Positions 1-36,978 of a stretch of 36,978 nucleotides of DNA are shown piece after piece (positions within the stretch are counted from its first letter, which is position 1; every line of letters begins with the position of its first letter). Under the pieces are notes generated by a model that saw nothing but the letters and a program-made list of their open reading frames with translations, searched no databases and was not told the DNA's origin. Origin of the DNA: a virus; the IMG/VR virus record IMGVR_UViG_3300035698_007976, positions 1-36,978 of that record; one strand, 5' to 3'. The translations under genes were made by a program, and so were the position numbers.

Positions 1-1
1 G

Positions 2-76
2 ATTGAAAAGCATCTACAGGAATTTGATAAGATTGAAGAACATCTGTATAAAATTGAAAAAGATATTAACAATTAA
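2..76 (+). CDS. 3' end of an upstream gene, coiled-coil C-terminus (partial)
   Basis: Frame 2 is open from the left edge to TAA at 74-76 and encodes 24 residues (IEKHLQEFDKIEEHLYKIEK, then DINN). The pattern is strongly amphipathic, with hydrophobic I, L, F and I positions separated by E and K, as in the last turns of a coiled coil. The start lies outside the window, so product and length are unknown. A coiled-coil tail suggests an oligomeric structural or regulatory protein, but nothing more can be said. The alternative frame starting at TTG 3 reads into the TA-repeat tract and gives low-complexity I/Y/L sequence, so I prefer this frame. Confidence 0.5.
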   Translation: MEKHLQEFDKIEEHLYKIEKDINN

Positions 77-84
77 TTTTTCCC

Positions 85-123
85 TATATATAGTATATAT
101 ATATATATATATATTATATATAT
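85..123. repeat. (TA)n low-complexity tract
   Basis: An almost uninterrupted run of alternating T and A, broken by single bases near 93 and 115, lies just after the stop of the upstream partial gene. It is non-coding and should melt or extrude easily. It could be a spacer or part of a promoter/terminator region; the sequence alone does not decide this. Confidence 0.7.
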
Positions 124-198
124 CTTTCTTTATAGTAAAAAGTATTTTAAGGGTATCAGACTTTCCTGATAGTTTTAGACTGTTTTACTGAGAATTGT

Positions 199-231
199 GT
201 TACAATTGTGTAACGTTTATAACTTATAAAC
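199..231. promoter_or_regulatory. Two adjacent short palindromes, possible operator
   Basis: GTTACA (199-204) and TGTAAC (209-214) form a 6-bp inverted repeat around ATTG. It is directly followed by GTTTATA (215-221) and TATAAAC (225-231), a 7-bp inverted repeat around ACT. The two back-to-back dyads sit in the gap between the partial left gene and the hairpin at 234-284. The arrangement resembles a pair of operator half-site arrays for a dimeric repressor. No regulator gene is in the window, so the role is inference. Confidence 0.35.
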
Positions 232-233
232 CC

Positions 234-291
234 AATAGTACCTAAATCAGTTTTTCTCTCATACCAACTGATTTAGGTACTATTCTTTTAT
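234..291 (+). terminator. Strong hairpin with T-rich tail
   Basis: Positions 234-251 and 267-284 are perfect 18-bp reverse complements around a 15-base loop, followed by a T-rich stretch (CTTTTATTTTATT). This fits a rho-independent terminator closing the upstream transcript and insulating the M23 peptidase gene. The stem is AT-rich and longer than usual and the loop is large, so a processing or protein-binding site is also possible. The near-symmetric arms would also work for transcription from the other strand. Confidence 0.65.
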
Positions 292-303
292 TTTATTAAA
301 TTG

Positions 304-309
304 TATAAA
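304..309 (+). promoter_or_regulatory. Possible -10 box (TATAAA) for the M23 peptidase gene
   Basis: TATAAA lies just after the hairpin terminator and 48 bases before the chosen ATG at 357. No convincing -35 is visible. It is supported mainly by position, since a new transcript should start between the terminator and the next gene. Confidence 0.3.
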
Positions 310-356
310 TTATATCCTGGTTGATTTTTTTAAAAAACAATGGTAACCTAGAAAAC

Positions 357-986
357 ATGTTTAAGTTTAATATCGTTATTAGTTTAATTATTATATTACT
401 TGTAGGATCATCTGATTCAAAAGCTTTTTCTTCTGACCTTGAAATAGATAAAGTAGATATTACAGCAATAGGTTTAGAGCCTGGTCCTTTTGTTGTGAAA
501 GAGTATGGCTACTCTATTTTACCAGCCAGATATCCAACGATAGAGATTACTCCAAAATTCTCCTGGCCCGTCAAACAAAATATCATAGATAGCGGGTATG
601 GCAATAGAAGCGCGCCTTGCTCGGCTTGTTCAAGTTTTCATCAAGGTATTGATTTTGCACACAAGCCCGGAACTCCTGTATTTGCCGCATCGGACGGACT
701 AGTTTCGCAATTAGAGTATAGTGGAGGATTTGGTCTTCATATTTACATAGATCACATAGTTACAATAAATGGAAAAGCGGAAAATTGGAGAACTGTCTAC
801 GCTCACTTAAAATTAAATTCAATACCAGAAAATGTTTTTGTTGGTGCCGTTGTGATCTCGGGACAACACATCGGTGGGATTGGTAACACAGGAACTTCAA
901 CCGGACCACACCTACATTTTGAAATTCAAATTGACGGAGAAGCCGTAGACCCAGAGCCTATTTTAATAAATTTTGTAACTCCATAG
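357..986 (+). CDS. Secreted M23 (LytM-type) zinc metallopeptidase, probable lysis or wall-cutting enzyme
   Basis: The product has 209 residues from ATG 357. A signal-like N-terminus (MFKFNIVISLIIILLVG, then SSDSKAF) precedes a domain with the M23 signature: H95-x3-D99 in FHQGIDF, H150 in YAHL, and H185-L-H187 in GPHLHFEI. H95, D99 and H187 are the expected zinc ligands. M23 enzymes cut peptide cross-links in peptidoglycan. A signal peptide would send it to the envelope through the host Sec pathway, as in secreted endolysins. A TTG at 321 would add 12 residues, but no ribosome site supports it and it would push the signal peptide inward. Two cysteines (APCSACSS) may form a disulfide. The gene stands alone between a terminator and the tail cassette. 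It could instead be a virion-associated peptidase. No holin is visible nearby. Confidence 0.85.
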   Translation: MFKFNIVISLIIILLVGSSDSKAFSSDLEIDKVDITAIGLEPGPFVVKEYGYSILPARYPTIEITPKFSWPVKQNIIDSGYGNRSAPCSACSSFHQGIDFAHKPGTPVFAASDGLVSQLEYSGGFGLHIYIDHIVTINGKAENWRTVYAHLKLNSIPENVFVGAVVISGQHIGGIGNTGTSTGPHLHFEIQIDGEAVDPEPILINFVTP

Positions 987-988
987 TG

Positions 989-994
989 TATAAT
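989..994 (+). promoter_or_regulatory. -10 box TATAAT before the first tail cassette gene
   Basis: Perfect TATAAT starts two bases after the TAG of the peptidase gene. Counting 7 bases from its last T puts the transcript start near G1001, so the mRNA leader would be about 11 bases and consist almost only of the GAGGAG ribosome site before ATG 1012. No -35 is seen at 16-18 bases. Confidence 0.5.
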
Positions 995-1011
995 GATGAA
1001 GAGGAGTATAT

Positions 1012-1389
1012 ATGGCATTTCCAGGAAGCTACAACTTTAATTATTATCGAGGAGACACCTTCGAGTTTAGGGTTTACCCAAAAGACTCCGCCGGTGGCAT
1101 CTTTGATCTAACAGGCTATGGAACTCCTCTTTTTACCATTTCCACATCGAGGGGCGCTACGGGTGTTGCGGATCAGATCAGTGGTTATGCTGTTGTTTCA
1201 GCAGACAAGACACACATTCTTTGTGCTATTGAGCCAGACGTAGGAATTGACCTAGAGGCCGGAACCTCATATGTTTATGATATAGAAATTTCTAAAACTG
1301 ATGTTGTTTATGACAAAAAGTACACACTGCTAACCGGAAACATCACCGTCACCGATCACGTTTCTGGCGCGACCGGGGTTTCTTCGTAA
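1012..1389 (+). CDS. Small beta-rich tail/baseplate protein (BppU N-terminal-like)
   Basis: 125 residues. The start YNFNYYRGDTFEFRVYPKD, then DLTGYGTPLFTIS, follows the pattern of the short beta-sandwich domain found in phage baseplate upper proteins and similar tail-tip proteins (RGD/T-x-F, then a DLTG loop, then paired strands). It ends with a strand-rich YDKKYTLLTGNITVTD. A GAGGAG ribosome site lies 6 bases before the ATG. The stop overlaps the next start as TAATG, so the two are translationally coupled. A role as an attachment adaptor for fibre proteins is inferred from the fold pattern and position. No enzymatic motif is seen. Confidence 0.6.
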   Translation: MAFPGSYNFNYYRGDTFEFRVYPKDSAGGIFDLTGYGTPLFTISTSRGATGVADQISGYAVVSADKTHILCAIEPDVGIDLEAGTSYVYDIEISKTDVVYDKKYTLLTGNITVTDHVSGATGVSS

Positions 1390-1961
1390 TGGCAGAGATC
1401 GTACTTTCTAATCCAGAAATTGCTGTTCTAGGCGGTCCAGCTTCTGTTAACGTTGAGCTAGACTTCGGATCATCGGGAGAAAGAGGAAGTAGAATTTTTG
1501 CCGGTATTGGAAAGCCAGCAACTGCCGGATTGTCCCCAAACCTTTTTGATATGTACATTAACTATGACGCAGACGACGATGAATTTTCTTTTATGTATCA
1601 GTATTTAAATCAAGATGGAGGAGACCAGTGGGTAAGCGTTATTAAGCTAATTCCAGAAGCATATTCCAGCAGACCATCTCCTACCTTTGTTTCTGGAGAG
1701 GTCACACTGAATATTCCAGTTCATCAAATTATTCCCGCTACGCTTTCCGGAGGGGCAGCAACACCAGATAATTTTGCAGTCCAGATTTCTTTTTCTGGAA
1801 CAAATCCAGTTGCATACTCGATAGAATATCCTACAGACCTAACTTATTCAGGATCAAATATTTTCTTTTCACCAACCATTCATGCATCAGAGCTTTCTAG
1901 CGGAACGTGGTCACCAGTTGCAGGAGAGAAAGAATTTAGCGTTTCCGTTACTGTGGTATAA
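1389..1961 (+). CDS. Tail-associated structural protein
   Basis: 190 residues, starting at the ATG that overlaps the previous stop (TAATG). The segment GSSGERGSRIFAGIGKP followed by LFDMYINYDADDDEFSFMYQ is a common phage tail module: a G-x-x-G-x-R-G-S-R-I collagen-like or turn-rich entry, then D-x-Y-I-N and a strand ending in Y-Q-Y. The C-terminal half is predicted beta. No enzymatic motif is present. It probably assembles with the preceding BppU-like protein at the tail tip or side fibres. The end of the gene (GTATAAT) doubles as a -10-like box for the next one. Confidence 0.6.
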   Translation: MAEIVLSNPEIAVLGGPASVNVELDFGSSGERGSRIFAGIGKPATAGLSPNLFDMYINYDADDDEFSFMYQYLNQDGGDQWVSVIKLIPEAYSSRPSPTFVSGEVTLNIPVHQIIPATLSGGAATPDNFAVQISFSGTNPVAYSIEYPTDLTYSGSNIFFSPTIHASELSSGTWSPVAGEKEFSVSVTVV

Positions 1962-1962
1962 T
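1954..1962 (+). promoter_or_regulatory. Extended -10 (TGGTATAAT) overlapping a stop codon
   Basis: The TAA stop of the 1389-1961 gene lies inside TATAAT (1957-1962), with TGG in front as in extended -10 promoters. The predicted start at about G1969 gives a leader of about 11 bases that begins with the GGTGA ribosome site of the gene at 1980. Confidence 0.5.
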
Positions 1963-1979
1963 TGCCTAGGTGATACTAT

Positions 1980-2630
1980 ATGGCTAATGTTGGATTCTTC
2001 TTTAACACTCAGATTCCGGATTTGGATGACGATGCCAATATTCAAGATGCCCTAAAACAATATCACTACGGCGGTGGCGAACCAGCAAATGAGTCTTCTG
2101 CATCTATTGTAGAAAACTCTATAGCAGGTCACTTTCAGGCGGTAGCAGAAAAGTTTGCAGACATACTGGAATATTATAGAACCGGTGGAGACTTTGTTGG
2201 TACAGAACCAACGGGAACACCATCTGGAACAAATCTGGAAGAGGGGATTCCAGACGGATATATCTGGGTTGATTCTTCTGTTTCTGGAGGACCTTCAACA
2301 ACATACTATGCTTCTGTCTTTTATTCTAATTCGGAACCAACAGAAGACTTAAGTAGTGGAGTGGTTTGGGTTGACAAAGACTCTGCTCTAAAAACCGCTT
2401 ATGTTTACGACGCTGACCTGGTGGCCTGGATTCCAATTAATGATTTTGCAAATGCCGTTTCTGCAAAGGGAGATATCCTTGTCGGAAACTCTGCTACAGA
2501 TTTAGACAGTCTTTCTGTTGGTCAGAACGGATACGTTTTAACAGCTGACAGTACCGCTACTCTTGGTGTTGCTTGGGCTCCCTCAGATATAGAGGAAGAA
2601 AAAATAGCAACCATTATGGGAGTATACTAA
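1980..2630 (+). CDS. Tail fibre protein with C-terminal GDILVG/GQNGYVLTAD module
   Basis: 216 residues. The N-terminal part (IQDALKQYHYGG, then SIVENSIAGHFQAVAEKFAD) looks alpha-helical. A middle part has IPDGYIWVDSS and SGVVWVDKDS, short W-V-D strand repeats. The C-terminal SAKGDILVGNSATDLDSLSV, then GQNGYVLTADSTATLGVAWA, is the widespread phage fibre module that usually precedes collar or chaperone domains. Here the protein stops soon after it, so it may serve as an adaptor for a separate distal fibre. The AGGTGA ribosome site sits 6-7 bases before the ATG. Confidence 0.65.
   Translation: MANVGFFFNTQIPDLDDDANIQDALKQYHYGGGEPANESSASIVENSIAGHFQAVAEKFADILEYYRTGGDFVGTEPTGTPSGTNLEEGIPDGYIWVDSSVSGGPSTTYYASVFYSNSEPTEDLSSGVVWVDKDSALKTAYVYDADLVAWIPINDFANAVSAKGDILVGNSATDLDSLSVGQNGYVLTADSTATLGVAWAPSDIEEEKIATIMGVY
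2623..2628 (+). promoter_or_regulatory. -10-like box TATACT overlapping a stop codon
   Basis: TATACT shares its last T with the TAA stop (2628-2630) of the preceding fibre gene. Its predicted start near 2635 is 12 bases before ATG 2647. No -35 is visible. It is part of the series of gene-start boxes described in the findings. Confidence 0.35.
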
Positions 2631-2646
2631 AAGAAAGATATGGAAA

Positions 2647-2949
2647 ATGGCAATTTTACAAGCAACGCTTTATAGAGGAACTGCACCAACCTCAAACGGA
2701 ACACTTTATGCTGTGCCAAATGGTCAAGAGGCAGTGGTTACAAACATTGTTGTAACAAACACCACAACAGCAACTCTAAGTGCTACGATAAGTTTAGATG
2801 GTGTCACAATTATTGATGAAAGCCCTGTTTCTGGAAACGATGTTATTGTTTTTGACATTAAGCAAGTTATTGCATCAGAAGAGATAATTGAAGGCTTTGC
2901 CTCTTCTTCCGGACTAAACTTTCACATCAGCGGTGTAGAAATTTCTTAA
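2647..2949 (+). CDS. Small beta-sandwich tail protein, paralogue of the protein at 9640
   Basis: 100 residues of alternating strands (AVVTNIVVTNTTTATLSATI, then SLDGVTIID, then FHISGVEIS). The style matches small phage proteins of the type V-P-x-x-x-x-x-x-x-x-I-V-x-x-N-T-T that coat or cap tail structures. The protein at 9640-9972 has the same size, the same MA-x-L-x-x-x-x-L-Y-x-G start and the same ISGVE ending. Each is followed by a fibre gene. An AAGA-type ribosome site precedes the ATG. No catalytic motif is seen, and the function is inferred as structural. Confidence 0.55.
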   Translation: MAILQATLYRGTAPTSNGTLYAVPNGQEAVVTNIVVTNTTTATLSATISLDGVTIIDESPVSGNDVIVFDIKQVIASEEIIEGFASSSGLNFHISGVEIS

Positions 2950-2959
2950 GGAGTAATAT

Positions 2960-3940
2960 ATGGCCACCATAGACAATACAGGAAATCTTGCGTACATTTA
3001 TGACGAAGATTCCGATACTTGGTATGCTATGGCCGGAACAGCAAATGCAACCCTGCCCTATGTTTGGAGCGCGTCACATACGTTTGAAAACTCGGTAAGC
3101 TTTGAGAGTGTTCTAACCTCTCAGGCTGGAATAAACAACTTTGCAACAGTTGCAGCAAGAGATACAGTAATCTCATCTCCATCTAATGGCGTTGTGTGTT
3201 TTATACAAAACTTGAATCAACTTCAGTACTACAGTAACGGTTGGAGATTTGTTGGGGACGATGTAAAGCTATCAACAAAGTCTGCTACCCACACACTTGA
3301 GCTTGCCGATGGAGGCAAAACAATTTTGGTTAACTCGAACATAGGAACAATTATCTATGTTCCAACAAATACAACCGTTCCGTTTCCAGTAGGACAGGTT
3401 GTTAAAATAGTTCAAATCGGATCCGGATCAGTAAACGTAATTGCCGAATCTGGATCAGTATCGGTCAGAAGTAGGGACAGCATAAACAGGCTAGCCGGCA
3501 GATACTCGGAATCCAAGATTGTTAAGATTGCAGAAAACGAATGGGTTCTTTCCGGTGATCTTAATTTTTCAGAAAACATAGATGTAACGTTTGATCCAGA
3601 TTTTGATCAAATAGTCTCTGCCCCAAATTACGATATAGATGTAACTAATGAATCTTCTGGTACATCTATTGTTGTCAATTTTGCTGGTGGTACCGGTCTT
3701 GTTCGTAAAACAGTTATCGGCAACAGTACATTCTCTGGACAAAACTATAGGCCAGGATCAATTAAAACCGTTCTTTTAATTAACGGAACAGGAACAAAGA
3801 CTCTAACTTTTCCGACAGACTGGACATTCTTAGGTCAGAAACCAGTATCAATAGATGGAGACAGGGTTGGGGTATTGAGCGTTACTTCTTTTGGTGATTC
3901 AGCATCTGAAGTTGTAGCCTCATGGATTGTAGAGGTTTAG
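2960..3940 (+). CDS. Tail fibre/adhesin protein
   Basis: 326 residues. The N-terminus reads like a fibre anchor (AYIYDEDSDTWYAM) with a repeated Y-x-x-x-x-W pattern. Residues about 110-200 hold a beta module (GQVVKIVQIGSGSVNVI, then RYSESKIVKIAENEWVLSGD) that recurs in the protein at 4819-5235. The C-terminal third ends in strands (TLTFPTDWTFLGQKP). The ribosome site AAGGAGT overlaps the preceding stop. The gene lies directly before a glycine-rich adhesin and probably provides its shaft or base. No enzyme motif is visible. Confidence 0.6.
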   Translation: MATIDNTGNLAYIYDEDSDTWYAMAGTANATLPYVWSASHTFENSVSFESVLTSQAGINNFATVAARDTVISSPSNGVVCFIQNLNQLQYYSNGWRFVGDDVKLSTKSATHTLELADGGKTILVNSNIGTIIYVPTNTTVPFPVGQVVKIVQIGSGSVNVIAESGSVSVRSRDSINRLAGRYSESKIVKIAENEWVLSGDLNFSENIDVTFDPDFDQIVSAPNYDIDVTNESSGTSIVVNFAGGTGLVRKTVIGNSTFSGQNYRPGSIKTVLLINGTGTKTLTFPTDWTFLGQKPVSIDGDRVGVLSVTSFGDSASEVVASWIVEV

Positions 3941-3942
3941 AA

Positions 3943-4794
3943 TTGCCTCTTCTTGGTTTCAGAAACTTTGCGTCTTTTGGTGGATACTCTCCAATATTTG
4001 CTTCTGGTGGAAACGCCGTAGAAGATGTTGTTGATGGAGATATCAGATACAGGGTTCATATGTTTCAAGATAGCAATGACTTTGTTGTTGGTAACCTTGG
4101 TACAACTAATGGATCCGTAGAGTATTTAATAATTGGTGGCGGTGGTTCAGGTGGCTATCAAATAGGTGGTGGTGGTGGTGCCGGTGGATTTAGGTCCGGA
4201 ACAGTCACTTTGTCACCAACTGCATATTCAGTTTTAGTAGGCGCCGGAGGAATAATAGTTTCTAATGCTGGACAGAATGGTGGCCTTAGTTCGTTTGCTT
4301 CTGTGATTTCAGCAGGAGGAGGTGCTGGCGGAAACTTTATAAATAACACAACAGCAACCAATGGCTCTTCTGGAGCTTCTGGTGGTGGAGGCTCATCCAT
4401 TCAAGGTACCGCTGGCAGAATTGGAGGATCGGTGTCTTCATCTGGACAAGGAAATCCTGGTGGAGCCGGTATACGATACATAGATGGTGGATTCTCTTCC
4501 GGAGGCGGTGGTGGGGCTTCTTTGCCAGGTTCCGTTGCAACAAGATCCCAGGCAGGAAATGGTGGCAGGGGACTTATTTCTAGAATAACAGGTGAAAACA
4601 TTTATTACGCTGGAGGAGGTGCCGGAGGTTTTCAAAGAGATTTTGGAGCCTCTCTAACATCGGGTAACGGAGGTCTTGGCGGTGGTGGAGGCTCAAATAA
4701 TCCAGGGCTTAATGGTTTTGGCGGTGGTGGAGGAAATAACAGATCTGGAGGATCTGGTGTTGTTATAATCAGGTATCCTCTAAACCTGGTATAA
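3943..4794 (+). CDS. Glycine-rich tail fibre adhesin
   Basis: 283 residues from TTG 3943. This start is chosen because AGAGG at 3931-3935 sits 7 bases upstream and the start falls just after the previous stop; ATG 3922 in the same frame would overlap the previous gene by 19 bases and has no ribosome site. The N-terminal strand block (VDGDIRYRVHMFQDSNDFVV, then VEYLIIGGGGSGG) leads into a glycine-rich domain with GGGGAGG, SVLVGAGG, ASGGGGSSIQG and GGNGGRG blocks, and ends with GVVIIRYPL. This is the typical layout of glycine-rich receptor-binding domains that fold as polyglycine-II helix bundles, as described for phage S16 gp38. The protein probably contacts the host surface. The same domain occurs twice in the 1050-aa protein at 5242. 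Confidence 0.75.
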   Translation: MPLLGFRNFASFGGYSPIFASGGNAVEDVVDGDIRYRVHMFQDSNDFVVGNLGTTNGSVEYLIIGGGGSGGYQIGGGGGAGGFRSGTVTLSPTAYSVLVGAGGIIVSNAGQNGGLSSFASVISAGGGAGGNFINNTTATNGSSGASGGGGSSIQGTAGRIGGSVSSSGQGNPGGAGIRYIDGGFSSGGGGGASLPGSVATRSQAGNGGRGLISRITGENIYYAGGGAGGFQRDFGASLTSGNGGLGGGGGSNNPGLNGFGGGGGNNRSGGSGVVIIRYPLNLV

Positions 4795-4795
4795 T
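4787..4795 (+). promoter_or_regulatory. Extended -10 (TGGTATAAT) overlapping a stop codon
   Basis: The TAA stop of the glycine-rich adhesin (4792-4794) lies within TATAAT (4790-4795), preceded by TGG. The predicted start near A4802 gives a 17-base purine-rich leader (AGAAGAAAGAGAGACAG) before ATG 4819. Confidence 0.5.
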
Positions 4796-4818
4796 TGTTT
4801 TAGAAGAAAGAGAGACAG

Positions 4819-5235
4819 ATGGGCAAAACTACCTTTAGGCCTGAGAATTTTGATGGGCCATCTTACCCAGATGTTTTTTCGATTTCAAATACTTCTTATA
4901 CAGTTCAGTCATCCGACGCCGGAAACCTTTTAAAGTTTACAAGTGATGATAATGTTTCTGTAACTATTGCGCAAAATTCAGAAGCTGTGATACCAATTGG
5001 GTCAACGATCACAATAATGCAATTAGGAAATGGAGTAATCACCGTTTCCCCATCTTCTGGTGTGCAGATATTAGGAATTTCTTCTTTAGTTTCTAGAGGT
5101 CCGTACCATACAATAACATTGGCAAAGTCGGACACAGATCAGTGGATTACTCCAACAGATAATGGACCATTGAAGGTATCAGTACAAGAAACGGAGCCAG
5201 ACAATCCACAAGTTGGCGACTTATGGTTTTGGTGA
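4819..5235 (+). CDS. Small tail fibre module protein
   Basis: 138 residues, almost wholly one beta domain. NLLKFTSDDNVSVTIAQNSE, then VIPIGSTITIMQLGNGVITV, then YHTITLAKSDTDQWI match the module in the protein at 2960-3940 (hydrophobic strand, P-x-G-x-x-x-x-I-x-Q-x-G-x-G, strand, then a closing K-x-x-x-x-x-W). The C-terminus (PDNPQVGDLWFW) is the common short W-rich fibre end. A purine-rich leader supplies the ribosome site. It is likely an accessory piece of the same fibre as its neighbours. No enzymatic motif is seen. Confidence 0.55.
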   Translation: MGKTTFRPENFDGPSYPDVFSISNTSYTVQSSDAGNLLKFTSDDNVSVTIAQNSEAVIPIGSTITIMQLGNGVITVSPSSGVQILGISSLVSRGPYHTITLAKSDTDQWITPTDNGPLKVSVQETEPDNPQVGDLWFW

Positions 5236-5241
5236 CCTATT

Positions 5242-8200
5242 ATGAGTGGAATATCAACAATAAATGGCTCAAACTCCGTAGTCAACAGTAGCTCTTCTTC
5301 AAATCAACAGAGAAGCACCTTTAGGTTACCAGAAACCAGAAGAGACAACAATGGCAATATGCCAATTGCCATAACTGGAATATCCTTATGGATAGCTTCT
5401 CAGTCAGAAACTAGGCAGGTTAATTTAGTTGTAAATAATGCTTTAACAGAAAATTTCTTTCCAGTTATTTCTACCTCAGCAACTGAAGAGTCTGGCATCC
5501 TTCCAATATTTGCTGTGGTAGATGATTCAGAAACAGCGCAAACCGTTTCTTTTGGACACAACACCAATGGAGCTGTTTTTTTTGGGACAAGGCCGTTAAG
5601 TGGGACAAACATAACTCCATTAACAAATGGAACAGGTAGAAGCTATGTTGGAAAATTTACTTACGCAGAAGTCCCCTCAAAGCCTTTAAACTTTACTGTT
5701 CACAGTCCCACAGACCACTCTGTAACACTTAGATGGGAAAAGCCGGAAACGGATGGTGGTGTACCAATAAAAAAGTATGTTATTCAATATTCTAAAAATC
5801 AATTCGGCAGGACCGGAGCAAATGGCGGAGGGCAGCAGGAGCTAGAAGATTTCATTGAAGTAGAGACAAAAAGCACAAACATTGTTGTTGATAGCTTGGA
5901 TAGTGATACACAGTATTGGTTTAGGATTTTAGCTGCAAACCGCATATACAACGGCGTAAGCGTTTCCAGGGGCTCAGAGTGGACTGCGCCACTAAACGTA
6001 AAAACTTCTAAGCCAATTCCGTACTGGCCATCCCTATCTGCTTCCAATCTTGGAGAGTCTTTTATTGATACCAGTGGAGGAGATACAAATGGCTACTTGA
6101 TCCTAGATACAGCAAAGCCAGTCCTAGGATCTTCTTTTTATGCTGACGTGTTTGCCCAAGACGCAGAGTATTATGATATTGTAAATGGCTCTCTACCACC
6201 CGGTCTTTCTATAGACAATCTTAATGGGATCGTGAAGGGTATTCCGGAAACCGTAGGAGAATATTCGTTTACTATAAGTGCTGCAAACGAATTAGGAAGC
6301 GCTAACAAAGATTTTGTTTTACAGGTTACAGAGTTTGCAAATCAAAATTCTACACTTAACCCAGAAATTCGAGTTGGCTCTTACTATGTTGCCAATATTG
6401 CTGTAGCAAACGCAACGGGGTATTCACTTATTTCTAGCACCCTTCCCGTTGGCCTAGAATTAGATATTTTAAGAGGAAGAATATACGGCGTACCACAGTT
6501 CACTGGAGACAATACTTTTACAATTAGAACGTTTTTAAGTGTTTCTCCAACAACGGTAGATCGGGAGTTTTCCATATTGGTTAAGCCAAACATAACTATA
6601 TTTAAAGATATTGGTGGTGTTGTCGGACAAACAGACGGCTACGTTGGAAAAAAGTGGGATGGCTCGGACTGGGTAGACTTTGAAGAAACAAAAAGATTTG
6701 ATGGGGCAGACTGGGTAGATCTCAGCTATCCGGTTAGACAAATACAAGCAATTGGTGGCACTATTGTTGAATATAACGATGGTGGACTTAGGTACAGATC
6801 TCATATCTTTTCCGCTAGCGGAACATTTGAGGTAATAAGTCTAGGAGAATCAAGCGATACCGTATCTTTCCTTTCTGTTGCCGGAGGAGGTTCTGGTGGC
6901 GCTGGGAGCTCCCTAGGCTCTGGGGCGGGTGGCGGAGGCGGCGGTCTAGTCTATGGAACTTCAGTTATATCTCCTGGAGTATACAACGTAATTGTTGGAA
7001 ACGGCGCTTTAGCATCTTTTATTAATTCTAGGGGAAGCAACGGAGAAAACTCTTCTGTGTTTGGGGTTTCTTCTATTGGTGGAGGTGGTGGGGCAAGGGG
7101 TGGCTCTTCTGTAACCCTAGACAAAGCTGGACAGAATGGTGGATCTGGCGGTGGGGCTGCTGGAAATGGTACCCCAGGTGCGGGGACTGGTTCTGGATCT
7201 TCTATACAAGGGCATCTTGGCGGCAACGGCTCGGGCTCATCAGATGGATCCGGATCTTCTGGTGGAGGTGGTGGAGCCTCTCAGGTTGGGGCTAATGGAT
7301 CATCAACAATACCCGGATCCGGAGGCAACGGTAAGCCATTTAATTTATCGGGATCCTATCTTTCTTACGGCGGTGGCGGTGGAGCGGGTTCTGTAAGTAT
7401 AGATAACCCAGGAGCCTCCGGAGGTTCCGGTGGTGGAGCAAACGGACAAAACTATGACTCTGTAACAAACACCGCTCCTTCCGGATCTAACGGATTAGGC
7501 GGCGGCGGTGGAGGGGCTAGGGCTATCACAAACAGCTTAGGCGGCCCAGGCGGCAGCGGAATAGTAATAATTAGATATCCAATTGGATTTAGTGCATTTA
7601 CTGCTTTAACCGCTACGGGTGGAACAACTTTTGATATAGACGATCAGGGGATTATCTATAGGGTTCACCAATTTTCTTCAACAGGTTCCGGAGAGTTTTC
7701 TGTCCTTGGATTAAGTGACGATCCAAATGCAAATATATTAGAATACCTTATTGTAGGCGGAGGGGCCTCTGGTGGCGCAGCAGACAATGAGTATGAGGCC
7801 GGAGCGGGCGGCGGCGCCGGTGGTGTTGTCTCCGGTACTATAGAGATTTCTTCTCCAGAAAATTTTACTATTTTGGTTGGTTCCGGAGGAGCCTCTGTTG
7901 GGTCACCCAGTAGTTGTCCGCCAGGAAATAACGGAGGAATTTCTTCTTTTCGTGTTGTCACAGCTACTGGTGGCGGAGGCGGGGGGTCCGGCCAGGGCGC
8001 CAGCGGGAAGAGTGGTGGATCGGGCGGTGGTGCCGTTTGGAGAGGCGGTTCTGTTGGAACAGGAATATCTGGTCAGGGAAATAACGGTTCAAAGATAACA
8101 TCAAACAATGGCCAAGGCGGCGCTGGAGGAAGTTCTGGAAACCCCATTGCCGCAACTCAAGTAAGAGTAGCATCTTTAGGTAGAACTTCTGGAATAATCG

Positions 8201-8394
8201 GCCTAATCACAGAATATGCTAGGGGTGGAAACGGTGGTGTTTCAACTTCTTCTTCCGGAGGAGCAGCGACTACAAGCGGTGGCGGAGGCGGTGGCGGAAG
8301 GGCCTCCGGAGAAGGTGCGGGAAATCCAAATCAAAGAATGGGCCCCAGCAGCCCAGGCCTTCCCGGCATTGTTATAGTTAGATATAAGGTATAA
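5242..8394 (+). CDS. Large adhesin: FN3 and Ig-like domains plus two glycine-rich domains
   Basis: 1050 residues. Order: a Ser/Asn-rich start, then a beta domain to about residue 140; a fibronectin type III domain at about 143-255 (PSKPLNFTVHSPTDHSVTLRW, then a Q-Y-W-F-R-I-L-A-A-N strand); two putative Ig (He_PIG) domains at about 306-363 (NGSLPPGLSIDNLNGIVKGI) and 381-449 (LPVGLELDILRGRIYGVP); two W-D-G-x-x-W linkers near 470-495; then two glycine-rich domains at about 503-785 and 793-1050. Each glycine-rich domain starts with a strand block ending in VAGGGSGG or IVGGGASGG, and each ends in IVIIRYP or IVIVRYK. FN3 and Ig domains are frequent in tail proteins and bind surface sugars weakly. 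The glycine-rich domains are likely the receptor contact. The gene follows the 4819 gene by 6 bases, with only a weak ribosome site (GGTGA). Confidence 0.8.
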   Translation: MSGISTINGSNSVVNSSSSSNQQRSTFRLPETRRDNNGNMPIAITGISLWIASQSETRQVNLVVNNALTENFFPVISTSATEESGILPIFAVVDDSETAQTVSFGHNTNGAVFFGTRPLSGTNITPLTNGTGRSYVGKFTYAEVPSKPLNFTVHSPTDHSVTLRWEKPETDGGVPIKKYVIQYSKNQFGRTGANGGGQQELEDFIEVETKSTNIVVDSLDSDTQYWFRILAANRIYNGVSVSRGSEWTAPLNVKTSKPIPYWPSLSASNLGESFIDTSGGDTNGYLILDTAKPVLGSSFYADVFAQDAEYYDIVNGSLPPGLSIDNLNGIVKGIPETVGEYSFTISAANELGSANKDFVLQVTEFANQNSTLNPEIRVGSYYVANIAVANATGYSLISSTLPVGLELDILRGRIYGVPQFTGDNTFTIRTFLSVSPTTVDREFSILVKPNITIFKDIGGVVGQTDGYVGKKWDGSDWVDFEETKRFDGADWVDLSYPVRQIQAIGGTIVEYNDGGLRYRSHIFSASGTFEVISLGESSDTVSFLSVAGGGSGGAGSSLGSGAGGGGGGLVYGTSVISPGVYNVIVGNGALASFINSRGSNGENSSVFGVSSIGGGGGARGGSSVTLDKAGQNGGSGGGAAGNGTPGAGTGSGSSIQGHLGGNGSGSSDGSGSSGGGGGASQVGANGSSTIPGSGGNGKPFNLSGSYLSYGGGGGAGSVSIDNPGASGGSGGGANGQNYDSVTNTAPSGSNGLGGGGGGARAITNSLGGPGGSGIVIIRYPIGFSAFTALTATGGTTFDIDDQGIIYRVHQFSSTGSGEFSVLGLSDDPNANILEYLIVGGGASGGAADNEYEAGAGGGAGGVVSGTIEISSPENFTILVGSGGASVGSPSSCPPGNNGGISSFRVVTATGGGGGGSGQGASGKSGGSGGGAVWRGGSVGTGISGQGNNGSKITSNNGQGGAGGSSGNPIAATQVRVASLGRTSGIIGLITEYARGGNGGVSTSSSGGAATTSGGGGGGGRASGEGAGNPNQRMGPSSPGLPGIVIVRYKV

Positions 8395-8395
8395 T
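8390..8395 (+). promoter_or_regulatory. TATAAT at leaderless spacing from ATG 8402
   Basis: Perfect TATAAT ends exactly 6 bases before ATG 8402 and overlaps the TAA stop of the previous gene. With the last T at -7, the A of the ATG is base +1, the classic leaderless layout. There is no Shine-Dalgarno sequence before this ATG, which fits. Confidence 0.55.
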
Positions 8396-8401
8396 AGTAA
8401 A

Positions 8402-8890
8402 ATGATTAAACTTATTGCACACGTTGATAAAAAAAATTGGACTATAGATGGAGAGGCAGATCCATCATCTGTAGATATTGGAATCGGCGTTCGTGACAAC
8501 AATGGTCTTGGCGTAAAATTTGTTAACGTAAAACTGGGGTTTAAGTTTTTTAATTCAAATAATGATATTATTCAATTTGGAAACTTCCCACCATCAAGGG
8601 TAAGGTACATAGAAAGCAATGAGGACATTCTTGCATTTTCTGTCGTAGATCAGCTAGAGCCAAACACAAAATATAAGATTGAAGCCTGGATAGAGGACAT
8701 AAACTACAGTTTTGCCGGCAGCTTTGAAATTACTACCCCGCTGCCAGCCAAGCCTTATCCTTCCTGGATATTTGATTCTAACTATAATTCTTGGATTGCT
8801 CCAGTAAATCCACCGATGAAAGACTTGCCAGATGACAAAAGGTACTCTTGGAATGAAGAAGGCCAGTGTTGGGATGTTGTAAAAAAGTAA
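8402..8890 (+). CDS. Tail protein with C-terminal W-rich motif
   Basis: 162 residues. The first two thirds are beta-rich (VDIGIGVRDNNGLGVKFVNV) and resemble an Ig-like domain. The C-terminal 45 residues carry KPYPSWIFDSNYNSWIAPVN, then PDDKRYSWNEEGQCWDVV, a spaced-tryptophan motif I recognise from aquatic phage structural proteins (P-S-W, then W-x-A-P-V, then P-x-D-x-x-x-Y-x-W-x-E). No ribosome site precedes the ATG, and a TATAAT sits at leaderless distance. It is likely a tail or fibre accessory protein. The motif's exact role is not known to me. Confidence 0.6.
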   Translation: MIKLIAHVDKKNWTIDGEADPSSVDIGIGVRDNNGLGVKFVNVKLGFKFFNSNNDIIQFGNFPPSRVRYIESNEDILAFSVVDQLEPNTKYKIEAWIEDINYSFAGSFEITTPLPAKPYPSWIFDSNYNSWIAPVNPPMKDLPDDKRYSWNEEGQCWDVVKK

Positions 8891-8911
8891 CAAACTCAAC
8901 TTTAATAAAAA

Positions 8912-8920
8912 TGTTATAAT
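8912..8920 (+). promoter_or_regulatory. Extended -10 (TGTTATAAT)
   Basis: TGT plus TATAAT lies in the 55-base gap before ATG 8946. The predicted start near G8927 gives a leader of about 19 bases that contains GGAG (8938-8941). No -35 is seen. The rest of the gap is AT-rich with no hairpin. Confidence 0.5.
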
Positions 8921-8945
8921 TAAATAGAACTATTATGGAGAAAAA

Positions 8946-9626
8946 ATGATACAAAGAATGCAGCAGAGGCGCGGACTTGAGTCTCAGTGGACTTCTGTCA
9001 ACCCCATTCTCGCTGCTGCAGAAATTGGATATGAGCTAGATAATAATAAGTTTAAAATAGGCGATGGAATTACGCCATGGAATGACTTGGGTTATTTTGA
9101 AGATGCCTCAAGCGTTCAGCAATTAATTCAAGACCTTATTGGTGCCGCACCAGAAGTTCTCGACACACTGGAAGAGCTTGCCGCAGCAATAGAGAACAAT
9201 CCAAACTTTTTTACAGACATTGCAGACGATATTGCCTCAGCACAGTCAGCAGCAAACAACTACACAGACATGTCTATAGGAAATCTTAACCTATCAGGCG
9301 GTACAACGGGACAGGTTCCTCAAAAAAATTCTAGCGACGAGTATGACATAAGCTGGGCAGACCCAGTCAGGTCCTTGAATGATATTGATGACGTTTCTGC
9401 AGAGACACCATCTAACTCAGACACTATTCTGTATAATTCATCAACAGGAAACTGGGAAGCTGGTCAGATAAACCTTAGCGACCTACCAGGTGTTCCATCA
9501 GTAATAGGAGATCTTTCTGATGTTAGCATAACAGATCCCCAACGAGATGATATACTAGTGTATGATGGTACTGAGTGGAAAAATGGTACTAGTGATCTGG
9601 AGGTTTTGTTTTGGACATACGCATAG
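8946..9626 (+). CDS. Tail fibre protein with Mtd-like N-terminal domain
   Basis: 226 residues. The N-terminus (RRGLESQWTSVNPILAAAEI, then FKIGDGITPWNDL) matches the major tropism determinant N-terminal (Mtd_N) pattern seen at the base of many phage fibre proteins. It is followed by a helical DLIGAAPEVLDTLEELAAAI, common in fibre shafts. Later come a short GGTTGQVPQKNSSDEYDISW module, equivalent to the GQNGYVLTAD module at 1980-2630, and an IGDLSDVSI, then ILVYDGTEWKNGT end. No C-type lectin variable domain follows, so this is not a diversity-generating Mtd itself. It probably anchors other fibre parts. The start has GGAG 4-5 bases upstream. Confidence 0.7.
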   Translation: MIQRMQQRRGLESQWTSVNPILAAAEIGYELDNNKFKIGDGITPWNDLGYFEDASSVQQLIQDLIGAAPEVLDTLEELAAAIENNPNFFTDIADDIASAQSAANNYTDMSIGNLNLSGGTTGQVPQKNSSDEYDISWADPVRSLNDIDDVSAETPSNSDTILYNSSTGNWEAGQINLSDLPGVPSVIGDLSDVSITDPQRDDILVYDGTEWKNGTSDLEVLFWTYA

Positions 9627-9639
9627 GAGGTAGCAAGTA

Positions 9640-9972
9640 ATGGCAGCTTTAGTGCCTTCGTTATTGTATATAGGCAATGACACAATTGGTTCAATTTACG
9701 ACTCTCCCGAAGCGGCAGGGAGCTATGCTATAATTAAGTCAATCAATGGAACAAATACCTCTAACGCAACAACAACATTTTCTTTACATATTCTTGTTGG
9801 TGGTGCGGAGGCAGCAAACTCTAACAAGATATTAAACGAGGCAGAATTGACAGTTGGAAACACCCTAGCTTATGACACTTCGATTGTTGTGCCGGCAGAC
9901 TCTAGTCTTTATATTACTCAGCCAGGTAACGCAGTTACAGTTACTATCAGTGGGGTAGAGTATGTCGCTTAG
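9640..9972 (+). CDS. Small beta-sandwich tail protein, paralogue of the protein at 2647
   Basis: 110 residues: SYAIIKSINGTNTSNATTTF, then SLHILVGG, then SLYITQPGNAVTVTISGVEY. The I-x-x-I-x-x-x-N-T-S-x-A-T-x-T-x-x-L-H pattern is typical of small phage proteins built of one beta sandwich on the tail or baseplate. It has a strong ribosome site, AGGAGGT at 9625-9631, 8 bases before the ATG and overlapping the previous stop. Its last 11 bases overlap the start of the 3007-aa gene, so the two are probably translationally coupled and the proteins may interact. Confidence 0.6.
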   Translation: MAALVPSLLYIGNDTIGSIYDSPEAAGSYAIIKSINGTNTSNATTTFSLHILVGGAEAANSNKILNEAELTVGNTLAYDTSIVVPADSSLYITQPGNAVTVTISGVEYVA

Positions 9973-12900
9973 ATATCTTAAGGACTCCGCCGAAGAGGGT
10001 AAAAACGAAGTTTCACCTATTGCAACCTTTGTTGATCCAGTTAGCAAGATTCGCGTCTCTCAGCCAGAGAACCTTATTGATACAGACTTTGAGTATGGCC
10101 TTCAGGAGACAAAGTGGGAGACACTTGAACGAGTAAACAATATTCCAACATTTTTTGCAAGACCAGGAGACCCACCTATTGATGTTTCTATCGTTACCGC
10201 AACTGTTGGTTCATCTAGAGTTGTAGTAACAACAAACACAGATCACGGACTTGTTGTTGGTTCTCCACTAATTGTTCAGGGTGTAGATTCTTTTAGTGCT
10301 AATGGTGCATTTGTTGTAGACAACGTAATTAATGATAAAGAATTTACCTATGTTTGTAAAGAGGTACAGACCAGGCCAGGCGCTTCGGAGGGCAGCTTCT
10401 TCAATATTATAAAAGAAGAAACAGTGATATATATTGGTAGACTTTACCAAGGGACACAGGCAAAGCTAGATGTGTTAGATTCGATCACCACCGATGGCCT
10501 AGACCCATCAAGACTTACTGTAAAAACGCCACATCCACACGGATTCTCTGAAGGAACCAGGTTTGTATTGAGCAACAGCGTTGGTGGTAAGACATACAAG
10601 TTTGACGCCTCTCTAATAGACCCCTCTGACTTTGAAAACTTAACAACTCCAGAAATAGACTCTTATACTCAAATAAAAGAAGCATACACTTATCAAGACT
10701 GGGACGGTGCTTATAGTGCAAAGTTTACGTCTGATGACGTAGACGTATATTATAATACAATAAACGTTCCAAATCATCCGTTTAATAACGGAGACATGGT
10801 TATGTATATTCCAGCAGTAGATGTAGAAACAGACAGCCAGACCGCTGACGAGGGCAATATCCATACAGATAGTGCAATGGGTAATGTTGGAAGATATAGA
10901 ACTCCATATTGGGTTGGCGTACTTGACGAAAACACTATTCAGCTTACAGTTTCTGAATTTAATGTAAATTACAGACCACCATCTGTTCACGATATTTCTT
11001 CTATGGGTGATACAAACTTTGGGTATCACCAATTAGCAAAGTGCTACAGAATAGAAGCTTTATACACAGACAGCGTTATGCGGCTAAGGCAGCCGTATCG
11101 TGATACAAACTCTTCAGAAGCACAAGAAGTTTACGTTTTTTCTACCAGTACTGGAATTCAACCAGCAGCAACAACTATGTCTTTTAAAAACTATACCTCT
11201 AATGATGCGTACACTCCAAGATGGTATAAGTTCTACTTAAAGAATTATGATGGAAGCAATGTAACTAACTTACCCACATCTGCAGGAAATGCTATTTTAA
11301 GATTTGGGGCTTTGGGTGTAAACGTCTCAACTGACACAATTACCATTACGCCAGGATCAGATTTTGACCTTTTGGGCTCAATGCCACTAAATGGAAACAC
11401 GGAGGGTGTCTCTAACTCTAGCCTAAGCTCTGGATACTGGCAAACTGGAGACCAGGTTAGACTTTGGAGAAGAAAAGGAGAAACCACACCGGGAAATATT
11501 GGTGAAGGTACCTATTACTATATTCGTGTTATTGACGATAGCAGATTTACTTTGCATACCACAAGGGCCGGAGCCATTGCAAACAACAGCAGGCTAGATA
11601 TTACAAGCACAGGCTCAATAGACCTTGAAATTATTGTTGAAAAACAAAACAGATTCTTTAAACTATATACAGACGCTGCCTTAACTCAGGAGCACGTTCT
11701 TTCAGGCACCGGTATAACCGGTACAACCTGGATTGTACCAGCAACAACGGTTGAGAATAGGTCTTCTATAAACGATCTTACCGTCGGGCAAAATGCATTC
11801 TCTAATCTAAACAGTGGAGACGTTCTTACTGTAGAGTCTTTTGACAATTCTCTTGAAACAGACGTTCCTGTTCCTCAAACAAGGGTAAGCTCAACTACCT
11901 ACGAAGATGTTTATCTTTACCCCGCTATCAACCTTAATGTTGATAGCCCACTAATTTATCCAAGATCTGGAAGAACTCTGTACTACATTCCAAATGGTAC
12001 AAAAATGAAACACCAGACCAGACCAGCTTCTATGATTGTTAACTGCCAGTCTATAAACGTCTCAAACAGGCAGTGGACTACAATTAGTAGTGGAGACGAG
12101 CACTACTTTACACATGGCTTTAAAAACGGAGACAAGGTTACCTGGAAACAGATTCCTTCCATTATTAGCTTTAACGCTAGAGACGTTAACATTAACAATG
12201 GTCGGATTTCTTTATGGAACGGTTATGGAGATACTAGGAATGGTGACAGGGTTCGAGTAAAGAAGGCCGGAGCAATCACTGTGCTCCCAGCCGGTTTAGA
12301 CGAAGAAACCGATTATTTCTTAAGAAGAATCACCACAAACGTTCTTACCCTGCACACAACAGAAGCAGATGCAAACTCAGGAGCAAACCCAGTAACGATA
12401 ACCTCAAGGGGAATGGGTAACTGTACATTAATTCATCAGGAAAACCTACCAGATGTTCTAAGGAACATAGAAGATCAGGAGGCATACTTTAGATTTGATT
12501 CAAATAGAGTATTTAGACTTTATGACACCAGGGAAAACGCTATTATCGGAGGTGCCACGGGACTTATTGAGTTAACCCCAAGGGGTGGTTGGGCAGAATT
12601 TAGAAGTGTCCTGGATGAAACCACTGGACTTTTCTATGCACCAAACCACTATTATGAATTTGCTCAAAGCGCTGCAACTGTAGATACAGCGACCGACATT
12701 ATTACTACCCCAACACCACACGGTTTTCACACCGGAGAGCAGCTATATTATGTAGTTCAAGAAAACACACCAATCACTGGGCTTTCAAATCAAACCTGGT
12801 ACTTTCCAAATGTAATTGACGAGACAAGCTTTACATTGCACTCAAGCAGGGCTGACGCAAGAAACGGTGTGAGCAAGAGAGACCTTTCCGGTACCCCAAT

Positions 12901-15900
12901 CGGTAACGCCACACTTACTAGATTTTACGGTCTTGACATTCAGGGAGACCTTACTCAAATAAACACAACAAACGAAACAATTACTTTTGAATTTAATCAC
13001 GGATTTGAGACAGGAGACAACGTTTCTTTCCGGAGCCTTAGCGGATCAATTAGTGGACTTTCTAACAGACTTCAGTATTTTGTAAATAAAATTAGCGATA
13101 CAACTGTGGCATTTTATTTTTGTAGGGCTCACGCCATTGCAGATACAAACAGAGTAAACTTGACCGGTGCATCGGGCTGGCACGCAGTTAAAAAGGTAGA
13201 AAAGTTACCAGAAGATGTTAACTTTTACTTTAGAGATATCAGCAGTGATAATATCTTTAGAATTTATAGGACAAGGGACGAAGCGATCAGAAATGTAATG
13301 GAGCTTGACATGCGCAGACCTCCAGACAATTCCCACACAGTTACAAACCTAAGCATTCGGTGGACCGGTAGCGCAATTTCAACATTTATCCCAGTCAATG
13401 CTTGGGGTCAGATTAGAAGTGTTAATAACTACGGTGCTAACTATTTCAACACTGATTACAATAATCAATTTAAAACGGGACAGCAGGTTCGAGTTGTTCG
13501 GCTACCACAATTTGGTAACGAAAATCCACAATTTAAGCATGGTTCACTTCACTATATTAGGCACATATCCAACACAATTTTGGCATTCCACAGAACCTAC
13601 GAAGGGGCCATGAACAACGTGACCTCCGACAGGGTTGATATTTATAGTGGTGAAGTTGGATGGTTTATTGAGGGTGTTGGCTTACCATCGGGTATTGGTG
13701 TTGGAACAAGTTTGGTAATTGAAAAGCCAACTCCTACAAGCATTAGGTTCAGAGAAAACAGCTCTTCGGGAAGAATTCGAAGAATTCGACCAACAAGAGA
13801 TGCCTTATATTCTAGCATCAGGTTTAGCAGAAGAGCAGCAACACAAAGCTCCAACACATTTTTTGTAAATTCACACGGACTAATTGAGAACACTCCGCTA
13901 ATATACAACTCTGGACCGTTTGGCGCACCGGACTCAGAGCCTCAGATTACCAACAACAGTACATACTACGTTTCTTCTCCAACAAATGATAGGTTTAGGA
14001 TTTCTACAAACGAAGACTCAGAAACAAAAACAATTACTCTAACCGGTAATGCTGTAGACCTTGTTGGCTCTTTCTTTAGATCCGACGAGCTTGGTCTAAC
14101 AAGAACTTGCCCAAACCAGGCCTCTGGATCTTTTGTAAACCTTACTACAGACGTAATCACCACAAGTATCGTCCATGGATTTTCTACCGGGGACAGGGTA
14201 ACCTACTACGCTCTACCAGAGTCCACAACAAACTTTGGTACGCCGATCAGCGGCTTGACTAGCGAAAATGATTACTATGTCAGGAGAACTGGAACCGCAA
14301 GCTTTCAACTACACAACACAGCAGACGACGCCCTGAATGATATAAATAGGATTGACTTTACGGGTTACGGTACCGGACAAGGACTATTCTCAAGAGATAA
14401 CTTCGTTACCGGAGAATCGGTATTAATTAGTTCGACCTCCCCAATATCTGGCCTTTCTTCAGGATCTGTTTACTACATTAAAACGCTAAGCCCACAGACA
14501 TTTGCTCTATATTACACAAAATCAGAAGCCGAAGCCGGTATTTTTAATCAAACCGGAGACTCTTATTCAGACCTCAGAGCCCCAATCCTTTCATTTGTTG
14601 AGGGAACGTCTCTTTCTCTTAGAAGAAAAGAGTTTGTAAATCTTTTAACTGCTGCGACAGGAATTCAAGAGCTTAGCAACGTAGCCCAGAACGCCGTTGA
14701 CGGTATTTACGATTTAGATGTTAAGGTTGGTGGCCCAGCGTCCACAGAATTTACACTAACACCAACAAACGCAGTTCTTAGCCCCAGATCGATAACATTT
14801 AACCCCTATGATGATTTTAGTTCAGGGTTCAATGCAATTCGTTACGAAAACCACAAGCTATATAATGGTGCTGAAATTATTTATAATCAATCATCAGAGA
14901 TATCTCTGGAACAAAACACCGACGGGATTAATGAGTCTACTGGCGTATTTACGATACCATCCCACGGCTTGATAACCGAACAAGAGCTTGTTTATATTGT
15001 AGAAAGCCCATCACAAGAAATTCCAGGATTACAGAATAACGTTTCTTATTATGTAAACGTTATAAGTTCCGACACTTTTTCTCTGCACACAAGCTCTTCA
15101 GACGCAGCATCAGACACAGATAGAGTAAAAGTTTGGGGAATTGAGAGCAACATAATTGAGACACTGGAGTCTACATTTATTAATGATACGCTCGATCTTA
15201 TTACTACCACAGCAGATCATAATCTTTCTACAGGCCAGGCTGTAGTATTTAACTCTGTAGATCCACCAACCGGAGTTACCTCCGGAGATACTTATTATGT
15301 TAGAGTTTTTGACGCAGACCAGTTCTACCTTCACGAAACATATGAAGACTCTTTGGTCGAAGCAAATACCATAGGCCTGCTTACAGCAGGTAGCGGAACC
15401 CACTATATAGATGTTATTGACGAAGAGGTAATAATAGGGTATGGCGAAACAGAAGACTATGGAACAGTAACCCTTAGCGCATTTTCTACGCTAGAAAGGA
15501 TATCAGGTCTAGAGAATAACAATGTTTACTATGTTATAAGAATCAGTAAGGACTGGTTTACTGTAGCATCCACTAGACAGAACGCTAACCTAGGGAACTC
15601 CATCAACATCGGCGCGCAGCTAGCCGATGAAGGATCTTTGGGCTCAGAGGAAAATCATTCTTTCTTAACATATAACGTAGGTGCCGAGGTGCTCGGCCCA
15701 GGAACAGTTACTACCACGCTGGGCTCAAACATTCTTAGCGGTATCAATACTAACTTCTTTAACCTGTTTAAAAACGGTGATCTCTTTAAAATCTTTATTA
15801 CTCAGGATGAAGATGTTTTAACACTTTCTCAGACCAACAGCGCTGTTAATAGAGAAATCAGTTTCACTCAAAACGCTAGCACCGTTAACACCACAACAAA

Positions 15901-18900
15901 CATTATTACAACCCCTACCCACAACTACTTTACAGGAGATTATGTTGTTTATACAGCAGACACTCCTGCCGGAAATATAACCTCTGGCCAGGGGTATTAC
16001 GTAAGAATAAATCAAACAACGCCGGTCAATGCTACAACTTTTACTTTGCATGAAACAAAACAAGATGCTTTTGATAATCTAAACATAGTAAACATAACCA
16101 GCTCAGGTTCTGGAGCCGCTATCTTTACTCAGCAAGATCAGTTCTATTCTCCAACGCACACTTACACAGATGGTCAGACAACTTCTTACACATCTTCAGA
16201 AATTATGTCAACACTAATAGACGGAAGACTTTACTACATTGGAAGAAATTCCAACATTAGAGAGCTTTTCTCTACAAATATTGCAACAAACGATCGTGTC
16301 ACTACGAATGCCGTTCATGGACTTGCAACAGGAGATGCCGTCAGGTTTGAATCGGCAGTATCACCAGAACCACTGGTCTCCGGTCAAGAATATTTTATTA
16401 GAACAACTAGCACAAGCGCCTTCTATCTTTATAACAATAGGGCCGACTCTCTGTCCGACTCTAATAGAGTAGATATTCTTACTACTGGATCTGGCACACA
16501 CAAATTTGTTCAAACAGAAAAATCTAACACCTTTAGATTCTATCCTAGTTATGACGAAGCCATTGCAGCAGCCGGAACACAAGATGGCGTACAGGTCGAG
16601 CTGGTAAGTACTGCAGGAAATGCTGTAGTGACTAGCAAGTATGCCGGAGCAGTTTTTGAGTCAAAGGTTCTTGGCGTTAGATCTGCTACTGGAATTGTTC
16701 TTGAAGACGAAATCCCAGAATTTGCTTCAGACGATATTACCCCGATTGGAACTCAGTCCGGATTCCAGTATGCCCTAGTTACCTCTTTGTTTGTAAAGGC
16801 AGACGGGTTTGCCCTTCACAGGCCATTTGATGGCGGTGTTGAGCTGACTCCATCACTAAATCCAGACTCTTCGATCATTAGACAAACTCGCAGATACTTC
16901 CGATACCAGTCCGGTAAGGGTATTCAGGTTTCTTATGGTATTAACTTTAATGCGCCAAAACAAATTGAAGCATTTACTGTTGACATCAATACTGGAATTG
17001 CAACTATTAAAACAAGATACCCAAATAAGGTGACAGACCAATTGTCAATAACAACAGAGGGGGCTAGCGATACAAACCTTGGAACTGCCAGAACATTCTT
17101 GCAAAATTCTACAAATGTTGATGTTGATGCAAATACAATTAACATTGGATCACAGCAGTCATTCGTAAACGGAGAGGCTGTTTTGTATCAGACACCAGGA
17201 GTAGAGCTTGGCGGAATTGAGTCAAACGTAAAGTATTGGGTTAGAAACGCGGGTGGCACTAGGTACTACATTTATGCATCTCTTTCCGATGCACTAGTCG
17301 GAGGAGAAGATGGAAGGATCGACATCACGATGCCGACAGAGGGCGACGCAGCCACTCTAACTCCAGTTAATAGCTGGATTGGCACATTCGGAGTAACAGA
17401 GGTTGTTAATGACGATACTTTCAAGGTTCTGCTAGATGGTATTCCTCAATCAGGCTCGTCTTCAGGATTCTCGCAGTTTACCCCGGCATCTTGGTCAGGA
17501 TCCTTACTTAGGTGTGGAATTTTTGATGATCAGAATGGCCTATTCTTTGAATATGATGGTCAGCAGCTATATGCTTGCAGAAGAAGCAGTGTTGAGCAAA
17601 TTTCTGGTACGGTCACAGCAACATTTAACTCCTCTCTGATTGTCGGTGAAAACACAAAATTTATTAGCCAATTAATTGCCGGAGACAAGGTTGTTATACG
17701 AGGACAAAGCTACAAGGTTGTGCACATTGCTAGCGAAAACTCTTTGTCGATACAGCCCGCATATAGGGGTGTCACAAGAGGAAACGTTGTTGTAACCAAG
17801 ACAGTGGACACCAAAACTCCACAAAACCAATGGAACCTGGATAAGGCAGACGGAACTGGTCCGTCCGGGCTCATACTTAACCTTACTAAGATGCAGATGG
17901 CTTACATAGACTACTCGTGGTACGGTGCCGGAAAAGTTCGTTTTGGTTTCAAAGCTAAAAACGGTGAGGTTCTGTATTTCCACGAATATGTTCACAACAA
18001 TCAGTTTACAGAAGCCTATATGAGATCTGGCAACTTGCCAGCAAGATACGAGGTCTTGAACCTTGCAAACCCAACTTACAGCCCAACAATCGCCCACTGG
18101 GGAACGTCTGTCATTATGGATGGTAGATTCGACAATGACGACGCATACTTCTTTACGGCATCCGGCTCTACGCTTTCTTTCTCTAACACAGCAGAACAAC
18201 AGACTTTTCAAGGTAGAATCTCTCAAACTAATGCTATCTTTAATACCAGAATAGACGGTGTATTTACTCCGGTTTACTTTGTAAATGCTATAGACTCCGT
18301 TGCAGTTAGAAGCATTAGGCCAGAAACAGAAATTTCTGGATTATACATCCAAGCCGGAACAAAAACACTATTCCAGCCACAGAGTATCGGTGGAAACAGG
18401 GCTCGTATATATATTGATAAGCAACCTACTGGAACGTCGGGGTCAGATACTACATACAACTATGGTCCTCTAGCAGATGCAATCCCAACGCTGTTTCCTC
18501 TAGTTAGTGTTCGCCTAGGGCCAGCGGTTGACAATTCTTTGGTAGGAGCCATTGGCCTAAGAGAAATCATAAATAGGATGCAGTTAAACTTGAAAAACGT
18601 CGGTATTCTTACGACTCACGATGTTGAAATTAAACTTATTCTAAATGGAAACACAGACAACCTTTTGTTTACAAATATTGCCCAGCCTTCACTTTCTCAG
18701 ATTATTCAACACGGAAAGGGTGACACAATTAGTGGTGGTGTAGAGCTTTACACATTCAGGGTCAGTGGTGCATCTAGCGCAACGGCTTCGATTGCTCAAG
18801 CAACAAACATTGACCTTGCCGACATCATCGAGCTAGGAAACGCTATTCAGGGTGGTGACGGAATTTTCCCAGATGGACCAGACCTTCTGACAATTTCTGC

Positions 18901-18985
18901 CTCTGTTATTGATACCGCTCTCATCGGTGCCGCTACCCCATTCCGAGTGGGTGGACGTATTTCCTGGACAGAATCTCAGGCCTAG
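9962..18985 (+). CDS. Giant repeat-containing virion protein, 3007 aa
   Basis: The N-terminus (ENLIDTDFEYGLQETKWETL, then ERVNNIPTF) is a domain I recognise from aquatic phage structural proteins. From about residue 85 to 2470 there are at least a dozen diverged copies of an 80-90 residue module: a strand with D-x-I-x-T, H-G-F/L, S/A-T-G-D, about 10-20 residues, G-L-S/T-x-x-x-x-Y-Y-V, F-x-L-H-x-T, D-A, R-V-D-I, then G-S-G. Clear copies start near residues 904, 999, 1394, 1657, 1741, 1975, 2107 and 2386. At about 2620-2698 is a conserved block (QNQWNLDKADGTGPSGLI, then DYSWYGAGKVRFGF, then EAYMRSGNLPARYE), also known from large aquatic phage tail proteins. No protease or hydrolase motif is seen. 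It is likely a long tail-tip or side-fibre scaffold that carries the smaller adhesins. The start overlaps the previous gene by 11 bases. Confidence 0.8.
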   Translation: MSLRYLKDSAEEGKNEVSPIATFVDPVSKIRVSQPENLIDTDFEYGLQETKWETLERVNNIPTFFARPGDPPIDVSIVTATVGSSRVVVTTNTDHGLVVGSPLIVQGVDSFSANGAFVVDNVINDKEFTYVCKEVQTRPGASEGSFFNIIKEETVIYIGRLYQGTQAKLDVLDSITTDGLDPSRLTVKTPHPHGFSEGTRFVLSNSVGGKTYKFDASLIDPSDFENLTTPEIDSYTQIKEAYTYQDWDGAYSAKFTSDDVDVYYNTINVPNHPFNNGDMVMYIPAVDVETDSQTADEGNIHTDSAMGNVGRYRTPYWVGVLDENTIQLTVSEFNVNYRPPSVHDISSMGDTNFGYHQLAKCYRIEALYTDSVMRLRQPYRDTNSSEAQEVYVFSTSTGIQPAATTMSFKNYTSNDAYTPRWYKFYLKNYDGSNVTNLPTSAGNAILRFGALGVNVSTDTITITPGSDFDLLGSMPLNGNTEGVSNSSLSSGYWQTGDQVRLWRRKGETTPGNIGEGTYYYIRVIDDSRFTLHTTRAGAIANNSRLDITSTGSIDLEIIVEKQNRFFKLYTDAALTQEHVLSGTGITGTTWIVPATTVENRSSINDLTVGQNAFSNLNSGDVLTVESFDNSLETDVPVPQTRVSSTTYEDVYLYPAINLNVDSPLIYPRSGRTLYYIPNGTKMKHQTRPASMIVNCQSINVSNRQWTTISSGDEHYFTHGFKNGDKVTWKQIPSIISFNARDVNINNGRISLWNGYGDTRNGDRVRVKKAGAITVLPAGLDEETDYFLRRITTNVLTLHTTEADANSGANPVTITSRGMGNCTLIHQENLPDVLRNIEDQEAYFRFDSNRVFRLYDTRENAIIGGATGLIELTPRGGWAEFRSVLDETTGLFYAPNHYYEFAQSAATVDTATDIITTPTPHGFHTGEQLYYVVQENTPITGLSNQTWYFPNVIDETSFTLHSSRADARNGVSKRDLSGTPIGNATLTRFYGLDIQGDLTQINTTNETITFEFNHGFETGDNVSFRSLSGSISGLSNRLQYFVNKISDTTVAFYFCRAHAIADTNRVNLTGASGWHAVKKVEKLPEDVNFYFRDISSDNIFRIYRTRDEAIRNVMELDMRRPPDNSHTVTNLSIRWTGSAISTFIPVNAWGQIRSVNNYGANYFNTDYNNQFKTGQQVRVVRLPQFGNENPQFKHGSLHYIRHISNTILAFHRTYEGAMNNVTSDRVDIYSGEVGWFIEGVGLPSGIGVGTSLVIEKPTPTSIRFRENSSSGRIRRIRPTRDALYSSIRFSRRAATQSSNTFFVNSHGLIENTPLIYNSGPFGAPDSEPQITNNSTYYVSSPTNDRFRISTNEDSETKTITLTGNAVDLVGSFFRSDELGLTRTCPNQASGSFVNLTTDVITTSIVHGFSTGDRVTYYALPESTTNFGTPISGLTSENDYYVRRTGTASFQLHNTADDALNDINRIDFTGYGTGQGLFSRDNFVTGESVLISSTSPISGLSSGSVYYIKTLSPQTFALYYTKSEAEAGIFNQTGDSYSDLRAPILSFVEGTSLSLRRKEFVNLLTAATGIQELSNVAQNAVDGIYDLDVKVGGPASTEFTLTPTNAVLSPRSITFNPYDDFSSGFNAIRYENHKLYNGAEIIYNQSSEISLEQNTDGINESTGVFTIPSHGLITEQELVYIVESPSQEIPGLQNNVSYYVNVISSDTFSLHTSSSDAASDTDRVKVWGIESNIIETLESTFINDTLDLITTTADHNLSTGQAVVFNSVDPPTGVTSGDTYYVRVFDADQFYLHETYEDSLVEANTIGLLTAGSGTHYIDVIDEEVIIGYGETEDYGTVTLSAFSTLERISGLENNNVYYVIRISKDWFTVASTRQNANLGNSINIGAQLADEGSLGSEENHSFLTYNVGAEVLGPGTVTTTLGSNILSGINTNFFNLFKNGDLFKIFITQDEDVLTLSQTNSAVNREISFTQNASTVNTTTNIITTPTHNYFTGDYVVYTADTPAGNITSGQGYYVRINQTTPVNATTFTLHETKQDAFDNLNIVNITSSGSGAAIFTQQDQFYSPTHTYTDGQTTSYTSSEIMSTLIDGRLYYIGRNSNIRELFSTNIATNDRVTTNAVHGLATGDAVRFESAVSPEPLVSGQEYFIRTTSTSAFYLYNNRADSLSDSNRVDILTTGSGTHKFVQTEKSNTFRFYPSYDEAIAAAGTQDGVQVELVSTAGNAVVTSKYAGAVFESKVLGVRSATGIVLEDEIPEFASDDITPIGTQSGFQYALVTSLFVKADGFALHRPFDGGVELTPSLNPDSSIIRQTRRYFRYQSGKGIQVSYGINFNAPKQIEAFTVDINTGIATIKTRYPNKVTDQLSITTEGASDTNLGTARTFLQNSTNVDVDANTINIGSQQSFVNGEAVLYQTPGVELGGIESNVKYWVRNAGGTRYYIYASLSDALVGGEDGRIDITMPTEGDAATLTPVNSWIGTFGVTEVVNDDTFKVLLDGIPQSGSSSGFSQFTPASWSGSLLRCGIFDDQNGLFFEYDGQQLYACRRSSVEQISGTVTATFNSSLIVGENTKFISQLIAGDKVVIRGQSYKVVHIASENSLSIQPAYRGVTRGNVVVTKTVDTKTPQNQWNLDKADGTGPSGLILNLTKMQMAYIDYSWYGAGKVRFGFKAKNGEVLYFHEYVHNNQFTEAYMRSGNLPARYEVLNLANPTYSPTIAHWGTSVIMDGRFDNDDAYFFTASGSTLSFSNTAEQQTFQGRISQTNAIFNTRIDGVFTPVYFVNAIDSVAVRSIRPETEISGLYIQAGTKTLFQPQSIGGNRARIYIDKQPTGTSGSDTTYNYGPLADAIPTLFPLVSVRLGPAVDNSLVGAIGLREIINRMQLNLKNVGILTTHDVEIKLILNGNTDNLLFTNIAQPSLSQIIQHGKGDTISGGVELYTFRVSGASSATASIAQATNIDLADIIELGNAIQGGDGIFPDGPDLLTISASVIDTALIGAATPFRVGGRISWTESQA
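12671..17392 (+). repeat. Diverged repeat array within the 3007-aa protein gene
   Basis: This is the densest part of the module array. Copies are recognisable at protein level by H-G-F/L-x-T-G-D, Y-Y-V and F-x-L-H anchors but have little DNA identity, so they are ancient and not prone to slippage. Spacing varies because some copies are partial (for example two half modules after residues 1430 and 1790) and non-repeat inserts lie between others. Confidence 0.7.
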
Positions 18986-18987
18986 TG

Positions 18988-18996
18988 TGTTAAAAT
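18988..18996 (+). promoter_or_regulatory. Extended -10 (TGTTAAAAT)
   Basis: TGT plus TAAAAT lies in the 27-base gap after the 3007-aa gene. The predicted start at G19003 is the first base of GGAGTT, the ribosome site for ATG 19013, leaving a leader of 10 bases. Confidence 0.45.
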
Positions 18997-19012
18997 AGAC
19001 TAGGAGTTATCT

Positions 19013-22000
19013 ATGTCTATATCATCTAATCTTTATTCTGAAAAGGTCTTTGCTGAACAACCAATAGCCCTTTGGTCTTTAGACGACCCGGCCGACTATG
19101 TCTCCCTAGTATCTGAAACACAAAGAGATTTATCCAATAGCTCTGTATGGACAGTTTCAAATGGAACACTTGGGGTCGTTACTAACATAATTGGAGAACC
19201 TTTTCCAGAAAGCGTCATCTCTTCAATAGCAGCCAATGTGCCAGAAGAAGATCCAGACATCACTACTGTTACAGCAACAGGCGTAGTTCCATATTCTTCT
19301 TTTAACGAAGACCTTAAAACTTTTTCTCTGGGCGCATTCTTTTATTCACCAAGTCCGTTTCTTTCTTCTGTATCTATTGGCTATAAATACTTAGACGCAG
19401 AAACTTCCAGCTACGTAGAAACATTTAAAGATTTTGACATCTCTGTCTTTAATAGATGGTTTTTTGTTTCAGAAACTTTTACCTTACCCCCAAATGAAGA
19501 AGATGTAAGCATAGTCTTAAAGCTTGGGTATCTTCCAGGAGCGTCTGACCCAGCCAGCTATACCTTTTTGGTTAATGGGTTGACAGCGGGGCAGTGGTCG
19601 GAAGAGTTTCAGGCAACCTCTCTGGGGGTTGAGCTTGAAGCAATTCCATCAACAATAGCCCTTTCAGAAACTTTTGGATATCCTGCAGCCGCCTATGGTC
19701 TTCAAGAATTAAACGGGTACTATTTAGGACAGAGCAACTCACTTTTAGCAAAAAATGGAGGGGTGCCATTAGTATATGGGGCATCAAACAATACAACGAT
19801 ATTGCCAGGTAGCGGACCATCATTAATAGTTCCAGGTAATGGATTTCTTGGCGAGCTGGGCAGATACCAAGACTTTACCCTAGAGTTTTGGTTAAGAATA
19901 AATGTTTCTTGCACAACTCCAAAAAGAATAGTTGGTCCAATTGGATCTGATGACGGGATATATGTAGATGGACCATTTATAAAGATAAAGATTGATGATG
20001 TTTATGGGTCTTATTTTGTAGGAGAATGGTTTAGACCAATGTTGGTCCAGCTTAGAATAGTTACTAATTCTGCAACATTAATTATAAACGGTGAAGAAGT
20101 TTTATCTGTTGAGTTTGACACAAGATCGCTTTCACTTCCAGGCAAAAACAATTCTGTTGGAAAAGACCAAGACTGGATTGGCTTCTATGCTTATGAAGAC
20201 ACCGTGCCATTTGAAATAGATTCTGTTGGAATTTATTCATATTCTGTGCCAACCCTTGTAGCAAAAAGAAGATGGGTTTATGGTCAGGGTGTTGAGTATC
20301 CAGAAAAAATTAACACAGCCTATAACGGCGTCAGTACTTTTATAGACTACCCGTTTGCAAACTACTCAAATAATTACAACTTTCCAGATCTTGGGAAATG
20401 GAGTCAGGGTCTGATGGACAACGTTTCTGTAGATAATAATGTTTTAACGCCGCCAGAACATCCACTTGCAACACTAAAGTTTAATAATAAAACGGTTGAT
20501 CAGTGGTATGAAGACTCCTCGGCTAGCATGTCAGAGGAAGATCAGTCTATATCTTTAAGGCCAAACTCATCCTGGCTTGGGACCGAAGGCTGTATCATAT
20601 TTGATACGCTAAACTTTTTATCTCAAGATACCAAAGCAGTCTATGGAATATTTGAATCAAAAGTCGGAGATAACGGCAAGCAAACTTTGTTTAAGATAGA
20701 GGATCAGATAACTAAAAATTATTTAATCGTTGAGTTAAATGGGGCCTACATAGACTACACCTTGGTGTTTAATGGAAGCTCTACAAGGCTGTACAGGGCC
20801 AATGGACACCAACCAGGAGACCTCTTTCTGGCTGGAATAAGTCTTGTGAAGTTTTCCAATAAGTTTGGTGGAAATGCAGCGTATTTTTTAGGAAACAAGG
20901 GGCAGCTAAAGGTTTATGCCGGTGGGTCGGAAGATTTTTCAAATACTTTTAATGGTGAGATTTTAAAGGTTGCGTTTTCCACAGAAAGAAATTATGGCAA
21001 GTTTGAAGAGCTTTACAATGATTCTGGTGTAATTAGAGAGTATGAAGACGTGTTTTCTATGTACGATCAAGAGATAGATTATGACGGGGACGATCCGCTT
21101 TCCACAAACGGATCTTTGTTTAACGATCTTTACGTAGACGGCGGCGATCCGTGGTCAAGGTATACGGCTGACCCAATGTTTGAACCTGCAAGCTATGGCT
21201 TAGTTGGTAGAAAAAAATTTGGTGCGGCCAGACTAGACATAGAGGTTGATTCATATTGGGAAGACTATGTGCCACTTACCTATTTAGCAAAAAACATAGT
21301 TGACGATAACGGTGTGGAAGAGTACGGGCTTGACTTTGTACAAATGAACATAAACTATCCAGCGGTTCAAAAATTTTCAGAAGGATTCTACGATACTTCC
21401 GGCCAAGGTGTAAGAACCTATGTTTCTTTTCAATATCTGTCTGAGGGGGCAAATAAGCCTGTTTCTGGATTTAAAAACATTACAAGAATGCCATCTAACG
21501 GAGTAGTGGAGCCAGGCTCAGATTGGCTAGTGACAAAATATGAAGTGGTAGACGGAGTAATTCTTTATCTGCCACAGGGAGTAGACATAAAATCTCTTGC
21601 CCTGGTTTCACATATAGAGATGAAAGTAGATGGGATAATTGAGAATCCAATAAAGATAAGAAGAATTCAGCTAGCTTCGCAGTCGCTGTCTCAAAGAGTT
21701 CCGTCTCCCGTTGGTACTAGATTTGGTAAAAAGATTTATCCCTTTAAAAGATCTGGATTGTATTTTGACTACAAAGCAAAAAATCCTTTTAGGATTTACA
21801 AAGACAGCACCCCATATCTTTATTTGACTGGACAAAGCGGCATAAAGCCGGTTGGAAATTTTGAACAGTCTACGTCTACAAGTCGCGGCCTATCTATTCC
21901 AATAAATCCAGAAAAGGCAAATAATTTTGAAACGGTAGCACTAAATATGGCAATAAGGTTTGAGCTTGATGCCTTCCCAAGTTCTCCAATAGAAATATTC

Positions 22001-22600
22001 GAAGTTCAGTCTGCCAATCAGTTCTTTAAATTTTATGCTGTTTCCACCCACCCAGACGGCTTGAGGGGAAAAATATATTCACAAAACACATCTACTGGAA
22101 GAATAACGGATCGTGTAACCTTTTATTGGAATGGAAATCTGGTAAGAGAGCCATCCATACAAGCTGGCTCCTGGTCAATTTTGGGAATAGGCTTTACGGA
22201 TAACCTAATAATGAACAATGTTGCAGGAGCAATTAGAATTACTGGTCCAGTTTCTGTAGATAGTATCTCTCACTATCAAGCTAGCAGCCTTGACCAAGTT
22301 CGTAATCAGATAACCAGACAGTGGTTCGGTGTAGAAAGAATAGCCGGAATAGACATCGCATGGAGATACTGGGTGGAAGGGCAGGATAATCCAGAAGGCA
22401 ACAGGCCCTATACCTGGTCACAGGTTTTGGTTGTTACACCATCAGATTATTATGGGGTAGACCCAGCAGAAATATACAAGTCTTTTGTTGGAACAAATAA
22501 AATTGTTGCTGGAGATGATGTTAAGCTAAAACTAGAAACATATAAGTATTCTGTTTATCAAGGTCTTGACTGGACTACTTCTACTATCACTCCTGTATAA
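19013..22600 (+). CDS. Large minor tail protein with LamG/concanavalin-like domain
   Basis: 1195 residues. A jelly-roll region at about residues 270-410 (GRYQDFTLEFWLRINVSC, then FRPMLVQLRIVTNSATLI, then INGEEVLSVEFD) fits the LamG/concanavalin-A family, which binds carbohydrates. A second similar block near 510-700 includes TSFKIEDQ-like strands, N-G-A-Y-I-D-Y-T and Y-F-L-G-N-K-G. The conserved-looking C-terminus (ITRQWFGVERIAGIDIAW, then RYWVEGQDNPEGNRPYTW, then LETYKYSVYQGLDW) may be the part that docks to the tail. The N-terminus (YSEKVFAEQPIALWSLDDP) is typical of LamG-type minor tail proteins. The gene has its own GGAG ribosome site. It lies directly upstream of the head module, so it marks the end of the fibre cassette. 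Confidence 0.7.
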   Translation: MSISSNLYSEKVFAEQPIALWSLDDPADYVSLVSETQRDLSNSSVWTVSNGTLGVVTNIIGEPFPESVISSIAANVPEEDPDITTVTATGVVPYSSFNEDLKTFSLGAFFYSPSPFLSSVSIGYKYLDAETSSYVETFKDFDISVFNRWFFVSETFTLPPNEEDVSIVLKLGYLPGASDPASYTFLVNGLTAGQWSEEFQATSLGVELEAIPSTIALSETFGYPAAAYGLQELNGYYLGQSNSLLAKNGGVPLVYGASNNTTILPGSGPSLIVPGNGFLGELGRYQDFTLEFWLRINVSCTTPKRIVGPIGSDDGIYVDGPFIKIKIDDVYGSYFVGEWFRPMLVQLRIVTNSATLIINGEEVLSVEFDTRSLSLPGKNNSVGKDQDWIGFYAYEDTVPFEIDSVGIYSYSVPTLVAKRRWVYGQGVEYPEKINTAYNGVSTFIDYPFANYSNNYNFPDLGKWSQGLMDNVSVDNNVLTPPEHPLATLKFNNKTVDQWYEDSSASMSEEDQSISLRPNSSWLGTEGCIIFDTLNFLSQDTKAVYGIFESKVGDNGKQTLFKIEDQITKNYLIVELNGAYIDYTLVFNGSSTRLYRANGHQPGDLFLAGISLVKFSNKFGGNAAYFLGNKGQLKVYAGGSEDFSNTFNGEILKVAFSTERNYGKFEELYNDSGVIREYEDVFSMYDQEIDYDGDDPLSTNGSLFNDLYVDGGDPWSRYTADPMFEPASYGLVGRKKFGAARLDIEVDSYWEDYVPLTYLAKNIVDDNGVEEYGLDFVQMNINYPAVQKFSEGFYDTSGQGVRTYVSFQYLSEGANKPVSGFKNITRMPSNGVVEPGSDWLVTKYEVVDGVILYLPQGVDIKSLALVSHIEMKVDGIIENPIKIRRIQLASQSLSQRVPSPVGTRFGKKIYPFKRSGLYFDYKAKNPFRIYKDSTPYLYLTGQSGIKPVGNFEQSTSTSRGLSIPINPEKANNFETVALNMAIRFELDAFPSSPIEIFEVQSANQFFKFYAVSTHPDGLRGKIYSQNTSTGRITDRVTFYWNGNLVREPSIQAGSWSILGIGFTDNLIMNNVAGAIRITGPVSVDSISHYQASSLDQVRNQITRQWFGVERIAGIDIAWRYWVEGQDNPEGNRPYTWSQVLVVTPSDYYGVDPAEIYKSFVGTNKIVAGDDVKLKLETYKYSVYQGLDWTTSTITPV

Positions 22601-22611
22601 TATGGTATACT
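22594..22611 (+). promoter_or_regulatory. Overlapping -10 boxes TATAAT and TGGTATACT at leaderless spacing
   Basis: TATAAT (22596-22601) overlaps the TAA stop of the LamG-type gene. A second box, TATACT (22606-22611) preceded by TGG, ends 7 bases before ATG 22619. Transcription from the second box would start at or one base before the ATG, giving a leaderless mRNA. There is no Shine-Dalgarno sequence here. Confidence 0.5.
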
Positions 22612-22618
22612 TGTGGTT

Positions 22619-22999
22619 ATGAAGAAGCCAAAACCACGTTTTCCAGGTCAAGTCGGTGACACAAAGGTACAAGTTATCGAAGAAAAGTTTTCTAATTTTG
22701 GAACCTACGTTTGGCACAAGCCAAACGGAAAAGCTTTTACTGACGGCCAAGGGAACGCCCTGTCCATAGAGTCAATGAGGGATGACCCCTCAAGGGTCAA
22801 AGAGCTGAAAGATGCTGCACAGTACTGGGGCCAGTCCGAAGGTAAGGCCGTTTTTTATCCAAATATGCGAAAGATATCTGACGAGCAGCATAGCGAGCAA
22901 GTAGACAGAATGACACAAGGCCTTATCCCGAACATGAACGATCTTGGCGCAGTTATTGCGGCCAAAAAAACTCTTAATGCATACGGAGATGAGGGCTAG
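22619..22999 (+). CDS. Conserved hypothetical protein upstream of portal
   Basis: 126 residues from ATG 22619; a GTG at 22613 would add two residues. No ribosome site precedes either start, and the promoter-like box at 22606 favours the ATG as a leaderless start. Visible features are a basic start (MKKPKPRFPGQ), a middle block (GTYVWHKPNGKAFTDGQGNA, then LSIESMRDDP) and an end block (QVDRMTQGLIPNMNDLGAVI, then AAKKT). I recall similar short proteins next to portal genes in actinobacteriophages but know no function for them. The stop overlaps the portal start as TAGTG. A packaging or portal-associated role is possible from position alone. Confidence 0.6.
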   Translation: MKKPKPRFPGQVGDTKVQVIEEKFSNFGTYVWHKPNGKAFTDGQGNALSIESMRDDPSRVKELKDAAQYWGQSEGKAVFYPNMRKISDEQHSEQVDRMTQGLIPNMNDLGAVIAAKKTLNAYGDEG

Positions 23000-24603
23000 T
23001 GGAAAAAGATTGGATTATTCGTGCAAACATAGATGACGATCTCCCACAAGATGACACCTTCAAAAGACAAGACCCTTTTGTAAGAAGCTGGGATGACCTA
23101 AAACAATATAGTGGACTTGAGTCAAACTTTAAAAGAAGAAGTAGCCGTATCGCAAAAACTCTAAATATGCCACCTAGTGAAAGCTATTTAACTAATGCAA
23201 AAGCTAGCCAGCAGGGAATAGACGGAGCAGGGTCAAAAGAGATTAACCCCGGCGATGTTTTTCGTAACGGTTATGGAATGTTTGATGTTATTACCCCACC
23301 ATGGAATCTATATGAATTAGCAAACTACTATGACACATCTTTTTCAAATCACGCTGCCATAGACGCTAAGGTTGAAAACATTGTTGGCCTTGGCTACGAC
23401 TTTAGGATTTCTGATAAAACTGTTTTAAGGCTTGAGTCCAATCAAGATAGAGAAGCTGTTGGCAGAGCCAGAAATAGGATTGAAAAAGCAAAAATGGAAA
23501 TACATGATTGGGTTGAAAATTTAAACGATGATGATTCTTTTACTCAAACCTTGACAAAGTTCTATACCGATGTTCAGGCAACAGGAAACGGCTACCTAGA
23601 AATTGGTAGGACAACACGAGGAGAAATCGGGTACGTTGGACATATACCGGCTACGACAATGAGGGTTCGTAGATTACGAGACGGATACGTTCAAATTATT
23701 GGAGAAAAGGTTGTTTATTTTAGAAAGTTTGGGGCAAAGAATCAAAACCCAATAACAGAAGATCCAAGACCAAACGAAATCCTTCACTACAAAGAGTACT
23801 CTCCACTTAACACATTCTACGGCGTACCAGATATAATGTCTGCAATAACTTCTTTGCAGGGTGACCACCTTGCCTCTCAATACAATGTTGACTATTTTGG
23901 AAACAAGGGGGTGCCAAGATATATTGTAACCCTGAAGGGCGCTCAGCTGTCCCCTGACTCAGAAGACAAGATGTTTAGATTCTTACAAACAAGTCTAAAG
24001 GGGCAGAACCACAGAACGCTGTATATACCACTACCCGGAGATACCGAAAACAACAAGGTTGAGTTTAAAATGGAGCCAGTTGAAAACGGAGTACAAGAGG
24101 GATCATTTAAGGAATATCGTAAACAAAATAGAGACGATATTTTGATTGCCCACCAGGTTCCTCTTTCAAAAATTGGTGGAGGCGACTCTGGTAGTATCGC
24201 AGCAGCGCTCGCTCAGGACAGAACCTTTAAAGAGCAGGTATCTCGTCCAGCTCAAAAAAATCTAGAAAAAATGATTAATAAAATTGTTAAAGAAAAGACA
24301 GATATCCTTGAGTTTAAATTTAACGAGCTTACTTTGACGGATGAAATTGCACAGTCTCAGATTATTGAGAGGTATGTAAAGACACAGGTCATGACTCCAA
24401 ACGAGGCTAGGCAACAGCTTGGACTACCGCAAAGACCAGACGGAGACGACCCATTTGAAATGTCTGCCAGACAGGCTACCGATGCCAGAGCTAACCTCGC
24501 GGGGAATAGAGAAAGAGATTCTGAAAGATCAAACAATCAGTCAGATAGCACTGCTACCATAAGTGGTAGGAATGCCCAAGGAGAAGGAAGATCTTCAGAA
24601 TGA
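22999..24603 (+). CDS. Phage portal protein (PBSX/HK97-like family)
   Basis: 534 residues from GTG 22999, which overlaps the previous stop by one base with GAGGG upstream. The central region follows the portal family layout: LYELANYYDTSFSNHAAIDA, KVENIVGLGYDFRI, then FYTDVQATGNGYLEI, then EILHYKEYSPLNTFYGVPDI, then a helix with YNVDYFGNKGVPRYIV, then ENGVQEGSFKEYRKQNRDDI and AHQVPLSKIGG. The last block (ERYVKTQVMTPNEARQQLGL) is the usual C-terminal helix. The final 40 residues are polar and probably disordered. Portals form the dodecameric DNA entry ring at one head vertex and bind the terminase. Arginine is mostly AGA/AGG, unlike the capsid gene. Gene order with protease and capsid downstream supports the call. 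Confidence 0.92.
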   Translation: MEKDWIIRANIDDDLPQDDTFKRQDPFVRSWDDLKQYSGLESNFKRRSSRIAKTLNMPPSESYLTNAKASQQGIDGAGSKEINPGDVFRNGYGMFDVITPPWNLYELANYYDTSFSNHAAIDAKVENIVGLGYDFRISDKTVLRLESNQDREAVGRARNRIEKAKMEIHDWVENLNDDDSFTQTLTKFYTDVQATGNGYLEIGRTTRGEIGYVGHIPATTMRVRRLRDGYVQIIGEKVVYFRKFGAKNQNPITEDPRPNEILHYKEYSPLNTFYGVPDIMSAITSLQGDHLASQYNVDYFGNKGVPRYIVTLKGAQLSPDSEDKMFRFLQTSLKGQNHRTLYIPLPGDTENNKVEFKMEPVENGVQEGSFKEYRKQNRDDILIAHQVPLSKIGGGDSGSIAAALAQDRTFKEQVSRPAQKNLEKMINKIVKEKTDILEFKFNELTLTDEIAQSQIIERYVKTQVMTPNEARQQLGLPQRPDGDDPFEMSARQATDARANLAGNRERDSERSNNQSDSTATISGRNAQGEGRSSE

Positions 24604-24636
24604 TTGCAATTTTTAAATATTTTATCAAAAAGGCAG

Positions 24637-24642
24637 TATAAT
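24637..24642 (+). promoter_or_regulatory. -10 box TATAAT before the protease gene
   Basis: TATAAT lies 9 bases before ATG 24652, directly joined to GGAG (24643-24646). If this is a real -10, the transcript would start near A24649 and would not include the GGAG. Either transcription starts slightly earlier or the box is not a promoter here. The weak fit lowers confidence. Confidence 0.3.
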
Positions 24643-24651
24643 GGAGTTAGT

Positions 24652-25983
24652 ATGACTATATCTAAGGCTCATTGGGATATGGAAGGCGATAGCCTTCGTC
24701 TATCTATGCCCTTCAGCAAAGTTGACGTTGAGAGACGAATCGTCTCCGGCTTTGCGACCTTGGATAATCTGGATAAGCAGGACGATATTGTCACCACAGA
24801 TGCCAGCATGAAAGCTTTCGAAAAGTTCCGTGGTAATATTCGTGAGATGCACCAGCCAAAAGCTGTAGGCAAAATGGTTTCTTTTAAAGAAGACAAGTAC
24901 TTTGATCCAGAGTCAAAAAAGTTTTATACAGGAGTTTACGTTTCTGCATATGTTTCCAAGGGTGCACAAGATGCCTGGGAAAAAGTTGTAGATGGAACAT
25001 ATACTGGGTTTTCTATTGGTGGAAGAATGAACAAGTGGGATGATGCCTACAACGAAGAGATTGACAAGTCTATTCGAGTCATTAAAGATTATGACCTGGT
25101 TGAGCTGTCTCTAGTAGACAGTCCAGCAAATCAGTTTGCAAACATCTTGTCTATTGAAAAGGTAGATGGAGTTGATGTCTTAAAGGGCCAAGTCATGGAC
25201 ACGGTTCTTGAAAATGTTTTTTGGGATTCCGAATCTGGATTGGTTATGCTTTCAGAAAACGACTCAGAGGTTAGCCCATCAACAGGAGAACCAATGAAGA
25301 ATATTGGCTTTGTGGAAAAGTCAGATTCAGACAAAAAAGATGTAGTAAAATTCTTAATTGATAGTGCTAAAGGCATTAATACAGTTAAGATAACAAAGGA
25401 GGTAAGTCCTATGACTGAAACAACAGAAGATCTCGTTGAGAAATCAGACGAGGTTGTTGAAGAGGTAGAGGTCGCTCCAGAGGCAGATGCCGAGACTGAA
25501 GAGGTAGCAGAAGAAACAAAGGCTGATGAAACAGCTGATGTTGAAAAGGCTACCGATGCAGAAGCAGAGGTAGAAGATACCGATGCAGAAGCAGATGTTG
25601 AGAAATCCGAAGCCGTTGAGGCAGAGTTAGAGGTATCTAAGTCAGACGATGGAATTATTGCCGAGGCAGTTAATGAAATCAAAGATACCCTTACATCAGC
25701 CTTTAGCGATCTAGCAGAAACCGTTAAGTCTCTACATGAGCAGGTTAATGCACTAAACAAATCAATTACCGGTGTTTCCGAAGAGGTAGCAGAAACTAAA
25801 AGGGAGTTTGCTGCCGCTAAAGAACATTTTGATGAGTTTGGAAAGCGAGTCGACGCAGTAGAAGCAGAGACAGCTTTCCGCAAGTCTGGCGATCTTGGCG
25901 AGATCGTACAGGAACAACCAGAAATGGTTGAAAAATCCCTATGGGGCGGTCGTTTCCTCAAAACTGCCGACTTATTTAAATAA
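24652..25983 (+). CDS. Prohead protease (S78/XkdF-like) fused to scaffold domain
   Basis: 443 residues from ATG 24652, with GGAG 5 bases upstream; a TTG at 24604 would add 16 residues without support. Residues 1-165 are the protease: ERRIVSGFATLDNLDKQDDI, catalytic His67 in REMHQP, Ser121 in GFSIGG, and the family ending LVELSLVDSPANQFANI. The His and Ser spacing fits HK97 gp4 (His65, Ser114). Residues about 280-345 are very acidic (Glu, Asp, Ala repeats) and 350-425 are a predicted coiled coil (LAETVKSLHEQVNALNKSI), typical of a scaffold that fills the prohead and is later digested. A strong ribosome site at 25395-25403 starts a second, shorter product. The capsid gene follows. Confidence 0.88.
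   Translation: MTISKAHWDMEGDSLRLSMPFSKVDVERRIVSGFATLDNLDKQDDIVTTDASMKAFEKFRGNIREMHQPKAVGKMVSFKEDKYFDPESKKFYTGVYVSAYVSKGAQDAWEKVVDGTYTGFSIGGRMNKWDDAYNEEIDKSIRVIKDYDLVELSLVDSPANQFANILSIEKVDGVDVLKGQVMDTVLENVFWDSESGLVMLSENDSEVSPSTGEPMKNIGFVEKSDSDKKDVVKFLIDSAKGINTVKITKEVSPMTETTEDLVEKSDEVVEEVEVAPEADAETEEVAEETKADETADVEKATDAEAEVEDTDAEADVEKSEAVEAELEVSKSDDGIIAEAVNEIKDTLTSAFSDLAETVKSLHEQVNALNKSITGVSEEVAETKREFAAAKEHFDEFGKRVDAVEAETAFRKSGDLGEIVQEQPEMVEKSLWGGRFLKTADLFK
25395..25403 (+). promoter_or_regulatory. Strong internal ribosome binding site (AAAGGAGGT)
   Basis: A nine-base match to the Shine-Dalgarno consensus lies inside the protease/scaffold frame, 8 bases before an in-frame ATG (25411). It is as strong as any ribosome site at a gene start in this window, and the spacing is ideal. 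It decides the internal start of the free scaffold protein. Confidence 0.7.
25411..25983 (+). CDS. Free scaffold protein from an internal in-frame start
   Basis: 190 residues, starting at ATG 25411, which is residue 254 of the protease/scaffold protein. The product (MTETTEDLVEKSDEVVEEVE and onward) holds only the acidic region and the C-terminal coiled coil and lacks the protease. It would be the main scaffold, while the full-length product brings the protease into the prohead. This is the same logic as lambda C/Nu3, where the scaffold gene is nested in the 3' part of the protease gene. Evidence is the AAAGGAGGT site at ideal spacing and the exact domain boundary. No experiment can be read from sequence, so this stays an inference. 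Confidence 0.65.
   Translation: MTETTEDLVEKSDEVVEEVEVAPEADAETEEVAEETKADETADVEKATDAEAEVEDTDAEADVEKSEAVEAELEVSKSDDGIIAEAVNEIKDTLTSAFSDLAETVKSLHEQVNALNKSITGVSEEVAETKREFAAAKEHFDEFGKRVDAVEAETAFRKSGDLGEIVQEQPEMVEKSLWGGRFLKTADLFK
25551..25595 (+). repeat. Short in-frame direct repeat in the acidic scaffold region
   Basis: An 18-base unit (TACCGATGCAGAAGCAGA) occurs at 25551-25568 and again at 25578-25595, a 27-base (9-codon) period encoding A-T-D-A-E-A-E-V-E-type repeats. Replication slippage here would add or remove nine acidic residues without breaking the frame. Confidence 0.7.
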
Positions 25984-25985
25984 GT

Positions 25986-25991
25986 TAAAAT
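25986..25991 (+). promoter_or_regulatory. -10-like box TAAAAT before the capsid gene
   Basis: TAAAAT sits 3 bases after the protease stop. The predicted start at G25998 is the first base of GGAGGTG, so the leader would be 12 bases, beginning with the ribosome site of ATG 26010. No -35 is visible. Confidence 0.45.
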
Positions 25992-26009
25992 CACTTAGGA
26001 GGTGACAAT

Positions 26010-27131
26010 ATGTCGGAAGAGATTAAAAAGAATAATCCAGACGCTTCAGGCGACGACTCGGGGCTTTACAACGCTGAGGGTAGCTTTGCTTCTGGTGGAA
26101 TTGGCGGAGTGAGTAATCCCGGTGCTAACACATTGGGAAATATTCCTACCGCTAGTTTTGGCGTTACAAGTGGTCCAAATGCGGTAAATCCTTCGGGTGA
26201 TGCAGCAAGTGGTATCCTACGTCCCGAACAAGCACGTCGTTTTATTGACTACGTGTGGGACGGTACAATTCTCGCCAAAGATGGTCGTCGCGTAACAATG
26301 CGTGCAAACTCTATGGAACTTGAAAAAGTTAACGTGGGTGAGCGCGTCATTCGTGCAGCGTCACAAGGTGTAGGTGACTACGCAAACACTGGTGCAACCT
26401 TCTCAAAGGTGGAACTTACTACTAAGAAGATCCGTCTTGACTGGGAAGTCAGCGCAGAAGCACTCGAAGATAACGTCGAGGGTGCTGCTCTAGAGGACCA
26501 CTTGGTCCGCCTTATGACGAATGCCTTTGCAAACGACATCGAAGATCTAGCGATCAACGGTGACGGGGCCACGGGTAGCTTCCTTTCCATTATGGATGGG
26601 TTTGTCAACAGGGTAAAGACCAATGGCGACGCACATGAGTTCGTTGCCACCGTTACTGACAACTCTTGGACTACAGAGGTTATGCAGGGAATTCTCCTTG
26701 CAATGCCTCGTAAGTACCGCGCACTTAAGAACGGTCTCAAGTTCTATGCCGGTACTGATGTATTCCAGGGAATTGTTAAGAACAACGGTACTCTTGCTGA
26801 CGCTATTGCTGAAGCATTTGCTGGCAATGGCCCAGGAACTGAGCGCAACCGTCAAGCATACCTTGACGGCCAGGCACAGACTCTTGGTACAGCTCGCACC
26901 ACCCGTGTTCTCGGTATTGACGTTCAGGAAGTTCCATATTACCCAGAGGGCTATGTCGACTTGACATTCCCCGCTAACCGTATTTGGGGTTTCCAGCGCG
27001 ACATTACTGTAAACCGCGAATATGTTGCCAAGAAGGACACGATCGAATATACCGTATTCGTTCGCTTCGGCATCCAGTGGGAAGAAGAGGACGCTGTTTC
27101 TTACGCAGACGCAGCTGCCGACGCATCCTAG
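26010..27131 (+). CDS. Major capsid protein (HK97 fold)
   Basis: 373 residues with a full AGGAGGTG ribosome site 5 bases upstream. The first about 60 residues are Gly/Asn/Ser-rich and may be a cleaved or disordered arm. The body follows the HK97-fold order: E-x-A-R-R-F-I-D-Y-V-W-D helix start, MELEKVNVGERVIRAASQG, KVELTTKKIRLDWEVSAEAL (the E-loop and P-domain region), FANDIEDLAINGDGATGSFL, LPRKYRA-like MPRKYRALKNGLKFYAG, then QTLGTARTTRVLGIDVQEVP and a final FVRFGIQW strand. It forms the head shell. Of its 21 arginines, 20 use CGT or CGC, while nearby genes use mostly AGA/AGG, and Leu uses many CTC/CTT. This fits selection for high expression. A terminator follows directly. Confidence 0.92.
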   Translation: MSEEIKKNNPDASGDDSGLYNAEGSFASGGIGGVSNPGANTLGNIPTASFGVTSGPNAVNPSGDAASGILRPEQARRFIDYVWDGTILAKDGRRVTMRANSMELEKVNVGERVIRAASQGVGDYANTGATFSKVELTTKKIRLDWEVSAEALEDNVEGAALEDHLVRLMTNAFANDIEDLAINGDGATGSFLSIMDGFVNRVKTNGDAHEFVATVTDNSWTTEVMQGILLAMPRKYRALKNGLKFYAGTDVFQGIVKNNGTLADAIAEAFAGNGPGTERNRQAYLDGQAQTLGTARTTRVLGIDVQEVPYYPEGYVDLTFPANRIWGFQRDITVNREYVAKKDTIEYTVFVRFGIQWEEEDAVSYADAAADAS

Positions 27132-27144
27132 CTAAAACATAACC

Positions 27145-27186
27145 ATATGAGGGGGGCAGGGGCTAACGCTCTTGTCCCCCTTATAT
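27145..27186 (+). terminator. Rho-independent terminator after the capsid gene
   Basis: A 13-bp stem (27151-27163 with 27168-27180, including three G-T wobbles) closes on a TAAC loop flanked by C and G. Six further A/T-rich pairs (27145-27150 with 27181-27186) extend it. The 3' side is TTATATATT. The loop C(UAAC)G is the same as in the terminator at 30941, and it belongs to the UNAC tetraloop class known to resemble GNRA loops. Confidence 0.85.
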
Positions 27187-27192
27187 ATTATC

Positions 27193-27201
27193 TGTTATAA
27201 T
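27193..27201 (+). promoter_or_regulatory. Extended -10 (TGTTATAAT) after the capsid terminator
   Basis: TGT plus TATAAT follows the capsid terminator, where a new transcript is needed. The predicted start at G27208 is the first base of GGAGG, so the leader would be 10 bases (GGAGGATAAA) before ATG 27218. Confidence 0.6.
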
Positions 27202-27217
27202 ATTAATGGAGGATAAA

Positions 27218-27634
27218 ATGACATCTGAAAATACCACAATGGCCCATCTACAGGATGTAGAGCCTATCATTTCAGAAGAAATGATTAAAAAGTACGAAAA
27301 TGCTGTAGAAGATTCTTTTGCTAAAGATAACCCGAACATCATAACAGCACCTAATAAACCAGGCAAGGGTGGAAAAAAGCCAGGCTCCCTTAAGTCTTCT
27401 GATGGAAAGATCGTAACGTCAAAGACCAAAGAGGTTCCAAAAGCTGAGGCTCCAAAAACTCAAAAAGAGGAAATGGTTGCACTTCACTCTACAAAGAATG
27501 TCGTATGGGAAAATGTTGGAAAGCTTGCAAAGGGCTACAATATTGTTAGCAAAGATAAGTCAGAAAAGTGGCTATCTAGAGGTCACGTCAGACTTGCATC
27601 ACCAGACGAGGTAGCCAGGGAGTACGGTAAGTAA
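27218..27634 (+). CDS. Conserved hypothetical head-region protein
   Basis: 138 residues from ATG 27218; an upstream ATG at 27206 is rejected because GGAGG at 27208-27212 fits 27218. The N-terminal half is charged. The middle is Lys/Pro/Gly-rich (PNKPGKGGKKPGSLKSSDGK) and probably disordered. The last 50 residues form a compact block (ALHSTKNVVWENVGKLAKGY, then NIVSKDKSEKWLSRGHVRLA, then PDEVAREYG). I recall this C-terminal block in actinobacteriophage proteins next to the capsid gene but do not know its role. A head decoration or connector-associated function is possible. It starts the neck-gene transcript. Confidence 0.6.
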   Translation: MTSENTTMAHLQDVEPIISEEMIKKYENAVEDSFAKDNPNIITAPNKPGKGGKKPGSLKSSDGKIVTSKTKEVPKAEAPKTQKEEMVALHSTKNVVWENVGKLAKGYNIVSKDKSEKWLSRGHVRLASPDEVAREYGK

Positions 27635-27635
27635 T

Positions 27636-28514
27636 ATGGATATTCTGAGGATTCCGTCAAATCAAATAGAGGCAGATGTAGAAGTATCTGCACCATTAAC
27701 TTCGTATACTTATACGATTACTGATTTGGCGGATAACTCAGCAACATCTGCAACTACTGCCTCCGACTCTTCTTCCAATGTGACCATACCGCTTCCAAGC
27801 AAGTATGATGGATCTTACAAGATTACGGTTGATGGTGAAGACAACTATTTTGACGTTGTGCGGCCTTATGTTGACCCAACCACAAAAGGCGCAAATACTT
27901 TAGAAATAAATGCTTATGCGTCAAACGAATCCTTGGCCAGGGCAATCATTGACTCTGTAATACCAGAAGGATTTTATTATAAGAAAAAAGTTTTAGAAAC
28001 AGTTGGACTTGGGGCAGACTACCTACCTCTCTGGGTAGAGGGCAAGAAAGTTCTTAAGCTGTATGAAAATAATGTTTTGATGTATGATTCAGAAAATTCA
28101 GACGACTATGCAGTTAGCTATGGAATTACAGACGACAAAACAGCAATCGTAGAAAACACTCAAGAAAGACTTAATAGACTAGAAGGTGCTCCAAACATTT
28201 TTCCAATAGGTGGATCCGATTTATTGGATGTTAAGTATGTATACCGAGGATTCCCCAGAACGTTTGACTATAAAATTCTTTTAGCCGCGGGCTATCCTAA
28301 AATTCCATCTGCCATTGTAAAGGCAACTGAGCTTCTTGTAGATGATATTGAATGCGGCAAGCTAGAATATTATCAGCGCTATATTAAAACTTACAATACT
28401 GATCAGTTTAAGATTGGCTTTGATGGAAGAATGTTTGAGGGGACAGGAAACATTTTTGTAGACAAGATACTTTCTAAGTATGCAAAGTCTATTAGACTCG
28501 TTGGGGTGTTGTAA
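27636..28514 (+). CDS. Probable head-tail connector (adaptor) protein
   Basis: 292 residues, starting one base after the previous stop. Residues 1-80 look like an Ig-like beta domain (SYTYTITDLADNS, then YDGSYKITVDGEDNYFDVV). The rest is helical with RPYVDPTT, then ESLARAIIDSVIPEGFYYKK, then TELLVDDIECGKLEYYQRY and a final VDKILSKYAKSIRLVGV, the pattern of helical adaptor proteins (HK97 gp6-like) that dock under the portal. Its position right after the capsid block and before the stopper-like gene supports this. The extra Ig-like domain is unusual for adaptors. The stop overlaps the next start (TAATG). Confidence 0.6.
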   Translation: MDILRIPSNQIEADVEVSAPLTSYTYTITDLADNSATSATTASDSSSNVTIPLPSKYDGSYKITVDGEDNYFDVVRPYVDPTTKGANTLEINAYASNESLARAIIDSVIPEGFYYKKKVLETVGLGADYLPLWVEGKKVLKLYENNVLMYDSENSDDYAVSYGITDDKTAIVENTQERLNRLEGAPNIFPIGGSDLLDVKYVYRGFPRTFDYKILLAAGYPKIPSAIVKATELLVDDIECGKLEYYQRYIKTYNTDQFKIGFDGRMFEGTGNIFVDKILSKYAKSIRLVGVL

Positions 28515-28963
28515 TGGCCGATTGCAATACGACAAACTACCAGTTTCCTATGTATGCCGATGTTCATTATGCAAGCGTTGAACAAGGAGCCTACGGTGAC
28601 GTTCAAAAGGTTTGGACAAAAGATAGATCCATTATATCAAGTCTGACGCCAGCTGGTACCGCATTAAAAGAAGAAATGGTGCCTAATGTAGACCTTACGC
28701 TAGATGCCTTACTGTTGGGAAGATTTAAAGAAGACATTAGGTTTAAATCAAGTCACTCATCTTCATCACTAATGAATATATTGATAACAAACATTAGAGA
28801 TTCTAATAACCTGGTCATATATAAAGAGACTACTGGACCGAGGACTGGTCAGCCAACGCTATTTGAGGTTGCCACCCATCAACCATTCACCAACCCATTT
28901 GGCAGAATTGAATATTTTACCGTTGTCTTAAGAAGATCAGAAAACCAGGGGATTACCGTATGA
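28514..28963 (+). CDS. Probable head-closure/stopper protein
   Basis: 149 residues, starting at the ATG that overlaps the previous stop. ADVHYASVEQGAYGDVQKVW followed by TKDRSI and later FGRIEYFTVVLRRSE is the short beta-barrel pattern of head-completion proteins that seal the connector after packaging. No catalytic motif is present. The 3' end overlaps the next gene as ATGA. The assignment rests mainly on size and on the order connector, stopper, tail completion, tail terminator. Confidence 0.55.
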   Translation: MADCNTTNYQFPMYADVHYASVEQGAYGDVQKVWTKDRSIISSLTPAGTALKEEMVPNVDLTLDALLLGRFKEDIRFKSSHSSSSLMNILITNIRDSNNLVIYKETTGPRTGQPTLFEVATHQPFTNPFGRIEYFTVVLRRSENQGITV

Positions 28964-29640
28964 TTGGCGTTAAGTTTGATTCAGCAATGTTTGCCAAGGA
29001 AATGGAAGGTCTTATGGAATATTCTGTAGGATTTCTAGAGGGCGCAAAGGCAGGCAAAAACAAATTGTTGGAAGAAATTGGAAAAGGGGTGAAAGAAATC
29101 TTGGCAGAATTCATTGACGCAAATGCCAGGGTTTCTCCAAACACCATGCACCACGTTTATGAGTGGTATCAAACAGGAAGCCCACAGGCAAGACTTTTTG
29201 ATATTGAATATACTGTTTCAAGTAAAAACGGACTTTCTTTAAACTCCACTTTTACACAATCTTTAACGGTTAGTAAAGGGTCGTCTACTCCATTTTACAA
29301 TAAAGCAAATGTTATGGAGTCTGGTATAGGTATGGTTATTAGGCCAAGGCCAGGAGGTGTTCTTGTGTTCGAAGACAATGGCGAAACCGTTTACACAAAA
29401 AAGCCGGTCTCGGTGCAAAATCCAGGTGGCGCAGAGGTCCAGGGAAGTTTTAAAAAAGTTTTTGATTTATTTTTTCAAAGTTATTTTTCTCAATCTTTTC
29501 TTTATTCTAGTGGATTGGCAAAGCATTTATCAACTCCATCGTCCTATAATCAAAATATCTCTTCAGCAAAGACTGGTGGGAAAAGAGCTGGTTATAGGGT
29601 TGGATATAGATGGATTTCTTCAGGGAGCGTGAATATATAA
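28960..29640 (+). CDS. Probable neck/tail-completion protein (HK97 gp10-like)
   Basis: 226 residues, starting with an ATGA overlap. The N-terminus is a long helix (FAKEMEGLMEYSVGFLEGAK, then AGKNKLLEEIGKGVKEILAE), then a H-H-V-Y-E-W-Y turn (MHHVYEWYQTGS) and a beta-rich middle with PRPGGVLVFEDNGET, as in gp10-like proteins. This family joins the connector to the tail. The C-terminal 60 residues (SGLAKHLSTPSSYNQN, then basic GGKRAGYRVGYRWI) are an extension beyond the usual 120-150 residues. The stop overlaps the next start as TAATG. Confidence 0.55.
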   Translation: MIGVKFDSAMFAKEMEGLMEYSVGFLEGAKAGKNKLLEEIGKGVKEILAEFIDANARVSPNTMHHVYEWYQTGSPQARLFDIEYTVSSKNGLSLNSTFTQSLTVSKGSSTPFYNKANVMESGIGMVIRPRPGGVLVFEDNGETVYTKKPVSVQNPGGAEVQGSFKKVFDLFFQSYFSQSFLYSSGLAKHLSTPSSYNQNISSAKTGGKRAGYRVGYRWISSGSVNI

Positions 29641-30215
29641 TGGCAATACACTACCCACCGGTTTTCATTAATCGCTATCTACAAGATAAGCTGCCAGATG
29701 ATTCCATGAACAACTCTATTCCTTTTTTCCCCACAACGCCATCCAATCTAGATGAGTTGACGCAGTCATACCCAGACGGATTATTTGGCGTTTACGACAG
29801 AATGTTTAAGCTAAGAAGAACCCCATTTCCTCACTTAAAATATGAACAACTTTTGTATTACTTTTATAAAACTACAGAGGGACCGGCAAAGCTAATTGAA
29901 ACGGTTCAGTACGTATCTGACCTCTTAGATAGAGGAGATGAGTCGGCGCAGGAATTAAATGCCTGGACTCTTGCTCAGCACAAAGCGCAAGGTAGTCAAA
30001 CTAGCACAGGAACAAACATCGTAACTGGAGAAACTAAAACATACAACAAAGTTTCATTTGGCGGAACAGACTTCCTTTTGCCATATTTCCATGAGTTCAG
30101 GATATTCCAGCTAGAGGAGGCAAGAGATATTGTTGATTTTGGAACAGCTAGAACTTATGCCGGTAACAAGTTAATCATAGATTACTGTTGGCATGAATCA
30201 GATCCATTATTCTAA
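29640..30215 (+). CDS. Probable tail terminator protein
   Basis: 191 residues from ATG 29640, overlapping the previous stop; GGGAG lies 10 bases upstream. An in-frame ATG at 29610 would overlap the previous gene by 31 bases and is less likely. Visible blocks are YPPVFINRYLQDKLPDD, then FGVYDRMFKLRRTPFPH, then KYEQLLYYFYKTTEGPAKLI and LPYFHEFRIFQLEEARDIVD. The size, the position just before the tail tube gene and the order in the neck block point to a tail terminator that caps the tail tube. I do not see a decisive motif. Arginines are nearly all AGA/AGG. Confidence 0.5.
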   Translation: MAIHYPPVFINRYLQDKLPDDSMNNSIPFFPTTPSNLDELTQSYPDGLFGVYDRMFKLRRTPFPHLKYEQLLYYFYKTTEGPAKLIETVQYVSDLLDRGDESAQELNAWTLAQHKAQGSQTSTGTNIVTGETKTYNKVSFGGTDFLLPYFHEFRIFQLEEARDIVDFGTARTYAGNKLIIDYCWHESDPLF

Positions 30216-30233
30216 TTTTTTATAAAAAGCCTG

Positions 30234-30239
30234 TATAAT
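30234..30239 (+). promoter_or_regulatory. -10 box TATAAT before the tail tube gene
   Basis: TATAAT lies in the 77-base gap. The predicted start near 30246 gives a leader of about 47 bases, much longer than at most other starts here. The leader ends with GAGGTGA at 30280-30286 before ATG 30293. No -35 is seen. A TTTTTATAAAAA palindrome at 30217-30228 lies just upstream. Confidence 0.5.
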
Positions 30240-30292
30240 TAGTATTGAGGAAACGCGCCTGTTATTTCTTATGAAAGAAGAGGTGAACAACT

Positions 30293-30919
30293 ATGGCATA
30301 TTCACGTGGTTCCAGTTCTAACATTATTGTTGGTGCTGCAGCGCTGTTTACATACGAGAGCGGACTTCTAACCGAAGCCGACCTTCCAGAATTTGCGGAA
30401 GACGTATCGTTCAAGACTACCCTGTCTAACGATGCAGACTTCCGTAATGTCGGATACACCAGTAACGGTTTGGATATTGAATTCCAGCCCGATTTTGGTG
30501 AGGTTCAGGTTGACCAGTTGCTCGACGTCGCCAAACTGTACAAGCAAGGTATGCAGGTTAGCCTGAATACAGCTTTTGCAGAGTCCACACTAGAGAACCT
30601 TTTGTTCTCTCTCGCTGGTAAGGACACAGACCTTACCACCGTAGGTGGAAACCCAACTCTAAACCTCTCAGCTGGTGACATTGGAGAATGTCCCGTTGAG
30701 CGTGGTTTGATTGCTGTTGGGCCAGGTACCGGTGACTGTGCTATTGGTCAGGACCTAGAACGTGTTTACGTTGCATACCGTGCGCTCTCAATTGAGAACG
30801 TTACAGTATCTGCAAAGCGTGACGAACCCACAATGTTTGAGGTTTCGTTCCGTCTACTTCCAAATGACGCCGCGTCATATGGTAAGATCGTAGACCGTAC
30901 AGTTCCTGCTGGTAGCTAG
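30293..30919 (+). CDS. Major tail tube protein
   Basis: 208 residues. Beta-rich with VGAAALFTYESG, then FAEDVSFKTTLSNDADFRNV, then GYTSNGLDIEFQPDFGEVQV, and a final ISKRDEP-like AKRDEPTMFEVSFRLLPND strand pair, as in siphovirus tube proteins. It forms stacked rings along the tail. All eight arginines are CGT, while the preceding gene has only one CGN in nine, which fits strong expression. It stands alone between its own promoter-like box with a 47-base leader and its own terminator, as expected for the most abundant tail protein. No sheath gene is adjacent, suggesting a non-contractile tail. Confidence 0.85.
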   Translation: MAYSRGSSSNIIVGAAALFTYESGLLTEADLPEFAEDVSFKTTLSNDADFRNVGYTSNGLDIEFQPDFGEVQVDQLLDVAKLYKQGMQVSLNTAFAESTLENLLFSLAGKDTDLTTVGGNPTLNLSAGDIGECPVERGLIAVGPGTGDCAIGQDLERVYVAYRALSIENVTVSAKRDEPTMFEVSFRLLPNDAASYGKIVDRTVPAGS

Positions 30920-30940
30920 TTACTAAAGCTAAAAGGATTT

Positions 30941-30969
30941 GCCCAGGCTAACGCCTGGGCATTTCTTTT
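30941..30969 (+). terminator. Rho-independent terminator after the tail tube gene
   Basis: GCCCAGGC (30941-30948) and GCCTGGGC (30953-30960) form a perfect 8-bp GC-rich stem around TAAC, followed by ATTTCTTTT. The loop is the same C(UAAC)G as in the capsid terminator. It should separate the abundant tube mRNA from the chaperone genes. Confidence 0.9.
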
Positions 30970-30977
30970 GCTACAAT
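30969..30977 (+). promoter_or_regulatory. Extended -10 (TGCTACAAT) at leaderless spacing
   Basis: TGC plus TACAAT follows the T-tail of the terminator. The last T (30977) is exactly 6 bases before ATG 30984, so the A of ATG would be +1. No Shine-Dalgarno sequence is present, which fits a leaderless transcript. Confidence 0.55.
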
Positions 30978-30983
30978 TAGTTA

Positions 30984-31676
30984 ATGGCAACAAAAATTTA
31001 TGATACTGGTTTGGTTGAGTTTTTCGACGGTACTGTTTTAGAGCTAAAACCAATCAAGATAAAATACCTCAGAGAGTTTATGGATGAATTTCAAAAACTA
31101 AAAATGGCTACAAGCGATGACGAAGCTTTTGTGGTTTTGACTAAATGTGCATCTATATCTATGAAAGAGTTTAAAAAAGAGTTTTCGGATCCTAGCGTTC
31201 TTGAAGATAATATGGACGTCTCTACGTTATATGAAATACTAGACCTTACGGCTGGTATAAAGATAGATAAAGAAAAAAACGAAGAGGGGGAGGTCAAGAA
31301 ACAAGCCGAAGAAAGCGGATCGTCTTGGGACAACCTAGACTTGGCAGAACTAGAAGCAGAAACGTTTTTGATTGGTATCTGGAAAGATTATGAAGAGCTA
31401 GAGCTTTCTCTTTCTATGCCAGAACTTCTGGCGACCTTGAATTCTAAAAGAGATCTTGAGTATAACGAAAAGAAGTTTTTGGCAGCAATGCAGGGCGTTG
31501 ACTTAGATAAACAATCTGGAAAACAAAACGAATGGGAAAAAATGAAGGCAAAGGTTTTTAGCAAGGGCATTACAGACAACCCGAATGATATTGTTGCACT
31601 TCAAGGAGTGAACGCTCAGCAAGCTGGATTTGGCATAGGCCTAGGTCTTGGGTACGAAGACATGCGTAAAAAATAA
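30984..31676 (+). CDS. Tail assembly chaperone, long form (G-T-like)
   Basis: 230 residues. The N-terminal about 95 residues (DGTVLELKPIKIKYLREFMD, then TLYEILDLTAGIKI) match the short chaperone at 31745. The rest (WDNLDLAELEAETFLIGIWK, then MPELLATLNSKRDLEYNEKK, then AMQGVDLDK and AGFGIGLGLGYED) is the T-like extension that in many phages is reached only by a -1 programmed frameshift. Here both parts are in one frame. A slippery heptamer A-AAA-AAC (31274-31280) sits in frame at the junction. The protein should bind the tape measure and recruit tube subunits. It has no ribosome site and a leaderless-type promoter, so lower output than the short form is likely. Confidence 0.8.
   Translation: MATKIYDTGLVEFFDGTVLELKPIKIKYLREFMDEFQKLKMATSDDEAFVVLTKCASISMKEFKKEFSDPSVLEDNMDVSTLYEILDLTAGIKIDKEKNEEGEVKKQAEESGSSWDNLDLAELEAETFLIGIWKDYEELELSLSMPELLATLNSKRDLEYNEKKFLAAMQGVDLDKQSGKQNEWEKMKAKVFSKGITDNPNDIVALQGVNAQQAGFGIGLGLGYEDMRKK
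31274..31280 (+). other. Slippery heptamer A-AAA-AAC in the chaperone gene
   Basis: In the reading frame of the 30984 gene the codons are GAA AAA AAC, so the heptamer is in phase for -1 slippage. It lies where the short-form domain ends and the extension begins. A -1 shift here would lead to an Arg-rich tail of about 38 codons before a stop, which does not look like a real domain, so it may be a relic or chance in A-rich DNA. Confidence 0.4.
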
Positions 31677-31685
31677 GGCTCTCTG

Positions 31686-31694
31686 TGTTATAAT
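31686..31694 (+). promoter_or_regulatory. Extended -10 (TGTTATAAT) before the short chaperone
   Basis: TGT plus TATAAT lies 10 bases after the long chaperone's stop. The predicted start near A31701 gives a leader of about 44 bases, ending with AAGGAGG (31729-31735), 9 bases before ATG 31745. No -35 is seen. Confidence 0.55.
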
Positions 31695-31744
31695 TATATA
31701 ACCTGACAAAATAGCAATAAGCCACTACAAGGAGGAAACAACAA

Positions 31745-32059
31745 ATGGCAACAACAGTTAATGAAGAAAAAGAAATTAGCCTTATTGATGGCACGAAGCT
31801 TACGCTACGTCCATTGAAGATCTCTCTGCTTCGTTCTTTTATGAAGAAGTTTGAGGGCATTGCAGAGATAGCAGCAGATAATGACAAGTCAATGAATCTG
31901 CTTATGGAATGCGTTCAGATTGCAATGCAACAGTATAAGCCAGACATTGCTGGTGATCTAGCAGCTCTTGAAGAGAATCTAGACCTACCAACAGTTTATA
32001 GAATCGTAGAAGAGGCTTCCGGTATTAAGCTCTCTGATACATCTATTCTAAACGTATAG
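31745..32059 (+). CDS. Tail assembly chaperone, short form (G-like)
   Basis: 104 residues: DGTKLTLRPLKISLLRSFMK, then LEENLDLPTVYRIVEEASGI, then KLSDTSILNV. It aligns along its whole length with the first about 95 residues of the long chaperone (shared DGT-x-L-x-L-x-P-x-K-I-x-x-L-R-x-F-M and LE-x-N-x-D-x-x-T-x-Y-x-I). It has no extension and no slippery site at its end. Its strong AAGGAGG ribosome site and own promoter-like box suggest it is made in excess of the long form, as gpG is over gpGT in lambda. It precedes the tape measure gene by 11 bases. Confidence 0.78.
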   Translation: MATTVNEEKEISLIDGTKLTLRPLKISLLRSFMKKFEGIAEIAADNDKSMNLLMECVQIAMQQYKPDIAGDLAALEENLDLPTVYRIVEEASGIKLSDTSILNV

Positions 32060-32070
32060 GAGCCTAGTGA

Positions 32071-35000
32071 ATGGCTGATTTCCAGTCGAATATTAATGTA
32101 AACATTGATACCGCCAACGCTTTGGCAAGTATCAAAGCTTTGCAACGACAAATATCGGTCTTTCACCAGGAAATGGCACAAGGCGGGGCGGCCGCTCAGG
32201 CCTCCTCCGCCAAAATGCAGCAAACGCTTATTAATGGCATAAACGCTAGCAAGGGCTTTAGTGCTGAACTCACAACAATTTCTAGTAGTACTCAGTCTTT
32301 TACTAATGCATTAGAAAAAAACAAGCTGTCCATGGGGCAGTACTTTCGCTACTCTATGGGGGCAACCAAGACATTTGGAAGCTTCTTTAAAACAGAGTTT
32401 AACACAATTAGCAAGGTTGCTCGTGAAAGAGTCAAAGATTTACAAACACAGTACGTAAAGCTTGGCAGAGATGGAAACGGTGCGCTTCAGGCAATTAAGG
32501 TTAGGCCTCTTACTCTAGACATGAAAAGTCTGGGAACTCAGACTGCCATGGCCGCTCAAAAGCAGCAAATTTTTAATCAATTAATTAAACAGGGATCAAC
32601 AAATCTTTTAAACTTCGGTAAGAACACTCAGTGGGCCGGTAGGCAGCTTATGGTTGGCTTTACCATTCCGCTGGCAATGATGGGTGCTATTGCAATAAAA
32701 GAGTTCAAAAAAATTGAAGCACAAGTAATTAAGTTTAAACGAGTATACGGAGACATGTTCAGCACAGACGCTGATTCAGAGGAGGCGCTAGAGAATGTTA
32801 GAAGACTAGCTGACGAGTTTACAAAATATGGAATTGCGGTAGAAAAAACTATTGGACTTGCGGCAAAAGTTGCTCAGATGGGAAATGTCGGAACAGCCTT
32901 AGAACAACAGGTTATCCAGGCAACCAGGCTTTCAGTTCTTGGTGGTCTGGACCAAGAGGAGGCTCTGGATACAACAATCTCTCTTACCAATGCTTTTAAG
33001 GTAGAGGTAGAAGATCTTACAAACAAGATTAACTTCTTGAATGCAGCAGAAAACCAAACAGTACTTTCCATAGAAGATTTTAACACCGCCATTCCACTAG
33101 CTGGTTCCGTTGTCAAATCGCTGGGTGGCGAGGTAGAGGATCTAGCATTCTTCCTAACTGCCATGAGAGAAGGTGGCATTAGCGCTAGCCAAGGAGCAAA
33201 CGCACTGAAGACAAGCTTGGCAAGGCTCATTGCCCCATCCGAAGCAGCAAAACAAAGACTTTCTGAAATGGGAATCAATGTTCTGGGAATCGTTGAGGCT
33301 AATGCTGGAAACTTAAGGGGCACAGTCACCTCTCTAGCATACGCCCTAGAAAACCTAGACCCACTTTCAAAAGCAAGAGCAATTGAGCAGCTTTTTGGAA
33401 AATTCCAGTTTGCCAGGATGTCTACGCTTTTTGCAAACATTGTAGACGAGGGAAGTCAGGCAAACAAGGTTCTTGGGCTAACCGTAAATAGTGCGGAAGA
33501 GCTTGCGATTCTTGCCGAGAGAGAACTTGGCAAGGTAGAGGATTCTTCCGCAACTAAGTTCAGTAAAAGTCTAGAGAAGCTAAAAACCTCCCTGGCACCA
33601 ATTGGTGAAACGTTCTTAAAGGCAATAACCCCAATTGTAGAGTGGGTTGCAAACTTCATTAAAAAGTTTGACGAAATGGGTGAAGGAACTAAAAACTTCC
33701 TTGTTGGCCTTGCTGCTATTGGTGGAGCTATAGCCCCAGTTCTTTTGATGGCAATAGGTTTGGTCGCTAACGGTATAGCTAACCTAATCAAGTTCTTCCA
33801 GCTGATGAGCAACTATTTTTCCGGAGCCTCTGCGTCTAGCAAAACACTCGGAGAGGGGGTAAGCTATTTAACTCAGCAACAAGTAGAGCAGCTTACTGTT
33901 GCGGCGTCATTAGATCAAGTTCATAATAACCTAACACAAAGATTTACGGCAGAAACTCTTGCTGTAGACGGTCTAAGTCAGGCCTACGGAAGAGCCATTA
34001 CGACACAGAACGCATATCTAGCCTCCGCCGCAGCGTCTGCTTCTGCCCCTATCGCAGGATCATCTCGATCCGCTGCTCCCACAACAAATACATCTAGATA
34101 CAACCCCTTCTTGCCACCAAAAGGATATGCCGACGGCATTCTTTCTGTACCAGGCCCAGCCGGTGCAGGAGATGTAGTCGCCTCAATGCTTTCTCCGGGA
34201 GAAGCCGTAATCCCAGCAGACAGAGCAAAACAGTATGCTCCATTTATTAAAGGAATTATTGCCGGAAAAATTCCAGGCTTTGTAGAGGGGACACCCGGCG
34301 CCGCTGCCGCTGTGCAGACTGGTATCGGAGGAGAGAATTTTAGCTTTTCGTCACAAGCACAGGCAGACCGTGTTGCTGGACTTTACCGGGATATGGGGGA
34401 ATATGGAAAAATTCTTTTAGAAACTCTGAAAAAGTCAGCAGATCAATCGGGAGTTATTGCAGATGATTTTAGTAAAATTAAACGTGATGTAGCAGAAACA
34501 GCCGTATCACAGGGAGATTGGGACGTTCCTGGTCTATCTGCGACCAATACACAAAAAAGTCATCTTACAATGCCATTCGAGGGGGATAAAAGAACAGCGG
34601 CCCTGGGTAGTGTCGGCTTTGACAAGTTGCCAGCCGACCTGCAGAGAAACACATCGGCTGTAAGCAATCTAGTGGCAGAGCTTCCAGCCATAATAAATCA
34701 AGGACTTATAGAAAAAGTCGGTCCCGATGGTAAAGTCACCGGAGGAGTAAACTCAAGCCTGTTTGAAAAAACTTGGGAAAGTAGACCAGACAAGCTAGAT
34801 GCAACGGCTAAACAGGGTGGCCTTAATATGGCTGATCCGAAGAATGTCCAGGCCACTAGAGCTATGGACGCTGATATTCTCAAAGAAACCTCAAGGATTG
34901 CCAAAGAAAGAACGGCAGCCGGAGAAGAGGTCTTGATAACAGACAGAATACTTGCCGAAGCTACTGAAAATATAATTGCTAAAAATGAAGAGCTGGAGGG

Positions 35001-36978
35001 GGCCACCGGAGACCTTGCCAGGGTAATGCGAGAAAGAGCCAACAGCTTAGGCGAGGCCAGGTCTAACCCCGGAAAAGGTTTGGTTCAAAAATATATGGCC
35101 GAGGCCGAGGCCGGCAGGCCAGGGCTTGTCAGAACCGGCACAGGCGCAGAGCTTGGATTTAGAACCGGAGAAGTTGATGATCAGGGTAGTCCAAAAGTTG
35201 TTAGTAGAGTGGGAAGAACCGGAGAAGTCAGTAGGGCTTATGGAAGCAATGTCAGTATGCCTGGCGGTTATACAAGACAGAAAAATGTGTCACAAAAGGT
35301 TGTTGCAGATGCACTAGATGATTCCGAACTTCGTAATGAGACAATGGCAGCAGCTTTAGATGATCCACATATTAGCTCTACCAAAAATAGCAGAAAGAGC
35401 CCACATCCAAATGCAGCAATAGACGGTGCCGATGATGCAAGAGCATACAGTGAAGCAAGAGACAAGGTGCTTAGGGATCCTTATACTTCTGGCGGAGCGC
35501 CAAAACTTCCACCACCACCAGGCAGTCCGCTTGCTCCACCAACTGCTCCTCAAGTAAGTACACCAGCCCAATCGTCAAGAAAACAAAGAATTTTAGATGC
35601 AATTGGCGACAGCTCTCCAGGAAAAGCTGTAGGTAAATTTTTAGCAAAACAAAGTGGAGTAGCCGTCACCGACAGCAAGGGCCAAGTGTTCTACGATCCA
35701 AACGAAGACAAGAGTACTTGGGCTGGACAAATGGAGGCACAAAGAAAACAAGAAGAACTTTTGTTTAATCAAAAAAGACAACAAATGGTGGAAGAGTCCG
35801 CCACCAATCAAGAACTTAAAGCCGCAGGGCAAGCTGTAGAGCAGGGTGGCCAAAAGCTGGAAGTCGCCGGAGACAGTTTGCAGAATGCCCAGCAGGCAAA
35901 AGGTGGGGCTAATGCAAACGTCGCACCAGGAGGCAAACGCCGGGGCGGAAATCTTGCTGGTGGTGTTTTTGCCATGGGTTCTGCAGCAATGATGACGCAA
36001 ATGGCCGGTGGACCAGTGGGAGAAGCCGCCGGGGCAGTGGCCGCACCTTTAATGGCTCTTGGTGGAATAATGCCAATGCTGAGCAAGCTACCGCCACAAG
36101 CTCAGGCCGCAGCTCTTGCTCTTGCGGCAGTTGGATATGCCACGTATAAACTTATAACACATTTTGGAAATGTTTCCAAAAAGACTGCAGAGCTGGAAAC
36201 AGCCCTAGGCACCGGAACAAAGGCTGTTCAAAAATTTGCAGAGTTTTCCGGAAAAGTTACTTCTAAAGAAGTTATGGATAGAAGAAGAGAAGGTGGAATC
36301 GACCCCTTCCAGGTACAGCCAGGAAAAAAGACAACCGGTCAGGGATTCTTTGAGGGTGACGAAGGCACGGCCTTTGCTGAATCAGTAAAACAAGGTATTT
36401 CAACTTTAGGAACAGACCAAACAATGTCAAAGGTGGCATTGCAACTTGGCCAGGCTGTTGCCCAAGGTGCACTAGATACAAGCTCAGCAATGAGCATAGC
36501 TTCCGAAATTGGCACTCAGCTTGGAGATAGGTCTTTTGCAATTGGAGTTAATAGCCAGCTTCTTTCTTTGATAGATCCAAGCGGAAAAGATCTGCTTGTG
36601 GATCCAATAATTCTTCAAGCTAAAATTTTAGTAGAAGGCCAAGAAAACATAGATCATCTTCTTGGTGAAGGGCCAATGAATTATATAGAAGGCTTGGAAT
36701 ATTATGACGCAAGACTTACCGACGTAATAGAAGCCCACGGCTTCTTGAAATCAGTCTTTACGCAGGGGGATGCCTGGAGCGCTTGGTGGCTGGGCATAAC
36801 TGGTATAGGCGTTGCCGAGCAAAATATTGAAAGAATGACTCAGATCGTAACACAGTCTAGGGACCAACTCCAATCATATGGAGCGGCACTAGATACGGTA
36901 AGCATAGAGTATGAAAAAAGAATTGCGGATGCCACAGAAAGAGGGTGGTCTCAAACAGAAATAAGTGCTTTGGCCGAA
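32071..36978 (+). CDS. Tail tape measure protein (5' part, runs off the window)
   Basis: At least 1636 residues, open to the last base. ATG 32071 has AGGAG 8 bases upstream. Residues about 1-140 are helical. About 180-520 form the phage minor tail/tape measure domain (QWAGRQLMVGFTIPLAMMGA, then EALDTTISLTNAFKVEVEDL, then SLGGEVEDLAFFLTAMREGG). Hydrophobic helices lie at about 543-575, 1313-1340 and 1347-1363, as expected for a protein that enters the host membrane. Residues about 685-740 hold GILSVPGPAGAGDVVASMLS, then PGEAVIPADRAKQYAPF and GKIPGF, a motif common in tape measure proteins. A Pro-rich linker (LPPPPGSPLAPPTAP) is near 1145-1166. It sets tail length, and both chaperones precede it. 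No wall-cutting domain is seen in the visible part. Confidence 0.93.
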   Translation, partial: MADFQSNINVNIDTANALASIKALQRQISVFHQEMAQGGAAAQASSAKMQQTLINGINASKGFSAELTTISSSTQSFTNALEKNKLSMGQYFRYSMGATKTFGSFFKTEFNTISKVARERVKDLQTQYVKLGRDGNGALQAIKVRPLTLDMKSLGTQTAMAAQKQQIFNQLIKQGSTNLLNFGKNTQWAGRQLMVGFTIPLAMMGAIAIKEFKKIEAQVIKFKRVYGDMFSTDADSEEALENVRRLADEFTKYGIAVEKTIGLAAKVAQMGNVGTALEQQVIQATRLSVLGGLDQEEALDTTISLTNAFKVEVEDLTNKINFLNAAENQTVLSIEDFNTAIPLAGSVVKSLGGEVEDLAFFLTAMREGGISASQGANALKTSLARLIAPSEAAKQRLSEMGINVLGIVEANAGNLRGTVTSLAYALENLDPLSKARAIEQLFGKFQFARMSTLFANIVDEGSQANKVLGLTVNSAEELAILAERELGKVEDSSATKFSKSLEKLKTSLAPIGETFLKAITPIVEWVANFIKKFDEMGEGTKNFLVGLAAIGGAIAPVLLMAIGLVANGIANLIKFFQLMSNYFSGASASSKTLGEGVSYLTQQQVEQLTVAASLDQVHNNLTQRFTAETLAVDGLSQAYGRAITTQNAYLASAAASASAPIAGSSRSAAPTTNTSRYNPFLPPKGYADGILSVPGPAGAGDVVASMLSPGEAVIPADRAKQYAPFIKGIIAGKIPGFVEGTPGAAAAVQTGIGGENFSFSSQAQADRVAGLYRDMGEYGKILLETLKKSADQSGVIADDFSKIKRDVAETAVSQGDWDVPGLSATNTQKSHLTMPFEGDKRTAALGSVGFDKLPADLQRNTSAVSNLVAELPAIINQGLIEKVGPDGKVTGGVNSSLFEKTWESRPDKLDATAKQGGLNMADPKNVQATRAMDADILKETSRIAKERTAAGEEVLITDRILAEATENIIAKNEELEGATGDLARVMRERANSLGEARSNPGKGLVQKYMAEAEAGRPGLVRTGTGAELGFRTGEVDDQGSPKVVSRVGRTGEVSRAYGSNVSMPGGYTRQKNVSQKVVADALDDSELRNETMAAALDDPHISSTKNSRKSPHPNAAIDGADDARAYSEARDKVLRDPYTSGGAPKLPPPPGSPLAPPTAPQVSTPAQSSRKQRILDAIGDSSPGKAVGKFLAKQSGVAVTDSKGQVFYDPNEDKSTWAGQMEAQRKQEELLFNQKRQQMVEESATNQELKAAGQAVEQGGQKLEVAGDSLQNAQQAKGGANANVAPGGKRRGGNLAGGVFAMGSAAMMTQMAGGPVGEAAGAVAAPLMALGGIMPMLSKLPPQAQAAALALAAVGYATYKLITHFGNVSKKTAELETALGTGTKAVQKFAEFSGKVTSKEVMDRRREGGIDPFQVQPGKKTTGQGFFEGDEGTAFAESVKQGISTLGTDQTMSKVALQLGQAVAQGALDTSSAMSIASEIGTQLGDRSFAIGVNSQLLSLIDPSGKDLLVDPIILQAKILVEGQENIDHLLGEGPMNYIEGLEYYDARLTDVIEAHGFLKSVFTQGDAWSAWWLGITGIGVAEQNIERMTQIVTQSRDQLQSYGAALDTVSIEYEKRIADATERGWSQTEISALAE

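Follow-up and report, generated by a model that had tools for sequence, protein, structure and literature searches.

Putative extended -10 promoters close upstream of genes in the structural module of an uncultured phage and in its relatives

In the viral DNA analysed here, a linear virus record of 36,978 bases with about 42% G+C whose called genes all lie on the plus strand (in the following, the window), many start codons are preceded at short distance by a TATAAT-like box. An earlier note had taken these boxes for promoters of gene-by-gene late transcription, similar in logic to the late promoters of phage T4. This raises two questions: whether the boxes are more than a product of base composition, and, if they are promoters, which polymerase and which factor would recognise them.

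The window and its boxes

The window contains genes for an M23 peptidase, tail-fibre-like proteins, a 3007-aa virion protein, the portal and the prohead protease, followed by the major capsid protein, connector-region genes and an Ig-domain major tail protein, and ends with a pair of similar genes that resemble tail chaperone genes, and with the beginning of the tape measure gene. The best cultured matches by protein were the Streptomyces phages of about 130 kb of the family Stanwilliamsviridae and the Rhodococcus phage Trina, which share the portal-to-tape-measure gene order of the window; the portal, protease, capsid and tail proteins of phage Wofford are roughly 40-48% identical. The window represents the structural gene module of a relative of the Stanwilliamsviridae, a family of large Streptomyces phages. 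Homologues of the family's portal, protease, capsid and tail proteins stand in matching order in this fragment; since Trina, outside the family, has the same gene set and order, this does not decide membership. A DNA-level search of cultured phages with positions 1-12000 gave no match, and two scans of bacterial genomes for a host of this virus gave no relative; an actinobacterial host is presumed. For comparison, 80 uncultured relatives were retrieved, and nine long related records served for the density statistics.

Two further observations concern the gene content. The 3007-aa virion protein is encoded by a single gene (9962-18985), matches baseplate-wedge and structural families and has no box directly upstream. 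The adjacent genes 30984-31676 and 31745-32059 both match phrog_10504, each has its own conserved box, and the pair looks like a duplicated tail assembly chaperone.

All ten perfect TATAAT hexamers reported earlier were recovered, and they lie 12 to 59 nt ahead of accepted starts. Two of these starts were corrected: TATAAT 24637 belongs to ATG 24652, 15 nt away, and TATAAT 27196 to ATG 27218, 22 nt away. A preceding TGn, claimed for at least seven of the 14 listed boxes, was found at exactly seven (1957, 4790, 8915, 18991, 27196, 30972 and 31689). The zones of 60 nt before starts make up 3.8% of the window sequence; on the plus strand 11 of the 21 TATAAT hexamers fall into these zones (binomial p about 6e-11), as do seven of the nine matches to TGnTATAMT (binomial p about 4e-9), and the minus strand has one TGnTATAMT match. 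When the upstream regions were shuffled with dinucleotides preserved, 1.5 genes with a perfect box were expected, and the seven observed were reached in none of 1000 shuffles. The same test gave no enrichment for one-mismatch boxes as a class (12 genes, where 9.7 were expected, p = 0.18), and the start-upstream zones hold 15 one-mismatch matches on the plus strand compared with 26 on the minus strand. With no excess over shuffles or over the opposite strand, these forms were dropped as evidence. The shuffle count proposed in the earlier note hence speaks for the perfect hexamer and not for the degenerate ones.

Because the one-mismatch forms are not enriched, the four that had been listed count only where relatives support them. 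This holds for 18991 and 30972. The box at 2623, which shares one base with a stop codon, belongs to a gene without orthologs, and the TAAAAT at 25986..25991 before the capsid gene 26010 is not kept in 27 aligned relatives and is unsupported as a promoter.

The sites are as follows, all on the plus strand. The TATAAT at 989..994 has no TGn and lies 23 nt before gene 1012, for which no orthologs were found. Extended -10 boxes of the form TGGTATAAT at 1954..1962 (23 nt before gene 1980) and 4787..4795 (29 nt before gene 4819) include the stop codon of the upstream gene; the latter gene has an additional, upper box, TGTTATAAT at 4761..4769, which is absent from the earlier list. At 8390..8395 a TATAAT without TGn, also including the upstream stop, stands at leaderless spacing 12 nt before ATG 8402. 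The form TGTTATAAT recurs at 8912..8920 (31 nt before gene 8946), at 27193..27201 (22 nt before gene 27218, with GGAGG in the leader) and at 31686..31694 (56 nt before gene 31745), where nearly all orthologs have TGnTATAATt. The box TGTTAAAAT at 18988..18996 lies 22 nt before gene 19013; the orthologs have TGnTAAAAT or similar, in several of them at leaderless spacing, and the gene switches between leaderless and short-leader forms. Ahead of ATG 22619 the conserved box is the extended -10 TGGTATACT at 22603..22611, 13 nt before the start, and not the neighbouring TATAAT at 22596. Gene 30293, for the major tail protein, has its -10 at 30234..30239, 59 nt upstream, where orthologs keep TATAMT, usually with TGn. 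In the extended -10 TGCTACAAT at 30969..30977 the first T of the hexamer is exactly 12 nt before ATG 30984, which predicts a leaderless gene; the orthologs have TGGTATACT at identical spacing. The frequent overlap with stop codons described earlier exists in the window (1957, 4790, 8390, 22596 and one base at 2623) but is rare among relatives, where the box contains the stop of the upstream gene at 9 of 136 non-redundant sites.

Promoter grammar in the relatives

An equal density of the motif inside genes and before starts, named in the earlier note as speaking against promoters, was not seen. In the nine long relatives TGnTATAAT occurs at 2.34/kb before starts and at 0.01-0.02/kb inside genes, a difference of more than 100-fold; its orientation follows the gene strand, and permuted control hexamers showed no comparable enrichment before starts. 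The box is retained at orthologous genes although the flanks diverge, and box sites are spread throughout the genomes of the relatives, non-structural regions included. The same pattern was found in cultured Streptomyces and Rhodococcus phages, whose starts are independently annotated.

The distance between box and start codon, counted independently of gene calls, is not arbitrary. Of 242 sites, 51 have exactly 6 nt between TGnTATAMT and ATG; lesser peaks lie at 7 and 17 nt, and most other spacings have few sites. At 30 non-redundant whiB-region loci the 6-nt gap accounts for 52 of 159 sites. As the hexamer then occupies -12 to -7, the RNA would be expected to start on the A of the ATG. A Shine-Dalgarno sequence was present at one of 45 starts with leaderless spacing, compared with 73 of 86 starts at longer spacing and 496 of 821 genes overall. 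Two layouts therefore recur, one with 6 nt between box and ATG and no Shine-Dalgarno sequence, the other with a short leader and a Shine-Dalgarno sequence. The signature of leaderless genes, a -10 at about -12 and no Shine-Dalgarno sequence, is thus seen in the 6-nt peak of the relatives and in the window at 30969-30977 as well as, lacking TGn, at 8390; leaderless mRNAs are predicted from these boxes.

The aligned upstream regions of 136 non-redundant sites in relatives contain no -35 information, and matches to TTGACA are at shuffle level, the exception being four of the 136 sites with a perfect TTGACA. At the level of the sequence these boxes thus behave as independent of a -35. Together these results support putative promoters of the extended -10 type that lack a -35, lie directly ahead of genes and would give very short leaders. 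A further candidate, a conserved pair TGATATACT/TGGTATACT that is separated by 102 nt and precedes dnaB in seven relatives, was rejected as in-frame coding sequence.

The promoter of the protease gene belongs to a second class. In the window it spans 24612..24642 and consists of TTTAAA (24612-24617), a degenerate -35-like element, an AAAAAGG tract and the TATAAT at 24637-24642, which has no TGn. In the orthologs the A-rich tract reads AAAAARG, and a hexamer resembling TTAACA or TTGAGA is present 17-19 nt upstream. This class is strongly conserved among 36 relatives: a match of at least four of six positions to TTGACA at 15-19 nt was found in 29 of the 36 orthologous upstream regions, compared with about 9.6 in shuffles. 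Consequently, the earlier statement that the boxes share no -35 is valid for the TGn class and fails for the box at 24637.

Terminator-like structures accompany some of the boxes. The hairpin after the major capsid gene (27145..27186) is predicted at -33.0 kcal/mol; a stem-loop after the major tail protein gene (30941..30960) is followed by ATTTCTTTT, and the region 30930-30975 folds at -25.7 kcal/mol. In the relatives a hairpin precedes 11 of 136 box sites compared with two of 690 box-less starts. After the capsid gene, the succession of hairpin and extended -10 is shared by the window, the relatives and the cultured phages as far as Trina, including Wofford, Muntaha and NootNoot, which also share the gene order from portal to tape measure; these cultured phages differ from the uncultured group in having mostly fewer and more varied boxes per gene. 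The predicted terminators after the capsid and tail genes are at least two putative unit boundaries. Strict gene-by-gene transcription, as proposed earlier, agrees with the boxes at many genes but not with the many box-less genes, which are probably read through from upstream.

The factor recognising the boxes

We consider it quite probable that the boxes are extended -10 promoters of the housekeeping sigma factor of the host, the actinobacterial sigma-A, for which no -35 would be needed. They have the features of a sigma-70-type extended -10, namely TGn followed by a hexamer close to TATAAT, and an excess of such sites ahead of genes on their coding strand. The phage would place sigma-A promoters right in front of many genes throughout its genome, and transcription would begin about 7 nt after the box; a 6-nt gap to the ATG would yield a leaderless mRNA without Shine-Dalgarno sequence, a larger gap a short leader with one. 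In the structural module, boxes would restart transcription beyond the hairpins that follow the genes for the major capsid and major tail proteins, and further boxes would supply extra promoters within units that are otherwise polycistronic. From the sequence we infer that host sigma-A recognises the boxes, where transcription starts, and that some mRNAs are leaderless and translated as such.

Sigma-A promoters of Corynebacterium glutamicum have a weak -35 and numerous TGnTATAAT boxes, and 33% of the mRNAs are leaderless (PMC3890552). In a survey, leaderless genes are marked by a -10-like box some 12 nt ahead of the start codon and make up more than 20% of the genes in Actinobacteria (PMC3160421). 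The boxes described here share the TGnTATAAT form, the weak or absent -35 and the distance of about 12 nt from leaderless starts; they differ in lying in phage genomes, in their near-perfect TATAMT core and fixed 6-nt gap, and in that the RNA starts are predicted. The literature searched contained no usable transcription map or account of leaderless genes for these phages.

Several other explanations were considered. T4 late promoters consist of the octamer TATAAATA without a -35, a short box close to the late genes which is used with gp55, gp33 and gp45. By analogy, a phage-encoded sigma-like factor would steer the RNA polymerase to the boxes of late genes only. The boxes ahead of structural genes, their closeness to these genes and the missing -35 fit such a factor, and a sigma-70 factor is encoded by phages isolated on a freshwater actinobacterium (PMC10202952). 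We nevertheless regard this reading as quite unlikely. The aligned sites read as the ordinary housekeeping TGnTATAMT without an A-T-A extension, and not as this octamer. The sites are also not restricted to late genes, being distributed across the genomes of relatives and present at whiB-region genes. A sigma-70 region-2 protein was not found in 13 related records, and two other models gave no sigma-family match above the cut-off in 16 records including the window, although a very divergent factor such as gp55 would escape family models and the window is a fragment. Weak region-4 matches below the cut-off were discarded as small helix-turn-helix proteins. A search for a T7-type RNA polymerase gave no match, and the control genomes likewise gave none.

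A phage product could also act on the host enzyme without being a sigma factor. WhiB-type proteins, an actinobacterial family, bind region 4 of sigma-A, and such a cofactor might weaken -35 recognition by the host polymerase with sigma-A and favour the extended -10 during infection. WhiB-family genes occur in two uncultured relatives and in Wofford, but they exceed the cut-off in only three of 14 records, some of them fragments; we judge this improbable. We are similarly doubtful of a phage protein without recognisable sigma homology that would remodel the polymerase so that it ignores the -35 and fires from extended -10 boxes, leaderless ones included, as a promoter class of its own. Finally, A+T-rich gaps and TAA stops could yield TATAAT by chance, in line with the shuffle-level frequency of one-mismatch forms and the TAA stop within several boxes. 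This is very improbable as a general explanation and is contradicted for the TGn class by the excess of perfect boxes over shuffles and in-gene density, the lack of comparable enrichment of control hexamers, the conservation at orthologs and the fixed 6-nt spacing; single boxes such as 22596, 25986 and 2623 may have arisen by chance.

Host sigma-A would be the economical explanation, and the promoters look like borrowed host grammar used genome-wide rather than a special T4-like late system. A phage late sigma factor would then no longer be needed as a postulate. The promoter logic known from actinobacterial sigma-A is here seen in phage genomes. It gives many actinophages, cultured as well as uncultured, a simple and testable grammar of promoters, by which probably leaderless genes can be flagged and gene starts corrected. 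Since cultured Streptomyces and Rhodococcus phages have the same pattern, it is open to direct bench testing.

Complementary capsid and tail leaders

The leader of the major tail gene and the region just before the capsid gene contain stretches complementary to each other. In the window 11 nt are involved, TTGAGGAAACG at 30245..30255 near the predicted mRNA 5' end and CGTTTCCTCAA at 25951..25961 in the last protease codons (both on the plus strand). The window and each of the nine long relatives have the element TGAGGAAAC in the tail leader near the predicted 5' end and its reverse complement in the final codons ahead of the capsid gene; only two further copies were found in these ten records. 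Other clades have their own versions: TGAGGAAGTG / CACTTCCTCA in the Boydwoodruffvirinae (one mismatch in Tomas), GAGGAAGTGCC / GGCGCTTCCTC in the Loccivirinae (complementary with one G-U) and GGTAGGATT / AATCCTACC in Trina. The two sides thus change together between phage subfamilies, with covarying positions differing only between clades.

When gene leaders are ranked by their pairing with that of the capsid gene, the tail leader comes first of 26 in the window, first of 42 in Wofford, second of 39 in Muntaha, seventh of 54 in Trina and second to seventh of 43-122 in the long relatives; the pairing energies are clearly better than simple shuffles in some phages and not in others. Because the capsid-side match is partly coding (Phe-Leu codons) and covariation is confined to differences between clades, the complementarity is no more than suggestive; RNA-RNA pairing or an inverted protein-binding site may underlie it.

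The last protease codons at 25905-25961 (TCCCTATGGGGCGG..GTTTCCTCAAAAC.GCCGA) are near-invariant at the nucleotide level in 27 relatives, synonymous sites too. Behind them comes a short inverted repeat, rich in A+T and variable in sequence. In Trina (13800-13924) AATCCTACC and GGTAGGATT form an inverted repeat around the tail promoter box, and one arm is also found before the capsid gene; this repeat resembles an operator more than an RNA element.

Follow-up and report, generated by a model that had tools for sequence, protein, structure and literature searches.

In the tail region of an uncultured virus the short (G-like) and long (GT-like) tail assembly chaperones are very probably made from two paralogous genes, which would have arisen by duplication of a frameshifting ancestor and would have their ratio set by initiation. 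It is also probable, with somewhat less confidence, that the clade to which this virus belongs has replaced the G/GT frameshift with a leaderless promoter for a scarce long form and a Shine-Dalgarno-led promoter for an abundant short form, the ratio again being set by initiation. The DNA analysed here (the window) is the 36,978-base record of this virus, with a G+C content of 42%.

Results

The tail region of the window runs, on the + strand, from the major tail protein through a 230-aa and a 104-aa protein to the tape measure protein, so that the chaperone pair is flanked by the major tail gene on one side and the tape measure gene on the other, as in G/GT-type loci. The major tail (tube) protein gene (30293..30919) matches phrog_2175 (E 2e-32) and gives weak tail-tube matches, and in Moab, Francob and Wofford the homologous protein carries the annotation 'major tail protein'. 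The tape measure protein gene (32071..36978) matches phrog_10030 (E 4e-91) and continues past the end of the window. Elsewhere in the window, positions 9962-18985 encode a 3007-aa protein that matches virion structural and baseplate-wedge families.

Both open reading frames are present as the initial annotation had described them: the long form (30984..31676) is a single continuous frame holding an N domain (residues 1-97), a linker and a T domain (residues 113-230), and the 104-aa short form (31745..32059) is a separate paralogue with the N domain only. The proposed kinship of the two N domains is borne out by BLASTP (35% identity over 96 residues, E 1e-20) and by a profile-profile comparison of 52 long relatives with 67 short or single relatives (probability 100%, E 7.8e-39). 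The T-like extension belongs to the long protein alone, whose residues 113-230 match the T frame of Streptomyces phages of the family Stanwilliamsviridae (E 7.6e-59). The short gene does not shift frame: a hidden T frame 3' of it was sought by BLAST and by profile, and none was found.

From synteny, annotated homologues in Streptomyces phages and weak matches to the known chaperone families GP24_25 and Phage_TAC_19, we identify the 230-aa and 104-aa proteins as probable tail assembly chaperones. In PHROGs the N and T domains are present solely as families of unknown function, and a sequence search of the PDB returned no solved structure related to the chaperone proteins. Median dN/dS values of 0.06 for the long gene and 0.07 for the short show purifying selection on both. 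In 96% of locus pairs the N domain of the short protein is the better conserved of the two, as would be expected if the short protein were the main tape-measure binder. A sequencing or assembly error was considered as the origin of the N-T fusion and rejected, as the open frame also occurs in near-identical contigs from two other samples and is common to 129 distinct long genes. The linkers that join N and T (31280-31330 in the window, and in the long genes of relatives) share the pattern VKxQAxxSGSxW, which exceeds what joining two frames would require.

To place the pair among its relatives, loci were drawn from IMG/VR, queried with the window proteins and with alignments including Streptomyces phages. 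The best 80 loci of each collection scan were kept, and the counts describe this sample, not nature. N and T profiles were run against 328 sequences, a set that contains the window and some repeated contigs. In at least 193 of them a fused N-T gene precedes a separate N gene, and in at least 127, Stanwilliamsviridae of Streptomyces among them, a single N gene precedes a T frame. Eight of the 328 show a partial pattern, five of these ending at contig edges, and the two arrangements were found together in none of the 328. The fusion is uninterrupted in all 193 two-gene loci, which do not show the usual, though not universal, frameshift feature of G/GT chaperones. One-gene frameshift versions, which had been proposed as something to look for in related phages, do occur: T lies in the -1 frame and overlaps the end of N by 31-106 nt in 105 of 105 distinct one-gene loci. 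The observation of a fused long chaperone paired with a separate short one is confirmed, and the two-gene layout in 193 sequences, the low dN/dS and the geometry of the leaderless promoter make it more than chance.

The isolated relatives infect Streptomyces, and the host of the window phage may differ. A search of host genome contigs with a window protein gave no match. The T-domain profile matched one 110-kb contig (L328) binned as an uncultured cyanobacterium genome; this may be phage DNA binned with the cyanobacterium, and is too weak a basis for naming a host.

Among the described relatives are the Stanwilliamsviridae phages of Streptomyces (Yaboi, Moab, Braelyn, Francob and Wofford), which carry homologous N and T domains with the same neighbours, annotated as tail assembly chaperones. 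The promoter and ribosome site of their chaperone gene resemble those of the short gene of the window. They differ from the window in having one N gene with T in an overlapping -1 frame, given as a joined CDS in Yaboi and Francob. In Moab, Braelyn and Wofford (L002:2501-3150, L003:2501-3144 and L005:2501-3162) N and T are annotated as two genes; T is in the overlapping -1 frame there too, as in Yaboi and Francob, and these pairs are probably unannotated frameshifts.

The two genes of the window begin in different ways. An extended -10 box, TGC-TACAAT (30969..30977), precedes the long gene, its TACAAT (30972-30977) ending 6 nt 5' of the ATG at 30984, and there is no Shine-Dalgarno sequence. With this spacing the A of the ATG would be the first transcribed base. 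In bacteria a TANNNT box some 12 bp ahead of the start codon is an accepted sign of a leaderless gene, and actinobacteria have many such genes (PMC3160421). The long form fits the leaderless pattern, for which the -10 box is expected about 10-12 bp ahead of the start and a Shine-Dalgarno is lacking. We therefore predict that the long gene is expressed as a leaderless mRNA whose transcription starts at the ATG. The short gene is preceded by a second predicted promoter, the extended -10 box TGT-TATAAT (31686..31694, with TATAAT at 31689-31694) lying 50 nt 5' of its ATG at 31745, and by a Shine-Dalgarno motif, AAGGAGG (31729..31735).

The proposal that the initiation signals differ in this direction holds across the clade. 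Counts of signals and of slippery sites were made after identical sequences had been collapsed, and related, non-independent sequences remain in them. Among 106 distinct long genes, 97 have an extended -10 box 4-8 nt 5' of the ATG, most of the nine exceptions looking like near variants of the same box, and none has a Shine-Dalgarno. In a first set of closer loci the box lies exactly 6 nt 5' of the ATG in 68 of 78 distinct long-gene sequences, and the same feature occurs at 0.42% of other ATGs. The short gene carries an SD-like motif, mostly AAGGAGG, in 105 of 106 distinct genes and an extended -10 box farther 5' in all 106 (24-50 nt in the first set), and is never leaderless. In this the one-gene form resembles the short gene, with a Shine-Dalgarno in 92 of 93, a promoter in 87 of 93 and no leaderless start. 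The idea that structural genes are commonly leaderless in these phages was considered and rejected, since in the same loci neither the major tail gene nor the tape measure gene shows such a start by this test.

Directly 5' of the long-gene promoter lies a terminator-like hairpin with a T-rich tail (30940..30970, 9-bp stem, dG about -21), and of 107 distinct relatives 89 have such a hairpin before the long gene, with a median dG of -21. No terminator was found between the long and short genes in any of the 107, so that transcripts from the long-gene promoter probably continue through the short gene. In one subgroup (L008, L094, L102, L103 and L105) the short-gene leader, between the long and short genes, is conserved over a stretch resembling ACCGTTTATAACGTTATGAAAGG, whose palindromic core lies directly 5' of the ribosome site. 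Two further genes of the window may be leaderless, with TATACT before 22619 and TATAAT before 8402 (window 22595-22625 and 8385-8410), each box 6-7 nt from the ATG, and several other structural genes in the window seem to carry a -10 box of their own.

The two proteins could instead be ordinary paralogues with different jobs, the short one acting for example as a new tape-measure or head-tail factor, with no selection on their ratio. The divergence of the N domains to 35% identity, each with its own clade, is what such a history would leave, but we consider it unlikely. The short gene is like the N part of the one-gene form in length, start signals and sequence, and it occupies the G position. 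Against the 193 two-gene loci stand no complete regions with the fused gene only. Moreover, TP901-1 with a permanent gpG-gpT fusion makes normal-looking, non-infectious particles (PMC4493119), so that a phage with the fusion needs the short form from elsewhere; in the window the separate paralogue would supply it.

Trees of the N domain, the T domain and the major tail protein bear on how two genes came to replace one; all are unrooted and poorly resolved near the duplication event. The N-domain tree groups the long N domains in one clade (99/96) and the short N domains in another (100/99), the latter inside a set that includes one-gene sequences (98/92). The long N domain joins deep, not next to the short, which could mean that the duplication is older or that the branch is fast. 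A sister relation of long and short is not rejected (p 0.38), nor is a grouping of these two with four nearby one-gene rows (p 0.14). The T-domain tree places the two-gene phages within the diversity of the one-gene phages (58-row set, 96/96), and the major tail protein tree agrees, with a set of 17 holding both forms (100/99). As the two-gene phages nest among one-gene phages, duplication and fusion most likely replaced frameshifting; a single origin of the two-gene state is likely, and the T and major-tail trees are compatible with two or three state changes, so that a second event or a reversal may also have taken place.

The reverse order, with the two-gene state ancestral and frameshifting arising in the one-gene phages through loss of a copy, would fit unrooted trees and the deep join of the long N domain. 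It is nevertheless very improbable, as the T and major-tail trees nest the two-gene phages among the one-gene ones, frameshifted chaperones are widespread in long-tailed phages (PMC5009743), and making an overlapping -1 frame from a fused gene would be harder than the reverse.

The two arrangements also differ in their slippery sites. In the one-gene relatives an in-phase C_CCA_AAN, usually C_CCA_AAC or C_CCA_AAT, is found at a conserved Asp-Pro-Asn in 82 of 99 distinct CDSs; in the Yaboi group its place is taken by C_CCG_GAA. The two-gene phages have lost this site, which occurs in 1 of 129 distinct long genes and in 1 of 116 short ones. The initial annotation had read an in-phase A_AAA_AAC heptamer at the domain junction of the long gene (31274..31280) as an ancestral frameshift site that had been fused through. 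We judge it to be a chance match and reject it as a relic: it is unconserved, being present in 2 of 129 distinct long genes, the relatives use the different site C_CCA_AAN, and in-phase A_AAA_AAN in the linker is no commoner than under synonymous codon shuffling (13 observed against 17.3 +/- 3.2). That the long gene still shifts at this heptamer, giving an extra short G-like product that ends at a -1 stop and leaving the separate short gene with another role, is hardly credible even though the heptamer is canonical and in phase and the -1 frame stays open for 39 codons beyond it, since a heptamer so rare and unenriched is one on which the clade as a whole cannot depend, and the -1 tail resembles no family protein.

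Discussion

The arrangement can be read as the outcome of a few steps. The ancestor would have had a single chaperone gene with a -1 frameshift, which was then duplicated. In the upstream copy N and T would have been joined in one frame and the leader lost, so that the -10 box now lies 6 nt from the ATG and the gene would give a leaderless mRNA from its own promoter, placed after a terminator. The downstream copy would have lost T and the slippery site and retained the ancestral-type promoter and Shine-Dalgarno leader. The G:GT ratio would then be set by two initiation steps, not by a slip during elongation, the short gene being transcribed from its own promoter, and probably from the long-gene promoter too, and having a strong ribosome site.

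In lambda the tape measure binds many copies of G and a few of GT, with T recruiting the tube protein, and the G:GT ratio of about 30:1 is critical (PMC5009743). By analogy, many copies of G would coat the tape measure of the window phage and a few of GT would recruit its tube protein. Since each gene has its own promoter, transcription may do as much as translation to set this ratio. Leaderless mRNAs have a low translation efficiency in E. coli and show no overall mRNA:protein difference in M. tuberculosis (PMC3898074); leaderless in actinobacteria need not mean weak, and the type of start alone does not secure the direction of the ratio. We infer that the sign of the effect rests on the entire layout, leaderlessness by itself being insufficient.

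The window locus is like the G/GT loci of lambda and other long-tailed phages in having a short N form and a long N-T form, and in its gene order of major tail protein, chaperones and tape measure. It differs in having two genes and no frameshift where the lambda type has a programmed -1 frameshift, with a predicted leaderless long form and a Shine-Dalgarno-led short form, each under its own promoter. A non-frameshift mechanism is reportedly known for T4-like chaperones, a different phage group from that of the window, to judge by the title of a paper by Vladimirov, Gautam and Davidson (2022, Virology 566:9-15). In the literature searched we found no report of the chaperone family of the window or of a leaderless/SD split of a chaperone pair.

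The authors of PRFect count 342 SEA-PHAGES genomes that lack a joined chaperone gene and have two chaperone genes instead, and suspect that many of these are missed frameshifts (PMC10274946). The present locus is a warning to annotators that an absent chaperone frameshift is not necessarily an annotation error. It also illustrates how a recoding site can disappear, and offers a clean case of duplicated genes that share out leaderless and Shine-Dalgarno-led initiation between them.

Very diverse phages retain the frameshift that gives rise to GT. The present relatives, which share one gene order and either have the slip or lack it, provide a natural experiment on whether it is the slip itself or the ratio that has to be kept. 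The two-gene phages suggest that conservation need extend no further than the two products and their ratio, and that the amount of each chaperone form can be set without a ribosome slip.
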